A stretch of DNA of 64,000 nt from Peteryoungia ipomoeae (lineage in GTDB: Bacteria; Pseudomonadota; Alphaproteobacteria; Rhizobiales; Rhizobiaceae), in the NCBI RefSeq assembly GCF_004912165.1, contig NZ_STGV01000006.1, forward strand, positions 186,001-250,000, given 5' to 3'. Below the pieces are notes generated by a model. The model was not told where the DNA came from. It did not search any database and saw only the letters and a list, made by a program, of their open reading frames with translations. The first letter of the stretch is position 1. Each line of letters opens with the position of its first letter. The position numbers and the translations under genes are program-made. This document shows, piece after piece, positions 1 to 64,000 of this stretch.

Positions 1-345
1 GGGAAAGACGCGGGCGATGTCCTTCATGACGGGATTGGTCGTCAGAACCGACACGCCGAAATCACCTGAGAGCGCTTGCCTGACATAGATGACGAACTGC
101 TGCCAGAGCGGCAGGTTAAGACCAAGCTCTTCGCGGACACGCTCGACGACGTGAGCCGGCGCGCGGTCACCGACAATGGCAAGCGCCGGATCGATGGGCA
201 CCACGCGGCCGATGAAAAAGGTGACGGCGAGCAAGCCGAGATAGGTGGTCACCACTGTCAGCAGGAATTTGCTGATGGCAGTTGCGATCGCGAAGGCGCG
301 CTCGGGCGCGCGCCTCCGGTGGACCTGACTGTCAACGGGGGACAA
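1..345 (-). CDS. Dipeptide/oligopeptide ABC transporter permease, DppB-like (partial)
   Basis: Partial inner-membrane permease; the C-terminus lies beyond the left edge. Reading the minus strand from a TTG at 345 gives a basic N-terminus, then a first membrane span (TTYLGLLAVTFFIGRVVPID), a short periplasmic segment (LGLNLPLWQQFVIYV) and SGDFGVS. This is the usual start of DppB/OppB permeases, where 'P.DP' and 'GLD.PL..QY..Y' motifs recur. The TTG start is inferred: it lies 6 nt from the stop codon of the upstream binding-protein gene, and GGAA sits just upstream. It is probably translated with that gene as an operon. Family assignment is good; substrate (peptide, nickel or oligosaccharide) cannot be told from this fragment. 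Confidence 0.75.
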   Translation of the reverse strand, partial: MSPVDSQVHRRRAPERAFAIATAISKFLLTVVTTYLGLLAVTFFIGRVVPIDPALAIVGDRAPAHVVERVREELGLNLPLWQQFVIYVRQALSGDFGVSVLTTNPVMKDIARVFP

Positions 346-351
346 GGAGCA

Positions 352-1989
352 TTATTCCTTGGTGACCGTGTAGACATAGTTGGTGTCGAAGCTCGGGCCG
401 AGCTTGTAGTTCTGCACCTTGCTTGAATACCCGGCGATTTCCGTCTGCTGAAAGATAACAACGAAGGGCCCGGTCGCCAGAACCTGTTTCTGCAGGTCTT
501 CGTAAATCGCCGCGCGCTTGTCGGCATCCTTCTCGAGGAGGGCCGCAGACGTCTTGGCAGACAACTCCTTCGGGTCCCAGGCATTGCGCCAGGCGAGTGT
601 CTTGTTGGTGCCCTCGTCGGAATTGTCCGGATTGAAGGTAAAGGTCTCGGCATTCGAATTCGGATCGAAATAGTCCGAGCCCCACTGTCCGATATAGATG
701 TCATGCTGGCGCGCGCGATACTTCGTCAGCGTCTGCTTGCCATCTCCCGGAATGATTTCGAGTTTGATGCCGGCTTGGGCAAGTGTCTGCTGAATGTTTT
801 CGGCAATCCCGGTGACAGGTTGGGTGTTGCGCACATCCATTGTGACAGTAAAGCCGTCGGCAAGGCCGGCCTTTGCCAGCAGCTCCTTGGCCTTCTCGAC
901 ATCGAGCGTATAGGGCGTGTCGTCGAGCGCTCCGAGCTGGCCGGACGGCAGGAAGGTCTGATGGATCGTACCGATGCCCTTGATGAGGGTTTCGCCCAGC
1001 GCATCGTAGTCGACGAGATACTTGAACGCCTCGATGACCTCGGGCTTGGCGAGGTTCGGGTTCTTCTGGTTCAGGCTGAAGTAGTAGAGCGTGCCCTTCG
1101 GTGCCGAAGTGGTGGCGATACCATCCTTGCTGGACACGGCATCAAAATCGCCCGGATCGAGGTTGCGTGCGACATCAATGTCACCGTTTTCAAGCGCCAG
1201 TCGCTGGCCGGCGCTTTCTTTCATATAGCGGTAGATCACACGGGCAAGCTTGGCTTTTTCGCCATAGTAATTGTCGTTGCGCTCAAGGACCACAACTTCG
1301 TTGGCGCGCCATTCGCGGATCTTAAAGGGGCCCGAACCCGCATAGCCGGTCTTGAGAAACTCGTTGCCGAAATCGGTGTCGTATTTGTATTCGTCGGTCG
1401 GCGTGACCGACTTTGCATTCTCCATCACAACTTTTTTGTCAACGACCGAGGCGACCGTTGCAGTCAGTACGTTGAGCACAAAGCTTGGCGCATAGGGCTT
1501 GTCGACGGTCATGACAAAGGTCGAGGCGTCCGCGGCCTTTGCGGTCTCGGTGACGTTGTCGGCATTCATGCCAAATTGGGTGAGAAGGAAGGCGGGCGAT
1601 TTGTCGAGCTTGATCACACGCTCGAAGGAGAACGCGACATCTTCAGCCGTGATCGGATTGCCGGACGCAAATGTCAGGTTTGGTTTCAGCTTGAAGGTAA
1701 AGGTCAGGCCGTCTTCGGACACATCCCAGCTTTCAGCAATGTCGCTGACAATTTTTGACGTGTCGTTCGGATCAAGTGCCACCAGCTTGCTATAGGTGTT
1801 GGCAGTGACTTCGGCGGTTGAAATCTCGAAAGCCTCGCCCGGGTCCAGCGTGATGATGTCGTCGATCGCCCAGGCTTGGACGAGTGTATCGGCAGGCGTT
1901 GCTGCATAGGCTTGCGGCATCGCTGCGAGCATTAGCGCAAACATTCCACTTGTTGTGAGGAGGCGCAGGCGGTTGTCGAACATTGTCAT
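352..1989 (-). CDS. ABC transporter substrate-binding protein, family 5 (DppA/OppA type)
   Basis: Periplasmic solute-binding protein of 545 residues with a signal peptide (basic start, then MFALMLAAMPQAYA, cleavage expected after AYA). The mature part shows SBP_bac_5 hallmarks: an early 'LDPGEAFE' segment, 'AESWDVSEDGLTFTFKLK' and 'ITAEDVAFSFERV'. The length fits the family. It is first in a minus-strand operon, with the DppB-like permease 6 nt downstream. GGAA precedes the start. Such proteins bind peptides, nickel, opines or oligosaccharides; the specificity is not visible here. The rest of the importer should lie left of the window. Confidence 0.85.
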   Translation of the reverse strand: MTMFDNRLRLLTTSGMFALMLAAMPQAYAATPADTLVQAWAIDDIITLDPGEAFEISTAEVTANTYSKLVALDPNDTSKIVSDIAESWDVSEDGLTFTFKLKPNLTFASGNPITAEDVAFSFERVIKLDKSPAFLLTQFGMNADNVTETAKAADASTFVMTVDKPYAPSFVLNVLTATVASVVDKKVVMENAKSVTPTDEYKYDTDFGNEFLKTGYAGSGPFKIREWRANEVVVLERNDNYYGEKAKLARVIYRYMKESAGQRLALENGDIDVARNLDPGDFDAVSSKDGIATTSAPKGTLYYFSLNQKNPNLAKPEVIEAFKYLVDYDALGETLIKGIGTIHQTFLPSGQLGALDDTPYTLDVEKAKELLAKAGLADGFTVTMDVRNTQPVTGIAENIQQTLAQAGIKLEIIPGDGKQTLTKYRARQHDIYIGQWGSDYFDPNSNAETFTFNPDNSDEGTNKTLAWRNAWDPKELSAKTSAALLEKDADKRAAIYEDLQKQVLATGPFVVIFQQTEIAGYSSKVQNYKLGPSFDTNYVYTVTKE

Positions 1990-2513
1990 ATTACTGTTCC
2001 CTATTGTTTTTATGGGTAGGCAAAGACTGCAGTGTGTTCGTTCTAGGCCGATCCAGGAGCGGCACGCATGCGGCGCATGTGGGCACCTGGCGCTGCTGGT
2101 TCGTGGTGGACCCGTGCCCCAGCCTCAGGGCAGAGGAGGCGATTGCCGCTCTTCAAATTCAGGTCCATGAGCATGATCCCAATAGCGTGCTGCTTTAACG
2201 GGGCCTGTTCCCCAAGGCGGGGATGCGGAGAAGACTCTTGAATGTTCGCCTCAGCCTAGGGCGAGAAAGCCCCGTCGTTCAAGTGGGAAAAAATGTTCCC
2301 TGTGTTCGAATGGGGTCTGGCGCATGAGCAGCCGCATCGTTCGCACCGTTGGAGCTTCAGTTTATCTACCGCGTGGGGAGCAGATCGCTGATCTCCGATG
2401 GATGCGGGGAAAGACGGGGGCTCTTCAACCTGTTTGATCAGCGCCTGCGCTTAAGGTTGAAGTTTTCATCATTTGCTGAAAGTTTGTGCTGTCCATCCAT
2501 CGGGAACATCACA
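1990..2513. other. Intergenic region, no gene recognised
   Basis: This stretch separates the divergent peptide-transporter operon and the HPP gene. It should hold both promoters. Small open frames (for example 71 codons from 1955 or 1983) have no recognisable domain or good ribosome site. A GC-rich stretch around 2205-2226 contains CGGGG/CCCC segments that could fold, but no known riboswitch is recognisable. Confidence 0.5.
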
Positions 2514-3662
2514 TTGCAGTTTTTACGTTCATTCGGGCCGGCGGTTGCTCGCACTGCTCCCATGGAGGCTCTGCGCGCTGGCCTTGGGGCTTTTCTGGGC
2601 CTTTGCCTGACAGGCTATCTTGTACTTTCTCCAGGCATTGACCTGGAAAGTGGCCTCTATCTTGTCGCCCCGCTGGGTGCGAGTGCGGTTCTATTGTTCG
2701 CTGTTCCCAACAGTCCGCTTGCCCAGCCGTGGTCTGCCGTCATCGGCAACACGCTCGCGGCCCTCATTGGCGTTGCAATCTCATTGACTGTTCACGAGCC
2801 CACGCTGAGGATCGCGCTCGCAGTCGGGCTGGCGATTGCCGGGACATTCATGGTGCGGGCGGTCCATCCTCCCGCAGGGGCCGTCGCAATGACCGCTGCC
2901 ATGAGCCCGGATGCCATTGAGCATCTCGGCTTCTGGTTCGCGCTTGCTCCGATCGCAACAGGCACTGCCAGCCTTGTTCTGATTGCCACGGCGTATGCAA
3001 GGCTGACAGGGCGTCGCTATCCCTTTCGTCAGTTCGAGCAACAAAACCGCCATGGCACGTCGGACAGGGTTGCCGTTGAACGGCTGGGGCTTTCTGAGGC
3101 CGAACTGAGTGATATCCTCCAACGCTATCGGCAGTCATTCAATCTGGGTGTAGAGGATCTGGCGCGTCTTATCGGCGCTGCCGAACTCCAGGCTGCAGCC
3201 CATCATACCGGCGCCTCGACCGCGGGCGCCATCATGTCCACGAAGCTGATCACCGTGAAGGCAGAGACCGATCTGGGCGAGGTTGCCGATCTCTTCAGGC
3301 GCCATCGTTTCACATCGTTGCCCGTGGTCGATGACGAACAGCGGTTCCTCGGGATCATCTTTCAAATGCACCTGATCACGCGCGCAAGAGACGATGCGCT
3401 TCGCCTCGATCGAGGCCTCATGCCCGCTTTGCGCAGGCTGATCGACCCTGAAAGAGATAAGCCTGTAAGGGCAATCGATATCATGAGCGTCACTGTTCCT
3501 CGTGCCATTGCGACCACCCCGTTAGGGGCCTTGTTGCCATTGATGGGCGATACAGACGTCGATGCCGTACCCATATTGGAATACGGAAAGCTGATCGGTA
3601 TCGTGACGAGGACCGACCTGATTGCAGCAATGGCGCGCGGTTTGGCTCGAGCAGAGGTCTAA
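2514..3662 (+). CDS. HPP family membrane protein with C-terminal CBS pair
   Basis: Integral membrane protein with an N-terminal HPP domain (about residues 1-165) and a cytoplasmic CBS-domain pair (about 235-380). The family signature HPPAGA is at residues 118-123. Hydrophobic spans include AGLGAFLGLCLTGYLVL and the stretch before HPPAGA. The CBS pair begins near 'AGAIMSTKLITV' and 'IDIMSVTVPRA'. I chose the TTG at 2514 because GGGAA lies 7 nt upstream and the resulting start (LQFLRSFGPAVARTAPMEALRAG as LQFLRSFG...) fits the family; upstream in-frame codons lack a ribosome site and look non-coding. The HPP family has been linked to nitrite transport in some organisms, and CBS domains commonly sense adenosyl ligands. 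The role here is unproven. Confidence 0.8.
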   Translation: MQFLRSFGPAVARTAPMEALRAGLGAFLGLCLTGYLVLSPGIDLESGLYLVAPLGASAVLLFAVPNSPLAQPWSAVIGNTLAALIGVAISLTVHEPTLRIALAVGLAIAGTFMVRAVHPPAGAVAMTAAMSPDAIEHLGFWFALAPIATGTASLVLIATAYARLTGRRYPFRQFEQQNRHGTSDRVAVERLGLSEAELSDILQRYRQSFNLGVEDLARLIGAAELQAAAHHTGASTAGAIMSTKLITVKAETDLGEVADLFRRHRFTSLPVVDDEQRFLGIIFQMHLITRARDDALRLDRGLMPALRRLIDPERDKPVRAIDIMSVTVPRAIATTPLGALLPLMGDTDVDAVPILEYGKLIGIVTRTDLIAAMARGLARAEV

Positions 3663-3802
3663 TTGCGCTTCTGACGCGTTGCACCAGGACGGGCCGCAAT
3701 CGCGCTCGCTCATCGGCCGGTAGAAGGTCGGCAAATCCTGCTCCGCGCTCTTTTCGCGGCGCTGGGCGCACAATTTTCTGCTACCCATCGCTTGACCCCG
3801 CT

Positions 3803-3822
3803 CACTCATCATACAATAAGTG
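3803..3822. promoter_or_regulatory. Candidate operator upstream of kduI
   Basis: An imperfect inverted repeat, CACTCA-N8-TAAGTG, sits about 33 nt before the kduI start. Its minus strand contains TTGTATGATGA (3816-3806), which recurs exactly in front of udh and in part in front of kdgD. The site could be a hexuronate-responsive operator. The assignment rests on motif sharing only. Confidence 0.4.
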
Positions 3823-3854
3823 AAAATAGATAGTACAAGTTGACGGAGGAAATC

Positions 3855-4679
3855 ATGCTGCACGTTGAAACCAGACAGGCGGTTCACCCTGACCACGCAA
3901 AAACGCTGGATACGGCAGGGCTGCGACAGCATTTTCTCGCCCAATCCATGTTCCGTTCGGGTGAAATCCGGCTGATCTACACCCACTATGACCGCTTCGT
4001 CATGGGCGGCGTGGTGCCTGAGGGCCAGTCGCTGACCCTCGACCGTGTCGAGGAGACGAAGACGCCGTCCTTCCTCGACCGGCGCGAGATGGGGATCGTC
4101 AACATCGGCGAGGTCGGCACGGTGACATCTGCGGGGGAGACCTACACCCTCAATCGGGGTGATGTGCTCTATCTCGGCGCAGGAAGCGGACCGGTCGTCT
4201 TCTCGGGCAATGGACGTTTCTACATCACCTCCTGCCCAGCCCATCGCAGCCTGCCGGCGAAGCTCGTGACCCTTGCTGACAGCAAGGAGGTGAAACTCGG
4301 CGCTGTCGAAACCTCCAACAAGCGCACCATCAACCAGTTCATCCATCCACTTGTCATGGAAAGCTGCCAGCTGGTGCTCGGCTACACGACCTTGAAAGAC
4401 GGTTCTGTCTGGAACACGATGCCGGCGCATGTTCATGATCGCCGCATGGAAGCCTACCTCTATTTCGGTATGGACGAGACTTCGCGTGTTCTGCATCTGA
4501 TGGGTGAGCCGCAGGAAACGCGCCACCTGTTCATCGCCAACGAAGAAGGCGCGATTTCGCCACCATGGTCGGTCCATTCAGGTGCCGGTATCGGCTCCTA
4601 CACCTTCATCTGGGCGATGGCCGGCGACAACGTCGACTATACCGACATGGAATTCGTCCAGCCTGGAGAGTTGCGATGA
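3855..4679 (+). CDS. kduI: 5-dehydro-4-deoxy-D-glucuronate isomerase
   Basis: Cytoplasmic isomerase of pectin catabolism. It converts 5-keto-4-deoxyuronate, formed from unsaturated uronates, into 3-deoxy-D-glycero-2,5-hexodiulosonate for KduD. The 274-residue length is close to E. coli KduI. The cupin metal ligands are in place: H192 and H194 with E199 (AHVHDRRMEA) and H241 (SVHSGAG). An in-frame TTG exists at 3840, but AGGAGG-like bases at 3844-3849 lie just before the ATG at 3855, so that ATG is the start. Its stop overlaps the kduD start by 4 nt, so the two are translationally coupled. The upstream region carries a candidate operator shared with udh. Confidence 0.95.
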   Translation: MLHVETRQAVHPDHAKTLDTAGLRQHFLAQSMFRSGEIRLIYTHYDRFVMGGVVPEGQSLTLDRVEETKTPSFLDRREMGIVNIGEVGTVTSAGETYTLNRGDVLYLGAGSGPVVFSGNGRFYITSCPAHRSLPAKLVTLADSKEVKLGAVETSNKRTINQFIHPLVMESCQLVLGYTTLKDGSVWNTMPAHVHDRRMEAYLYFGMDETSRVLHLMGEPQETRHLFIANEEGAISPPWSVHSGAGIGSYTFIWAMAGDNVDYTDMEFVQPGELR

Positions 4680-5419
4680 GTGGTGCTTTCTCGCTTCAGG
4701 GTCGCAAGGCCCTGGTCACCGGCTCCAACACCGGCCTTGGCCAGGCGATCGCGCTTGGCCTTGCGCAGGCCGGTGCGGACGTCGTTTGTGCAGCTCGCCG
4801 GGCGCCGGACGAAACCCTGTCCCTCATTCAGGCGGCTGGCGGAAACGCCTCAGCCATGCTCCTGGATTTCAGCGATCCCATGGCGGCGGCCTCTGTCTTC
4901 GAAGATGGCGCTTTCGACATCCTGGTCAACAATGCCGGGATCATTCGCCGCGCCGATTCCGTCGACTTTTCGGAAGCGGATTGGGATGACGTGATGGATG
5001 TCAACCTGAAGGCGCTGTTCTTTACCAGCCAAGCCTTTGCGCGCGCGAGACTTGCGGCTGGAAAGCCCGGCAAGATCATCAATATTGCGTCGCTTCTGTC
5101 GTTCCAGGGGGGTATTCGCGTTCCCTCATACACGGCCTCGAAGCATGGGGTGGCCGGTCTGACCAAGCTGCTGGCCAACGAATGGGCCGCGCGCGGGATC
5201 AACGTCAACGCGATCGCGCCCGGATACATCGAGACGAACAACACTGAAGCGCTCAGGGCTGACCAGGACCGCAACCGTGCCATCCTTGAGCGCATTCCGG
5301 CAGGGCGCTGGGGACGTGCAGAAGATATTGCCGGCGCCGCCGTGTTTCTTGCATCGTCGGCGGCTGACTACGTCCACGGCGCGATCCTGAATGTCGACGG
5401 GGGCTGGATGGCGCGCTGA
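4676..5419 (+). CDS. kduD: 2-dehydro-3-deoxy-D-gluconate 5-dehydrogenase (SDR)
   Basis: Short-chain dehydrogenase that takes the KduI product and makes 2-keto-3-deoxygluconate (KDG). The 247 residues contain the nucleotide site TGSNTGLG (15-22), NNAG (85-88), catalytic Ser139 and the YTASK motif with Tyr152/Lys156. The ATG overlaps the kduI stop (ATGA), which fixes the start and shows an operon. A longer frame starting at 4565 is only read-through into kduI and is rejected. KDG kinase and KDPG aldolase genes, needed to finish the pathway, are not in this window. A hairpin shared with the converging AraC gene follows. Confidence 0.95.
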   Translation: MSGAFSLQGRKALVTGSNTGLGQAIALGLAQAGADVVCAARRAPDETLSLIQAAGGNASAMLLDFSDPMAAASVFEDGAFDILVNNAGIIRRADSVDFSEADWDDVMDVNLKALFFTSQAFARARLAAGKPGKIINIASLLSFQGGIRVPSYTASKHGVAGLTKLLANEWAARGINVNAIAPGYIETNNTEALRADQDRNRAILERIPAGRWGRAEDIAGAAVFLASSAADYVHGAILNVDGGWMAR

Positions 5420-5442
5420 GATCAGCGCCATCGTCTCATTCC

Positions 5443-5473
5443 GGTCTCGCCGAGCGCGGGGAGGGGCGAGACC
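5443..5473. terminator. Hairpin between convergent kduD and AraC gene
   Basis: A 9-bp perfect stem, GGTCTCGCC (5443-5451) with GGCGAGACC (5465-5473), lies between the two convergent stops. It has no long T-run on the plus strand, so it is probably a bidirectional, weak or factor-assisted terminator or an mRNA 3'-end stabiliser. Confidence 0.6.
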
Positions 5474-5474
5474 C

Positions 5475-6401
5475 TCAATTGCTGCCGCGCGCGGGCACGG
5501 CCGCAAGTTCAATCGCCTGCGCTTCCTCGTCCAGCATCATCAGGCCGCCATGTCGGCTTTGGCGGACCTTGGCAATGTGTTCGCGCGGGCTGATGCCGAT
5601 CGTGCGTTTGAACATGCGGGAGAAGTAGTAGGGATCCGCATAGCCGATTTCCGCCGCAGCGGCGGAAACGGTCAGGCCCGCCTCAAGAAAATGCATGGCC
5701 CTTTCCATCCGCTTGAATTCCTGGAACTTGCGCGGCGTCTTGCCGATCCGCTTTTGAAACTCGCGGAGAAAATAATCCGGATTGTAGGGCGCAAGCTCGA
5801 TTGCGCGCGCCGCGATGTCGCCATCGAGCGGTGCGGCCGAAATCATCGATGCCGCTTTCATCACCGCAATGTTGATGGCATCAGCGCCTTCCGGCTGAAA
5901 GGCGGACTGGTCTCGCCACCCGACAAACGCATCTTCCACATAGGCGATCAGCAGCACCATGAAGAGGTGATGCTGGGCCAGCGTCACAGAGGAGGCGGGC
6001 GCCGTGCGCCGATAGTGGCGCGCCAGCGGTTCCAGTAGTGGCCATCGTGTCAGGCGAACCTTGGGCTTCAGATCCATCTGCGTCAGAAAGTTGTGCCGAC
6101 CATAAATGTCGATCGTGAAGTGCTGGGCGAGGCCGAGGTAAAGTTCGGGGTTTTCATTCCAGCCGAGAAAGCGTTCGCCACGCCTGATCAGCATCGCGTC
6201 GCCGGGTTCCATCGTGCGAGGCTCGCCGTCGACATGATAATGGCCCCGCCCATTAAGGCAGATGACGAGGTCTTCGACACTGTTTGTCTTGTCGATCCTC
6301 CATGTCTGGGAATGTTCCATGCGGATGGCCGCGCGCGTCAGATTGAGCGACAAGGCAGCAGGAGGAATGGCGGATAAAACTTCACCTTCGATTTTGTCCA
6401 T
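5475..6401 (-). CDS. AraC-family regulator with cupin-like N-terminal domain
   Basis: Transcription regulator of 308 residues. The N-terminal half is a sugar-sensing cupin (GRGHYHVDGEPRTMEPGDAMLI is typical, about 50-75). The C-terminal 100 residues carry the double helix-turn-helix of AraC proteins, ending with 'EIGYADPYYFSRMFKRTIGISP'. I start it at the ATG at 6401, preceded by GAGAGGAAAAAG; the longer frame to 6461 has no ribosome site. It is divergent from the Tog-like importer and convergent with kduD, so it is the likely local activator of the pectin oligomer genes. A perfect inverted repeat lies just upstream. The effector is unknown. Confidence 0.85.
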   Translation of the reverse strand: MDKIEGEVLSAIPPAALSLNLTRAAIRMEHSQTWRIDKTNSVEDLVICLNGRGHYHVDGEPRTMEPGDAMLIRRGERFLGWNENPELYLGLAQHFTIDIYGRHNFLTQMDLKPKVRLTRWPLLEPLARHYRRTAPASSVTLAQHHLFMVLLIAYVEDAFVGWRDQSAFQPEGADAINIAVMKAASMISAAPLDGDIAARAIELAPYNPDYFLREFQKRIGKTPRKFQEFKRMERAMHFLEAGLTVSAAAAEIGYADPYYFSRMFKRTIGISPREHIAKVRQSRHGGLMMLDEEAQAIELAAVPARGSN

Positions 6402-6414
6402 CTTTTTCCTCTCG

Positions 6415-6436
6415 ATCGTCAATGTATTCTGACGAT
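6415..6436. promoter_or_regulatory. Perfect inverted repeat in AraC/togM divergent region
   Basis: ATCGTCA (6415-6421), 8 nt, TGACGAT (6430-6436). It lies 14 nt upstream of the AraC start and about 180 nt before the transporter. Position and symmetry suggest a regulator-binding site, perhaps for autoregulation, although AraC proteins more often bind direct repeats. Confidence 0.4.
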
Positions 6437-6613
6437 GAAATCGGTGAATGTCACGCCACAAAGCAAGGATATCAAGGGTTCTTCCGGGGAGGAGGCCCAG
6501 GCGACCGATTTGACGGCCAGTTTGGCAGGATTTCTTGCGCCTAGACGGGAGTGGAACTTGTACGAAATTGCATCTTTGATTCGCTGCGGATCCAGGTGTC
6601 TGAGGCCTTTGTC

Positions 6614-7495
6614 ATGAGAGGTCAGCGCTTTATCGGCTATGCCTACCTGGCGCCGTACATCATAGGCCTCCTGGTTTTTACCACACTGCCCTTTCTCGCC
6701 TCGTTCTATCTCAGCTTTACCAGCTACGATCTGATGACGGAGCCACGCTGGACGGGTTTTGCGAACTACGAGCGGCTGTTCACACGCGACCGGACCTTCG
6801 TCAAATCGCTGAATGTGACGCTGATCTATGTCTTCCTGACCGTCCCTCTCAAGCTCGCTTTCGCGCTCTTCATTGCGGCGATCCTGAACTATCGCCTTCA
6901 ATTCATCGGCTTCTTCCGCACGGCATTCTACGTCCCCTCCATCCTGGGCGGGTCGATCGCGATCGCGGTCCTTTGGCGCTATATCTTCTCGAGCGAGGGG
7001 CTGGCCAACATGGCCCTTGCCGCGATCGGCTTTGCGCCGGTTGACTGGTTCGGAGACCCGACCAATGCGCTGTTCACCATTACGCTTCTGCGCTGCTGGC
7101 AGTTCGGCTCGGCCATGGTGATCTTCCTTGCCGCCCTCCAGTCGATCGACAAGTCGCTCTACGAAGCCGCGGCGATTGATGGGGCGGGCAAGGTGAGGAC
7201 GTTCTTCTTCATCACCCTGCCGCTTTTGACGCCGGTGATCTTCTTCAACCTGATCATGCAGATGGTCCAGGCCTTCCAGGAGTTCAACGGGCCCTACATC
7301 ATCACCCAGGGCGGTCCCTTGAAGTCGACCTATCTCCTGCCTCTCTACATCTATGACGAGGCGTTCAAGAAGTTCAACATGGGCTATGCCTCTGCCATTG
7401 CCTGGGTGCTCTTCACCATCATCACCGTGCTGACCCTCGTCGCCTTCTGGTCCTCGAAGAAATGGGTCTATTACGCCGGCGACAAGAGGAGCTGA
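6614..7495 (+). CDS. togM: Carbohydrate ABC transporter permease, TogM-like
   Basis: MalF-type inner-membrane permease of the CUT1 sugar-importer family (293 residues). Six membrane spans are apparent, beginning with 'FIGYAYLAPYIIGLLVFTTLPF'. The EAA loop that docks the ATPase is 'YEAAAIDGAGKVRTFFFITLPLL'. I start it at the ATG at 6614 with GAGG 8 nt upstream; a GTG at 6596 is an alternative. The order permease-permease-ATPase-binding protein is that of the togMNAB oligogalacturonide importer of soft-rot bacteria, and the kduID/GH28/GH105 neighbours point the same way. Related YesOPQ-type importers move rhamnogalacturonan oligomers, so the exact substrate is an inference. Confidence 0.75.
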   Translation: MRGQRFIGYAYLAPYIIGLLVFTTLPFLASFYLSFTSYDLMTEPRWTGFANYERLFTRDRTFVKSLNVTLIYVFLTVPLKLAFALFIAAILNYRLQFIGFFRTAFYVPSILGGSIAIAVLWRYIFSSEGLANMALAAIGFAPVDWFGDPTNALFTITLLRCWQFGSAMVIFLAALQSIDKSLYEAAAIDGAGKVRTFFFITLPLLTPVIFFNLIMQMVQAFQEFNGPYIITQGGPLKSTYLLPLYIYDEAFKKFNMGYASAIAWVLFTIITVLTLVAFWSSKKWVYYAGDKRS

Positions 7496-7498
7496 ACG

Positions 7499-8383
7499 GT
7501 GACGGATCTGACGACGCTCAATGAACAACAGGCTGTTCGCCGCCAGCGCCTTGCGCTTCTCTCGACCGCGCTTCGCTACACGCTGCTGATGGTGGTCGGG
7601 CTTGTGATGCTCTATCCGCTGATCTGGCTGGTCGGCGCGAGCTTCAAGACGAATTCCGAGATTTTCGCCGGTGCTGGCTTCTGGCCGGAACAGCCCACGC
7701 TCGAGGGCTACATCAAGGGCTGGGAGACGTCGACGCCCTATACCTTCGGCCGATTTTTCTGGAACTCCTTCCTGATCATCCTGCCCAAGGTCATCGGCAC
7801 CGCGATCTCATGCACGCTGGCGGCCTATGCATTTGCCCGCTTCGACTTCCCGTTGAAGAAGCTGTTTTTCGGCTCTGTGATCGCGATCCTGCTTTTGCCA
7901 AATGTCGTGACGCGGATCCCGCAATACATCCTGTTCCGCGATCTCGGCTGGCTCGACAGCTTCCTGCCGCTCTGGGTGCCTTCCGCCTTTGCTGGCGATG
8001 CCTTCTTCGTCTTCATGCTCGTGCAGTTCTTGCGATCGCTGCCGCCGGATATGGAAGAGGCAGCGCGAGTGGATGGTGCGAACTCGCTGCAGACGCTTCT
8101 TTATATCGTCGTGCCCATGCTGGCGCCGGCCCTGATTTCGGTCTGCCTCTTCCAGTTCATGTGGACAATGAACGACTTCCTTGGGCCGCTGATCTACCTC
8201 TCATCGGTCGACAAATACCCGGTCAGCCTCGCGCTCAAGCTCTCGATCGATACGACGGAAGCCTTCGAGTGGAACCGCATCCTTGCGATGTCAGTGCTGA
8301 CCATAACCCCTGCGCTGATCGTCTTCTTCGCAGCGCAACGTTACTTCATTGAAGGGATCTCGTCCGGCGGGGTCAAGGGCTGA
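7499..8383 (+). CDS. togN: Carbohydrate ABC transporter permease, TogN-like
   Basis: MalG-type second permease (294 residues) with six hydrophobic spans and the ATPase-coupling EAA loop 'MEEAARVDGANSLQTLLYIVVPML'. The start is a GTG at 7499, 3 nt after the stop of the first permease; its own ribosome site is poor, which suggests translational coupling. It pairs with the preceding permease to form the translocation channel. Substrate inference (oligogalacturonides or related pectin fragments) rests on gene order and neighbours. Confidence 0.75.
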   Translation: MTDLTTLNEQQAVRRQRLALLSTALRYTLLMVVGLVMLYPLIWLVGASFKTNSEIFAGAGFWPEQPTLEGYIKGWETSTPYTFGRFFWNSFLIILPKVIGTAISCTLAAYAFARFDFPLKKLFFGSVIAILLLPNVVTRIPQYILFRDLGWLDSFLPLWVPSAFAGDAFFVFMLVQFLRSLPPDMEEAARVDGANSLQTLLYIVVPMLAPALISVCLFQFMWTMNDFLGPLIYLSSVDKYPVSLALKLSIDTTEAFEWNRILAMSVLTITPALIVFFAAQRYFIEGISSGGVKG

Positions 8384-8385
8384 GC

Positions 8386-9480
8386 ATGGCAAGAGTACAG
8401 TTGAAAAGTCTCGAAAAGGTCTATGGCAATGCGTTCAAGGCAGTGCACGGGATCAATCTCGATATCGAGGATGGGGAGTTCATGGTGCTGGTCGGACCGT
8501 CCGGCTGCGCCAAGTCAACGACGCTCAGAATGGTCGCTGGTCTCGAGGAGATTTCCGGCGGCGAGATCCTCATCGGTGACCGCCGGGTGAACGATCTGCC
8601 ACCCGGCAAGCGCTCGATCGCCATGGTCTTTCAGAACTATGCGCTCTATCCGCATATGAAGGTGCGCAACAATCTCGCCTTCGGTCTGAAGATCGCCGGC
8701 AAGTCGAAGCCGGAGATCGCAGAGGCTATCGACCGCGTTGCCAAGATGCTGGAAATCGAACCCCTGCTAGATCGCTTGCCGAAGCAGCTGTCCGGCGGCC
8801 AGGCGCAGCGCGTGGCCCTTGGCCGCGCCCTGATCAAACAGCCGGGCGTCTTCCTCTTCGATGAACCGCTGTCGAATCTGGATGCCAAGCTACGTGCCTC
8901 GATGCGCGTGCGCATCACCGACCTGCACCGGCAACTCAAGGCCGGTGGCCTGTCGTCGACGGTCATTTATGTCACCCATGACCAGACGGAAGCGATGACC
9001 ATGGGCGACCGGATCTGCGTCATGCAGGCTGGACATATCATGCAGGTCGCGACGCCGAAGGAGCTCTACAATCACCCGGCCAATCTCTTTGTCGCGGGCT
9101 TCATTGGCAGCCCCGAGATGAACCTCGTGGATGCCTCAATCGAGGGTGACCGTTTTGCCATCGGCGGTCAGAGCCTGCCACTGGGCGCCAACCTTTCCGC
9201 CCGCCTTTCGTCTCGCCCGAAGGATGCTGTCGTCGGCATCCGGCCGCAGCATCTGGTACTCGCGCCTGAGGGCGAAGCATTCGAGACGCGGCTCACCAAT
9301 GCCGAGTTCATGGGCCATGAAGTCTACCTGCATGCCGAGCTGGAGGGCCGCAAGCTGGTCGCCGTCGTCGGCGCAGCTGATTTCGAAGCGCTTGGCGGCT
9401 CCGGCACGGTTCGGCTCCGGCCGGATTTTGATCACATCCACATTTTCGACAAAACCGACGGCCGCAACGTCTCGCTGTGA
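8386..9480 (+). CDS. togA: Sugar ABC transporter ATPase, UgpC/MalK-like (TogA-like)
   Basis: ATP-binding subunit (364 residues) that powers the CUT1 importer. Walker A is GPSGCAKST (37-45): the usual Gly before Lys is Ala42 here. Other motifs are standard: LSGGQ (135-139), Walker B ending D159-E160, then 'LSNLDAKLR' and the H-loop 'YVTHDQTEAMTMGD'. The C-terminal regulatory TOBE/OB domain (about 240-360) is present, so the protein is full length. It begins 2 nt after the preceding stop. The Ala variant is known in other rhizobial sugar ATPases by my recollection and probably does not inactivate the protein. Confidence 0.85.
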   Translation: MARVQLKSLEKVYGNAFKAVHGINLDIEDGEFMVLVGPSGCAKSTTLRMVAGLEEISGGEILIGDRRVNDLPPGKRSIAMVFQNYALYPHMKVRNNLAFGLKIAGKSKPEIAEAIDRVAKMLEIEPLLDRLPKQLSGGQAQRVALGRALIKQPGVFLFDEPLSNLDAKLRASMRVRITDLHRQLKAGGLSSTVIYVTHDQTEAMTMGDRICVMQAGHIMQVATPKELYNHPANLFVAGFIGSPEMNLVDASIEGDRFAIGGQSLPLGANLSARLSSRPKDAVVGIRPQHLVLAPEGEAFETRLTNAEFMGHEVYLHAELEGRKLVAVVGAADFEALGGSGTVRLRPDFDHIHIFDKTDGRNVSL

Positions 9481-9517
9481 GGAGGCAGCGCGCGGCTTTA
9501 ACCCCAGGAGGAAAGAC

Positions 9518-10783
9518 ATGAAACAGAAAAAAATACTGACAGCACTCGCAGGAGTCGCCTATGGCGCCCTGACGCTCGCAGCCCCAGCACAGTCCGCAGA
9601 GCTGCGTATGTCATGGTGGGGCGGAGAAAGCCGCCATGTGGCAACGCAGAAGGCCATCGAGGCCTGCGGTGCAAAGCACGGCCACACTGTGAAGGGCGAG
9701 TTCACGGGTTTCGACGGCTACTTGGAGAAGCTGACCACGCAGATGGCGGGCAAGACCGAGGCGGACATCATGCAGGTCAACTGGCCTTGGCTGCCGCTGT
9801 TCTCGCGCAATGGCGAGGGGTTTGCGGATCTGCGCAAACTGTCGGCGATCGACCTCTCCAACTGGGCCGAGAGCGATCTTGAAGCCGGCTCGATGAACGG
9901 CGTGCTGCAGGGTATCTCCGTTTCCACCACGGGTCGCGTGTTCTTCTTCAACAAAACGACCTTCGACAAGGCCGGCGTTGCCATTCCGACCACCTGGGAC
10001 GAGCTGTTCGCCGCGACCAAGACCATCAAGGAAAAGCTCGGCGAAGATCACTATACGTTCAATGCCGTCAAGGAGACCGCACAGCTCGTCGTGACGCTGG
10101 CCGTGGTGCAGAAGACCGGCAAGGATCTCGTCGATCCTGCGACCAATCGTGTTGCCTGGACACCGGAAGAACTCGCCGCCGGCATCTCGTTCCTTGGCCA
10201 GCTCGTTGAGGCCAAGGTCATCCGCTCTCAGAAGGAAGAGGCAGCGGATGGCAACGTCAATCTTTTCGAGAAGCCGGCATGGTCGGAAGGCAAGATTGCC
10301 GGTTCCTACGAGTGGGACTCGACCTACTCGAAATACGCCGATCCCTTGAAGGAGGGGCAGGTCCTCGTTCCATCCGCTATGCTGAAATCTTCCGACGCTG
10401 TCACGGATGGCGTCTATCGCAAGCCCTCGATGGTCTTCTCGATCTCACGCAACTCGCCCAACCAGGAAGCGGCTGCGCAGATCCTGAATTGCCTCTTGAA
10501 CGAGCCGGAAGGCATCGATGCGCTCGGCACGTCACGTGGTCTGCCGGCATCAAAGGCCGCCGCAGCACGTCTGGGCGAAAGCGGCGAGCCGGAAGTGCGC
10601 GCGGCGAATGCCATTGTCATGGCTGCGTCCGGACCGGTCGTCTCGCCCTTCAACGAACATCCCGAAATCCGTTCGGCCTTCATCGATACGCTTGAGGAAT
10701 ATGCCTATGGCCAGATCAGCGCGGAGGATGGTGCCGAGCAGATCATCGATACGGTGAACGACGTCCTGGCCAAGTTCGACTGA
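9518..10783 (+). CDS. togB: Sugar ABC transporter substrate-binding protein, TogB-like
   Basis: Periplasmic extracellular-binding protein family 1 (421 residues). It has a signal peptide ([20 protein letters not shown]..., cleavage likely after QSA). The mature protein opens with '[20 protein letters not shown]' and '[19 protein letters not shown]', a pattern I associate with binding proteins for uronate oligomers. AGGAGGAA precedes the ATG at 9518; the longer open frame from 9131 is a frame-shadow of the ATPase gene. It is the last transporter gene, as in togMNAB, and a stable hairpin follows before the hydrolases. Confidence 0.8.
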
Positions 10784-10790
10784 GTGCGAT

Positions 10791-10823
10791 GTGGCCCGCC
10801 ATGCGTATCTTGCGGCGGGCCAC
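10791..10823 (+). terminator. Hairpin after togB-like gene
   Basis: Perfect 10-bp stem, GTGGCCCGCC (10791-10800) and GGCGGGCCAC (10814-10823), with no clear T-run. It probably stabilises the mRNA 3' end or attenuates read-through, keeping transporter mRNA more abundant than that of the GH28 and GH105 genes downstream. Confidence 0.55.
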
Positions 10824-10860
10824 AATCTTCCAAGCGGGCGAAAGCCCGAGGATCGAGATC

Positions 10861-12468
10861 ATGACCCGACCCTACCTCATCGCGCATTCCGCGCGAACAG
10901 CCGCCGTTTGCCTGCCTTTGCCCGGCGCGCGCTATCGATTGCCACAGCCACTGGCCTATCGCTTGACCGCGGAGCAGGCAATGTCGTCCAAAGCCGCCGG
11001 CCATGCCGATGGAGCCGAGGAGCTTCTGCAGCAGGAGGAGGGCAAGGTCGAGACCGCGGTACTGCTGCTGCACGGCTTGAACCCCTCGACGCGCTACCGG
11101 CTGGAGGTGGACGGATGCGAGGCAGTCTTTTTCGAGACTGCGGCCTGCCGTGGCCTCGTCGATGCCAGCGCGTTCGGATTGACGGCTGATGTGGCGCTCG
11201 ACGATCCTGCCGGAGCTGTGGCAAACGCGGTGTGTCTGGCGCGGGCTATCAAGGCCGTTCCTGAGGGAGGCACGTTGCGATTGCCGGCAGGCATCTGGAC
11301 CGCATCACCGGTCGCCTTGAAAAGTGACATAACGTTCCATCTGGCCGAGGGGGCCGTCCTCAGAGCGCCTTCAAGCCGCGAGGGCTGGCCGATCATGCCG
11401 GCACGCGATGCGGATGGCCGTCTGCTCGGCAGTTGGGAAGGCCTGCCAGCTGCCTGTTATGCAGCGGGTATTCACGCAGTCGGCGCACGAAACCTGACGA
11501 TTGAGGGGCAGGGCATAATTGATGGTTCCGGTTCTGCCGGCGACTGGTGGTCCTGGCCGAAGGAGACGCGCGATGGCGCGCGCCGGCCGCGTGGTCTCCA
11601 TCTGGTCCGTTGTGACAATATCTGTCTCTTCGGCTTCACGATCCGAAACGCGCCCTCCTGGACCATCCATCCTCATGGATGCGAGGGACTGACGGCTGTG
11701 GGCCTGCATATCCTTGCACCCCACGATAGCCCCAATACGGATGGCTTCAATCCGGAGTCCTGCCGCAACGTCTTGATAGCAGGCACCCATTTCTCGGTCG
11801 GCGATGATTGCATCGCGATCAAGGCGGGCAAGCGCGGCGCAGAGGGAGAGGCCGAGCATCTCGCAGAAACACGTGGAATTGCCGTGCGGCATTGCCTGAT
11901 GGAACGCGGACATGGCGGCGTGGTCATCGGCTCGGAAATGTCGGGCGGTGTCCATGATGTAATGGTCGAGGATTGCGACATGATCGGCACCGACCGGGGT
12001 CTGAGGGTGAAGACCCGCAGGGGACGGGGAGGGGCGATCGGGGCCATCTTCATGCGGCGTGTCCTGCTCGATGGCGTCGAGACCGCGATTTCCGTCAACG
12101 CCCATTATCACTGCGATGCCGATGGCCATGCCGACTGGGTGCAGAGCCGCGTGCCCCGGACCTTCGATGCGGGCACGCCCATCATCAGCGATATCACCGT
12201 TGATGACGTCGAGATCCGCGATCTAGCCCATGCGGCAGGCGTCTTTCTCGGACTGCCTGAAGCGCCTCTGCGCAACATCGCCATCTCGCGTCTGCGGATT
12301 GTCTCCCATGCCGAGGAAGCCGAGGCGACGCCGCCGATCATGGCCGACCACGTAAGACCGATGCGTCACGAAAGGATCCTCGCTGAACACGCCGAGGTCA
12401 CCTGCGATGACCCGACACTTATGTCGTCTGCACCCATTTCCCTTTTTCCTATCCGTGAGGCGGTCTGA
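10861..12468 (+). CDS. Polygalacturonase, glycoside hydrolase family 28 (no signal peptide)
   Basis: Hydrolyses alpha-1,4-galacturonosyl bonds, probably at chain ends of imported oligogalacturonides. The 535 residues comprise an N-terminal FnIII-like domain (about 1-100) and a right-handed beta-helix. All GH28 catalytic motifs are visible: NTDG (292-295), GDD (314-316), GHG (350-352) and RVK (382-384, usually RIK). I chose the ATG at 10861; the frame upstream to 10789 overlaps the hairpin. No signal peptide is seen, so the enzyme appears cytoplasmic and acts after uptake. Its stop overlaps the GH105 start (TGATG). Which substrate, homogalacturonan or rhamnogalacturonan, remains open. Confidence 0.9.
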
Positions 12469-13574
12469 TGGCTCTTCCTGCATACTTCGAGGATTTTCTC
12501 GATGCGTACAAACCCTACAAGGGGTCCAGCTGGTGTTATGAGGACGGATGCATCTATCGTGGTCTCGAACTCCTAGGCGACGCGACAAAGGATCCGCGCT
12601 GGTTTGCCCATCTGCATCGGCTGGCGGATCGGCAGATAGGTCCGGACGGCACTCTGCTTGGCTATGATCCGATGGAATACAATATCGATCATATCCTCTC
12701 CGGGCGCGTGCTGTTTGCGCTTCACCGGGAAAGCGGCGACGAGCGTTACCTTCTGGCGGCGGACCGCCTGTTTGCCCAGCTGCAAACCCATCCGCGCATT
12801 TCTGCCGGCAACTACTGGCACAAGCAACGTTACCCGCACCAGGTGTGGCTGGATGGTCTCTACATGGGGCTGCCGTTTCAGATCGAGTATGGACAGGTTC
12901 GCGGGAAACCAGGGCTGATCGCGGATGCCTTGCAACAATTCGCAACGGCCCTGGCTCTGACCACAGCGCCGGACGGGCTCTATGTTCACGGCTATGATGA
13001 TGCCCGGGCACAGGCCTGGGCCGACCCGATCACCGGGAAGTCGGCTGCGGTCTGGGCGCGCGCGCTCGGATGGCTTGCCATGGCACTCACCGACGCGCTG
13101 GCACTCCTTCCGAAGGATGAAGGCACGTCGGTCCTAAGCTCAGGGCTTGCTGCACTTCTGGAGGCCGTCATGCTTCGCCAGACGCCGGACGGCTTGTGGA
13201 TGCAGGTTTTCGATGCAGACAATCTGGCTGGCAATTACGAGGAAAGCTCGGCCTCGGCGATGTTTGCCTATGCATTGCTGCGGGCAGCGAGGCTGGATCT
13301 GGCCAGCGGCTCGGAGCCGCAGCGGTTCGCTGCTGCCGGTAAACGCGCCTTGCAGGCCCTTATCGACAAAAGGATCAGGCTCGGAGAGGATCAAAAGCTC
13401 CATTTCGGCGGTATCGTCCACGTTGCTGGTCTCGGCGGATATGAAGATCGGTATCGTGATGGATCTCCTGCCTATTATCTGACCGAGCCTGTGGTGGAGG
13501 ATGACGCCAAGGGCACGGGGCCCTTGATGATGGCCTATGCGGAGAGCATTCTTGCTGGCATTTTTCTGACATGA
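12468..13574 (+). CDS. Unsaturated uronyl hydrolase, glycoside hydrolase family 105
   Basis: YteR/YesR-type enzyme (368 residues) that removes the 4,5-unsaturated uronic acid from the non-reducing end of lyase-cut pectin oligomers. The product rearranges to 5-keto-4-deoxyuronate, the substrate of KduI encoded upstream. The catalytic-type aspartate is D129 in 'HQVWLDGLYMG', and the 'SAAVWARALGW' segment matches the second active-site strand of the family. No signal peptide is seen, so it acts in the cytoplasm. The start overlaps the GH28 stop by 1 nt. Rhamnogalacturonyl versus galacturonyl specificity cannot be settled from sequence. Confidence 0.88.
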   Translation: MALPAYFEDFLDAYKPYKGSSWCYEDGCIYRGLELLGDATKDPRWFAHLHRLADRQIGPDGTLLGYDPMEYNIDHILSGRVLFALHRESGDERYLLAADRLFAQLQTHPRISAGNYWHKQRYPHQVWLDGLYMGLPFQIEYGQVRGKPGLIADALQQFATALALTTAPDGLYVHGYDDARAQAWADPITGKSAAVWARALGWLAMALTDALALLPKDEGTSVLSSGLAALLEAVMLRQTPDGLWMQVFDADNLAGNYEESSASAMFAYALLRAARLDLASGSEPQRFAAAGKRALQALIDKRIRLGEDQKLHFGGIVHVAGLGGYEDRYRDGSPAYYLTEPVVEDDAKGTGPLMMAYAESILAGIFLT

Positions 13575-13657
13575 CGATCGCGTGAAGCGACGAGTGACAT
13601 TGAACGATTTGGCTCATGCCGAGTTGTTGCGGCAGTGTAATTTTGACCGGAGCTATC

Positions 13658-13816
13658 ATGGACGTTGTTCGCATCCTTCTCGCCATCCTTCTCCCGCCCG
13701 TTGGAGTTTTCCTCCAGGTTGGCATTGGCTTGCACTTCTGGCTGAACATTCTCCTGACCTTGTTTGGCTATCTACCCGGCATTATCCATGCAATCTGGGT
13801 CATTCTGCGGAAGTGA
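13658..13816 (+). CDS. YqaE/Pmp3 family membrane peptide
   Basis: A 52-residue protein made of two membrane helices around the family motif: 'LAILLPPVGVFLQVG' then 'FWLNILLTLFGYLPGIIHAIWVI'. Pmp3 proteins affect membrane potential and salt or stress tolerance in yeast and plants; the bacterial role is poorly known. The ATG at 13658 has GGAG 5 nt upstream, and the longer frame from 13616 adds an unrelated tail. It appears monocistronic, since a strong terminator follows at once. Confidence 0.85.
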   Translation: MDVVRILLAILLPPVGVFLQVGIGLHFWLNILLTLFGYLPGIIHAIWVILRK

Positions 13817-13869
13817 TCTGAGCCTTCCGTCCGTCCACACGATTGGACCGAATTTTCCCATTCTACCTG

Positions 13870-13900
13870 CGGCCGATCGGATTCTTCCGATCGGCCGTTT
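13870..13900 (+). terminator. Intrinsic terminator after Pmp3 gene
   Basis: Perfect 12-bp stem, CGGCCGATCGGA (13870-13881) and TCCGATCGGCCG (13886-13897), with a TTCT loop, followed by TTTCTGTT. It ends the Pmp3 transcript. Confidence 0.8.
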
Positions 13901-13938
13901 CTGTTCCAGGTTATGCATTCAAGAGCCTAGTGTGTCTA

Positions 13939-13966
13939 TTGACAACGAAACTACGAAGATTAGTAT
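13939..13966 (+). promoter_or_regulatory. Predicted sigma70 promoter for sqr
   Basis: TTGACA (13939-13944), a 16-nt spacer and TAGTAT (13961-13966) lie 33 nt before the sqr start. The -35 box is a perfect consensus. A ribosome site GGGAGG stands before the ATG at 14000. Confidence 0.6.
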
Positions 13967-13999
13967 ATAAGGAGATTTGCGTCATCGGGAGGGTGTACG

Positions 14000-15289
14000 A
14001 TGGTTACGATTGCTGTGCTGGGCGCCGGACTTGGCGGTACGATTATGGCGTACGAGCTTCGAGACCAGGTTCCCCCAGAGGTTGAAATCCTGTTGATCAG
14101 CAAGGGGACGACATACTCCTTCGTCCCGTCCAATCCTTGGGTGGCAGTAGGATGGCGCGAGCGAGAAGACATAGAAGTGGACCTTGTTGCCGCCTGCACA
14201 AAACGCAATATCACCCTCCTTCCGCAAGGGGCGGAGCGGATTTATCCATCGGAGAACCGCATTGGCCTGACTGATGGATCATCAGTCGATTACGACTTCC
14301 TTGTCATCGCCACAGGCCCTGAATTGGCTTTTGACGAAATTCCCGGCTTTGGTCCGCAGCACCATACGCACTCGGTCTGCCAAATCGACCACGCGATGAT
14401 GACGCGTGATGTCTTTCGTGAACTGGTCGCGAATCCAGGACCGGTCGTCATCGGTGCCGTGCAGGGAGCATCCTGTTTCGGACCCGCCTACGAATTCGCG
14501 TTTATTCTCGATAAGGCCTTGCGCGACGCGAAAGTGCGTGACCGCGTTCCGATGACATTCGTCACCTCGGAGCCGTATATCGGCCATCTCGGACTTGACG
14601 GCGTTGGAGATACAAAGGGCCTGCTGGAGAGCGAGCTCCGAAACCATCACATCAAGTGGATTACGAATGCGCGCGTGACGCATTTCGACGCGGCTGGGCT
14701 AGATGTCGAGGAAATCAACGAAGACGGCAGCGTCAAGACAACACACGCCATAGCCTCCAAGTTTACGATGATGTTGCCAGCGTTTCGCGGCGTGCAGGCA
14801 GTCAGGGATATCGAAGGCCTCACCAATCCGCGCGGCTTCATACTGGCAGACAAACATCAGCAAAATCCGGCTTTCTCGAATGTCTTCTCCGTTGGAGTCG
14901 GAGTGGCAATTCCCCCGATGGGCAAAACACCTGTTCCAGTCGGCGTGCCGAAAACAGGCTTCATGATTGAGTCTATGGTCACTGCAACGGCGCACAATAT
15001 CGCCCGGTTGCTCAAAGGAGAGGCGCCGAATGCCCAGGGCACGTGGAACGCAGTGTGCCTTGCGGATTTTGGCGATGGCGGGATTGCCTTCGTCGCGCAG
15101 CCACAAATTCCACCGCGCAACGTGAACTGGTCTGCGTCGGGGCGATGGGTGCACGCCGCTAAGATCGGCTTCGAGAAATATTTTCTCTACAAGGTCAGGC
15201 TCGGAAAATCTGAACCGTTTTATGAGAAGCTGGCGCTGCAGGCTCTTGGCATCGACAAACTGAAATCGATTGCCATCGAACCGAGCTGA
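14000..15289 (+). CDS. sqr: Sulfide:quinone oxidoreductase
   Basis: FAD flavoprotein (429 residues) of the disulfide reductase superfamily that oxidises H2S to sulfane sulfur and reduces quinone at the cytoplasmic membrane. It has the N-terminal FAD site GAGLGG (8-13) and 'LVIATGP' (101-107). Three cysteines, C127 ('HSVCQID'), C159 ('GASCFGPAYE') and C353 ('NAVCLADFG'), match the positions of the three essential cysteines of Acidithiobacillus ferrooxidans SQR (128, 160, 356) by my recollection. That supports a true SQR rather than a type II NADH dehydrogenase. It stands alone, with its own promoter and no persulfide dioxygenase nearby, which suggests a sulfide detoxification role. It converges on the FGGY kinase. 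Confidence 0.85.
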   Translation: MVTIAVLGAGLGGTIMAYELRDQVPPEVEILLISKGTTYSFVPSNPWVAVGWREREDIEVDLVAACTKRNITLLPQGAERIYPSENRIGLTDGSSVDYDFLVIATGPELAFDEIPGFGPQHHTHSVCQIDHAMMTRDVFRELVANPGPVVIGAVQGASCFGPAYEFAFILDKALRDAKVRDRVPMTFVTSEPYIGHLGLDGVGDTKGLLESELRNHHIKWITNARVTHFDAAGLDVEEINEDGSVKTTHAIASKFTMMLPAFRGVQAVRDIEGLTNPRGFILADKHQQNPAFSNVFSVGVGVAIPPMGKTPVPVGVPKTGFMIESMVTATAHNIARLLKGEAPNAQGTWNAVCLADFGDGGIAFVAQPQIPPRNVNWSASGRWVHAAKIGFEKYFLYKVRLGKSEPFYEKLALQALGIDKLKSIAIEPS

Positions 15290-15302
15290 TCCCATTCAAC
15301 GC

Positions 15303-16889
15303 TCAGATATCTCGCAAGCGCAGACGCATCTCCTGCATCAGCTGAAACCGCTGGTAGTCCCGATCATATTGCTCGCCTTTTACTGCAAGCTTGGGAGCGC
15401 GCGAGACGGCGTTGGGCGCCATTGCTGCGCCAGCTTCCGAAAGATCGGGATATAACCCCGCGGCAGTTGCGGCATTCATTGCGGTGCCGATCAGAACGGC
15501 GTCGTCCGTCTGCGGTATCACGACTTCGCAGCCGGAAACATCGCCGTAAAGCTCATTCAGCAAGGCGTTCTTGACATGGCCGCCGGTCAGATAAAGGCGC
15601 GCCGGCACGGCCGTCCCCGCCTGCATGGTCTCGATCACCTGCCGAAGTCCAAGCGCAATGGAGAGACAGGCCCGCCAATAGAGCCGGCACAACCCATCGA
15701 AACTTTGATCAAGGCGCATGCCGGTCACGATGCCGGTCAGCGTCGGATCGGCAAAGGGCGATCGGTTTCCATGGAAGTCGGGAAGGATGTTGATGTCTTC
15801 CGCAAGCCGGTGTCCCTCCACGGTGCGCAGCTCCTGGACGCGGTCTATAATTGCGCGGTGGCGCGCGACAGTCGCCTCACCGCCTGCAGAATGCATCGCA
15901 ACAAGATGGTTGAGCAGGGCACCGGTGGCTGACTGCCCAGCTTCCGACAACCAGCAATTCGGGAAAACGGTCTCGAAATACGGCCCCCACACGCTGTTTT
16001 GAAAGAGCGGTTCGCGCGAGAAGGCGACGACGCAACTCGACGTGCCGCCAATGAGAGCATATTGGCCCGTCAAGGCATCTGCGCCTTTGCCTGCCTGACC
16101 ACCGAGAACGCCAAGCGTGCCTGCATAGGCATCGACCATGCCAGCGGCGACGGCAATGCCGGGCATGAGCCCAAGGTCCTTTGCCGCTTCTGTGCTGATC
16201 GTACCGACCGGCTTCCCAACCGGTGTGGCACTCGCTGACAGGCCGCATTTCTCCAACAGATCCGACAGGCCGATCTCGGCCAGAAAGTCTGTCGGCCAAG
16301 GATCGGGCTCGCCATGCAGATAGCCCCATTTGGATGTCAGGGTGCAGATCGACCGCTCATTCGATCCGCTTGCTCTCCAGGTCAGAAAGTCTGCCAAATC
16401 GAACGCAAACCCAAGTCTTGACCAAAGGTCGGGGCGATGCGTCTTCAGCCACAGAAGCTTTGGGATTTGCATTTCGGGTGACAGGCTGTTGCCAGCGTGC
16501 CGGATGACCCGATGTCCCGTCTCGGTACAAATCCGCGCTTCCTCGATCGCACGGTGATCCATCCAGAGGATGGTATCAAAGGAGTGACGATCGGTATGCG
16601 TCAAGGGAATGGAGGCGCCGCTGGTGTCTCGCAACACGAGAGAGCATGTCGCATCGAAAGAAATGCCCGCAACATCGGCCGGCGCTACGCCGCTTGCCTG
16701 AACGGCTGCACGTACCGCCATGCAGACGGCAGCCCAAATCTGTTCGGAAGACTGCTCTGCGACTTCTTCGCCAACGACGTGCGTGACCAGCGGATGTTCG
16801 CTGCGGGCCAAAAGGCGGCCTGAGCGGTCCACCACGCCAGCGCGCGCACTGCCTGTTCCGACATCCACTGCAATTACGTGGTCGCGCAT
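15303..16889 (-). CDS. FGGY-family carbohydrate kinase (D-ribulokinase-like)
   Basis: ATP-dependent sugar kinase of 528 residues. The start 'IAVDVGTGSARAGVVD' is the FGGY phosphate-1 motif; 'DATCSLVL' and 'WMDHRAIEEA' resemble YDR109c/FGGY D-ribulokinases; 'YLTGGHVKNALLNELYGDV' is the C-terminal adenosine motif. It ends the sorbitol/mannitol operon, 145 nt after the HAD gene. A ketose kinase fits here, since SmoS and MtlK yield ketoses such as fructose, and D-ribulose or D-xylulose could come from ribitol or arabitol. The exact sugar is not determined. Its 3' end faces that of sqr with 13 nt between stops. Confidence 0.8.
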   Translation of the reverse strand: MRDHVIAVDVGTGSARAGVVDRSGRLLARSEHPLVTHVVGEEVAEQSSEQIWAAVCMAVRAAVQASGVAPADVAGISFDATCSLVLRDTSGASIPLTHTDRHSFDTILWMDHRAIEEARICTETGHRVIRHAGNSLSPEMQIPKLLWLKTHRPDLWSRLGFAFDLADFLTWRASGSNERSICTLTSKWGYLHGEPDPWPTDFLAEIGLSDLLEKCGLSASATPVGKPVGTISTEAAKDLGLMPGIAVAAGMVDAYAGTLGVLGGQAGKGADALTGQYALIGGTSSCVVAFSREPLFQNSVWGPYFETVFPNCWLSEAGQSATGALLNHLVAMHSAGGEATVARHRAIIDRVQELRTVEGHRLAEDINILPDFHGNRSPFADPTLTGIVTGMRLDQSFDGLCRLYWRACLSIALGLRQVIETMQAGTAVPARLYLTGGHVKNALLNELYGDVSGCEVVIPQTDDAVLIGTAMNAATAAGLYPDLSEAGAAMAPNAVSRAPKLAVKGEQYDRDYQRFQLMQEMRLRLRDI

Positions 16890-17034
16890 ACTGGCTCGTT
16901 TCCGTTCCGTATTTTCGGCATGTCCTGTTTCGTAAACTGAAGCAAGCAGAAGGCAAGGTCAAACCGCAACGAGACGATTGAAGCGCGACGGGCGACCGTC
17001 GCCGCGCCCACCATCCTTGATCGTGTCTGCAGGA

Positions 17035-17724
17035 TCATGCGGTATCCTGATTGAGGATATAATCCGCAACCTCGTTCATTCGGGTGGCTGAACAATCAGG
17101 ATTGAGCGCCCGCATTTCGGCTCGGTAAGCTTCGCTCGATGCATGCGAGCCGCCGGTAAACGCGCAGACCCGCATACCTGCGGCCTGAGCGGCTTGAATG
17201 CCGGCGCGGCTGTCTTCCACAACGATGCATTGATGGGGCTCGAAGCCCATCTTTTGGGCCGCATGGAGAAACAGGTCGGGTGCGGGTTTGCCGTTTTCGA
17301 CCATAGTCGCGCTGAATATATGCGGAGTGAAAGAGGGCAGAAGACCGGTCAGGCTCAAGGAAAGTTCGACCCTTTCGACCTGACTGGAGGAGGCGACACA
17401 CCACCGCATTTGCGCCTCGCGCAAGTCGTCGATGAGGTCCGGGACACCGGGGATTCCCGTAAGGTGCGCACGAAACCGGGTGTAAAGGCTGTCGCGCATC
17501 CGCGATAGAAAATCCGCGTCGATATCCACACCGAATTCTGCCTGTATGCTCCCGGCAAGGTGGGCAAGACTGCGGCCGAGAAAGCGCTCGGAAGCGCTTT
17601 CTGCATCGATCACAACACCCTTCGCAGCCAATGCGTCGACAAGCACCTCAAGAGCAATCGGTTCGCTGTCGACGAGGACTCCGTCGCAGTCGAAAATCAC
17701 GAGTGTCTTTCGTGTCAGGTCCAT
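17035..17724 (-). CDS. HAD-superfamily phosphatase (subfamily IA)
   Basis: Soluble phosphohydrolase or phosphomutase of 229 residues. Motif I is DCDGVLVDSEP, with nucleophile and acid aspartates four residues into 'VIFDCDG'; motif II is 'VASSSQ'; motif III/IV is 'KPAPDLF' and 'VVEDSRAG'. The helical cap follows motif I, as in beta-phosphoglucomutase-like proteins. It lies 13 nt after mtlK in the polyol operon. HAD genes at this place are common in rhizobial smo loci and may remove sugar phosphates; the substrate is unknown. Confidence 0.85.
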   Translation of the reverse strand: MDLTRKTLVIFDCDGVLVDSEPIALEVLVDALAAKGVVIDAESASERFLGRSLAHLAGSIQAEFGVDIDADFLSRMRDSLYTRFRAHLTGIPGVPDLIDDLREAQMRWCVASSSQVERVELSLSLTGLLPSFTPHIFSATMVENGKPAPDLFLHAAQKMGFEPHQCIVVEDSRAGIQAAQAAGMRVCAFTGGSHASSEAYRAEMRALNPDCSATRMNEVADYILNQDTA

Positions 17725-17737
17725 TGCTCCGTCCAGT

Positions 17738-19219
17738 TTACGCTGCGAGCGTGCCGTTCAAATAGCGGCGCAACGTTTCTGCAGTTCCTTCTTGTCGTAA
17801 GCTGCTCAGTGCCTCTTCAAAGCGCTTGACGAACTGCGGATGCGTGCCGACAGCGCCGAAGATGTCGTCGAGTGCCAGGAAGGCCGTTGGGTTGTCGCGC
17901 GAGGCAAGAGCCGCGGCGTGCAGACGCTCGGCGCTGCCGTCATTGAACACGATCGCCTTGCCGCTATCGCTTTGACCTTCAAAATAACGGCACCACAGCG
18001 CGGAAACGAGCGCAAGGCCCTGAACATCCATGCCCTTGGCAAGGCGGTCGGCCGTCGACGGTAGAATGAATTTCGGCTGGCGGTTGGAACCGTCCTGTGC
18101 CAGGCGCGGAATGGTATCGCCGATTTTCGGGTTGGAAAAGCGCCGCTCGATCAGGTCGAAATAGTCGCTGAGGCTGGTGTCCGGTACCGGGGGCACCACC
18201 GGAATGATTTCCTCATTCTCAAGCTTGGCCAGGAAGGCGCGGATCAGCTCGTTTTCCATCGCTTCATGGACAAAGTGAATATCCATCAGTGCTGCCGGAT
18301 AGGCAATTGCCGCATGACCACCATTGAGGATGCGCAGCTTCATCAACTCATAAGGGGCGACATCCGGAACAAAGGTAACGCCGACCTTCTCAAGCGCAGG
18401 GCGACCGAGCGGGAACTTGTCTTCCAGCACCCACTGTTTGAACTCTTCGCAGAAAACCGGCCAACCGTCCGCGATGCCGTAAGTGTCGCGCGTGATGTCG
18501 ATTTCGCGGGCGCCGGTGGCGGGCGTGATGCGATCGACCATCGCGTTGGGGAAGGCGACGTTTTCGTGAATCCAGTGGGCGAAGTCCGGATCGGAGAGTT
18601 TTGCCAGACCGCAGACGGTGGCCTCGGTGACTTCACCATTTCCAGGAATATTGTCGCAGCACATGACCGTGAAGGGTGCGATGCCGCGCTCACGGCGCAG
18701 CTTCAAGCCGGCGATGATGAGACCGAAGACGGTCTTCGGATGAGCCGGATCTTCGGCGTCGGCGACGATTGCTGGATGTTTGGGGTCGAACTTTCCGGTG
18801 GCCGGATCTAGGAAGTAGCCGCCCTCCGTGATCGTCATCGATACGATCCGAATTTTCGGATCTGCGAGTGCCTCGATGATGCGATCGAAATCGGGAGCGG
18901 TGAGAATATCGATCATCGGACCGGTGATCGTCGCGGCAGAACGGCTTGTGTCCTGTTCAACGACCGTGGTCAGAAAATCCTGCGCCTTCAACGTGTCGCG
19001 CATCTTCTGATCGGAGGGCATGACACCGGCGCCGATGATACCCCAGTCATGATCGAGGCCCTGATTGAACAACTCGTGCAGGTAAACAGCCATATGGGCG
19101 CGGTGAAAGTTTCCCACGCCGAAATGCAGGATACCGGCGCTGATCTGATCGCGGTTATAGCTCGGTAGCGCGGCCGAGGTGATCGAAGAAAGAGTGGCGA
19201 GCGAGAGTTTGGTCGTCAT
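17738..19219 (-). CDS. mtlK: Mannitol 2-dehydrogenase
   Basis: NAD-dependent polyol dehydrogenase (493 residues) that oxidises D-mannitol to D-fructose; relatives also use D-arabitol and sorbitol. The nucleotide site is GVGNFHRAH (34-42). The catalytic Lys294, Asn299 and His302 (in KLRILNGGHAA) match the triad of Pseudomonas fluorescens mannitol dehydrogenase. It lies 37 nt after smoS in the transporter operon, the order seen in other alphaproteobacterial smo loci. Confidence 0.92.
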   Translation of the reverse strand: MTTKLSLATLSSITSAALPSYNRDQISAGILHFGVGNFHRAHMAVYLHELFNQGLDHDWGIIGAGVMPSDQKMRDTLKAQDFLTTVVEQDTSRSAATITGPMIDILTAPDFDRIIEALADPKIRIVSMTITEGGYFLDPATGKFDPKHPAIVADAEDPAHPKTVFGLIIAGLKLRRERGIAPFTVMCCDNIPGNGEVTEATVCGLAKLSDPDFAHWIHENVAFPNAMVDRITPATGAREIDITRDTYGIADGWPVFCEEFKQWVLEDKFPLGRPALEKVGVTFVPDVAPYELMKLRILNGGHAAIAYPAALMDIHFVHEAMENELIRAFLAKLENEEIIPVVPPVPDTSLSDYFDLIERRFSNPKIGDTIPRLAQDGSNRQPKFILPSTADRLAKGMDVQGLALVSALWCRYFEGQSDSGKAIVFNDGSAERLHAAALASRDNPTAFLALDDIFGAVGTHPQFVKRFEEALSSLRQEGTAETLRRYLNGTLAA

Positions 19220-19256
19220 GGTCGCATTCCTTGGCTCTGGGCGCAGATTATGCCCG

Positions 19257-20029
19257 TCAGCTCATCCAGTTTCCGCCGTCGACATTGTAAGTCTGGGCAA
19301 CGATATAGTCGGCTTCTGTGCTGGCGAGGAAGATCGCCATGCCGGTCAGGTCTTCCGCCCGGCCCATGCGGCCGAAGGGAACGGCTGCGCCGACAAGCTT
19401 CTTCTTCTCGCCGAGCGGTCGGTTTTCATGTCTTGCAAACAGCGCGTCGACGCCGTCCCAGTGCTCGCCATCGACGACACCAGGTGCGATGGCATTGACG
19501 TTGATGCCATGCTTGATCAGGTCTAGGCCGGCAGATTGGGTCAGCGAGATGATGGCAGCCTTGGTGGCGCAATAGACCGCCACCAAGGCTTCGCCCCGCC
19601 GCCCCGCCTGGCTCGCCATATTGACGATCTTGCCGCCTTTGCCGCGGGCGATCATGGATTTCGCCGCCGCCTGCAGCATGAAGAGCGAGCCGGCGACATT
19701 GATCGAGAAAAGCTTGTCATAGCTTTCGCGCGTGATCTCGACGATCGGCGCGAGGTCGAACAGGGCTGCATTGTTGATCAGGATGTCGATGCCGCCAGCA
19801 CGCGCTTCCACCGACGCAATGGCTGCATCGACCGAGGCCTGGTCGGTGACGTCGAGCTTGATGGCATAGGCCTGTGGGCCGATTTCGGCAGCCGTTTTCT
19901 CTGCGCTGGCAAGATCGATATCGGCAATGGCGACCGTTGCGCCTTCGCGGACATAGGCCTCCGCGAAAGCGCGGCCGATTCCGCGGGCGGAACCCGTGAT
20001 CAGCGCCGATTTGCCTGATAGCCTGCCGC

Positions 20030-20033
<4 letters not shown>
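19257..20033 (-). CDS. smoS: Sorbitol dehydrogenase (SDR; L-iditol 2-dehydrogenase)
   Basis: Short-chain dehydrogenase (258 residues) that oxidises D-sorbitol (glucitol) to fructose, and galactitol to tagatose in close relatives. Motifs: TGSARGIG (13-20), NNAA (87-90, usually NNAG), Ser141 and YCATK (Tyr154, Lys158). The start overlaps the end of the ATPase gene by 4 nt (ATGA). Neighbours (polyol importer upstream, mannitol dehydrogenase downstream) support the assignment. Confidence 0.9.
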
Positions 20034-21028
<995 letters not shown>

Positions 21029-21039
21029 CTTCTTGTTCC

Positions 21040-21864
21040 TTACTTCACAGCGCCAAAGGTGAGGCCGCGGACGAGTTGTTTCTGGCTGAACCAGCCGAGG
21101 ATGACGATCGGGGCGATGGCAAGCGTCGAGGCTGCCGAAAGCTTGGCCCAGAAGAGACCCTGCGGGCTGGAGAAGGAGGCGATGAAGGCGGTGAGCGGGG
21201 CCGCATTCGTGGTGGTGAGGCGGATGGTCCAGAAGGCTTCGTTCCACGCCAGGATGACGTTGAGCAGCATGGTGGAAGCAATGCCAGGCACCGCCATCGG
21301 TGTCAGGACATAGACGATCTCGTTGAGGAGCGACGCGCCATCCATGCGCGCGGCTTCGAGGATCTCACCCGGGATTTCCCGGAAATAGGTATAGAGCATC
21401 CAGACCACGATCGGCAGGTTGATCATCATCAGCATGATGGTCAGGCCGATCCGCGTGTCGAGCAGGCCAAAGTCGCGGAACATCAGGTAGATCGGCACGA
21501 GCACGGCGACCGCCGGCATCATCTTGGTGGAGAGCATCCACATCAGGATGTCCTTGGTCTTCTTCGTTGGGGAAAAGGCCATGGCCCAGGCTGCCGGAAT
21601 GGCGATCAGCAGGGCAAGGATGGTCGATCCGACAGAGATCACGACCGAATTCATGAAGGGCTTGAAGTAGTCGCGCTGCGTCTGCACCGTGACATAGTTT
21701 TCCAGCGTGAAGGACGGGAGAAGGTCGAAACCCTGGATGGCCTCCGTCTCTGTCTTCAGCGAGGTGATGATCGTGTAGAGGATCGGGAAGAAGATCACCA
21801 TCGCGACCAGCCAGGCCAAGGCGGTGAAGGCGATTTTCTTGCGGGTGGAAGCAGCTCTTGCCAT
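21040..21864 (-). CDS. smoG: Sorbitol/mannitol ABC transporter permease 2
   Basis: MalG-type permease (274 residues), six membrane spans, EAA loop '[24 protein letters not shown]'. The N-terminal span is '[22 protein letters not shown]'. It starts 11 nt after the stop of smoF. Substrate assignment comes from the operon, which encodes both sorbitol and mannitol dehydrogenases. Confidence 0.88.
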
Positions 21865-21875
21865 GGTCGGTCTCC

Positions 21876-22748
21876 TCAGCGGTCCAGGTTCTTGCCGACC
21901 GCGCGCATCAGGAAAAAGGCGACGATGTTGGCGAGGATGATGGCGATGATGCCGCCGGCGGATGCACCGCCAACGTCGTAGCCGAGAAGGGCTGTGCGAT
22001 AGATCAGGAACACCAGATTGGTGGAGGCATAGCCGGGGCCGCCATTGGTTGTGACCAGGATTTCCGCGTAGACGCCGAGCAGGAAGATCGTTTGGATCAG
22101 AACGACGACGGTGATCGCGCGGGCGAGATGCGGCAGTGTCAGGTAGATGAACTGGTTGATGAAGCCGGCACCGTCCATTTCCGCCGCTTCCTTCTGCTCG
22201 CCGTCAAGCGACTGAAGGGCTGTGAGCAGAATGAGGGTGGCAAAGGGCAGCCACTGCCAGGCGACAATCACGATGATCGAAAACAGAGGATAATGGGCAA
22301 ACCAGTCGACGGGCTGGAAGCCGAAAAATCGGCTGATATCGGCGAGAACCCCGTAGCCCGGATGCATAATCATGTTCTTCCACACCAGCGCTGCGACCGG
22401 CGGCATGACGAAGAAGGGCGAGATGATCATGATGCGGACGATGCCCTGACCGAAGATCGGCTGGTCGAGCAGGAGCGCGATGGCAATGCCGCCGCCGACC
22501 GTGATCGCAAGAACGCCGCCGACGATCAGCATCGTGTTCCAGATCGACTGGAAGAAGGCCGGATCCGTGTAGAAATACTTGTAGTTGAACAGGCCGGCAA
22601 AGCTAACATTGGCCGGATTGAGCAGATTGTAGTTCTGGAACGAGAACCAGAGCGTCATCGCCAGCGGCACAATCATCCACACAAGGAGAAGGCCGACGGA
22701 AGGCGCCATCATCAGACGGGCAAGCGTCCGGGTGTTTTGGGTAGCCAT
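21876..22748 (-). CDS. smoF: Sorbitol/mannitol ABC transporter permease 1
   Basis: MalF-type permease (290 residues). First span 'LMMAPSVGLLLVWMIVPLAM', EAA-type loop 'QKEAAEMDGAGFINQFIYLTLPHL'. I start it at the ATG at 22748 (MATQNTRTLARL), which fits the family; an in-frame ATG at 22820 would add 24 residues without family character. Between it and smoE is a stable hairpin, so its expression is probably lower than that of the binding protein. Confidence 0.88.
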   Translation of the reverse strand: MATQNTRTLARLMMAPSVGLLLVWMIVPLAMTLWFSFQNYNLLNPANVSFAGLFNYKYFYTDPAFFQSIWNTMLIVGGVLAITVGGGIAIALLLDQPIFGQGIVRIMIISPFFVMPPVAALVWKNMIMHPGYGVLADISRFFGFQPVDWFAHYPLFSIIVIVAWQWLPFATLILLTALQSLDGEQKEAAEMDGAGFINQFIYLTLPHLARAITVVVLIQTIFLLGVYAEILVTTNGGPGYASTNLVFLIYRTALLGYDVGGASAGGIIAIILANIVAFFLMRAVGKNLDR

Positions 22749-22879
22749 GGGTTTAGATCTCTTGCTAGAGGCCGGCGTCTCCGTTATCGGGCGCTGCGGC
22801 TCGTCATTCCAGGCGGACACAGTCTGCGGCCTTGAGACGGAGCGGAACCGCCGGTCCGCCTGGTCGATCCGCTATAGGG

Positions 22880-22906
22880 GCCGCCCGGACACGGGATCCG
22901 GACGGC
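22880..22906 (-). terminator. Attenuating hairpin between smoE and smoF
   Basis: GCCGCCCGGA (22880-22889) and TCCGGACGGC (22897-22906) form a 10-bp stem with one mismatched or wobble pair and a 7-nt loop. There is no T-run. A hairpin at this place commonly protects the binding-protein mRNA and limits permease expression. Confidence 0.55.
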
Positions 22907-22921
22907 GTCTTCGGGAGGAGC

Positions 22922-24235
22922 TTACTTGATGTAACCGCCGCGGGTCATTTCGCGGACCGAAACGTCCTGGGCCTGCTTCAGAGCATCGTCAACCGACATC
23001 TGGCCGGCAAGGGCAGCCGAGAACAGCTGGCCAACCGTGGTGCCCAGACCCTGGAATTCCGGGATGGCGACGAACTGGACGCCGACATACGGAACCGGCT
23101 TGACGGTCGGTGCCTTCGGGTCCGCCGCGTTGATCGAGTCCAGCGTCATCTTGGCAAAAGGAGCAGCCTTCTGGTACTCGGCGTTCTCATAGAGAGACGT
23201 ACGGGTGCCCGGAGGAACGTTTGCCCAGCCTTCCTTGGAGGCGACGAGCTCGGCATAGGCCTTGCTGGTTGCCCAGGAGATGAACTTCTCGGCAGACGCC
23301 GTCTTCTGCGAGCCAGCCGGGATGGCAAGGTTCCAGGCCCAGAGCCAATTGCCACGCTTGCCGAGACCGGTGTCCGGAGCGAGCGCGAAGCCGACCTTGT
23401 CAGCAACGGTGGAGTCCTTCGGGTTCGTCACGAAGGAAGCCGCAACCGTGGCATCGATCCACATGCCGCACTTGCCCTGCTGGAACAGCGCGAGGTTTTC
23501 GTTGAAGCCGTTCGAGGACGCACCCTGCGGGCCGGCATCGTTCATCAGCTTGACGTAGAAGTCGAGCGTGTTCTTCCATTCCGGTTGATCGAACTGCGGC
23601 TGCCACTTTTCGTCGAACCAGCGGGCGCCGAAGGCGTTGGACGTAGCCGTCAGGAAGGCAATGTTCTCGCCCCAGCCGGCCTTGCCGCGCAGGCAGATGC
23701 CGTTGATGTCGTTGGCGCGGTCGGTCATCTTGCGGGCTGCATCAGCCACGAATTCCCAGGTCGGGGCGTCGGGCATGGTGAGGCCGGCCTTCTCCATCAG
23801 GTCCTTGCGGTACATGATGAACGAGGATTCGCCGTAGAACGGAGCCGCATAGAGCTTGCCGTCTTCGCCCGTCAGACCGGAACGGATGGCCGGCAGAAGG
23901 TCATCGACGTCGTAGTCGGCGCCGAGGTTGTCGAGGGCAACGAGCCAGCCCTGCTTGGCCCAGATCGGAACTTCATAAGTGCCGATGGTCATGATGTCAT
24001 ACTGGCCGCCCTTGGTGGCGATGTCAGTCGTGACGCGCTCGCGCAGGACGTTTTCTTCCAGCGTGACCCACTCGACCTGAATGTCCGGATTCGCGGTCGT
24101 GAATTCGGACGTCAGACCCTGCATGCGGATCATGTCGCCGTTGTTGACGGTTGCGATGGTGAGCGTTTCGGCATGTGCGATGCCGGCGAGAACGATTGCC
24201 GAGCACGCGCCCAGCAGCACAGACTTCAATTTCAT
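22922..24235 (-). CDS. smoE: Sorbitol/mannitol ABC transporter substrate-binding protein
   Basis: Periplasmic family 1 solute-binding protein (437 residues). Signal peptide MKLKSVLLGACSAIVLAGIA, cleavage likely after AHA. The mature part has 'SEFTTANPDIQVEWVTLEEN' and 'GTYEVPIWAKQGWLVALD', as in SmoE/MtlE proteins. GGAGGAAGAC stands before the ATG. It is the first structural gene of the polyol operon, 149 nt after the SorC-type regulator. Confidence 0.9.
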   Translation of the reverse strand: MKLKSVLLGACSAIVLAGIAHAETLTIATVNNGDMIRMQGLTSEFTTANPDIQVEWVTLEENVLRERVTTDIATKGGQYDIMTIGTYEVPIWAKQGWLVALDNLGADYDVDDLLPAIRSGLTGEDGKLYAAPFYGESSFIMYRKDLMEKAGLTMPDAPTWEFVADAARKMTDRANDINGICLRGKAGWGENIAFLTATSNAFGARWFDEKWQPQFDQPEWKNTLDFYVKLMNDAGPQGASSNGFNENLALFQQGKCGMWIDATVAASFVTNPKDSTVADKVGFALAPDTGLGKRGNWLWAWNLAIPAGSQKTASAEKFISWATSKAYAELVASKEGWANVPPGTRTSLYENAEYQKAAPFAKMTLDSINAADPKAPTVKPVPYVGVQFVAIPEFQGLGTTVGQLFSAALAGQMSVDDALKQAQDVSVREMTRGGYIK

Positions 24236-24384
24236 GTCTTCCTCCCAGAAGGATAATGAGCATTCGCTTAGCTCGTGGGCAATTACTCATCAAAGAGGTG
24301 GCCGCTGTCAATGGGGGGAAGGCACGGATTCGCTGTTTCCAGACACGAACTGCCTGAATTCTATGCAAAAAATTTGTTAAGGGA

Positions 24385-25338
24385 CTAGGATTGAAGCAGA
24401 TAACGCGCGGTCATTTCGTCGGTGATCAGGCCATTCAAATGGCCACCACGCAAGGCTGCACGGATTGCGGTATGCTTTCTTGTACCCTGCCCGAGACCCA
24501 GAACAGTTGCGCGATCTCGCGGCGGAAGTGGCAGGCTGGCGACCCGTTCGTTGACGGGATGATCGATGAGATTGCCATCACCATCGAAGATCCAGCCGCA
24601 GATTTCGCCGACAGCGCCGATATCGAGCAACTGGCGCATCTCGGCTTCATCGAGGAATCCATCGACCAGCAGCGGCGCCTGCATGGTGATTTCGCCAACG
24701 CCGACAAAGGCGACGTCCGTTCGATGGCCAAGGGCGATGGTTGGGGCCACCAGAGGCTGTCTGTGCAAAAGGTCGCGTTCTTCTCTCGACGAAACGATAA
24801 CCGGGAGAGGCATCGGGAAATGTGGAGCCTTGATGGCGTCCGCCATGGAAAAGATGACGTTGAAATAGGCAGCAGAACCATCCGGACTGATATTGCCGGT
24901 CAGCGAAACAACCTTGTGCTGCGGACATTCCATCGGGGAGAGCTGATCGATAAGTGCACGCAGCGTCCGCCCGGTGCCCATGGCGACGATCAGGGGATCG
25001 TTGCGCTTGAGCCAGCGTTCAAGCTCGGCAGCTCCCGCCTCAGCAACGCCTGTGGTCGTCGAGGTTGAGGATGGATCGCTCGGCACGACTTCCACGGATT
25101 TCAGATTGTAGCGTGCCTTGACGGCTTCGGCGAGCTCCAGGCATTCTGCAATCGGGTGATCGAGCCGCACCTTGACCAGTTTTTCGGCAACAGCGAGCGA
25201 GACCAGGCGTTGCGCCGTCTGGCGCGAGACGCCGAGAATATGCGCGATTTCATCCTGGGTGCGACCGGCGACATAGTAGAGCCAGCCGGCCCTTGCCGCA
25301 TCATCCAGCCGTGTCTGTGCCTCGTTGCGCTTAGCCAT
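24385..25338 (-). CDS. Sugar-binding transcriptional regulator, SorC/DeoR-like (SmoC-like)
   Basis: Repressor-type regulator of 317 residues: N-terminal helix-turn-helix ('RTQDEIAHILGVSRQTAQRLVS', about 26-47) and a SorC sugar-phosphate-binding domain ('IVAMGTGRTLRALIDQL' is the phosphosugar-binding P-loop-like segment). GGAGGAATGC before the ATG at 25338 decides the start. It sits at the head of the smo operon, same strand, so it is the probable polyol-responsive regulator. SorC proteins normally respond to a phosphorylated sugar. Confidence 0.85.
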   Translation of the reverse strand: MAKRNEAQTRLDDAARAGWLYYVAGRTQDEIAHILGVSRQTAQRLVSLAVAEKLVKVRLDHPIAECLELAEAVKARYNLKSVEVVPSDPSSTSTTTGVAEAGAAELERWLKRNDPLIVAMGTGRTLRALIDQLSPMECPQHKVVSLTGNISPDGSAAYFNVIFSMADAIKAPHFPMPLPVIVSSREERDLLHRQPLVAPTIALGHRTDVAFVGVGEITMQAPLLVDGFLDEAEMRQLLDIGAVGEICGWIFDGDGNLIDHPVNERVASLPLPPRDRATVLGLGQGTRKHTAIRAALRGGHLNGLITDEMTARYLLQS

Positions 25339-25525
25339 GCATTCCTCCAACCTCAATTCATGGCTGGAACGTTTTCAACGCGATGTCAATTGAGAGCTGC
25401 GTTTCCGATCTCTGCGGCGAGGTTGGGTGGCTGAAAAAGCGATATCTGGCTCGGTGTATGGGTCAGGAGGCATTGCAGTGTGAGAGACTGAGGATAGTCT
25501 TGTCGCGGTGAGTGAGGAGGCAGAT

Positions 25526-26812
25526 ATGGAAATTCCCTTCCCGGCGTCGTGGGATGAAACCAAGATAAGACTGGTCTTGAGGGCTGTATTCGATGCCGCC
25601 ATTCGAAGCGCCGACCCTGCCGCTGTCTTGCCCTCCCATTTGCCGGAGAAGCCGACAGGTCGCTGTGTGGTCGTTGGCGCCGGCAAAGCTTCCGCAGCAA
25701 TGGCTGCCGCGCTCGACGAGGCATGGTCGGACGTCGATCTGTCAGGTGTTGTGGTCACGCGATATGGTCATGCCGTTCCCGCCGGCCGCATCGAGATTAT
25801 TGAGGCCGCCCATCCGGTTCCCGATGAAAACAGCCTTTCCGCTGCCAACCGGATTCTTGAGTGCGTGCAAGGGCTCACGGCGAATGATCTGGTGATTGCG
25901 CTTCTGTCCGGCGGCGGCTCAGCGCTGATGGTTGCGCCAGCCGGGCGCATGACGCTTGAGGACAAAAAACTGGTCAACAAGGCCCTGCTTGCAAGCGGTG
26001 CAACCATTGCGGAAATGAATACGGTGCGAAAGCATTTGTCCCGCATCAAAGGTGGGCGCCTTGCGCAAGCGGCATCGCCTGCGCGCGTCGTATCGCTCTT
26101 GATCTCGGATGTTCCCGGCGACGACCCTTCAGAGATTGCCTCTGGACCGACGGTACCTGATTCAACGAGCCTTGCTGAAGTGCAAGAGATCATAGCACGC
26201 TATCAAATCGAGCTCCCAGAGGCCGCGCGCGCCGTTCTGGAGAGCGGTGAGGAAACGCCAAATTTAGGCGAAAGCCCTGATGACGTCCGTCTCATCGCGT
26301 CGCCGAAGCTCGCGCTTGAAGCCGCAGCTGAAGAGGCGGCGGCGTGGGGACTGCCTTCTCTGATCCTGGGCGATGCCTTGGAGGGAGAGGCGCGCGACGT
26401 CGGCACGGTCATGGCTGGGATTGCTCGATCCATTCGTCTCCACGCATACCCCATCGCCCCGCCCGCCGTCCTTCTGTCCGGCGGTGAAACCACGGTGACC
26501 ATTGGCAAGGGGAACGCTGGAAAGGGGGGCAGGAACACCGAATTTCTCCTGTCGCTGGCCCTTGGCCTCAGAGGCTGTGACGGTGTTTATGCACTGGCGG
26601 GAGACACTGACGGTATCGACGGTGTCGAGGACGCCGCAGGCGCGATCGTCACCCCCGATACCTTGGCAAGACTGCGCGAAGCGCAGATCGATCCCCGCGG
26701 CTGCCTTATGGGACATGACAGTTTTTCGGCCTTTTCAGCGATTGGCGACCTGGTCGTGACGGGACCGACGCTGACCAATGTCAACGATATCCGCGCGATC
26801 CTAATCCTCTGA
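25526..26812 (+). CDS. Glycerate 2-kinase, MOFRL family
   Basis: Cytoplasmic kinase (428 residues) forming 2-phosphoglycerate from D-glycerate. It shows the GckA/TtuD pattern: 'VVVGAGKASAAMA', 'LLSGGGSALM', 'HLSRIKGGRLA', 'LISDVPGDDPSEIASGPTVPD' and the C-terminal MOFRL segment 'GGRNTEFLLSLAL' through 'AGDTDGIDG'. Older databases call the family hydroxypyruvate reductase; the kinase role is now accepted. GAGGAGG just before the ATG at 25526 sets the start (a GTG lies at 25508). It is divergent from the SorC-type regulator. D-glycerate could come from glucarate/galactarate, tartrate or serine-type routes. Confidence 0.88.
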   Translation: MEIPFPASWDETKIRLVLRAVFDAAIRSADPAAVLPSHLPEKPTGRCVVVGAGKASAAMAAALDEAWSDVDLSGVVVTRYGHAVPAGRIEIIEAAHPVPDENSLSAANRILECVQGLTANDLVIALLSGGGSALMVAPAGRMTLEDKKLVNKALLASGATIAEMNTVRKHLSRIKGGRLAQAASPARVVSLLISDVPGDDPSEIASGPTVPDSTSLAEVQEIIARYQIELPEAARAVLESGEETPNLGESPDDVRLIASPKLALEAAAEEAAAWGLPSLILGDALEGEARDVGTVMAGIARSIRLHAYPIAPPAVLLSGGETTVTIGKGNAGKGGRNTEFLLSLALGLRGCDGVYALAGDTDGIDGVEDAAGAIVTPDTLARLREAQIDPRGCLMGHDSFSAFSAIGDLVVTGPTLTNVNDIRAILIL

Positions 26813-26823
26813 GAGTTCCGTAG

Positions 26824-26857
26824 CGTGCCGGCGCCAATTATGCAGGTGCGCTTTTTT
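26824..26857 (+). terminator. Intrinsic terminator after glycerate kinase
   Basis: GCGTGCC (26824-26830 region) or GCGCC (26831-26835) can pair with GGTGCGC (26845-26851), followed directly by six T residues (26852-26857). Confidence 0.65.
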
Positions 26858-26904
26858 CCGCGCAAAGGCTTGATCTTTCGGACAACTGCCAGAGATAGGC
26901 ATGG

Positions 26905-28053
26905 ATGACCGAAGCTTTGACGATCGACGCCGACTACCTGACCAGGCACCTAAATGCCCTACTTTCCATCGCAAGCCCAACCGGATTTACCGATGAGGCG
27001 GTGCGTTATACTGCACGGGAACTGGAGCGCTTGGGACTTGAGGTGAAGCTCACTCGCCGCGGCGCAATTCGCGCCCTGCGCAAGGGACGAAGCCGGCGTC
27101 CGGCACGCGCGATCGTTTCCCATCTCGATACGCTCGGTGCGCAGGTCAAGGCACTGAAGACAAATGGTCGACTGGAGCTGGTGTCGATCGGCCACTGGTC
27201 TGCCCGGTTTGCCGAGGGCGCGCGTGTCTCGATCTTTTCGGACAAAGGCACCTATCGCGGCACAATTCTGCCTCTGAAGGCATCAGGCCATGTGTTCAAC
27301 GATGAGGTCGATACGCAGCCAAGCGGTTGGCCGCATGTAGAACTGCGTGTGGACGCCCTCAGCCGCGATCGGAACGATCTTGTCCAATTGGGAATTGAAG
27401 TCGGCGACATCGTCGCCATCGACCCCCAGCCGGAATTTTTGGACAACGGCTTCATCGTTTCCCGCCATCTCGATGACAAGGCAGGCGTTGCCATCATGCT
27501 GGCAGCACTCGAGGCGATGCAACGCCAATCCATTGAGACGCCGGTTGATACCTATTGGCTCTTTACGATCGGGGAGGAGGTGGGTGTCGGTGCCTCCGCC
27601 GTGCTGACACCCGAGATTGCCTCCCTTGTTGCGGTCGACAATGGAACCTCTGCACCGGGTCAGAATTCGAGCGAGTTCGGCGTCACCCTCGCCATGGCAG
27701 ATCAAACCGGCCCCTTCGACTACCATCTGTCGAAAAAGCTCGCCTATCTCTGCCGCAGCCATGGCATTCCCCTGCAGAAGGACGTCTTTCTTTACTACCG
27801 CTCGGACGCCGCATCCGCCGTTGAGGCCGGACACGATGTGCGCACCGCCCTGGTGACGTTCGGGGTCGATGGGTCACATGGTTATGAACGAATTCATCTG
27901 CACGCTCTCGTCTCCAATGCGCGCCTATGTGCACTTTATGGCGCAAGCGACGTTGAGATCGAGCGAGATGCGGACGAAATTTCCGATCTCTCCGGATTCA
28001 CGCATCAGGAGGTTCCGGCGGCAGCACCGAGCCAGGAAATCGAGACTGAATGA
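26905..28053 (+). CDS. M42-type metallopeptidase, NAGGN-system family
   Basis: A 382-residue zinc peptidase of the M42/M20 clan. Metal and catalytic residues are visible: His in 'VSHLDTLG', Asp in 'RHLDDKAGVA', Glu pair in 'IGEEVGVG', Asp in 'VAVDNGTS' and the late His in 'DGSHGYERIH'. The sequence resembles the M42 members associated with synthesis of the osmoprotectant N-acetylglutaminylglutamine amide (NAGGN). The NAGGN synthase and acetyltransferase genes are not adjacent here, so it is an orphan member or serves another peptide. The ATG at 26905 has a purine-rich upstream stretch. Confidence 0.75.
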   Translation: MTEALTIDADYLTRHLNALLSIASPTGFTDEAVRYTARELERLGLEVKLTRRGAIRALRKGRSRRPARAIVSHLDTLGAQVKALKTNGRLELVSIGHWSARFAEGARVSIFSDKGTYRGTILPLKASGHVFNDEVDTQPSGWPHVELRVDALSRDRNDLVQLGIEVGDIVAIDPQPEFLDNGFIVSRHLDDKAGVAIMLAALEAMQRQSIETPVDTYWLFTIGEEVGVGASAVLTPEIASLVAVDNGTSAPGQNSSEFGVTLAMADQTGPFDYHLSKKLAYLCRSHGIPLQKDVFLYYRSDAASAVEAGHDVRTALVTFGVDGSHGYERIHLHALVSNARLCALYGASDVEIERDADEISDLSGFTHQEVPAAAPSQEIETE

Positions 28054-28172
28054 GCCGTCTCTGTGGGATCAGTTGCAGATGTGACAACTTCGCCACGCAC
28101 GCTGATGAGAACCTAAATTGTTGGAAGTACGCGTTTAATCAGCCGATTTCTTCCCAAAGCACAGGTCAGCCG

Positions 28173-28187
28173 TTAAGGTTTCGTTAA
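28173..28187. promoter_or_regulatory. CtrA-like box, TTAA-N7-TTAA
   Basis: TTAA (28173-28176), GGTTTCG, TTAA (28184-28187) matches the alphaproteobacterial CtrA consensus TTAA-N7-TTAA exactly, and is followed by C. It also forms a CGTTAA/TTAACG palindrome (28171-28189). It lies about 220 nt upstream of repA. Confidence 0.45.
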
Positions 28188-28241
28188 CGCAAAATCGCTT
28201 GACCCGAATCGTTCGATGCCCCACGGTCCCGTTACGGGAAT

Positions 28242-28265
28242 GGACCATAACTTGTCACATTGTCC
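28242..28265. promoter_or_regulatory. Inverted repeat, candidate RepA operator
   Basis: GGACCAT (28242-28248) and ATTGTCC (28259-28265) form arms of an inverted repeat with one mismatch and 10 nt between. RepA proteins autorepress repABC by binding inverted repeats upstream of repA; the match is by position only. Confidence 0.35.
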
Positions 28266-28404
28266 GTTACTGAGATTGCTTTCTGTTAGTTCGCCAGCGC
28301 CACGTATTTTCATTGCTGAAAGAATCGCGGAAGCTGCGTGCAGTTCGCCCAAAAATACTCAGCGTCGTTGGCGTTGAACAAAGGGCCAAATTTTGGAGTG
28401 GATG

Positions 28405-29658
28405 ATGGGTCAGCCATCGATCGGGGCCAATTCGGAGGAGAACGTGCATTTGCGCCCGGCAGACGAAACGATCGCGGAAGACGCGCAGGCGCTTTCAGCG
28501 CAGTTGCAGGCCATGCGCGAGCGGCTGTTTCCGCCCACAGCGCAGAAGTCCTTGCGTTCTTTTACCTCGGGTGAGGCGGCGCGTTTGATCGGCGTCTCCG
28601 ATGGCTATTTGCGCCAGTTGTCGCTGGCCGGCGAGGGGCCGCAGCCCGATGTTGGCGCCGGTGGACGGCGCTATTATTCCCTGTCGGACATCGATGCGCT
28701 GCGCCACTTCCTGGCTGAACAGGCGCGCGCCAAGGGCAATGATGGGAAGGCCCGTTCCTACGTGAAATGGCGCGATCCGGCGCGCGGAGAACATCTGCAG
28801 GTCATCTCGGTCACCAACTTCAAGGGCGGCTCAGGCAAGACGACGTCTTCGGTGCATCTGGCGCAGTACCTCGCCATGACCGGTCATCGCGTGTTGGCCG
28901 TCGACCTCGATCCTCAGGCCTCACTGTCGGCCCTTTTCGGCTATCAGCCGGAACTCGACCTCGAGGGCAATGACACGATCTATGGCGCAATCCGCTATGA
29001 CGGTGATGCAAGGCCGCTGAAGGATATCATTCGCAAGACCTATTTCCACGGTCTGGACCTCGTTCCCGGCAATCTCGAACTGCAAGAGTTCGAGCATGCG
29101 ACACCGCGTGCCCTGGCCGAGCGCCGGTCGGGCGACACGCATTCGCTCTTCTTCACCAGAGTTCAGGCAGCGCTGGCGACCGTTGCGGATGACTACGACG
29201 TTGTCGTCATCGACTGCCCGCCGCAGCTTGGCTATCTGACGCTGTCGGCACTCTGTGCGTCCACATCCGTTGTGGTGACCGTTCACCCGCAAATGCTCGA
29301 CGTCGCTTCCATGAGCCAGTTCCTGTTCATGACGTCAGACCTTTTGTCCGTTGTGCGGGAGGCTGGCGGCCAGCTGAATTTTGACTTTCTTCGTTATTTG
29401 GTCACGCGCTTCGAGCCGCATGACGGACCGCAGACCCAGATCGTCGGTTTCCTGCGCTCGCTGTTTGGCAATCGCGTCTTGACCGCGCCGATGTTGAAAT
29501 CGACGGCGATTTCAGATGCCGGTCTGACCAAGCAGACATTGTACGAAGTCGGGCGCGAGAACTTTTCACGCGGCACCTATGACCGCGCGATGGAATCTCT
29601 TGATTCCGTCAATGGAGAAATCGAGGCACTGATCCACGCAGCCTGGAGGCGGACATGA
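28405..29658 (+). CDS. repA: Plasmid partitioning ATPase RepA (ParA family)
   Basis: ParA-type ATPase (417 residues) that segregates the replicon with RepB and autorepresses repABC. An N-terminal MerR/HTH-like region (about 52-105, 'TSGEAARLIGVSDGYLRQLS') precedes the deviant Walker A KGGSGKTT (140-147); Walker A' and B are 'VDLDPQASLSALFG' and 'VVIDCPPQLGYLTLSAL'. GGAG at 28395-28398 favours the ATG at 28405 (28402 is next to it). The stop overlaps repB by 4 nt. The length agrees with RepA of rhizobial replicons. Confidence 0.95.
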   Translation: MGQPSIGANSEENVHLRPADETIAEDAQALSAQLQAMRERLFPPTAQKSLRSFTSGEAARLIGVSDGYLRQLSLAGEGPQPDVGAGGRRYYSLSDIDALRHFLAEQARAKGNDGKARSYVKWRDPARGEHLQVISVTNFKGGSGKTTSSVHLAQYLAMTGHRVLAVDLDPQASLSALFGYQPELDLEGNDTIYGAIRYDGDARPLKDIIRKTYFHGLDLVPGNLELQEFEHATPRALAERRSGDTHSLFFTRVQAALATVADDYDVVVIDCPPQLGYLTLSALCASTSVVVTVHPQMLDVASMSQFLFMTSDLLSVVREAGGQLNFDFLRYLVTRFEPHDGPQTQIVGFLRSLFGNRVLTAPMLKSTAISDAGLTKQTLYEVGRENFSRGTYDRAMESLDSVNGEIEALIHAAWRRT

Positions 29659-30737
29659 TAAGCGGACGCGACAGGAAGAATTCCATCAAGGCGCTCTTCG
29701 GCGATGCGACGCCATTGGCACCAGAGACGAAATCGGGCGCGGGCCTGAATTCGGCAGAAGAGGCATCGAAGGCAGCGGCAGAGTCGCGCGGCACGGAGGG
29801 TCAGTCTGGACCTGCACGCGCGGCCTCCGGTGCGGTCAAGGCCATGGGCCTCTCCCTTTCGACGATTGCCCGGGAAGCCGAAGAAGCGCGTCAGTTGCGC
29901 CAGGCACTGGAGGAGGGCGAGCGTGTGCTTTCCCTGCCGACGAGCCGCATTGAGGTTTCCTTTGTCCAGGACCGCCTGACGAGCGGCGAGGTGGACGATC
30001 CGCAGTTTGCCGAGCTGATCGAAAGCATGCGTGAAAGCGGTCAGCAGGTGCCGATCCTCGTTCGCCCGCATCCGGATCAGGAAGGGCGCTTCCAGGTTGC
30101 CTACGGTCACCGGCGACTGCGGGCGGCGCAAGCGCTGGGCCTTGAGGTCAAGGCGCTGGTTCGGCCCCTGACAGACGATGAACTGGTTGTTGCTCAGGGT
30201 AAGGAAAACGCCGAGCGGCGCAATCTGTCCTTCATCGAGCGCGCGCTGTTTGCCAAGACACTTGCCGCGCGCGGCTTCGATCGCAAACTGATCGGCGATG
30301 CCCTGGCCGTGCAGAAGTCCGAGCTGTCGCGATTGCTGCAGGTCGCAGACGGGTTGCCGGATCTCGTCGTGCGCGCCATTGGCCCTGCGCCTAAGGCGGG
30401 CCGGGATCGTTGGATGAAAATGGTTGAACTTCTCTCGGCAAAGTCGGCCGACGATGCTGCGCGGGAAGAAATCGCGCGGGAGACATTTCGCACAGCCGAC
30501 AGCGACCGCCGCTTTGAGCTTCTCTTCACGCGCCTGATGACGCCTATTGCGGTAACGCGCACCGTGAATGAACCGATCAAGCTGGTGGCGGAAGATGGTC
30601 GCAGCTTCGCCGAATACCGGCGGCAGGGACGTGCGGTGAAGATCGATTTTGCCAAGGACGCAGACCCGGCATTTCTCGACCATCTGTCAGAGCTATTGAG
30701 CCGCGCTTATGCGGATCACGTGAAAACGAAACACTGA
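29655..30737 (+). CDS. repB: Plasmid partitioning protein RepB (ParB family)
   Basis: Centromere-binding protein (360 residues). The ParB N-terminal nuclease-like domain (about 95-190) shows 'SMRESGQQVPILVRPHPDQEGRFQVAYGHRRLRAA' and 'ENAERRNLSFIERALFAK'; the following HTH ('IGDALAVQKSELSRLLQVA') binds parS. A parS-like site lies downstream of repC (32246-32261). The ATG overlaps the repA stop. Confidence 0.95.
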   Translation: MISGRDRKNSIKALFGDATPLAPETKSGAGLNSAEEASKAAAESRGTEGQSGPARAASGAVKAMGLSLSTIAREAEEARQLRQALEEGERVLSLPTSRIEVSFVQDRLTSGEVDDPQFAELIESMRESGQQVPILVRPHPDQEGRFQVAYGHRRLRAAQALGLEVKALVRPLTDDELVVAQGKENAERRNLSFIERALFAKTLAARGFDRKLIGDALAVQKSELSRLLQVADGLPDLVVRAIGPAPKAGRDRWMKMVELLSAKSADDAAREEIARETFRTADSDRRFELLFTRLMTPIAVTRTVNEPIKLVAEDGRSFAEYRRQGRAVKIDFAKDADPAFLDHLSELLSRAYADHVKTKH

Positions 30738-30842
30738 AACCTGGGAGGCCGCATTGCCGGCCTTTCTGATTCGAGCTTGGATCCGGTGAAATTGGGTCCT
30801 CTGCATCAACGCGAAACCACGGAAAGGAAACGCGGAGACAAG

Positions 30843-30877
30843 AAAAAAGGCCCCCAAAACGTCACGTTCCGGAAGCC
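30843..30877 (-). terminator. ctRNA intrinsic terminator / repC leader hairpin
   Basis: Minus-strand GGCTTCCGGAACG and CGTTTTGGGGGCC pair over 13 positions with a 3-nt loop, followed by TTTTTT. On the plus strand the same sequence lies in the repC leader and can contribute to attenuation of repC. Confidence 0.85.
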
Positions 30878-30898
30878 CCTCTCCTATGTAGCAATCTG
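30843..30898 (-). ncRNA. repABC antisense RNA (ctRNA, incompatibility determinant)
   Basis: In all repABC cassettes the repB-repC gap encodes a small countertranscribed RNA of about 55-60 nt that represses repC. Here, on the minus strand, TTGACT (30927-30922) serves as a likely -35, and the RNA would start near 30898. It ends in a 13-pair hairpin (30877-30849, with G-U pairs) and six T residues (30848-30843), so its length is about 56 nt. The end is well supported; the 5' end is accurate only to about 10 nt, because no good -10 box is seen. Confidence 0.8.
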
Positions 30899-31024
30899 AG
30901 AGAATCACTTCCAACACGCAAAGTCAAGAGTCGGGCACAGATCATGTGACCCCGAAGGCGATCTCTTGTGCTCTAGAGACGTTTCGCAGGCCTCCTCTTG
31001 CCTCTTCAAAAAGGGGACAATGCG

Positions 31025-32236
31025 ATGATTGAGAGAGTTGGAACGACGCCATTCGGCGGCGGCCGGATGTCTGCGCGCGTTTTTGCGCGCCAGGCCAAGG
31101 TTGCGGAACGGCAGGAGAAACTGCAAGCTGGCACGGGTGGCAATGACACGGGCCGTGCCGACAAGTGGCAGCTACTGCGGGCGCTCACGGAAGCACGCGG
31201 CCATTTCGGCCTGAGCGACCGCGCGATAGGTCTGCTCGAAGCGCTGGTCAGCTTTACCCCGGACCGGGAACTGGATGGCTCCAAGCCGATCATCGTCTTT
31301 CCATCCAATCGCGAGCTGTCTCTGCGCGCGCGCGGCATGGCGCCGGCAACAATCCGCCGGCATATCGCAGCATTGATCGATGCCGGTCTTCTGTTCCGTC
31401 GCGACAGCGCCAATGGCAAGCGCTATTGCTTGCGGGGCGACCATGGTGACGTTGAGGATGCTTTTGGCTTTGATCTTTCTCCCTTGGCGCTCAAGGCAGC
31501 CGAGATCCTCTCTCTGGCAGAGCAGGCGCGGGCTGAGGCGAAGGCACTTCGTTTGGTCAGGACAGAGGTTTCCCTCCATCTGCGGGATATCTCGAAGATC
31601 ATCACAGCAGCCCTCGAAGAAGTGCGTTCTGGCGACTGGGATCAGTTCCTGATGCGCTTTCACGAACTCTCCTTTGGCGCTCTTCCACGCAACGTCGACG
31701 CGCCAAGCCTAAGGTCGTTGCGTGATCGCCTGGTGGCTTTTCGTTCGGAAGTGGAAAACGCATATCTTTCAAGCCTTTCTGAAGAAGAAATGAGCGGCAA
31801 TGACCTTCAAAACGAGCGCCACTATCAGAATTCAAACACAGACCTACCATTTGAATTAAACGGCCAAGAGACAAGTGAGGGGGCGGAAGCGCCGGGGAAG
31901 CCAGAACCGCGGAGGGTGGCGGTGAGCCTTGAGCGACTGCGCAGAATTTGCCCGCAGATTGGCGACTATTGCAGCGGTGGTATGAAAACCTGGCAGGATT
32001 TGCAGCGAGCCGCGGACCTCGTTCGATCCATGCTCGGCATTTCGCCGGATGCCTGGGCGAAAGCGAAAAAAGCCATGGGCGAGCAGGCGGCTTCGATCGT
32101 GATTGCGATGATGCTCGAACGCGCAGAGGACATCCGTTCGCCAGGCGGCTATTTGCGAGACTTGACGGCAAAAGCGGAGCGGAAGACTTTCAGCATCTTC
32201 CCGATGATGCAGGCGCTTGAAAGGAACCGGGAATAG
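31025..32236 (+). CDS. repC: Replication initiator RepC
   Basis: Initiator protein (403 residues) essential for replication of repABC replicons; it binds an origin inside its own gene. The N-terminal domain has typical RepC text: 'KWQLLRALTEARGHFGLSDRAIGLLEALVSF', 'IVFPSNRELSLRARGMAPATIRRH' and 'LFRRDSANGKRY'. The C-terminal part is 'ICPQIGDYCSGG...LRDLTAKAERKTFSIFPM'. AGGGGA 7 nt before the ATG at 31025 sets the start; 30998 is upstream in the leader. An AT-richer patch lies in the middle of the gene. Confidence 0.95.
   Translation: MIERVGTTPFGGGRMSARVFARQAKVAERQEKLQAGTGGNDTGRADKWQLLRALTEARGHFGLSDRAIGLLEALVSFTPDRELDGSKPIIVFPSNRELSLRARGMAPATIRRHIAALIDAGLLFRRDSANGKRYCLRGDHGDVEDAFGFDLSPLALKAAEILSLAEQARAEAKALRLVRTEVSLHLRDISKIITAALEEVRSGDWDQFLMRFHELSFGALPRNVDAPSLRSLRDRLVAFRSEVENAYLSSLSEEEMSGNDLQNERHYQNSNTDLPFELNGQETSEGAEAPGKPEPRRVAVSLERLRRICPQIGDYCSGGMKTWQDLQRAADLVRSMLGISPDAWAKAKKAMGEQAASIVIAMMLERAEDIRSPGGYLRDLTAKAERKTFSIFPMMQALERNRE
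31785..31865 (+). other. AT-richer patch inside repC, candidate oriV
   Basis: About 31785-31865 is clearly richer in A and T than the rest of repC (for example around CAATGACCTTCAAAACG and CATTTGAATTAAACGG) and encodes a hydrophilic linker. In studied repABC plasmids the origin maps to an AT-rich region inside repC, so this is the likely site. Confidence 0.55.
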
Positions 32237-32245
32237 CGTGACCAG

Positions 32246-32261
32246 GTTGACGGCTGTCAAC
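32246..32261. other. parS-like centromere site
   Basis: GTTGACGGCTGTCAAC is a 16-bp near-perfect palindrome fitting the repABC parS pattern GTTNNNNGCNNNNAAC, directly after repC. RepB is expected to bind it for segregation. I found no second copy in the window by eye. Confidence 0.8.
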
Positions 32262-32296
32262 GGGCGATGACCGAAACCATTGATATCGGAAGAAAA

Positions 32297-32863
32297 ATGG
32301 ACGTAACCGCACCCAACGACTTTGCTTCGGACGATGCTTCAGAGGCCGCCGCCACACCGCGGATGCTAACCTGGGCGCGCAATTCTGCCGCCTATCGGCT
32401 GGGGCGGCGGATGATGACCGAGAAGGAATTGGGTGACGCGATCAGGCGCAAGGCCAAGTCTAAGTTTGATCCCATCAACGAGCGTCAGCTCGCCGAACTT
32501 GCTGAGGCAGCAATCGCCTTTGGTCGTTCAATGTTGGCGCTGGACGATCAGGCTTACGCGGAGATCCGCGCCAATTCAGCAGCCCGCGGCGGCAAATCGA
32601 AACGGGCGGTGGCACGGAAGCTAGCAGAGAAGGGCATCGAGATCTCAATCATCTCCGAGGTGCTGTCCGAACAGGACGATTTCCGGCCGGCCGTGGTCTA
32701 TGCCCGCAAGAAAGCCTTTGGACCTTTCCGTCGCAAGGAGGGGGATGAAGCATCGCGGAACAGGGAAATCGCTTCTTTTGCGCGTCAGGGATACGGCTTT
32801 GATTTGATCCGGCGCGTGATGGCAATGTCGCGGACCGAGGCAGAGGACGTTCTTGCCGGCTGA
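32297..32863 (+). CDS. recX: RecX-family regulatory protein
   Basis: Helical-repeat protein (188 residues) of the RecX family, which modulates RecA filaments. The RecX helices are visible in 'NSAAYRLGRRMMTEKELGDAIRRKAK', 'LDDQAYAEIRANSAARGGKSKRAVARKLAEKGIE' and the C-terminal 'IASFARQGYGFDLIRRVM'. I prefer the ATG at 32297 with GGAAG upstream; an ATG at 32267, only 6 nt after parS, is possible. It follows repC on the same strand, with parS between the two, so RepB binding could influence it. Confidence 0.8.
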   Translation: MDVTAPNDFASDDASEAAATPRMLTWARNSAAYRLGRRMMTEKELGDAIRRKAKSKFDPINERQLAELAEAAIAFGRSMLALDDQAYAEIRANSAARGGKSKRAVARKLAEKGIEISIISEVLSEQDDFRPAVVYARKKAFGPFRRKEGDEASRNREIASFARQGYGFDLIRRVMAMSRTEAEDVLAG

Positions 32864-32869
32864 GCTTCC

Positions 32870-33922
32870 TCAGCTTTTCGCCCGCTCCAGCATACCGAAG
32901 AGATCGCGCGGCTCGTCCGGATCCGCGATCAGATCAATCTCCTGAAAGAGGTTGGTTCCGCGGATACGGTTTTTGACATAGCGCAGAGCCGAAAAATCCT
33001 CGATCGCGAAGCCGACACTGTCAAATAGGGTGATCTGCGTGCTGCTGGTGCGACCTTCCGCCTGACCGGAAAGCACCTGCCAGATTTCGGTGACCGGGTA
33101 ATCCTTCTCCATTTGCTGGATCTCACCTTCAATCCAGGTTTGCGGCGGATACTCGACGAAGGTTTTCGAGCGGCGCAGGATGTCGGGATGAAGTTCGGTT
33201 TTGCCCGGACAATCCCCGCCAATTGCGTTGATGTGCACGCCCGACCCGACCATGTTGTCTGTCAGGATGGTCGCAAACTGCTTGTCGGCAGTGCAGGTCG
33301 TTATGATCTGGGCGCCTTCGATCGCAGATTGGGCCGAGTTGCAGATTTCGATCTCGAAGCAAAAGCCATCAAGGTTACGCTTTGTCTTTTCACTTGCACG
33401 TCGGTCGATGTCGAAGAGCCTGAGCCTGCTGACGCCAAGCACGGATTTCATCGCCAGCGCCTGAAATTCTGCTTGGGCGCCGTTGCCAATCATGGCCATG
33501 GTTGTCGAGCCAGAGGGCGCCAGCTTCCGCGCGACCATCGCCGATGTTGCGGCCGTGCGCAGCGCGGTCAGCAGCGTCATCTCTGTCAACAGAACAGGGT
33601 AGCCTGTCGACACTTCGGCGAGCAGTCCGAAGGCCGTCACGGTCTGCAGGCCCTGACCCATGTTTTTCGGATGGCCGTTCACATATTTGAATGCGTAGAT
33701 CTCGCCGTCCGACGTGGGCATGAGTTCGATGACGCCATCCCTCGAATGAGAGGCAACGCGCGGCGTCTTGTCGAAGAGCGGCCAACGGCGGAAGTCCTCC
33801 TCGATGACATCGGTCAATTCGACCAGCAACCTCTCGATGCCGACCTGGTGCACCAGGCGCATCATGTTTTCAACGCTGACGAAGGGGACGAGAGCTTTTT
33901 CGGAAGGCGTGGGTGCTGTCAT
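32870..33922 (-). CDS. ocd: Ornithine cyclodeaminase
   Basis: NAD-dependent enzyme (350 residues) of the OCD/mu-crystallin family that converts L-ornithine to proline and ammonia. Typical text: 'YVNGHPKNMGQGLQTVTAFGLLAEVSTGYPVLLTEMTLLTALRTAATSA', then the Rossmann site 'MAMIGNGAQAEFQ', 'TCTADK' and 'NAIGGDCPGKTEL' with the conserved Asp. The length agrees with bacterial OCDs. The start at 33922 is chosen by length; a GTG at 33949 lacks a spaced ribosome site. It is convergent with recX (6 nt between stops) and lies beyond the terminator of the dct operon, so it is transcribed alone. In Agrobacterium such enzymes often serve opine and arginine use. Confidence 0.9.
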   Translation of the reverse strand: MTAPTPSEKALVPFVSVENMMRLVHQVGIERLLVELTDVIEEDFRRWPLFDKTPRVASHSRDGVIELMPTSDGEIYAFKYVNGHPKNMGQGLQTVTAFGLLAEVSTGYPVLLTEMTLLTALRTAATSAMVARKLAPSGSTTMAMIGNGAQAEFQALAMKSVLGVSRLRLFDIDRRASEKTKRNLDGFCFEIEICNSAQSAIEGAQIITTCTADKQFATILTDNMVGSGVHINAIGGDCPGKTELHPDILRRSKTFVEYPPQTWIEGEIQQMEKDYPVTEIWQVLSGQAEGRTSSTQITLFDSVGFAIEDFSALRYVKNRIRGTNLFQEIDLIADPDEPRDLFGMLERAKS

Positions 33923-34056
33923 GGGCCACCGTTGTAAGGATGAACTCACTCCAGTGTATTGCCGTCAAGTTCTTATCGAAATGTCGAAAAGCTATCGTTC
34001 TGTCGCGCGCATTGCGCACAAATGAGTGTCTGATTGTTCATTCTGGCCAGAATGCG

Positions 34057-34081
34057 AAAAGGGCCTCCGATAGGAGACCCT
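34057..34081 (-). terminator. Intrinsic terminator of the galacturonate operon
   Basis: Minus-strand GGGTCTCC (34080-34073) pairs with GGAGGCCC (34068-34061) with one mismatch and a 4-nt loop, followed by TTTT (34060-34057). It lies 29 nt after the dctM stop. Confidence 0.7.
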
Positions 34082-34109
34082 CTTCAGGTTCGTCGGCTGA
34101 TTCAGCGTC

Positions 34110-35390
34110 TTACTTGAAGAGGCTCGGTAACCAGAGGGAAAGCGCGGGTATGTAAATCACCAATGCGAGCACGACCAACATGGCGCCAAAGAACGGCCAA
34201 ATCGTCTTCATCGCTTCCCGGATGGTGATCTTGCCGACGGCGCAACCGACAAAGAGCACGGTTCCCACTGGAGGCGTTACCAGGCCAATGCCTGCATTCA
34301 GGATGATGATCACGCCGAAATGCACCGGATCGATCCCGAAGGCTTTGACGATTGGAAGGAGCACCGGCGTCGAGATGATGACCAGCGGTGCCATATCCAT
34401 GAAGGTTCCAAGGACAAGCAGGGCAACATTGATCAACAGCAAGACGATGATCGGATTGTCGGAGACCGAGCGGACGAACTGGATCAGCGACGTCTGCACC
34501 TGGAGAAAGGACATCAGCCAGGCAAAGGATGCCGCCGTTCCGATGACGAGAAGTACGAGCGACGTGGTGCGAACGGCACCAAGGACGGCCTCCTGGAAAC
34601 CTGCCCAGTCCAGTTCCCTGTAAACGAGAAGTGCGACGAGCAACGCGTAGATGACGGCGATGCAGGAGCTTTCGGTGGCGGTGAAGATACCAGAGCGAAC
34701 GCCGCCAAAAATGATCCCGATCAGGAGAAGGCCGGGAAGGGCGGCGGCGAGGAAATAGCCTAGCCTTGCAAATCCCGGGAAGGGTTCAGACGGATAGCCT
34801 CGCCGCCGCGCGACGATATAGGCTGTGATCATCAGCGCGATCGTCATCATCAGACCGGGAATGATGCCTGCGGTGAAGAGGTCGGCGACGGAGACGGTGC
34901 CTCCGGCGGAGATGGAGTAGAGGATCATGTTGTGCGAGGGAGGGATGAGCAACGCGATGATGGCCGACGTCACGGTCACGTTGACAGCATAGCCCCGATC
35001 ATAGCCTCGAGCGGCCATCTGCGGGACCATCAACCCGCCAACAGCCGATGCATCCGCAACGGCGGAGCCGGAAATACCGCCGAAAAGAGTTGAGGCGATG
35101 ATGTTCACCTGCCCGAGCCCGCCGCGCAGATGCCCGACGAGACCGGCGGCAAAGCGGATCAGGCGATGCGCAATACCACCACGCACCATGAGATCGCCGG
35201 CGAAGATGAAGAACGGGATCGCCATCATGGCAAAGACGTTCATGCCGGAATTCATCTGCTGGAAGACCACGATCGGCGGCAGGCCGAGATAGAGGACCGT
35301 CGCAAGCGAAGCGAGACCAAGGCAGAATGCGATCGGCATGCCGATCAGCATCAGGGTCACGAAGGTGCCAAACAGGATTGTGTAGGCCAT
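34110..35390 (-). CDS. dctM: TRAP transporter large permease DctM
   Basis: Large membrane subunit (426 residues, about 12 spans) of a tripartite ATP-independent periplasmic transporter. Family text includes 'GMPIAFCLGLASL', 'FFIFAGDLMVRGGIAHRLI', 'GGISGSAVADASAVG' and 'GLVTPPVGTVLFVGCAV'. Its ATG overlaps the dctQ stop by 1 nt. Operon context with galactarolactone enzymes and Udh suggests that the substrate is D-galacturonate and/or glucuronate. Confidence 0.93.
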   Translation of the reverse strand: MAYTILFGTFVTLMLIGMPIAFCLGLASLATVLYLGLPPIVVFQQMNSGMNVFAMMAIPFFIFAGDLMVRGGIAHRLIRFAAGLVGHLRGGLGQVNIIASTLFGGISGSAVADASAVGGLMVPQMAARGYDRGYAVNVTVTSAIIALLIPPSHNMILYSISAGGTVSVADLFTAGIIPGLMMTIALMITAYIVARRRGYPSEPFPGFARLGYFLAAALPGLLLIGIIFGGVRSGIFTATESSCIAVIYALLVALLVYRELDWAGFQEAVLGAVRTTSLVLLVIGTAASFAWLMSFLQVQTSLIQFVRSVSDNPIIVLLLINVALLVLGTFMDMAPLVIISTPVLLPIVKAFGIDPVHFGVIIILNAGIGLVTPPVGTVLFVGCAVGKITIREAMKTIWPFFGAMLVVLALVIYIPALSLWLPSLFK

Positions 35391-35905
35391 CAGCTGTGCT
35401 CCGGCGCGTTGTCCAACGCAGGTCTGGCGATGAGAATGTCGAGGAAGCGCTCAAGGGCAAAAAGCGCAATCAGCGCGCCGCCGGCGATCAGCGGAAAGAA
35501 GTCGACGCCGCCTGGCCAGCCGAGAACCGGTATCCGAGCCGTCCAGGTGCCCATTGCAAGCTGAAGCCCGTGATAACTCATGGCTGAGCCGAAAACCACG
35601 ACCAGCCCCATGCTGAGCAGATCCATGAGCCGCTGTATCCGAACAGGCATGCCGTGTCGGACAAAATCGAGGCCGAGATGAACGCTTTCGCGGACCCCGA
35701 CGGCGGCCCCCAGCAGGATGAACCAGGACATGAGCTGGAGTGACAACGGCTCGGACCAACTTGGCGTATCGTTGAGCATGTAACGAGCAAAGACCTGCCA
35801 GCCAATGATGGCGGTCATGGCGACAACGCCGAACGCTGCGAGATAAAGGCATAGGAGGCTTAACCTCCCCAAGGAGGGCCTGATGGCCCCGAGAAAGCGC
35901 TCCAT
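35390..35905 (-). CDS. dctQ: TRAP transporter small permease DctQ
   Basis: Four-span membrane subunit (171 residues). The DctQ motif 'WQVFARYMLNDTPSWSEPLSLQLMSWFILLGAAVGVRE' (about 36-73) is clear. It works with DctM and DctP. A stable hairpin separates it from dctP. Confidence 0.92.
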   Translation of the reverse strand: MERFLGAIRPSLGRLSLLCLYLAAFGVVAMTAIIGWQVFARYMLNDTPSWSEPLSLQLMSWFILLGAAVGVRESVHLGLDFVRHGMPVRIQRLMDLLSMGLVVVFGSAMSYHGLQLAMGTWTARIPVLGWPGGVDFFPLIAGGALIALFALERFLDILIARPALDNAPEHS

Positions 35906-35936
35906 GATGTTCTCCTGAGGCGATGCGCTTGAAGAA

Positions 35937-35965
35937 GGCGGGCCGAACCTGACGCTCGGCCCGCC
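35937..35965 (-). terminator. Hairpin between dctP and dctQ
   Basis: GGCGGGCCGA (35937-35946) and TCGGCCCGCC (35956-35965) form a perfect 10-bp stem without a T-run. It probably makes dctP mRNA more abundant than dctQM, as expected for a binding protein. Confidence 0.6.
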
Positions 35966-35978
35966 AATTGCCTTCAGG

Positions 35979-36953
35979 TCACTTGACGGCGCGGACGCGC
36001 TCGACGAGCTCTTTCATCTTCGGATCCGTGATGAACTTGTCATAGACAGGTTGCATGGCGGCGGAGAATTCTGCCTTGTCGACCGTAATGATGTTGGCAC
36101 CGGAAGCGCGGATCTTTTCCTCGGATGCTTTTTCGCGTGCCTGCCAAAGTTCACGCATCTTGCCAACGGATTCCTTCGCCGCTTCGCGCATGATGGCCTG
36201 ATCTTCGGGGGAGAGCTTGTCCCATGTGACCTTGGAGATCGCGAGGATTTCCGGTGTCAGGGAGTGATCGGTCAGCGTGTAGTTTTTTGCCACCTCGAAG
36301 TGGCGCGAGGATTCATAGGATGGCCAGTTGTTTTCAGCCGCATCGACGACGCCTGTTTCCAGCGACGAATAGACTTCACCAAAGGGCATCGGGGTCGGGT
36401 TGGCGCCAAAAGCTTCCATCATCGCGATCCAGAGATCGGATTGCTGGACGCGGACCTTCATGCCGGCAAGATCGCTGAGTTTTTCGATCGGCTTCTTGGT
36501 TGAATAGAAGGACCGAGCGCCGGAATCATACCAGGCAAGACCGATCAGGCCATGCGGCTCAAAGGCGGCCAGCACCTCGTCACCGATTTCGCCATCGACC
36601 ACCTTGTGCATATGTTCGGTGTCGCGAAACAGGAAGGGCAGGCCGAAGACGACGGTTTCCGGTACGAGGTTATTGAAAGGCGCGCTGTTGACGCGGTTCA
36701 TATCGATGACGCCAAAGCGCGTCTGCTCGATCGTGTCCTTTTCTGAACCGAGCGATGCGTTGTTCATGACCTCGATTTTGATGCGGCCATTGGTCTTTTG
36801 TGAAACCAGTTCGCCCATGAACTTGACGGCATCGACAGTCGGATAGCCGTCGGGGTGAATATCGGCAGAGCGCAGGGTCATTTCCTGTGCGAAGACGGCG
36901 CTGGCGCCAAGGGTCAAACCCATTGCCAGGCTGAGCATTGCGGTCGTTTTCAT
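35979..36953 (-). CDS. dctP: TRAP transporter solute-binding protein DctP
   Basis: Periplasmic receptor (324 residues) with signal peptide MKTTAMLSLAMGLTLGASAVFA. DctP hallmarks: 'TLRSADIHPDGYPTVDAVKFMGELVSQKTNGRI', the ligand-carboxylate arginine region 'LAGMKVRVQQSDLW' and 'PMPFGEVYSSLETGVVDAAENNWPSYESSRHFEVAKNY'. GGAGGAGGAAAAC-like bases precede the ATG. Text such as 'HPDGYPT' resembles the uronate-binding TRAP receptors that have been characterised. The substrate is inferred from the operon. Confidence 0.92.
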   Translation of the reverse strand: MKTTAMLSLAMGLTLGASAVFAQEMTLRSADIHPDGYPTVDAVKFMGELVSQKTNGRIKIEVMNNASLGSEKDTIEQTRFGVIDMNRVNSAPFNNLVPETVVFGLPFLFRDTEHMHKVVDGEIGDEVLAAFEPHGLIGLAWYDSGARSFYSTKKPIEKLSDLAGMKVRVQQSDLWIAMMEAFGANPTPMPFGEVYSSLETGVVDAAENNWPSYESSRHFEVAKNYTLTDHSLTPEILAISKVTWDKLSPEDQAIMREAAKESVGKMRELWQAREKASEEKIRASGANIITVDKAEFSAAMQPVYDKFITDPKMKELVERVRAVK

Positions 36954-36977
36954 GTGTTTTCCTCCTCCTTGATTGAA

Positions 36978-37002
36978 CCGCCGAAACCTCCCGTAACGGC
37001 GG
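36978..37002 (-). terminator. Hairpin between lactone isomerase gene and dctP
   Basis: CCGCCG (36978-36983) and CGGCGG (36997-37002) pair over 6 bp around a 13-nt loop. It is weak and has no T-run, so it probably acts as a processing or attenuation element. Confidence 0.4.
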
Positions 37003-37014
37003 ATTGCTCATCGG

Positions 37015-37893
37015 CTACCTGCTCCCCGCAGGTTTGAGACCGAAAAGTTCTTGCGGGTTATCCACGAGAGCGAGATGGCGCGCCGGATCGTCGGGCAGCC
37101 AGCCGAGCACTGTGTCCGTCAGTGCCGCGTCATCGGGATAGTCGTCTTGTGAGCGCGCGAGGTTATGCGGCCAGTTCGAACCCCAGACGATGCGCTCCGG
37201 CGCATGCTGAGCAATCTGTCGGGCGACGGCGGCGATATCGGCAAAGTCCGGTCCGCCAGACTTCGAGGATTCATAGGCGCCGGCAAATTTGAACCAGCAG
37301 TTTCCGCCATCGATCAGACGCCTCACGGCGGCAATCTGCGGGCTGTCGGGTGTAACGCCGCAGAAGAATTTGCCATGGTGATCCAGCACCCAGCGCGATT
37401 TCAGCCGGGAAAGGCGTGCCTCATGATCGAGAATGTTGCTGCCGTCGAACTGGACCGCGAGCATCCAGTTGCGGCTTGCTGCAATGGCATCGACCGCTTC
37501 GAGCTGGCTGAGATCGACGCCGCCGCCGGGCAGGTCCATGATGCGCAGGCCGATGACACGTGTTTCCGCCAGTTCCGCCAGCTCGGCCTCCGATACGGAG
37601 CCGTCTACGGCTGCGACACCCCAGGCGAGATCGCCGAAATCGTTGAGGCAAGCGATCAGATTAGAATTGTCGCGCTGGTGTGCATTGCCCTGGGTGATGA
37701 TGACGCGGTCGATACCGATCCAGCGCATGAAGGCGCGATACTGTTCCGGGGTCGGCAGGTCGCCAGCAGGAAGGCTGGGGCCACCTTCAAGCGAAGGGAA
37801 GCCCGGCAGATAGGCATGCATCTGTGTATCGATCGCCCCCTTTGGCAGCGCGATCTTTGGTTTGCGGCCGATCAGGGGGCGAACGAGTGCCAT
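37015..37893 (-). CDS. gli: Galactaro delta-lactone isomerase (amidohydrolase superfamily)
   Basis: Member of the PDC-hydrolase-like amidohydrolases (292 residues): 'GAIDTQMHAYLPGFP' holds the remnant metal motif, 'RVIITQGNAHQRDN', 'WVLDHHGKFF' and 'RIVWGSNWPHN'. In A. tumefaciens the equivalent neighbour of Gci and Udh converts D-galactaro-1,5-lactone, the Udh product, to the 1,4-lactone used by the cycloisomerase. The assignment rests on fold plus gene order. The ATG at 37893 overlaps the cycloisomerase stop, with AAGGA upstream. A 2-pyrone-4,6-dicarboxylate lactonase role is less likely here. Confidence 0.85.
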   Translation of the reverse strand: MALVRPLIGRKPKIALPKGAIDTQMHAYLPGFPSLEGGPSLPAGDLPTPEQYRAFMRWIGIDRVIITQGNAHQRDNSNLIACLNDFGDLAWGVAAVDGSVSEAELAELAETRVIGLRIMDLPGGGVDLSQLEAVDAIAASRNWMLAVQFDGSNILDHEARLSRLKSRWVLDHHGKFFCGVTPDSPQIAAVRRLIDGGNCWFKFAGAYESSKSGGPDFADIAAVARQIAQHAPERIVWGSNWPHNLARSQDDYPDDAALTDTVLGWLPDDPARHLALVDNPQELFGLKPAGSR

Positions 37894-39029
37894 CAATCAT
37901 CCTTCATCTTGAAGTCGGCCAGGGCATCGCGATTGATCTCGATGCCGAGGCCCGGGCCATCCGGGATGGAAACCACGCCGTTCAGATGTTCGATCGGCGT
38001 CTTGATCACCGCCTGGCGGAAAGGGTTGTCCGTGCGGTCGAATTCGAGGATCGGTTCGATCGGATTGACGCGCACCGGATCCGGAACCATGGCGGCAATG
38101 AACTGAAGGGCAGCGGCGATATGCACGGCGGTGCCCCAGACATGCGGGACCACGCGAACGCCATGCAAGGCGGCCAAATCGGCCACGCGCTTGGCTTCGG
38201 TAAATCCGCCCACGCCGGCAAGGTCCGGCTGCACGATATCGATGCAGCGTGTCTCGATCGGTTCCTTCATGCCCCAGCGACTGTGCCAGGTTTCGCCACC
38301 GGCCACCGGGATCGGCTGCTTGGCACGGACCTCGCGATAGGCCGCCAGCTGTTCGGGCACGACAGGCTCCTCGAACCAATCGAGGCCGTATTCTGCCGCA
38401 CGCCGGCCGAATTCGACGGCTTCCAGCACGCCATATCCGTGATTGCCGTCGGCCATCAGGCGCATCTCGGATCCGGCGGCGTCTCGGGCAGCCTTGATGA
38501 CGCGCAGGTCTTCCTCGATGCCGAAGCCCACCTTGATCTTGGAGGCGTGGAAACCCTGGGCCCGATAGGCTGCAATGTCGGTGGCATTGTCTTCGACGCG
38601 GTCGACCCCGTCCCGCTTGAAGCTGCCGGTAGCATAGGCCCTGACGGTCTCGCGGAAACGTCCGCCGAGCAGAACCGAGACGGGGGCTTTGAAGTGTTTG
38701 CCCTTGATGTCCCAGAGTGCGATGTCGATGCCGGAAAGCGCTGTGATCGTCAGCCCGCGCTGGCCCTGATCGCGCAGGGCGTTGTAGAGCGTCGCCCAGA
38801 TCTTTTCCGTTTCCAGCGGATTGGCGCCGATCAGCCAGGGCTTGTAGGCGGCAACCACCGCAGCATTTGGGCGAGCCGGGCCGAGGCATTCGCCCCAGCC
38901 CGTGGTGCCGTCGTCGCACACGATCTCGACCAGCACATGCGCCCGCCGGTCAAAGCGCATGGATGCGCTCTGGAACGGAACGGAGAGCCGATGCTCAAGG
39001 AGATGGGTGCGAACGTCGACAATCTTCAT
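37893..39029 (-). CDS. gci: D-galactarolactone cycloisomerase (enolase superfamily)
   Basis: Mandelate-racemase-type enzyme (378 residues) that opens D-galactaro-1,4-lactone to 3-deoxy-2-keto-L-threo-hexarate. The catalytic set is visible: K164-x-K166 (KIKVG), metal ligands D194 (MADGN), E220 (WFEEP) and E246 (GGETWHS), and H296 (VPHVWG). The cap domain begins 'VRTHLLEHRLSVPFQ'. Gene neighbours KdgD, Udh and the lactone isomerase match the A. tumefaciens galacturonate oxidation pathway. Only 1 nt lies between kdgD and this gene. Confidence 0.92.
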   Translation of the reverse strand: MKIVDVRTHLLEHRLSVPFQSASMRFDRRAHVLVEIVCDDGTTGWGECLGPARPNAAVVAAYKPWLIGANPLETEKIWATLYNALRDQGQRGLTITALSGIDIALWDIKGKHFKAPVSVLLGGRFRETVRAYATGSFKRDGVDRVEDNATDIAAYRAQGFHASKIKVGFGIEEDLRVIKAARDAAGSEMRLMADGNHGYGVLEAVEFGRRAAEYGLDWFEEPVVPEQLAAYREVRAKQPIPVAGGETWHSRWGMKEPIETRCIDIVQPDLAGVGGFTEAKRVADLAALHGVRVVPHVWGTAVHIAAALQFIAAMVPDPVRVNPIEPILEFDRTDNPFRQAVIKTPIEHLNGVVSIPDGPGLGIEINRDALADFKMKDD

Positions 39030-39030
39030 T

Positions 39031-40005
<975 letters not shown>

Positions 40006-40746
40006 TCATCGTACAGGTTGGCGTTGCTCCCGCAAAAGCGCCCGGTATCGGCTCTGGCTGCCGCGCAGATGGCGGCGCATGGCGTCGCGCGCGCCTTCTT
40101 CGTCGGCGGCGGAGATGGCCTCGACAATCTCGGCATGTTCGTCGTGAATGAGCTGCAGATAGGCGGTCTGGTCTTCTTCCTTGTCCTCGTCTCGCAGGGC
40201 GGCGCGGGGAATGACATTGCGACCGATCATCGCCAGGAACTCGCGAAAGCGCGGATTGTTGGTGGCTTCTGCGATCGCCAGATGCAGGGCAAAATCCGCT
40301 TCGGTGGTCGATTGGCCGGCCTTGAGACAGGCAAGAACGGCATGGTGCCGCTCATGGATCACCTCTTCCTGCGCCGGCGAGCGGCGCAGGGCGGCGAGTC
40401 CCGCGGCCTCTACCTCGACGGCTGTGCGCAGTTCCAGCAATTCGATCATGGAGGAAACGCGCGCCGGATCAATCTCGCCGAGGCCAAGCGACGGAGCGGG
40501 CGCTTCAGGGGGCTGGAGTACAAAGACACCCGCACCTTGACGCGCCTCAACGAGCCGATCAGCCCTCAAGGCGGCAATCGCTTCACGCACAACGGTTCTT
40601 GAAACGCCGTGTGCCTCTGAAAGCTGCGCCTCGCTCGGCAGTTTTCCGCCCGGAGGGAATTGGCCGGCAAGGATCGCCTTTCGCAGGACCTCGGCCAACC
40701 GCTGGGTTAGCGTACCGCCTCCCGCCTCGGACTTTGCCTGTGTCAT
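40006..40746 (-). CDS. GntR-family regulator, FadR subfamily
   Basis: Regulator of 246 residues: winged HTH ('LRKAILAGQFPPGGKLPSEAQLSEAHGVSRTVVREAIAALRADRLV', about 21-66) and an FCD effector domain with metal-site His in 'ALHLAIAEATNNPRF' and 'HDEHAEIVEAI'. GGGGAA precedes the ATG. It lies between kdgD and the divergent udh, so it most likely represses the galacturonate genes until a hexuronate or its lactone appears. Candidate sites are at 40855-40870 and 39967-39980. Confidence 0.88.
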   Translation of the reverse strand: MTQAKSEAGGGTLTQRLAEVLRKAILAGQFPPGGKLPSEAQLSEAHGVSRTVVREAIAALRADRLVEARQGAGVFVLQPPEAPAPSLGLGEIDPARVSSMIELLELRTAVEVEAAGLAALRRSPAQEEVIHERHHAVLACLKAGQSTTEADFALHLAIAEATNNPRFREFLAMIGRNVIPRAALRDEDKEEDQTAYLQLIHDEHAEIVEAISAADEEGARDAMRRHLRGSQSRYRALLREQRQPVR

Positions 40747-40854
40747 GTAACTTCCCCTTGCCGCCAGTCATTCGTTAAACAGTCATAAACTCGTCTGTCA
40801 GGTTTGCAATGGGCTTGCCACTTGAATGGCACCATACGAACAGTTAAGAATAGC

Positions 40855-40870
40855 TTGTATGATGACTTGG
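40855..40870 (+). promoter_or_regulatory. Candidate operator upstream of udh
   Basis: TTGTATGATGACTTGG lies 18 nt before the udh start. The first 11 bases occur exactly, inverted, upstream of kduI, and the last 14 bases occur with two changes upstream of kdgD. Confidence 0.45.
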
Positions 40871-40887
40871 CTCAGGGGGAGATGCGG

Positions 40888-41685
40888 ATGAAACGGCTAT
40901 TGTTGACGGGTGCCGCCGGAGGACTGGGTCGTGCGATGCGGCCGCGGCTGGCAGGAATGGCTGAGATCCTTCGCGTGTCCGATATTAGCGACCTCGGCGC
41001 AGTTGCGGACCACGAGGAGGAGATGCAATGCGATCTTGGGGACCGGGCTGCGGTTGACCGATTGGTGGATGGCTGCGATGGCATCATCCATCTGGGTGGA
41101 ATCTCGGTAGAAGACAAGTTTTCCAAGATCCTCAACGCCAACATTCTGGGACTTCACAATCTCTATGAGGCTGCGCGGGCCAACGGCATGCCGCGCATCC
41201 TGTTTGCCAGTTCCAATCATACGATTGGGTTTTATCGTCAGGATGAGTATCTCGATCACACCATGCCGCAGCGTCCCGACGGCCTCTACGGCGTCTCAAA
41301 GTGCTTCGGCGAAGCGCTGGCGCGGATGTATTTCGAAAAATTCGGCCAGGAAACGGCGCTGGTTCGGATCGGCAGTTGCATGGAGAGGCCGACCAACCAT
41401 CGCATGCTGTCGACCTGGATGAGCTACGATGATTTTCTCAGCATGATCGAGTGCATCTTTCGCGTTCCCCGCCTCGGATGCCCCGTGATCTGGGGATGCT
41501 CGGACAATGACAGTCGTTGGTGGAGCAATGAGCACGTGTCTTACCTGGGCTGGCGTCCGAAAGATAATGCCGAGAGATTTCGGAAAGATATCGATGCGGC
41601 CGTTGCCAAGCCGGCGCCTGACCACGCCACCGCCGTTTATCAAGGCGGGCCCTTTGTGCTCGATCCAATTTTCAGCGAGGAGTGA
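40888..41685 (+). CDS. udh: Uronate dehydrogenase
   Basis: NAD-dependent SDR-type enzyme (265 residues, the length of the A. tumefaciens enzyme) oxidising D-galacturonate or D-glucuronate to aldaro-1,5-lactones. TGAAGGLG (7-14) binds NAD; 'FASSNHTIGFY' and 'YGVSKCFGE' (Tyr134, Lys138) are the catalytic segments; 'LVRIGSC' and 'WWSNEH' are family-specific. AGGGGGA 7 nt before the ATG at 40888 sets the start; the frame begins earlier at 40804. It is divergent from the GntR gene and followed by the IS110 element. Confidence 0.95.
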   Translation: MKRLLLTGAAGGLGRAMRPRLAGMAEILRVSDISDLGAVADHEEEMQCDLGDRAAVDRLVDGCDGIIHLGGISVEDKFSKILNANILGLHNLYEAARANGMPRILFASSNHTIGFYRQDEYLDHTMPQRPDGLYGVSKCFGEALARMYFEKFGQETALVRIGSCMERPTNHRMLSTWMSYDDFLSMIECIFRVPRLGCPVIWGCSDNDSRWWSNEHVSYLGWRPKDNAERFRKDIDAAVAKPAPDHATAVYQGGPFVLDPIFSEE

Positions 41686-41701
41686 GCGACTGTCTTGTCA
41701 G

Positions 41702-42640
<939 letters not shown>

Positions 42641-42870
42641 CTTATCCCATCCTTGCACAAGCGGGCTTCGCTTCGAGCGGCCCAAGCGACTGTTCGGGGT
42701 CGATGGAACGGCGGACGAGGACCCTTGCTCACCCACGGGCTTGGCGTCCCAGAGGGGGATCGGTCTCCCGTCCGCCACCGCAACTGGCACTATACCAGAA
42801 ACGGCAAAATCTAAGTTACAAGGGGCACACTGGCCCCCGCCTGATTTCATGAAGGATCGTTCGACGATAC
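42641..42870 (-). ncRNA. IS110 upstream non-coding region, candidate bridge RNA
   Basis: In IS110-group elements the non-coding segment before the recombinase encodes a bridge RNA that pairs with donor and target DNA. Here about 230 nt without a credible gene precede the transposase, with several hairpins visible, for example GGGG/CCCC at about 42822-42838 and ATCGT-TCG-ACGAT at 42856-42868. The assignment comes from position and family knowledge, not from a known sequence match. Confidence 0.35.
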
Positions 42871-42880
42871 TTCATGCTCG

Positions 42881-43086
42881 TTGAGTATAGCGGATATCCA
42901 ACTGATTTATTGTTGGAATTTTATTAAAATTGCAGAAATCAAAACGGATTTCGTCTATCCGTTAACAGATTTTTCAATAATGGTCGCTGGATGCATAACC
43001 CGTTATATCGAAGGGGTTAAGAAAGCGTTGCGCCCCGATCTCGCCCGGGATTTTAATGCCGACAAAGCGTTAAGGGGTGAGTAACC
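42881..43086 (+). promoter_or_regulatory. AT-rich upstream region of adhesin gene
   Basis: The 206 nt before the adhesin are notably AT-rich in the first half (42900-42985), unlike the flanks. An inverted repeat TCCAAC-N9-GTTGGA lies at 42897-42917. AAGGGGTGA precedes the adhesin ATG. The promoter should be here; I cannot place -35/-10 boxes with confidence. A 67-codon frame (42881-43084) has no domain. Confidence 0.5.
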
Positions 43087-46000
43087 ATGTCCATCGAAGA
43101 TCTCCGCCAGTCTGGCATCGACAATACTTCCGCGAATACCGACTTCAGTGAAGTGGCTGAACAGCATCTGAACATCCTGCCCGAGGCTGAGGATGCTCTG
43201 GAGATTGCTCAGGCTGACCCGGCATCGTCTGTCTCGACGGATGCAGCTCCCGTCGAGGCCGCACCGACAGCCATCCCGACGCTCGTCAAGCCTGACGATA
43301 ACAATGTGGTGACGCTGCCTGCCACTGTCGATCTCGACAACCTGGAGTTCGAAGTTGCCGGAAACGACCTGGTACTCGTTCTCGCCGATGGGACCGAAAT
43401 CACGGTGCAGGGTGGCGCGGCCAACATTCCGACGTTCGTGATCGGTGAAGTCGAACTGCCTCAGGTGGTTCTCTTTGCAGCGCTTGAGGACAGCAACATC
43501 AACGTTGCGGCGGGTCTGGACGGCAGCTTCAGCGCCCAGGCCGGTTCGCCCAGCAACGGTGCCGACTTCAACGACGACCCTTATGGCGACGGCCCGGCTG
43601 AGCTCGGACTGATCGACCTGCTCGGTGACACGAGCTTTGGCGACGAGTTCCGCACTGCGCAGATCTTCGGCGGCAATGGCCGGCCTTCAATCGATGGCGC
43701 GTTAGAAGGGTCCTTCCGTTTTGACGAAGCGTTTATTGCCGATGGCGTTGCCGGCAATGAAAGCTTCAGCGGAAGATTGCCGTTTAATCCGGGTCCGGAT
43801 GATGGCACGATTTCCGCGATCGGTTTTGCCGGGGCAGGAAATGTCGATGAAGAAGGTGACGGTAGCAGCACCACGCTATCTCTGACATCCGGTGGCTTGC
43901 CGGTCCAGTTCGAGACTTTCCCGGCACCCACTGGCACCGCCCTCAATTTTCTCGCCCTGCGCGGCTTTATTGTCGTTGATGGCGTCAAGACACCGATTTT
44001 TGAGATCACCGTCGACGATCGCACGAGCGGCGACTTCACGTTCAAGCTGATCGGCAAGCTCGACCACCCGGATGCTGGCGCCGATGACAGCCAGGCTGAC
44101 GCCTCCGACATCATCCGTCTTGGCTTCAACTATACAGTGACCGACAATGACGGCGACAGCGTCACTGGCGATTTCGAGGTCGACATTCTCGACGATGCGC
44201 CGTCTTTTGGCGCGCCGACGCCTGGATTTGTCGATGAGGATAAGCTGCCTGAAGGTTTTGACGAAGTTCCCGAAGGAGACCGAGCCGTTTTTGATGGTGA
44301 GCCTTCTTCCGAGATTTCGCCTTCGCCGTCCGATGAGCCGTCATCGCCGTTCCCGTCCGTGCAGGGCTCGCTTGGTATCAACTGGGGCGCTGACAACGGC
44401 AATGCGGTTGTCGATGGTGGGCTTACCGATGCGGTTAACGATCGCGGCGTTGCCTTCACGCAAGGCACCTTGGACGATTTGGTAGAGCAGGGGCTCTCGT
44501 CAGATGGTGTGGACCTTGAATACAAGCTATCTGATGATGGCATCACCGTTTATGCCTACAAGCCGTATTACGATGGCGGCGACAAGGGCGGCCTTGTAAG
44601 CGCCAAGTTCTTCGAAGGCGGTATCAGTTCTCCGTATTTTGAGAACGTTCAGGGGCATGTCGTATTTACCGTGACATTGTCCGATGTTCTTAACGGCACT
44701 TATGATTTCACCCTATACGGCAACCTGGACCACCAGGTTTCCGGAACGAGCCCAGAGGCAGAGGAAGATCTTTCCATTAGCTTCAAGTTCACGGCCAAGG
44801 ATAGTGATGGCGATACGGCCGGCTCCAAATTTACCGTCAACGTGAATGACGACAGCCCGGTATTTGAATCCGCGCCGACCAACGCATCGATTGACGAAGA
44901 GGATATTCCGGGCAAGGAGCAGAGCCCCGGGATCGGGAACTCCGGCGACAGCTATGCGGACACGCCTGCTGCAGATGATCTGCCGTGGCCTGGGACTGGT
45001 TCCGGCTTCTACAACAACTGGGATGGAGGCCGTGTGGTGTACGGCAACCTCAACATAGACTGGGGTGCGGATGATAACCAGGGCTTCCTCGACGGTTCTG
45101 CGGATCGATCTGTTAGTCTTACGGCTGTTGGTGCCGGTACAGTCTTCCAGACCGGTGCGGTCGTTCAGGTTGTTCAGGACGGGGCCTCGACACCTTCGCC
45201 GCTGACACACAACGGTGAAACCGTAAAGATGTGGGTGTCTTCAGATGGCGACTATGTGTGGGGCTACACCGGCGAAGTGGTGGGGGACTTTCCGCCACAG
45301 CAGTCACAGGTTGTTTTTACGATCGGCCTGGGTGATGGCGGAAGCGGATCCTATTCCTTCACTCTTTATAAAAACCTCGACCACGCGGTAGCCGGGACCG
45401 AGGATGATCTGCGCATAGATTTCAAGGTTGTTGCAACTGACAGCGACGGCGACAAGGCGACGTCCGGTTTCTCCATAACGATCGACGATGACGCTCCGGT
45501 CATCGTTGCCCCCGTTGCCACGACAGTCGAAGATGAAAAAGCAGCCAACGGCAATGACGAGACTGAGTCTCCAAACAATCTGGCCGGCCAGGCCACCGGC
45601 AGCCTCTCGATCAACTGGGGTTCCGACAACGGCAACAATGGCTCGGGCGGCCTTGGCGATCGCTCCGTCAGCTTTGTCAGCAAAGACGTGACCATCAGCG
45701 GCGGCCTGGACGGCAAGTTCACTTCGCTCGGCATGCCAGTGAACACTGTGGTTCTCAAGGACGGTACGCTTATTGCTTACACTGGCAACAATGCGCCGAC
45801 CGCTGCCACGGGTGACGGCGCGGAAAACGTCGTATTCTATGTCGAGCTTTCGGATACGGGGGTCGATAACAAGGGTGCCTACACCTTTACCCTGGTCAAG
45901 CCGCTTGATCATGCCAATGACGGCACAAACTCTGAAAACAGCCTGGACCTAACCTTCAATTTCAACGCCACCGACAGCGACGGGGATACGGTAACCAGCA

Positions 46001-49000
46001 GCTTCAAGGTCACCGTCGTTGACGACAAACCTGAGCTGGCCAAGGTCTGCCCGATCGAGGAAACGGCCAACGAAGACGACATCAGCACAATCGGTTCGGC
46101 TCACCCGGGTGCATCGCTTGGCACGAGTCCCAATGACGGCAACCGTGACGGAACCTATACCGGCAATCCGCCGAGTGCGAGCACAGGCCCGGCCTTCCTC
46201 TCCGGTTCGCTCACCGGCCTGGTTAAGGTTGGTGCCGATAACAAGGTGACTTTCTCCTTCATCGAGAGCGCGACAGTTGTCAGCACGCTGACGACCCTTG
46301 GTCTGTCCTCGAAGGGCCAGCCCCTTAGCTACGAGCTGAAGGATGGTGTTCTCTATGCTTTCGACAACGAAAATAGCGACGGCGCCTACCAGTCGGCCGC
46401 CGATCGTCTGGTCTTTACGTTGGAACTCAAGGCGGACGGCTCCTACGCATTCAGCCTTTATGACCAGCTGGATCATGATGCCCCCCGCGATGACCGGTGG
46501 GATCGTGAGACCGATGCAGATCAAAATGAAGACCTTCAGGATAAAATTGAGGGTGATGTTACGGCAATCGATTTCGGCTCGCTGATCAAGGCAACCGATA
46601 ACGATGGCGATAGCGTTACTCTGAATGATGCCTTCTCTATCAAGATCCGCGACGATGTTCCGGAGCTGAGCGGCAAGAAGGAAACCCGCACCGTTGACGA
46701 AGACGACATCGCGACGCGGGATTCGAGGGGTACGAGCCCGAACGACGGCGATCAGAATGATGACTCGCTGACAGGCAATCCGCCGAGCGCAGATAGGGGG
46801 CCAGCCTTCATCTCTGGCTCGCTGACGCGCCTCGTCAATGGCGGTGCGGACGACACGGTCCGCTTCTCCTTCATCGATGGTCGTGATGCCGCGCAGGTCA
46901 TGGATCGCCTCGGCTTGTCGTCAAAGGGCGAAGAACTCAGCTATGAAGTGAAGAATGGTGTTCTCTACGCCTATGACAACGACCGTGGCGGCCCAGGTTT
47001 TGGTGACGGCGATCGCCTGGTGTTCAAGCTGACGCTGAACCAGGACGGCTCCTACGAGTTCGAACTGCACGATCAGCTGGATCACGACTGGGCGAAGGGT
47101 GAGAACTTTGACCTCCAGGACGGGTCGTCGCGCTTCGATGTCACCGACCTCGACTTCGGCAAGATCATCAAGGTCACCGACTACGACGGCGACTCCATTA
47201 CGCTTGATGGTGCCTTCAATATCGAAATCCGGGATGATATCCCTACGGCAAAAGCGGAAAACACCTGTGAAACGTTGATCGTCGACGAGACCGACGATCG
47301 CCAGAATGACGATGTCAGGGATGCTATTGCAATCTTTAGAGGCCTTCGCGACGTCGGTTCCGACCGTGACATGGATCCGCAATTCGCCCGGCAAGAGAAT
47401 TTCGTGAAGGCGATAATCAACGGCGGTGCAGACGACGATGTCGACGTCGATTGGTCGCTCGAGCTGACCGGTCGCGACGGGCTCGACTCCGGCCTGAAGA
47501 CCACCGATGGCAAGACCATCAAGCTCTATGTTGAGGGTGATTTGATCGTCGGCCGCTACGAAGACGGTCGTAGCAATAGCCAGACACATGGTCACGGACA
47601 CGGCCATGCCGGGGGTAGCAACAAGGGTGACGCGGCCTTCGCGATCCACATTGCCGATGACGGCACTTTGTCGATGGTCCAGTATGTTTCGATCAAACAC
47701 GATGACGCGTACGATCACGACGAGTCCAACGATGCGAATGATGGTATTTCCGCGACGGATCTGCAGACGCTTGCCGGTAAGATCAATGCCATTCTGACCG
47801 TCACCGACTTCGACGGCGACAAGGCCGTCAGCAAGGTCGCCGTCGGTGATCGTATCCAGTTTGAGGACGATGGTCCGAGCGTCAAGCTGACCCTAAACAA
47901 GAAGGCCTCGATCATCATAGACGAGACGGATGGAGTTCGGGAAAGCAACCTGGAAACCGACCGTGTCGGTCACGATCTGGGCTCAGTCAAGATCTCTGCC
48001 AAGTCGCTGTTCACTGAGTCTGTCTCCTACGGCGCCGACGGTGCTGCCAGCCAGGCGTCGAAAGTCTATTCTCTGGCGATCAAGGGTGCGAACAGGGAAT
48101 CGGGTCTGCTTGATGCGGTAACCAACGAGAAAGTAATGCTCGTTGACAAAAACGGCGTGATCGAGGGCCAGATCTCCGGTGGTCGCGTCGTGTTTACGAT
48201 CGCAGTCAACGCTGAGAGCGGCGAAGTCACGGTGACGCAGTGGCGCGCCGTCGAGCACTCGGACAAGAACTCACATGACGAACTATCTAGGGCGATCACG
48301 AGCGCCAAGCTCGAGCTGACGGTCACCGTCAAGGATGGTGATAACGACACCGATCACGACAGCATCGATCTCGGTTCGATCATCCAGTTCCGTGACGATG
48401 GCCCGAAAGTCGGAGCCAACGAGACTGTCGTTCTTGAAGACGACGATCTACCGAACGGCATCGACGGCGGTGACTGGGACAATGAAGCGCCGAATAACTC
48501 GACCGGCACCTTGTCGCATCATTTCGGCACAGACGGTGGGTCGATTGCGCTGACCGGCGTGGATCTTCCGAAAGACCTCGGGTTCAAGGTGTCGCCACAC
48601 ACTGCTTCGGAACTGGTGGTGATGCAGGCGCAGGGCGACAAGGACGTTCCTGTTTTGAAGGTTGTCATTGATCCTCAAACCGGAGTCTACGCTGTCACGC
48701 AACTGGCCCCAATCCGTCACCCGTCGTTGAACGGTGATGACGGAGACAATAAGGAAAACAACGTCGATTTCACCATCAAGTATCGTGTCACAGATGGTGA
48801 CAACGACACGGCCAACGGTACGCTGAAAGTCACCATCGACGACGACATGCCGGATCCGAAGGTGACGGTCCCGACTGGCACTGTGGTTGTGCATGACGAG
48901 ACTGCAGGCCTGCAGGAAAATGACGTGAACAGCAGCTTCCCGAGTGTACCGCACGCCGGCGGATCGCCGATCGGCGTTGCCCAGTCCGCAACTGCGATCG

Positions 49001-52000
49001 TCACCGTCGATCCGCGTTACGGTGCGGATGGTCAGGGATCTGTTCGTTACGCAATTGATGTACCAGGCGGCGACAAGATTTCGTCTGGGCTCTTCACCAC
49101 AAGCGGCAAGCCGATCACCCTTTTCGAAGTGAGCCCGACACTCGTGGTTGGCCGCTACGATGGCGCAGATGGAGACCTGTCGGTCGGCGACAAGGATCCT
49201 GCGGCATTCGCCATTCACATTGACCCGACCACAGGCGTCGTCACCATTGCGCAATATGTGGCGCTTCAGCATCCAAATGGCGGTGACAGCCACAACGAAC
49301 TTCTGGCCCTTGGCAAGAATACGCTGCGCGTTACTGTGTCGGTCGAGGATGCCGATGGCGACAAGGTCGAACAGCGCGTCGAAATCGGCGACAAGATCGG
49401 CTTCAAGGACGATGGCCCCAAGGTCACGCTGACGAGCAGGCAGGGTGCTGAGATCGTCATCGACGAAACCGATGGCGTTCCGGCCACTGACGAGGTTGAC
49501 GAGCTCGGCGGAAACCTCGGCACGGCCACTGTCGCGGCGTCGGCAGTGTTTGACCAGGTCTTTAACTACGGGGCTGATGGCGCGGCAGCGCAGGGCGCCA
49601 AGGTCTATGGTCTTTCAGTGTCTACGGGTGGTGTTGACACCGGACTTGTCGATCCGGCATCGAACATGGCCATCCGTCTGTACAACAACAACGGCGTGAT
49701 CGAAGGCCGTGTCGGCGCGACTTCGCCCGTAATCTTCACCGTGTCCGTCAATGCCGCCACCGGCGAAGTGACAGTGACACAGCTAAGTGGGATTAAGCAC
49801 ACCGATACGACCAGCCATGACGAATTGTCGTCCCAGATCACCGCGGGTGTTTTGAGGCTTTCGGTGACGATCAAGGACGGCGATGGCGATATACATAGCC
49901 AGAGTGCTGATCTCGGTTCGGTCATCAAGTTCCGTGATGACGGTCCGAGCGTGAAGTCCGGCTCGATCTCGCTTTCCGTCGATGAAGACGGTTTGCCGGG
50001 TGCTGCCAAGGACGCGCAGCCGACCGCCTTGGCGGGCGAAGTCCAGGGCACCAACAGTGCCACCACCTCCGTGACGGTTGCCGACCTCAAGGCGCTGTTC
50101 AATTTTGGTGCTGACGGTGCGCATGCAAGCGAGGCGATTTCGCTGAAGGCACCTGCCAGTGGCGCGCCGGAGCTGACCTCGCAGGGCAAGCCGATCCAGA
50201 TTACGGTGAGCAGTGATGGCAAAACGCTGACGGGTACCGCTGATAACAGCCCAGTCTTCACGCTCAAGTTGAGCGATGATGGCAAGACCTATGGCTTCGA
50301 ACTCAATGGCCAGATCGATCATCCGTCGCTGTATGGTACAACGGACGATAACACCGAAAACTCCCTCCCGCTCGATCTTTCAGCCTACATCGTCGGCAAG
50401 GACGGCGATGGCGATACGGTGTCGCTCACCCCCGGCAAGTTCGTGATCAACGTGCAGGACGATATTCCGGCCGTTAAGGCTGGCGAATCTGTCAACGTCA
50501 AGGTTGATGCGCCTGTCGTTGTTGAGCCGGTACCAGGCAAGGTCGCAAACTTCGTCCTCGTCATTGATACGTCGGGCAGCGTGACCGCCGAGCAGATCGA
50601 AACACAGGTAAAGGATTTTCTTGAGAGCCTTGAGGGGTCTGGAGCCGATTTGGTCCGTGTTCACCTCGTGGAGTTTGGGGACAATGCGGCGCCGATCGGT
50701 ACCTATGACCTTATCAAGGCTGATGGCCCCGACGATAATGAGCTTCAGCGCGCGTTTGACGATATCGAAGACCTCAACTTTGGTGGTGAAACCAATTATG
50801 AGGCCGGTCTGCAGCAGGCCTTGCAGTGGATTGAAGGCATTCCGTCCAAGACCATCAATGTGACTAGCGAACTCAAGGAGTTCGACGCAAATGCGAACGG
50901 CCAGGGCCAGGGCCAAGGCAATACCGATAAGGCTTTCATTATCGGCAATGGTTCTACGCAGTTTGCGCTGGTCTCAGGCTGGGTTGCGCCTGCTAACCAG
51001 GTTGGTCATCTGCGCAGCGCCGACGGTGATATCACCAATGGCTGGGGTGTGGACGGCAATAACGGCAACAATTCCGAGCCGCATGACCTTGAGCCTGCTC
51101 CATCGACGGAGGTGCTGCGTTTTGACTTTGGAACGTTCAACGACTTCGACAACGACGGCGCTTACCATAACAGGGAAAGCTTCAATGGCGTTCCGGTGAC
51201 GAGCGCGACATTCAATCTTGACCGTCAGGCGAGTTCTGGGGTCACCAACTTCGAGTATACCGCATACTTCGTCGATGGTTCTCTGGCACAAACAGGTTCT
51301 TTGCCGGTCTCGGGTCATGACGCCCCGCTGACGATTGTGGGACTGGATGGAAATGCTGGAAAGCAGATCGCCTACATCGAATTCCGTGTGACTTCCGGTC
51401 GCGGGGACGTTGATCTCGACACTGTCCAAACGGCTCCAGTTCCCCCGGGCACGATCCCGGATGCCGATGTCAACCAGCTGATCTTCATCTCGGATGGCCT
51501 GCCAAACAGGGCCGTCGGCGATAACAATGCCACGCCCATTGAGGCGATGGATGCTATCAAGGAAGAGCTTGAAGCTATCGTCCAGCAGGGCAATCGCCCG
51601 GGTGACCAGGCCTTCGAAATCGAAGCTTTTGCGGTCGGTTCCGCTCCGAACCTGACTGTTCTCGGTCAGGTCGAAAATGGCACCGCCCAGGACCTGAAAG
51701 ACACCACTCTGGTCAAAGAATTCGCTGACTTGATTGATAGTCTGGGGGGCGTCGAAGGCTCTCAGACGGGCACAGCGCCAGTTGCGTTCAATATCGGCAG
51801 CCTCGTTACTGTTGGTGCTGACCAGCCTATCGCCTTCACCCTGAAGGACACCTCTGCATCAGTGGAGGCCCTCAGAGCAGAGGGCCTGAAATACGGCGGC
51901 AATGATCTGGATTACGAAATTGAAGGGAACACCGTCACGGCCAAGGTCGGCTCGACTGTGGTCTTCACGTTGGTGCTCCAGGCCAATGGCCAGGGTACCT

Positions 52001-55000
52001 TCACGCTGAACAAGCCGGTTGACGGCCCTGGTGACAAGGTCATCGACTTCTCGACGCTTATCCAGGCTGAAGACCGCGACGGCGACGCCGTTTCGCTCGC
52101 CCCGGGCAAGTTCACTGTGACGCTCGATGGTGTTCCCGCCGGCGAGGCTCAGACCTTCCAGACATTGGAAGATAACAGCGTGAGCGATAAGATTATCGCA
52201 ACGGCCGGCGAAGAGGGCGGTCAGTTCGAGCTCGTGACGGGGCCGGAAAACGGGACACTCACGCTGCAGGCGGATGGCAATTTCACCTATCAGCCAGCCA
52301 AGGACTGGCATGGTACTGAAACCTTCACCGTGGCAGTGGTGGATGACGATGGCGATAGCTCGAACATCGTCGTGACTGTTAATGTTGCGGCAGTGAATGA
52401 TAATCCGACTGCGGCAGATGACAGCCTTTCGTCTGTTGCGGAAGACAGCGGCGTTCGCGTCATCAGCATCGCCTCGCTGCTTGGCAACGACAGCGCGGGT
52501 CCGGCCAATGAAAACGGTCAGACGCTGACGATCACGGCTCTGTCGAACGTCGTCGGCGGGACCGCGATCATCGCTGGTAACGACATCCTGTTCTATCCGA
52601 CGCCGAATTTCTTTGGCACGGCCTCGTTCGACTACACGGTGTCGGACAACGGCCAGAGCAATGGCGTGAACGACTTCCAGGCGAGTGTCGGCACAGTCTC
52701 CTTTGAAGTCACCCCGGTCAACGATCCCGCAAGCATCTCTGGTATTGTCGGTCGCGAGGTCCAGGAAAACATCAGCCTCGCTTACTCCGGTGAACTCTAT
52801 GCCGGCGATGTGGATAACCCGCCAGACACCTGGAAGGTCGTGACCTCCGGCACGTCGACCTACGGCACCTTCTCCATCGATGTGCACGGCACGTGGAGCT
52901 ATGTCATCGACAACGCCAATCCGACCGTCGATGCATTGAAGCCTGGTGATAAAATTACCGACTACTTCAAGGTAGAGACGATCGACGGCACGCCGCAGAC
53001 GATTTCGATTTACATCCAGGGTACAAACGACGCTCCGGTGATCACCGGTGATTTGGCTCTGAATGTTGTTGAAGGCCAAAGCGTGCCCGTCACCATCGCC
53101 GATCTTGGCTTCACCGATGTCGACGATCTGCCGTCCGGTGTCACGTTCGCGGTGACCGAAAGTTTGCATGGAGGCATCCATGTGAACGGGGCTCCCGCCT
53201 GGCAGTTTACCGGCGAGCAGCTCCAGTCGGGCCAGGTGACCTTCGTGCATAACGGCGCGGAACAGAACACGGCCTCCTTCAAGGTCCTGCTTGAGGATGG
53301 CAACGAGGATGTTTCTCCGGCCCAAACGGCTGTGGTGACCATCGACGTGGCGCCGGTGAACGACCCTGCGGTAATTACCGGGATTGTTGGCCGCGATGTC
53401 GCGGAAAACACCACGACCGCCTATACGGGTGACCTCTACGCCGGCGATGTCGACAACACGCCGGACACCTGGAAGGTCGTGACCTCCGGCACCTCGACCT
53501 ACGGCACCTTCTCGATCGATGCCGCAGGCACCTGGAGCTATGTCATCAACAATGCCAATCCGACGGTCGATGCCTTGAAGCCGGGCATGAAGCTCGACGA
53601 CTCCTTTGTGGTCGAGACGATCGATGGCACGAAGCAGACGGTGTCGATCCACATCCTGGGTACCAACGACGCGCCAGTTGTCACTGCTCCCGTCACCGGC
53701 GTTGCGACTGAAGGTGGAGTGACCTCCACACTGAACGCCCTTGCAAACGCCACAGACCCCGAAGGCTCGACACTTTCGGTTGTCAACATTGGTGCATTGC
53801 CAGCTGGTGTCACATACAATCAGACGAACAAGACCTTCACGCTCGATCCAACGAACAGCGCCTATACTTCGCTTGCTGCTGGTGCGACGACAACTGTCAC
53901 CGTTTCTTATCAGGTGTCTGATGGATTGGCAGCGACCTCTGCTCAGGTGTCGTGGACGGTCACGGGGATTGCCAACAACGCCGCACCGACGGCTGTCGGT
54001 GAGACGATCATCACGAACTCATACACCACGGTCATCCCGGATTGGGTTCTGCTGCTGAATGATAGTGACGCAAACGTGGGGGACGTGCTTTCGGTGACTG
54101 CGGATCCGAGTTCGGCGCAGTCCGGTGTCTGGTCCGATGATGACGTTGTGTCCGACACAGGCTCGACGACCACATACTCCGACAAACCGTCGATCTGGGG
54201 TATATCGAACCCCGAAGGTGGCTCCTTCAGGTACACCGTTGCCGATAATCATGGCGGCATGTCGTCATCTGTGACAGCGAACGTCGAATACAAAAGCAGT
54301 CTGAACGGAACATCTGGTGCCGATATTCTGATTGGCTCAGGTAACCTGAACGGCAATGATGGAAACGACGTGCTGGTCGGCAGTTCTGGCAACGATAAAC
54401 TCAGTGGTGGAGCCGGAAATGATATCTTGTTCGGCGGCGGCGGAGCCGATCTGTTTAAGCTGAGCACGACTTCGGGTACCGACACGATCAAGGATTTCAA
54501 GATCGGAACTGATCAGATTGGGCTTCTGGATAACGGGACCGCCAGCAACTCTAGTAATGGGAGTGTCAATTTCGGCAGTACCAGTGCTGGCTCAACGTTG
54601 CATAGCGGTGACGTCAAGACGTCTTCAGATATGGCTTGGGGTAACAGCAATGGCTTCGACAACAGGGTCGTGGTGATAACTGCACAGCAGGCAGAGGCCC
54701 ATATTAAAGCGGCGATTGGCGGCCAGAATGGTAGCAACCACGCCGACAATACCTACGTCGTGGTTTACAACTCGGACAAGGGGCGCGCTGAGGTCTGGTT
54801 CGATGACAACTGGTACACTAAGGAGGATCGTAAGCTGGTTGCTATTCTGGAAGGTGTAACGGCTGACCAGGTGAAGAACTTAGCCGAAAATAGCTTTTAC
54901 GCTTACAGCAACGTCACCGACCCCGTCGTCCTCGACCTCGACAAGAACGGCTTCGCCCTCTCGTCGATCGACAACGGTGTCACGTTCGACATCGATGCCG

Positions 55001-55830
55001 ACGGCCACAAGGATCAGATCGCCTGGACGAGCGACGACGGCATCCTCGCCTATGACGTCGATGGCAACGGTCTGATCTACAACGGCTCGGAAATCTTCAC
55101 GCCGGACTTCAACGGCGGGAAATATGCGAGCGGTGTGGCGGCTCTGGCTTCGCTCGATACGAATGGCGATGGCAAGATCGATGCAAGCGACGATGCCTTC
55201 TCCAAGCTTTCGATTTGGGTTGATGCTGACAATAACGGCATCAGCGACGAAGGTGAGCTGTCGAGCCTCATCGACAACGGTGTCACCAGCATATCGCTGA
55301 CCACCGATAACACCGGCGGTGAGGAAGACGGTCAGACGGTCTTCTCGAAGGGCACCTTCACCTTCGCGGATGGCTCGACGGGTGACTTCATGGAAGTCGG
55401 CTTCGACGCGATCTTCGGATCGGATGCGGATCCGCTGACCGTCATGGGAACGGATGGCAACGACATCCTGCATGGCGGCATGGGCCAGGTGGTGATGACC
55501 GGCGGTGCCGGCGCTGACACCTTCGTCTTCGATGCGACGGCGCTCAGCGAATTCGATGTCGCCGATGTCATCACCGACTACAGTCTGTCTGAAGGCGATG
55601 CGCTCGATGTATCAGCCCTCCTCGACACCTTGCTTGGTGCCGAAGCGGATGCAAGCCAGATGGCTGAGCATGTGAAGGTCGCGACCGATGGCACGGATAC
55701 GACGCTGAGTGTCGATATGGGCGAAAGCGGATGGAAGGATGTCGCGGTCCTGCAGAACCACACCGAAGCGGTGAAGATCCTGTTCGACGACAATCATTCG
55801 ACCACGATCAATCCGGACCTGCATGGCTGA
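43087..55830 (+). CDS. Giant type I-secreted RTX adhesin, LapA/BapA-like, with vWA domain
   Basis: A 4,247-residue acidic surface protein. Order: (1) N-terminal retention-type region (1-150) ending in VAAG (140-143), the dialanine pattern cut by LapG proteases; (2) about twelve DUF5801/T1SS-143-type repeats (roughly 330-2465), each ending in a 'DDxP' step; (3) a von Willebrand A domain with MIDAS DTSGS at 2494-2498, up to about 2860; (4) VCBS/cadherin-like repeats (about 2990-3720), two of them nearly identical; (5) RTX nonapeptides GGxGxDxLx (about 3755-3795); (6) an EF-hand-like Ca-binding region (3940-4060) and (7) a C-terminal type I secretion signal, with 'GGAGADTFVFDA'. The start has GGGGTGA upstream. 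No Cys-rich or Sec signal is present. Role: cell-surface attachment and biofilm formation, inferred from architecture. Cognate exporter genes follow. Confidence 0.9.
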   Translation: MSIEDLRQSGIDNTSANTDFSEVAEQHLNILPEAEDALEIAQADPASSVSTDAAPVEAAPTAIPTLVKPDDNNVVTLPATVDLDNLEFEVAGNDLVLVLADGTEITVQGGAANIPTFVIGEVELPQVVLFAALEDSNINVAAGLDGSFSAQAGSPSNGADFNDDPYGDGPAELGLIDLLGDTSFGDEFRTAQIFGGNGRPSIDGALEGSFRFDEAFIADGVAGNESFSGRLPFNPGPDDGTISAIGFAGAGNVDEEGDGSSTTLSLTSGGLPVQFETFPAPTGTALNFLALRGFIVVDGVKTPIFEITVDDRTSGDFTFKLIGKLDHPDAGADDSQADASDIIRLGFNYTVTDNDGDSVTGDFEVDILDDAPSFGAPTPGFVDEDKLPEGFDEVPEGDRAVFDGEPSSEISPSPSDEPSSPFPSVQGSLGINWGADNGNAVVDGGLTDAVNDRGVAFTQGTLDDLVEQGLSSDGVDLEYKLSDDGITVYAYKPYYDGGDKGGLVSAKFFEGGISSPYFENVQGHVVFTVTLSDVLNGTYDFTLYGNLDHQVSGTSPEAEEDLSISFKFTAKDSDGDTAGSKFTVNVNDDSPVFESAPTNASIDEEDIPGKEQSPGIGNSGDSYADTPAADDLPWPGTGSGFYNNWDGGRVVYGNLNIDWGADDNQGFLDGSADRSVSLTAVGAGTVFQTGAVVQVVQDGASTPSPLTHNGETVKMWVSSDGDYVWGYTGEVVGDFPPQQSQVVFTIGLGDGGSGSYSFTLYKNLDHAVAGTEDDLRIDFKVVATDSDGDKATSGFSITIDDDAPVIVAPVATTVEDEKAANGNDETESPNNLAGQATGSLSINWGSDNGNNGSGGLGDRSVSFVSKDVTISGGLDGKFTSLGMPVNTVVLKDGTLIAYTGNNAPTAATGDGAENVVFYVELSDTGVDNKGAYTFTLVKPLDHANDGTNSENSLDLTFNFNATDSDGDTVTSSFKVTVVDDKPELAKVCPIEETANEDDISTIGSAHPGASLGTSPNDGNRDGTYTGNPPSASTGPAFLSGSLTGLVKVGADNKVTFSFIESATVVSTLTTLGLSSKGQPLSYELKDGVLYAFDNENSDGAYQSAADRLVFTLELKADGSYAFSLYDQLDHDAPRDDRWDRETDADQNEDLQDKIEGDVTAIDFGSLIKATDNDGDSVTLNDAFSIKIRDDVPELSGKKETRTVDEDDIATRDSRGTSPNDGDQNDDSLTGNPPSADRGPAFISGSLTRLVNGGADDTVRFSFIDGRDAAQVMDRLGLSSKGEELSYEVKNGVLYAYDNDRGGPGFGDGDRLVFKLTLNQDGSYEFELHDQLDHDWAKGENFDLQDGSSRFDVTDLDFGKIIKVTDYDGDSITLDGAFNIEIRDDIPTAKAENTCETLIVDETDDRQNDDVRDAIAIFRGLRDVGSDRDMDPQFARQENFVKAIINGGADDDVDVDWSLELTGRDGLDSGLKTTDGKTIKLYVEGDLIVGRYEDGRSNSQTHGHGHGHAGGSNKGDAAFAIHIADDGTLSMVQYVSIKHDDAYDHDESNDANDGISATDLQTLAGKINAILTVTDFDGDKAVSKVAVGDRIQFEDDGPSVKLTLNKKASIIIDETDGVRESNLETDRVGHDLGSVKISAKSLFTESVSYGADGAASQASKVYSLAIKGANRESGLLDAVTNEKVMLVDKNGVIEGQISGGRVVFTIAVNAESGEVTVTQWRAVEHSDKNSHDELSRAITSAKLELTVTVKDGDNDTDHDSIDLGSIIQFRDDGPKVGANETVVLEDDDLPNGIDGGDWDNEAPNNSTGTLSHHFGTDGGSIALTGVDLPKDLGFKVSPHTASELVVMQAQGDKDVPVLKVVIDPQTGVYAVTQLAPIRHPSLNGDDGDNKENNVDFTIKYRVTDGDNDTANGTLKVTIDDDMPDPKVTVPTGTVVVHDETAGLQENDVNSSFPSVPHAGGSPIGVAQSATAIVTVDPRYGADGQGSVRYAIDVPGGDKISSGLFTTSGKPITLFEVSPTLVVGRYDGADGDLSVGDKDPAAFAIHIDPTTGVVTIAQYVALQHPNGGDSHNELLALGKNTLRVTVSVEDADGDKVEQRVEIGDKIGFKDDGPKVTLTSRQGAEIVIDETDGVPATDEVDELGGNLGTATVAASAVFDQVFNYGADGAAAQGAKVYGLSVSTGGVDTGLVDPASNMAIRLYNNNGVIEGRVGATSPVIFTVSVNAATGEVTVTQLSGIKHTDTTSHDELSSQITAGVLRLSVTIKDGDGDIHSQSADLGSVIKFRDDGPSVKSGSISLSVDEDGLPGAAKDAQPTALAGEVQGTNSATTSVTVADLKALFNFGADGAHASEAISLKAPASGAPELTSQGKPIQITVSSDGKTLTGTADNSPVFTLKLSDDGKTYGFELNGQIDHPSLYGTTDDNTENSLPLDLSAYIVGKDGDGDTVSLTPGKFVINVQDDIPAVKAGESVNVKVDAPVVVEPVPGKVANFVLVIDTSGSVTAEQIETQVKDFLESLEGSGADLVRVHLVEFGDNAAPIGTYDLIKADGPDDNELQRAFDDIEDLNFGGETNYEAGLQQALQWIEGIPSKTINVTSELKEFDANANGQGQGQGNTDKAFIIGNGSTQFALVSGWVAPANQVGHLRSADGDITNGWGVDGNNGNNSEPHDLEPAPSTEVLRFDFGTFNDFDNDGAYHNRESFNGVPVTSATFNLDRQASSGVTNFEYTAYFVDGSLAQTGSLPVSGHDAPLTIVGLDGNAGKQIAYIEFRVTSGRGDVDLDTVQTAPVPPGTIPDADVNQLIFISDGLPNRAVGDNNATPIEAMDAIKEELEAIVQQGNRPGDQAFEIEAFAVGSAPNLTVLGQVENGTAQDLKDTTLVKEFADLIDSLGGVEGSQTGTAPVAFNIGSLVTVGADQPIAFTLKDTSASVEALRAEGLKYGGNDLDYEIEGNTVTAKVGSTVVFTLVLQANGQGTFTLNKPVDGPGDKVIDFSTLIQAEDRDGDAVSLAPGKFTVTLDGVPAGEAQTFQTLEDNSVSDKIIATAGEEGGQFELVTGPENGTLTLQADGNFTYQPAKDWHGTETFTVAVVDDDGDSSNIVVTVNVAAVNDNPTAADDSLSSVAEDSGVRVISIASLLGNDSAGPANENGQTLTITALSNVVGGTAIIAGNDILFYPTPNFFGTASFDYTVSDNGQSNGVNDFQASVGTVSFEVTPVNDPASISGIVGREVQENISLAYSGELYAGDVDNPPDTWKVVTSGTSTYGTFSIDVHGTWSYVIDNANPTVDALKPGDKITDYFKVETIDGTPQTISIYIQGTNDAPVITGDLALNVVEGQSVPVTIADLGFTDVDDLPSGVTFAVTESLHGGIHVNGAPAWQFTGEQLQSGQVTFVHNGAEQNTASFKVLLEDGNEDVSPAQTAVVTIDVAPVNDPAVITGIVGRDVAENTTTAYTGDLYAGDVDNTPDTWKVVTSGTSTYGTFSIDAAGTWSYVINNANPTVDALKPGMKLDDSFVVETIDGTKQTVSIHILGTNDAPVVTAPVTGVATEGGVTSTLNALANATDPEGSTLSVVNIGALPAGVTYNQTNKTFTLDPTNSAYTSLAAGATTTVTVSYQVSDGLAATSAQVSWTVTGIANNAAPTAVGETIITNSYTTVIPDWVLLLNDSDANVGDVLSVTADPSSAQSGVWSDDDVVSDTGSTTTYSDKPSIWGISNPEGGSFRYTVADNHGGMSSSVTANVEYKSSLNGTSGADILIGSGNLNGNDGNDVLVGSSGNDKLSGGAGNDILFGGGGADLFKLSTTSGTDTIKDFKIGTDQIGLLDNGTASNSSNGSVNFGSTSAGSTLHSGDVKTSSDMAWGNSNGFDNRVVVITAQQAEAHIKAAIGGQNGSNHADNTYVVVYNSDKGRAEVWFDDNWYTKEDRKLVAILEGVTADQVKNLAENSFYAYSNVTDPVVLDLDKNGFALSSIDNGVTFDIDADGHKDQIAWTSDDGILAYDVDGNGLIYNGSEIFTPDFNGGKYASGVAALASLDTNGDGKIDASDDAFSKLSIWVDADNNGISDEGELSSLIDNGVTSISLTTDNTGGEEDGQTVFSKGTFTFADGSTGDFMEVGFDAIFGSDADPLTVMGTDGNDILHGGMGQVVMTGGAGADTFVFDATALSEFDVADVITDYSLSEGDALDVSALLDTLLGAEADASQMAEHVKVATDGTDTTLSVDMGESGWKDVAVLQNHTEAVKILFDDNHSTTINPDLHG
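44190..50470 (+). repeat. DUF5801/T1SS-143 repeat array in adhesin
   Basis: Twelve repeat junctions with the pattern D-D-x-P occur near 44190, 44845, 45485, 46020, 46650, 47235, 47862, 48392, 48840, 49410, 49935 and 50457, about 450-660 nt apart. Each unit contains a 'D.DGD.' Ca-binding step and 'F.L...LDH' core. Units are divergent at DNA level, so this is an old expansion. Confidence 0.8.
52741..53679 (+). repeat. Recent duplicate of a VCBS-like repeat in adhesin
   Basis: Two units beginning at 52741 and 53380 (offset 639 nt, 213 codons) share long near-identical stretches, for example 52826-52881 against 53465-53520. The protein text 'DTWKVVTSGTSTYGTFSID' is shared exactly. This is a recent in-frame duplication and a likely site for recombination-driven length change. 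Confidence 0.8.
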
Positions 55831-55851
55831 TCCGTGATCAAAGATGGAGAA

Positions 55852-55875
55852 GGGGTCCGCAAGGGCCCCTTTTTT
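55852..55875 (+). terminator. Strong intrinsic terminator after adhesin
   Basis: GGGGTCC (55852-55858), a GCAA tetraloop and GGGCCCC (55863-55869) are followed by six T residues. It ends the adhesin transcript 22 nt after its stop, so the exporter genes need their own promoter. Confidence 0.92.
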
Positions 55876-56266
55876 CGTTCACGATTCGAGCGGCATGGTC
55901 TCTCGATGGTCTCGATCGTCGACCAGGCTGGGAGCGCGAGCCCGATCAGGTCGATTTCGTCTGTTGCGAAACGGCGACAGGTTCTTTCGAAACCGGCGGC
56001 TGTTAACTAAAAAACACCAGAAAAGCAGGGGTTAAAATTCCTAGTTAAGAGGAAAACGAATCGCTTTGCAGGCACTCTGAACGAGTGGATCCCGCAGACG
56101 CTGTCTGAAAGGCACAAAAATATTCCTTCCCTCATCCCTTAATCCACTTGGTATTTCTAACCGATCAAAATTGGGTGTATATTTTGGACTGGTCGAATAG
56201 ACTTCCCAGGCTCCAGTGTGCCGGTATATAACGAGCCTCACCTAAGAATTGGGTAGGGGCACTAAA
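55876..56266 (+). promoter_or_regulatory. Intergenic promoter region for type I secretion genes
   Basis: This 391-nt region between the adhesin terminator and the outer-membrane gene holds no credible gene. The middle part (56000-56180) is AT-rich. TATATA at 56225-56230 lies about 37 nt before the chosen TTG start and may be part of a -10 box. No clear -35 is seen. Confidence 0.45.
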
Positions 56267-57700
56267 TTGATTATCAAGAAGACATTGTTTGCAGCCTTGT
56301 ATACCTCGGCCGCCATCGCAGTTACATCCTGGTCTCCAGCGAGCGCAATGTCGTTGCAGGAAGCCATTCAGAAGGCGATGACCACCAATCCGCAGATTTC
56401 GCAGGCAGTCGAAAACCGGGAAGCGGTGGAATTTGAACTCCGTCAGGCGCGCGGGCTTTATCTGCCGTCTGTCGATCTGGAGGCAAGCGTTGGCCGACGT
56501 CGCCTGTCGAATGACAGCACCGGCACTCTCACGCAGGATTATGAGAACTTCTCGAATGCCGAAGTCGGCCTGACTGTTACCCAACGTCTGCTGGATGGTG
56601 GCGGTCGTCGTGCACAGGTCGATCAGCAGGCCTCTCGCGTGGACAGCGCGTCGTTCCGCGTTCTGGATCGCTCGGAAACCGTCGCGCTTCAGGTCGTGCA
56701 GGACTATCTTGAATATATCCTGCAGGCCAAGATCGTCGGCATTGCCAAGCAGAATGTCGATTTCCACGGTGGCATTCTCGGCGACATCCGCCAGGGCATC
56801 TCCGGCGGCGCTCTGACCGATGTCGACGCCCTGCAGGGGCGTGAACGTCTGGATGCGGCGCGCGCCCGTCTGCGCGAAGCCCAGGAAGAGCTGGAGCTGA
56901 CCAAGATCCGTTTCCTGAAAACGGTGGGCGAGCCGATCACCAATGCCAAGATGCCGCCGTCGATGGGCAAGTTCCTGCCGCGTTCTCTACAGGATGCCAT
57001 TGCTGCTGCAAAAACCAGCAATCCGCGGATTTATGCGGCCCGCGCCGATATCGATGCCGCTGATGCGGCGGTGCGCAATTCGCGCTCCAACTATGCACCG
57101 ACCGTCGACCTTGAAGGTCGGGCAAGCGTCGGCAACGATGTTGGCACGAGCCAGGGCAATACCAACGATGTGCAGGTTCGTCTTGTGGCGCGTTGGAACC
57201 TCTATCGTGGCGGTATCGATCAGGCTCGCGAGCAGGAGCAGATCCGCCGTGCGAGCGAACAGCGTTTCGCGTCTGACCAGGTTCACCGGGAGATCGAAGA
57301 GTCTGTCCGCTCGGCCTGGAACGAGCGCAGCAGCCGTGGCGAACTCTCGCAGATCCTCGGTTCGCAGTCGTCGCAGAATGCGAAGCTCGTCTCGTCTTAC
57401 GGCGAGCAGTTCAAGATCGGCCAGCGTTCGCTGCTCGACGTGCTCGATGCGCAGAACACGCGCTTCAATACGAGCATTGTCGCCGAAACGGCACGTTTTG
57501 CCGCGCTGTTTGCCGAATACAAAATCCTGGCCGCTTCGGGTTCATTGTTGAAGTCGATGAGTGTCAAGCCCGTCGGCCAGTCAGAAGCTTACGCGCGCAA
57601 CGAGTTTTCCGTGAAGGCAAACCAGACTGGGGGGTATGCCAAGCGGGATCCGCGGCAACAGGCGGGTGTTCCGATGGACCTCCTGGCGCCGCTTCAGTAA
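56267..57700 (+). CDS. Type I secretion outer-membrane protein, TolC/LapE-like
   Basis: Outer-membrane channel (477 residues) of the type I secretion system. It has a signal peptide (IIKKTLFAALYTSAAIAVTS, cleavage after ASA) and two OEP domains: 'SLQEAIQKAMTTNPQISQAVENREA' opens the first and 'SLQDAIAAAKTSNPRIYAARADI' the second; 'YGEQFKIGQRSLLDVLDAQN' is the typical TolC end. I start it at the TTG at 56267 because AGGGG lies 7 nt upstream; another TTG is at 56249. It is followed 22 nt later by the ABC exporter. Confidence 0.9.
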   Translation: MIIKKTLFAALYTSAAIAVTSWSPASAMSLQEAIQKAMTTNPQISQAVENREAVEFELRQARGLYLPSVDLEASVGRRRLSNDSTGTLTQDYENFSNAEVGLTVTQRLLDGGGRRAQVDQQASRVDSASFRVLDRSETVALQVVQDYLEYILQAKIVGIAKQNVDFHGGILGDIRQGISGGALTDVDALQGRERLDAARARLREAQEELELTKIRFLKTVGEPITNAKMPPSMGKFLPRSLQDAIAAAKTSNPRIYAARADIDAADAAVRNSRSNYAPTVDLEGRASVGNDVGTSQGNTNDVQVRLVARWNLYRGGIDQAREQEQIRRASEQRFASDQVHREIEESVRSAWNERSSRGELSQILGSQSSQNAKLVSSYGEQFKIGQRSLLDVLDAQNTRFNTSIVAETARFAALFAEYKILAASGSLLKSMSVKPVGQSEAYARNEFSVKANQTGGYAKRDPRQQAGVPMDLLAPLQ

Positions 57701-57721
57701 CCGCCCATCCAATAGGATGAA

Positions 57722-59875
57722 ATGTTGAATGTCATGGTAGAAGCGACGGGCACTCGTGCCCGCGCAAGTTTTCGTGCGTCCTTCAAAGCTGTGGCTGCCT
57801 ACTATGGACGGCCCAGCTCAGATACTGTCTTGTTCTCCGGACTGCCGGACGAAATCGTCGAGTCGCTGGAACCTGATGATGTCGAACATATGGCTGAGCG
57901 CATTGGCCTGCAGGTCACGCGGGTTGGCCAGCGGGCACTGAAAACGGGGGACTTCGACTGTCCGGCAATCGTCGTTCTTGAGGATGGCGGCACGCTGCCC
58001 TTGCTCGATGTCAGCGAGGATGGCGTTTTCACCCTCGATCTGCGAGACGGCTCGGGTGCTGCCCGAATTGGGCGCGAGGAGCTTGCGGCCATGGGCCCGC
58101 AATTCGCCTTTGCCTTTACCCTGTTTTATCGCAATGATGCCGAAGAGGCAGTCCTTGGCGAGGCGGAGAAGATCGAATCTCGCCATTGGTTGGTGCGCGC
58201 ACTGGCGCCCTATTGGCGCACCTATCTGCGTGTTGTGGTTGCGGCCTTGTTTATCAACCTGATTGCGCTGGCCTCGCCGCTTTTCACCATGAACGTCTAT
58301 GACCGGGTTTTGCCAAACAAGGCGATCCCCACGCTCTGGGTGCTCGCGATCGGCATCATGGTCGCCTATCTCTTCGACTTTCTGCTGAAAACAGCGCGCG
58401 CGTCGCTGATCGACCACGCCGGGCGAAGCGCTGATTTACGGCTGTCCCAGATGATCTTCGACAAGGTCTTGAACACGACGCTTGCCTCGCGGCCGCTGTC
58501 CACGGGCGAGTATGCGAACCGCGTCATGCAATATGAGTTCGTGCGGGAATTCTTCACGTCGAACACGATCGGTCTGGTCATCGATACCGCTTTCGTCGTC
58601 GTGTTCCTGATCGTCATCTACCTGATTTCCGGATGGCTGGCCGTCATTCCGGCCGTCGCGCTCATCCTGTCCGTCGCGATCGGCTTTTACGCCCAGGCAA
58701 AGATCGGTCACCGGATGGCAGCCTCCGCGAACGAGGCCTCCAAGCGCCAGTCTCTGCTCGTTGAGACGATCTCGACGATCGAAACGCTGAAAAGTTTGCG
58801 CGCCGAAGCAACCATGTTGCGCCGCTGGCAGGAGCTGATGAAGCATTCGAGCCGGACCAGCGAAGAGATCAAGCATATCTCGACAAATGCCATCAATCTG
58901 ACTGCCCTGATACAGCAGTTGGTTGGTGTGCTCATCGTCATCGCCGGTACCTATGAATTCAGCGAGGGGCGACTTGCCATGGGCGCGATCATCGCGACCG
59001 TGATGCTGGCCAGCCGGGCCGGCGCTCCATTGGGGCAGATTGCCATGACTCTGGCGCGGTTTCGCCAGGCATCGCTATCGCTACGCATTCTCGATCAGGT
59101 CATGGAGCAGCCGGAAGACCGGCCTGCCACCGTCGGCTTCGTCAATCGCGAAATCAGGCAAGGCGGCTTTGCGTTTCAGGATGTGTCCTTCCAGTATCCG
59201 GGATCGGACCAGCCTGTTATCAGCAAACTTTCGCTGACCGTCGCGCCCGGAGAGCGCATCGGCATTATCGGTCGCATCGGCTCGGGCAAGACCACGCTCG
59301 GTCGCCTGCTCGATGGTCTCTTCGTTCCGTCCGAAGGTCGGATACTGATCGATGGCGTGGATATTCGTCAGTATCACATGTCAGAGGTGCGTGCTTCCGT
59401 TGCGGTCGCGGGCCAGTCCTCCGATCTCTTTTCCGGAACGGTCAAGGAGAACCTGTTGATTGGTCGGGCCGATGCGACCGATGAAGAACTTCTCGAAGTG
59501 GCCCGGATGACTGGCGTCGAGGAGTTTGTCGCTCGTCACCCCCGTGGCTTCGACATGCCGGTTGGCGAGCGCGGCAACAATCTGTCCAATGGTCAGAAGC
59601 AGGCGATGACCATCGCCCGGCTTCTTTTGACCAAGCCCAAGATTGTCTTCCTGGATGAGCCGTCCGGCGCCATGGATCTTGCAAGCGAGCGGCATCTGCT
59701 CAACCGTCTGTCGACGGCCTTCGACCGGAATACGACGCTGCTGGTGGCAACGCACCGTTTTTCGATGCTCGATCTCGTTGATCGCCTCATCGTGCTCGAC
59801 AAGGGCAAGATCGTGGCTGATGGGCCTAAGAAATCCGTCATTGAGGCGATGCAGGCGAGGGGGATGAAGCCATGA
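57722..59875 (+). CDS. Type I secretion ABC exporter, LapB/HlyB-like
   Basis: Inner-membrane exporter with fused ATPase (717 residues). Residues about 20-145 form a C39-peptidase-like domain without the catalytic Cys, so it docks rather than cleaves substrate. Next is the membrane domain (about 165-450) with six spans, then the ATPase: Walker A GRIGSGKT (517-524), signature LSNGQ (621-625; Asn replaces Gly) and Walker B ending D645-E646. This layout is typical of LapB and of RTX adhesin exporters. The adhesin upstream is the expected cargo. The ATG overlaps nothing upstream; the stop overlaps the MFP gene by 4 nt. Confidence 0.93.
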   Translation: MLNVMVEATGTRARASFRASFKAVAAYYGRPSSDTVLFSGLPDEIVESLEPDDVEHMAERIGLQVTRVGQRALKTGDFDCPAIVVLEDGGTLPLLDVSEDGVFTLDLRDGSGAARIGREELAAMGPQFAFAFTLFYRNDAEEAVLGEAEKIESRHWLVRALAPYWRTYLRVVVAALFINLIALASPLFTMNVYDRVLPNKAIPTLWVLAIGIMVAYLFDFLLKTARASLIDHAGRSADLRLSQMIFDKVLNTTLASRPLSTGEYANRVMQYEFVREFFTSNTIGLVIDTAFVVVFLIVIYLISGWLAVIPAVALILSVAIGFYAQAKIGHRMAASANEASKRQSLLVETISTIETLKSLRAEATMLRRWQELMKHSSRTSEEIKHISTNAINLTALIQQLVGVLIVIAGTYEFSEGRLAMGAIIATVMLASRAGAPLGQIAMTLARFRQASLSLRILDQVMEQPEDRPATVGFVNREIRQGGFAFQDVSFQYPGSDQPVISKLSLTVAPGERIGIIGRIGSGKTTLGRLLDGLFVPSEGRILIDGVDIRQYHMSEVRASVAVAGQSSDLFSGTVKENLLIGRADATDEELLEVARMTGVEEFVARHPRGFDMPVGERGNNLSNGQKQAMTIARLLLTKPKIVFLDEPSGAMDLASERHLLNRLSTAFDRNTTLLVATHRFSMLDLVDRLIVLDKGKIVADGPKKSVIEAMQARGMKP

Positions 59876-61164
59876 GTCGTGCCATCGTTGATGCTCCTCC
59901 TTTCATGGCGCGTATGATCGTTGGCCTGATCGGCGCCATGATCGTGATTTTCGTCGCTTGGGCGGCCATTGCCGAGATCGATGAGATCGCGCGTGGGGAA
60001 GGCAAGGTCATTCCACTCTCCAAGACGCAAATCATCCAGTCGTCCGAGGCGGGTATTGTTCAGACGATCGCCGTGCAGCTCGGCCAAGTGGTTCGCAAGG
60101 GCGAGTTGCTCGTGCAGATCAACAACACGACGACGGAATCCTCGCTCGGTGAGGCTGAGGCCAAGGCGCGCGCGCTCGGTGCCAAGGTTGCGCGGTTGGC
60201 GCTGGAAGAGGCCGGCGCCTATGACGAACAGTTCGTCTGCCCGCCAAGAGTACTCGAAGTTGCAAGCAGTGTCTGCGAAAACGAGGAGCGGCTGTTTGCG
60301 GCCAACAAGGCAGCCTATGAGAACAAGGCCGGAGTTTTGCGTGAGCGGGTCCGCCAGCGGGAAAACGAGCTGAGCGAAGCGCATGCCAATATCGCCCGCC
60401 TTGAGCAGAACATCACACAGGCAACGCGCCAGTACGATCTGATGAGTCCACTCGCCAAGAAGGGCCTGGTGGCGCAGACGGAGGTCATTTCGCTGGAGCG
60501 GGAACTGACCGATCAACGCGGCCAGATCACGGTGTACCAGGAGAGCCTCGAGCGCTTGCGGGGTGCCGTCGAAGAGGCCCGCCTTCAGGTCGATGAGTTG
60601 TCGTTGCAACTTCGGCAGCAGGCTCTGACCGAGAAGGCGCAGACGCTTTCAGAGCTATCGGTCATTGATGAAACGATCCGTGGTGCGTCTGATCGCGTCA
60701 GCCGCACCGACATCCGCTCGCCGGTGGACGGCATCGTCAACACACTCGAGGTCAATACGATCGGCGCCTATGTCGATCCTGGAACGGTGGTTGCGGGTAT
60801 CGTGCCCACCGCAGACACGCTGCTGATCGAGGCGAAGATTTCGCCGCGCGATGTGGCCTTTATCCGCCGCGGTCAGAAGGCAATCGTCAAGGTCACGGCC
60901 TACGACTTCTCGATCTTTGGTGGGCTGGAAGGCGAAGTCACGAATGTCTCTGCTGACAGTATCGTCGACAAGGAAAAGGGCGAAACCTTCTATCTGGTTC
61001 AGGTGAAGACGCAGGAGTCGCAACTGGTGCGCAATGGCGTCAGCTATCCGATCATTCCAGGCATGGTGGCCTCGGCCGAGATCATGACCGGGCGCAAGAC
61101 GATCCTGAGCTATCTGATGAAGCCGATCAACAAGGCCCAGTCCGTGGCCCTGACGGAGCGGTGA
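59872..61164 (+). CDS. Type I secretion membrane-fusion protein, LapC/HlyD-like
   Basis: Periplasmic adaptor (430 residues) joining the ABC exporter to the TolC-like channel. It has a short cytoplasmic N-terminus, one membrane span ('MIVGLIGAMIVIFVAWAAIAEID'), a lipoyl half-motif ('GEGKVIPLSKTQIIQSSEAGIVQ'), a long coiled-coil (about 90-265) and the second lipoyl half ('RTDIRSPVDGIVNTL'). The C-terminus 'RKTILSYLMKPINKA' is the HlyD-family type I secretion signature. The ATG overlaps the exporter stop (ATGA). Confidence 0.93.
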   Translation: MSRAIVDAPPFMARMIVGLIGAMIVIFVAWAAIAEIDEIARGEGKVIPLSKTQIIQSSEAGIVQTIAVQLGQVVRKGELLVQINNTTTESSLGEAEAKARALGAKVARLALEEAGAYDEQFVCPPRVLEVASSVCENEERLFAANKAAYENKAGVLRERVRQRENELSEAHANIARLEQNITQATRQYDLMSPLAKKGLVAQTEVISLERELTDQRGQITVYQESLERLRGAVEEARLQVDELSLQLRQQALTEKAQTLSELSVIDETIRGASDRVSRTDIRSPVDGIVNTLEVNTIGAYVDPGTVVAGIVPTADTLLIEAKISPRDVAFIRRGQKAIVKVTAYDFSIFGGLEGEVTNVSADSIVDKEKGETFYLVQVKTQESQLVRNGVSYPIIPGMVASAEIMTGRKTILSYLMKPINKAQSVALTER

Positions 61165-61168
61165 GGCC

Positions 61169-61825
61169 ATGACCGTCGCTGATCCCCATTCATCTAAATC
61201 TGAAGCCAGTGATCTGGCGGCTCAGATCGTGCCGGAGCTTGAAGAAGGCGATGCGGAACCGAAATTCCGCGCGATCGCCTGCGCCGATGGCGTGCGGCGG
61301 GGGATCAGGCTGGAAACCATCTATTGGGATGGTCTGGCGTCTCTGGTCGCCGGCTCGCGCCACTCTTTGTCGGATATCGTGGAACGGGCATCGGTACAGG
61401 TTGGCGAGGGAAGCAATCTCGCGTCCATGTTGCGGGTGCTGGCATTTCGCTGGATGTGGCGCCGCTATTCCGATCTTCAGGCGGCATATTCGGCCGATAC
61501 GCTGAACACGCTGGTGCATGCCTGCCCCAGCCCAGTCATCGTGCTGACCCGGGACAAGAAGATCCAGCTGTTCAATGAGGCGTTTGTGACACTGCTGAAA
61601 CAACGGCTTGCTCTCGGCAATGTTCTTCAGCTATCGACGGGCTTCCGCTTCGTTTTGGAAACGCAGGTGGAAGAGGCCCTGGAGATTTTGGCGAGCAAGG
61701 GCAAGATGATCACCACAGGCTTTACCGCCAGCTGCGGCGGGCGCCAGCTCTCCGGCCAGATTAACCTCGCCATGGTCCCCACACATCGCAAGCCCATGGT
61801 CATCGGCTACATCGTTCGCCACTAG
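61169..61825 (+). CDS. Ribbon-helix-helix plus PAS domain protein
   Basis: A 218-residue soluble protein. Residues about 40-98 ('GIRLETIYWDGLASLVAGSRHSLSDIVERA') fit the RHH_4 ribbon-helix-helix family. Residues about 110-217 ('NTLVHACPSPVIVLTRDKKIQLFNEAFVTLL', 'VIGYIVRH') fit a PAS fold. There is no signal peptide or membrane span. It begins 4 nt after the MFP stop in the secretion operon, so it is co-transcribed. RHH domains usually bind DNA as dimers and PAS domains sense ligands or redox state, so it could be a one-component regulator of adhesin genes or a cytoplasmic partner of the exporter. I do not know a described role. Confidence 0.75.
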   Translation: MTVADPHSSKSEASDLAAQIVPELEEGDAEPKFRAIACADGVRRGIRLETIYWDGLASLVAGSRHSLSDIVERASVQVGEGSNLASMLRVLAFRWMWRRYSDLQAAYSADTLNTLVHACPSPVIVLTRDKKIQLFNEAFVTLLKQRLALGNVLQLSTGFRFVLETQVEEALEILASKGKMITTGFTASCGGRQLSGQINLAMVPTHRKPMVIGYIVRH

Positions 61826-61912
61826 GGCTGCGGTTCTCCGCTAGTTAAGCCTGGTTCCATCCCGCTTCCGAGCGTGAGATCTGTGTACCAGAGGTCGACG
61901 ACGGCAATGCTG

Positions 61913-62878
61913 TCAAAGCGCGCCGCCTTCTCCAGGAGCCACGTTGTCGAGGCTCGTCATGGCGAGTGCCTTGCCCTTGGTTTTGGTTCCATGCAGGAAG
62001 CCGCGACCGTTCGAGATCGAGAACAGTGGCTGGTAATTGGGAAGCTGGCTGTCGGCCAGTACCTGATTGCGCATGTTGTCCAGGATATAGTGGTTGCCGT
62101 TGACCTCTACCGACAGGACGGCATGGTAGAACTTGCGCTTTGTGTCGAAGAGGATGACGACGGTCATATCGTCAAGCGGAATGCCGCGGGCAGCAAGGAC
62201 GGCCATCTTCAACAGGGCATAATCCTCACAGTCGCCTGTTCCGCGGGCGAGTGTCTGCGACGGGGAAGACCACTGATCCATGCGCCCATGGGTGTCGATG
62301 TCGCGACGATACTGGATGCGGTTGTTGATCTCGGCGTTGACGCTATCCAGTTTTGCCCGGATTGAGCCAGCTTCTGCCTTGATCAGCGATACCTTGGCAA
62401 ACGCCCGACAGTGCGCAGCCTGGCATTCCAGTGCGCTTCCATTTTTGATTTCGCGGAATGTCTCAGCCGATTTCTTCAGTGCGCCCAGCTTTCTGAAGGG
62501 TATGGCAACCGAATTGAACACATCGCCGCCGGTTTGGCGGCGGGCCTGTGCGGATGCGGCTTTCTTGCCGGAGATGGCACCGGTCAGGATGTCGTCATTG
62601 GCAGGTGGAACCGGAGAGTGTGCCGCAATGCTAACCTCGGTACCCATGGACCTCAGCGCGCCGAGAGCAAATTTGCGACCCTCATCGACCCGTGCGGATG
62701 CCGCAGAAATCAGGCCCGTAAAACGAAGCGGTGTCACCCCGATTGCCAGGATCTGCGCAGCGGAAGAGTGCTGAAGCAAGACTGCGGTGGATGTCGCTTG
62801 GGCCGAAGGAGCGGATGCCAGAATACTGGCAAAGGCGAGAGCTGAGGCTGCGACGATATTGTTCTTTTTCTTGAGCAT
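61913..62878 (-). CDS. LapG-like periplasmic cysteine protease (BTLCP)
   Basis: Bacterial transglutaminase-like cysteine proteinase (321 residues). Signal peptide MLKKKNNIVAASALAFASIL, cleavage after AQA. The catalytic triad is Cys217 ('GTGDCEDYALLK'), His252 ('KFYHAVLSV') and Asp267 ('HYILDNM'), in LapG order and spacing. LapG-type proteases cut adhesins at a dialanine site near the N-terminus and release them from the cell surface; the adhesin encoded upstream has such a site. No LapD gene is visible here. GGAGA before the ATG at 62878 sets the start. It is convergent with the RHH-PAS gene. Confidence 0.85.
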   Translation of the reverse strand: MLKKKNNIVAASALAFASILASAPSAQATSTAVLLQHSSAAQILAIGVTPLRFTGLISAASARVDEGRKFALGALRSMGTEVSIAAHSPVPPANDDILTGAISGKKAASAQARRQTGGDVFNSVAIPFRKLGALKKSAETFREIKNGSALECQAAHCRAFAKVSLIKAEAGSIRAKLDSVNAEINNRIQYRRDIDTHGRMDQWSSPSQTLARGTGDCEDYALLKMAVLAARGIPLDDMTVVILFDTKRKFYHAVLSVEVNGNHYILDNMRNQVLADSQLPNYQPLFSISNGRGFLHGTKTKGKALAMTSLDNVAPGEGGAL

Positions 62879-63174
62879 CGCGGTTTCTCCGATGTTGGTC
62901 GAAGAATGCACGATCCATATGAAATAACGGTTCGTATTTCTGGTGTATAGTATTGAAAATCAATGAGATATACTTTAGAAAAATGCTGCGTATTCCGTTT
63001 ACCAAGCATTAGGCAAGGTCTCCCTGATGCAGTGCTGTTTTCCTTGGGTGGGGGAGCCGAGCTTTTCCGTCGCGATCGCATTGGATGAGCACGTTTACCC
63101 CGAAGATGGTGCATTGCTTCCCTTGCTTGGACGTTCTGCAGTGCTTACGGTCGAACCAAGGTGGAGCGGGTAGG
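62879..63174. promoter_or_regulatory. Divergent promoter region of BTLCP and lipoprotein genes
   Basis: About 62915-63000 is AT-rich. TATAGT at 62945-62950 (plus strand) preceded by TG could be an extended -10 box. A 48-codon frame (63027-63173) shows no domain and is probably chance. Confidence 0.4.
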
Positions 63175-64000
63175 GTGCTGCAGACAATGTATTCTTTTGG
63201 GAAATCAGGTGTGATTTGCAAGGCGTGGCACTTCCTCGCGATCACGGGGATGCTGCTGATCGCGGGGTGCCAGACGGATGATCTGAAGCCCACCGAGGGC
63301 GGGAAGAGTGAAGGTGCCGCAGCCGCAGCCAAGACACCCGGAAATGGCGGTTTTTACAACCAGACACTGGGGGCAGGGCGTGTCCGCGTCGGGTATCTTG
63401 GCGTCCGTCGAAGCGATCATGCGGCGCGGCAGGCTGACAGTGAAGCTCGGGATGGCGCTGCACTGGCTGTCAGCAGCCTCGGTTCTGACATCGTCAAATT
63501 GACCATGCTGGAGAGTGCGGAAAGTCTCCCGGCCATTGAAACTGCGGCACGATCACTGGCGTCCCAGGGTATCGGACTTCTGATGACGACGGCGCGCGGC
63601 GCAGAACTGAGCGCCGTGCAGGCCGCCATGGTCGGGCGCGATGTTCCCGTCATCAGTTTCGAAACCAATGATGTCTCCTTGCCGGAGAATGTCTACCCGT
63701 TCCGATCAAGCCCGACCGACAGCCTGCTGGAAGGATCGACCTTTGCGCTGGCGGAAGGCGCAACGCATGCCATGGTGATTGCAGGGTCGCAAACCGAGGT
63801 GCCCGCAGCCGAGCGGCTTGCGCAGCAGATCAAGGCGTTCGGAGCGAAGGTTGAACCTGTGGCGCTACTGTCTGGCGGCGATGTACCGGCACGCTCCCTT
63901 GCATCCTGGAATAAGGTGGATCTGCTGATTTTCATGTCGGGGGTGAAGTCGCCAGGCGTGGTCTTGAAGAAGGCCGACAGTGCAAAGCCGCCGCGCCCTG
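63175..64000 (+). CDS. Lipoprotein with periplasmic-binding-protein fold (partial)
   Basis: The frame is open to the right edge (at least 275 codons). A lipobox LIAGC with lipidated Cys32 ends the signal peptide ('FLAITGMLLIAGC'). A Ser/Thr/Ala-rich linker follows. The remaining text ('VRVGYLGVRR', 'GAALAVSSLGSDIVKLTMLES', 'ASQGIGLLMTTARGAELSAVQAAMVGRDVPVISFETN', 'GATHAMVIAGSQTEVPAAERLAQQIKAFGAKVEPVALL') fits the type I periplasmic-binding fold of LpoA/LppC-like and amino-acid-binding proteins. GGAG 8 nt before the GTG at 63175 suggests this start; the ATG at 63187 is an alternative. The role is not known: penicillin-binding-protein activation or ligand sensing are both possible. Confidence 0.75.
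   Translation, partial: MLQTMYSFGKSGVICKAWHFLAITGMLLIAGCQTDDLKPTEGGKSEGAAAAAKTPGNGGFYNQTLGAGRVRVGYLGVRRSDHAARQADSEARDGAALAVSSLGSDIVKLTMLESAESLPAIETAARSLASQGIGLLMTTARGAELSAVQAAMVGRDVPVISFETNDVSLPENVYPFRSSPTDSLLEGSTFALAEGATHAMVIAGSQTEVPAAERLAQQIKAFGAKVEPVALLSGGDVPARSLASWNKVDLLIFMSGVKSPGVVLKKADSAKPPRP

Follow-up and report, generated by a model that had tools for sequence, protein, structure and literature searches.

How is a giant surface adhesin released when a LapG-like protease is encoded beside it and no LapD receptor is found? This question is raised by a 64,000-nucleotide stretch of Peteryoungia ipomoeae DNA (contig NZ_STGV01000006.1), called the window below, in which a type I secreted adhesin, its exporter and a BTLCP protease are encoded together. 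An earlier note on this DNA had read the locus as a self-contained rhizobial version of the Lap release switch. The reading preferred here, to which a probability of about 0.7 is given, is that of a LapG-type adhesin release system whose control relies on something other than a recognisable receptor of the LapD or DvhD type; the release regulator is replaced, lost or unrecognised.

Gene content and neighbourhood

The features of the locus are collected in Table 1. The giant adhesin and the three exporter genes announced in the earlier note were all recovered. The adhesin ORF contains repeats and RTX motifs, and its C-terminus also matched T1SS_VCA0849 in the profile search of the window ORFs; like LapA, it is a giant type I substrate with a C-terminal secretion signal. 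The protease gene does lie at the end of the locus, as had been claimed. Its convergent orientation on the minus strand had been overlooked, as had the ribbon-helix-helix and PAS gene (RHH-PAS) lying between HlyD and the protease, which was absent from the earlier gene list. Given the convergent orientation, protease and exporter must be transcribed separately. The lipoprotein-like gene is possibly of the periplasmic-binding-protein type: among the five family members scanned, a Peripla_BP_6 match was found in L013 and none in the window part, L005, L011 or L018. An IS110-type transposase is found just upstream of the adhesin in two pieces, which are separate ORFs on the minus strand (41702-42067 and 42215-42850).

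Table 1. Features of the adhesin locus (positions in the window)
Feature	Position	Strand	Evidence
Type I secreted adhesin, 4,247 aa	43087..55830	+	DUF5801/T1SS-143 repeats, cadherin/VCBS, vWA, RTX
Putative retention module, about residues 61-150	43267..43536	+	alignments A2/A6; AF2 block pLDDT 83-92; family scan
VAAG, residues 140-143, predicted cleavage site	43504..43515	+	aligned with TAAG/PAAG in relatives
von Willebrand A domain, adhesin residues 2490-2586	50554..50844	+	PF13519, 34.1 bits
C-terminal type I secretion target region, adhesin residues 4160-4226	55564..55764	+	TIGR03661, 29.5 bits
TolC-family outer membrane channel	56249..57700	+	TIGR01844
Type I secretion ABC transporter, LssB type	57722..59875	+	TIGR03375, 791 bits
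HlyD-family membrane fusion protein	59872..61164	+	TIGR01843
RHH_4 and PAS-like protein, between HlyD and protease	61169..61825	+	PF13467, 32.7 bits; PF13188, 19 bits, under its cut-off
BTLCP (Peptidase_C93) LapG-like protease	61913..62878	-	PF06035, 75 bits; signal peptide by eye; D216-C217-E218, H252, D267
Start of lipoprotein-like gene, divergent from protease; runs past window end	63187..63999	+	lipobox-like stretch by eye

RepA/RepB/RepC-like genes are found at 28393-32236 of the window, whose source genome measures 4.39 Mb. The best 20 plasmid records listed for the stretch from exporter to protease came from Peteryoungia, Rhizobium, Sinorhizobium and Ensifer. The locus is plasmid-type.

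Neighbourhoods were compared at 58 protease loci, defined by a protease match of at least 158 bits among L005-L088, L182-L208 and the window. Left out were L003, the window's own copy, and L207, an exact duplicate; near-identical species remain in the set. Near the protease were found HlyD (48 loci), TolC (45), ABC (45), RHH-PAS (44), the module-bearing adhesin (37), the lipoprotein (25) and a membrane GGDEF protein (18), all these counts being lower bounds, as many contigs end early. All 44 RHH-PAS genes fall within the 48 HlyD loci, the gene being missing from L029, L047, L064 and L073. RHH-PAS is a constant partner in the window's clade, and this linkage makes it a candidate regulator. At eight sphingomonad-type loci, an extra gene lies between the HlyD and ABC genes; the one scanned (L075) matched the cell wall hydrolase family PF07486.

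A shared operator for the RHH protein was considered and dropped: upstream regions of the window have at most two 10-mers in common pairwise, except those of the protease and lipoprotein genes, for which one intergenic stretch is common to both. Some 8-mers are enriched inside gene classes in the upstream regions (kinship uncorrected). About 95 bases before the window adhesin start lies a TGCATAACC..TATATC..GGTTAA-like element. The TGCATAAC/GTTATGCA core was found upstream of 12 of 35 adhesin, 6 of 25 lipoprotein, 5 of 51 protease, 0 of 41 TolC and 0 of 19 GGDEF genes. The protease upstream regions of relatives contain an AT-rich AAGTATAAAATTT-like element, and AGTATAAA/TTTATACT was found upstream of protease (13/51), adhesin (4/35), lipoprotein (1/25), TolC (0/41) and GGDEF (0/19) genes.

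The protease and the predicted cleavage site

The full Cys-His-Asp triad ascribed to the BTLCP protease was borne out. Asp216, Cys217, Glu218, His252 and Asp267 are invariant in all 35 aligned rows, made up of the window and 34 of the 80 protease-relative loci; the protein has both the triad and the calcium-site acids flanking the Cys that mark LapG-type enzymes. The corresponding D-C-E residues of DvhG are needed for calcium and catalysis, according to the accessible text of PMC13090378. The nearest solved sequences found with phmmer were Legionella LapG (4fgo, E = 1.5e-14) and P. fluorescens LapG (4u65, E = 7.7e-12). An AF2 model was built from the 35 rows, with a block pLDDT of 93-97 for residues 171-290 and lower values in the first third of the chain; its six best PDB matches in Foldseek were all LapG chains (E 1e-10 to 1e-9). 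By fold, the protein is a Peptidase_C93/BTLCP member with LapG as its best solved match. Two further BTLCPs in the same genome match PF06035 far above the window protease (223 and 231 bits); the gene of one (L001, 518-1135) adjoins a protein that appears PilZ-like by eye.

An N-terminal module of the adhesin is kept among relatives in the alignments; in the window, it ends in ..FAALEDSNINVAAGLDG... The predicted site was read in 41 aligned rows, after L170 (the same place as L202) had been left out of 42: VAAG in 22, IAAG in 3, PAAG in 3, TAAG in 1, VAEG in 6 and VAFG in 6, the rows being related and two of them (L179 and L184) being copies in one genome. AAG is kept in 29 of the 41 rows; against a cleavage reading, the second Ala of the scissile pair is missing in the other 12. 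PAAG and TAAG in relatives recovered by the same profile suggest a LapG site as the ancestor of VAAG. Because VAAG and VAEG rows went into that profile, the alignment could be drawn to AAG, although the context AAL..N-I before the site also aligns in most rows. In a FastTree of the proteases, those paired with VAEG and VAFG each form one group, nested among the VAAG ones. As each clade is one tree group, no claim of protease-site co-evolution is made from clade-marking residues.

The published site consensus consists of a helix, DP and [T/A/P]AAG, as given in the accessible part of PMC13090378. The window has a modelled helix and VAAG, with no DP before it. In the AF2 model of the module (12 rows; whole-model mean pLDDT 64, 83-92 over residues 61-150), a helix spans residues 126-135 and is followed by strands 138-142 and 148-152. 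Although the motif follows the helix, it lies in strand 138-142 of a hairpin, and this modelled position would speak against a free linker; in Dvh adhesins, the motif is described in a loose segment after the helix (PMC13090378, accessible part). The module matched no PDB fold at E ≤ 0.001 and no NCBIfam retention family over its cut-off (best, BapA prefix, 16.1 bits for a cut-off of 35). A first profile comparison with Bradyrhizobium modules was circular, the window sequence being in both alignments, and was not used. With a Bradyrhizobium-only alignment, the match was weak (probability 24%). The four Bradyrhizobium rows have LPAA at the site position, and three of them go on to AAG, L045 being the exception.

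Within Peteryoungia, on a P. desertarenae plasmid (L005, L213), two module-bearing adhesins, both with INVAAGPDG, stand in a row beside one such protease, and a sensor kinase and a response regulator are among the genes between RHH-PAS and the protease.

Receptors and candidate inputs

The earlier note had found no LapD-like protein in the window, and this was confirmed. The genome-wide search that it had proposed returned none either: the best match to the LapD domain (PF16448) had 11.6 bits, under the cut-off. It lies in an ORF (L004) with PAS, GGDEF and EAL, signatures intact by eye, which was rejected as a LapD. The 20 EAL matches of the genome (scripted scan, seven in full) contained no LapD/MoxY-domain candidate, and none of the 20 is on the window's contig. 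No LapD was found in 199 genomes of the window's family, where PF16448 was matched at E ≤ 0.001 in 17 genomes (best 38.3 bits), two of which are protease genomes. Among 50 genomes reached via 50 of the 80 protease-relative loci, weak matches were found in six (best 35.1 bits), five of them Bradyrhizobium. The four weakly matching sequences that were read with Pfam, L129 and L132 from Bradyrhizobium and L180 and L181 from the family scan, are HisKA_3/HATPase histidine kinases and were rejected as hidden LapDs. As a positive control, PF16448 reached at least 78 bits in 29 of 150 phylum-wide genomes, none of them in the window's class; the one match read was HAMP-GGDEF-EAL. A receptor combining LapD_MoxY_N, GGDEF and EAL was found neither in the source genome nor in the 199 family genomes. 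The LapD-like genes reported for T1SS clusters of Bradyrhizobium and some Mesorhizobium in the accessible text of PMC7730722 count against this absence.

It is rather unlikely that a LapD-like c-di-GMP receptor of unrecognised sequence, encoded elsewhere in the genome, controls the protease by the classic logic, like DvhD in Desulfovibrio. Another receptor can stand in for LapD, as the HD-GYP/dCache protein does in D. vulgaris (PMC13090378). Proteins of a common cluster lie beside the protease at 14 loci, five of them from Desulfovibrio, and the four members scanned (L056, L073, L074 and L084) all match HD_5; two of them also have PAS, and one has a sub-threshold dCache match. An HD_5 protein next to the protease, as in Dongia and at three other loci scanned, favours a hidden receptor; outside Desulfovibrio, a MAG labelled Pseudomonadaceae is a further case. 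The source genome, however, had no PF16448 match over the cut-off, and its three HD-GYP proteins are 311-450 aa long with no dCache or transmembrane segment by eye; no HD-GYP receptor with a periplasmic dCache was found there. Several of the 20 EAL proteins have extracytoplasmic regions flanked by transmembrane segments, which speaks for a hidden receptor, but the five in which two hydrophobic segments flank more than 100 residues (L113, L119, L121, L122 and L123) all keep the GGDEF signature. Four hydrophobic segments and GGDEF are found in L112; in L110 (altered GGDEF) and L117 (SGDEF), the N-terminal part is larger and contains multiple segments.

The same alternative gains some ground from relatives, in which a membrane GGDEF protein is encoded near the exporter or the protease at 18 of the 58 loci. 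All 18 sequences keep RxxD, which we take to be the c-di-GMP I-site, while just three have an intact GG[DE]EF, a pattern that suggests a protein that may bind c-di-GMP without synthesis. These loci are L006, L018, L020, L021, L023, L065 and twelve of L182-L204, and two hydrophobic N-terminal segments are seen by eye. A scan with 17 of the 18 sequences gave at least 284 bits in 12 genomes, all with the protease, an enrichment that is partly by construction as the queries came from the same loci. Against a hidden receptor, the family has no gene in the window part of the locus and no match at 1e-25 in the source genome among the 13 of 59 candidates scored. Besides RHH-PAS and the membrane GGDEF protein, a possible third input is the lipoprotein encoded next to the protease; the window has only the RHH-PAS gene and the lipoprotein.

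That no receptor was found in the source genome or in the 199 family genomes would also suit a protease that processes the adhesin constitutively, for maturation or shedding, with no regulated switch, and so would the transcription apart from the exporter that follows from the convergent gene. This is less probable still: an always-active protease would presumably render a conserved anchor module pointless, and the conserved RHH-PAS gene suggests regulation.

Pairing with the adhesin, known systems and proposed mechanism

In the 199 family genomes, the A4 protease profile gave 28 matches of at least 159 bits, in 27 genomes, and the next match had 102 bits. The A2 module profile was matched in 23 of the 199, all within these 27 genomes, i.e. 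in 23 of 27 protease genomes versus 0 of 172 others (Fisher p = 2e-26, kinship uncorrected); G312, G334, G338 and G346 have the protease and no module match. Both profiles were built from loci of the same kind, and at most 11 (A4) or 15 (A2) of the best first-look candidates were scored per genome, so that absences are not airtight. The pairing of protease and adhesin is more than proximity. It is very unlikely that the protease is an HvyA-like alphaproteobacterial BTLCP with another envelope target, lying beside the exporter incidentally: BTLCPs with different functions occur widely among alphaproteobacteria, as with HvyA, which governs capsulation (PMC4241560), two others are encoded in the source genome, four of the 27 genomes had the protease with no detected module and 10 of the 58 loci had no HlyD within the available stretch, but A4, though built from the subfamily, separates it sharply, the subfamily co-occurs with the module and HlyD is near in 48 of the 58 loci. 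Of the earlier reading as a rhizobial release switch, the pairing of a LapG-related protease with a module-bearing adhesin and a site aligned with LapG-type sites was upheld; "self-contained" was not, as neither the window nor its genome yielded a LapD- or DvhD-like regulator.

The locus shares with LapA/LapG/LapD of Pseudomonas fluorescens a giant type I adhesin with an N-terminal module, a TolC-like channel, a LapG-related protease that keeps the triad and the calcium residues, and an AAG-type site after a helix. It differs in that no LapD was found, the site is VAAG instead of [T/A/P]AAG with no DP, an RHH-PAS gene is added and the protease is convergent with the exporter. Like DvhA/DvhG/DvhD of Desulfovibrio vulgaris, as described in the accessible part of PMC13090378, it has a LapG-like protease without LapD, and some relatives of the window protease come from Desulfovibrio; the HD-GYP/dCache receptor is encoded in the Dvh operon, whereas none was found in the window or its genome. 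HvyA and HvyA-like alphaproteobacterial proteins are also periplasmic BTLCPs, and control of their abundance is a precedent; HvyA belongs to a capsule export locus and affects capsulation (PMC4241560, accessible text), whereas the window protease falls in a subfamily of its own, which goes with type I adhesins. For rhizobial DDxP proteins and BTLCP-containing T1SS clusters, retention before release has already been proposed for some giant proteins beside protease genes (PMC7730722). That paper reports no computer-recognised retention module for the rhizobial proteins, whereas a conserved module and site are described here; its BTLCP- and LapD-like genes concern Bradyrhizobium and some Mesorhizobium, whereas no LapD was found in the window's family. 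The literature searched, mainly titles, openings of abstracts and passages of open-access papers, gave no description of the RHH-PAS partner, the VAAG/VAEG/VAFG sites or the absence of LapD in this family.

In the preferred reading of a LapG-type release system, the dedicated type I exporter would carry the adhesin out and the N-terminal module would hold it back, probably inside the TolC-like channel. The adhesin would be freed by the periplasmic BTLCP protease, which, with calcium as a likely cofactor, would cut at or next to VAAG (140-143). Control would most likely act on how much protease and adhesin is produced, the candidate regulator being the RHH-PAS protein. A tentative and somewhat doubtful extension is that the window's family has a third kind of release switch, in which a LapG-type protease is freed from LapD and DvhD and a cytosolic RHH-PAS protein is the constant control, in some cases together with a membrane GGDEF protein whose I-site is kept and whose active-site motif is mostly lost. 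In this view, TAAG/PAAG would have given way to VAAG, and VAAG in turn to VAEG and to VAFG on one occasion each, with protease and substrate changing in step.

The three site types (VAAG, VAEG and VAFG) are ready test pairs for protease specificity. Through the release of its giant adhesin, a cell decides between attachment and departure. If protease and adhesin work without LapD in the window's family, a different signal input has taken over, and the attachment of rhizobia to roots and other surfaces would be wired to cues other than those used in pseudomonads.
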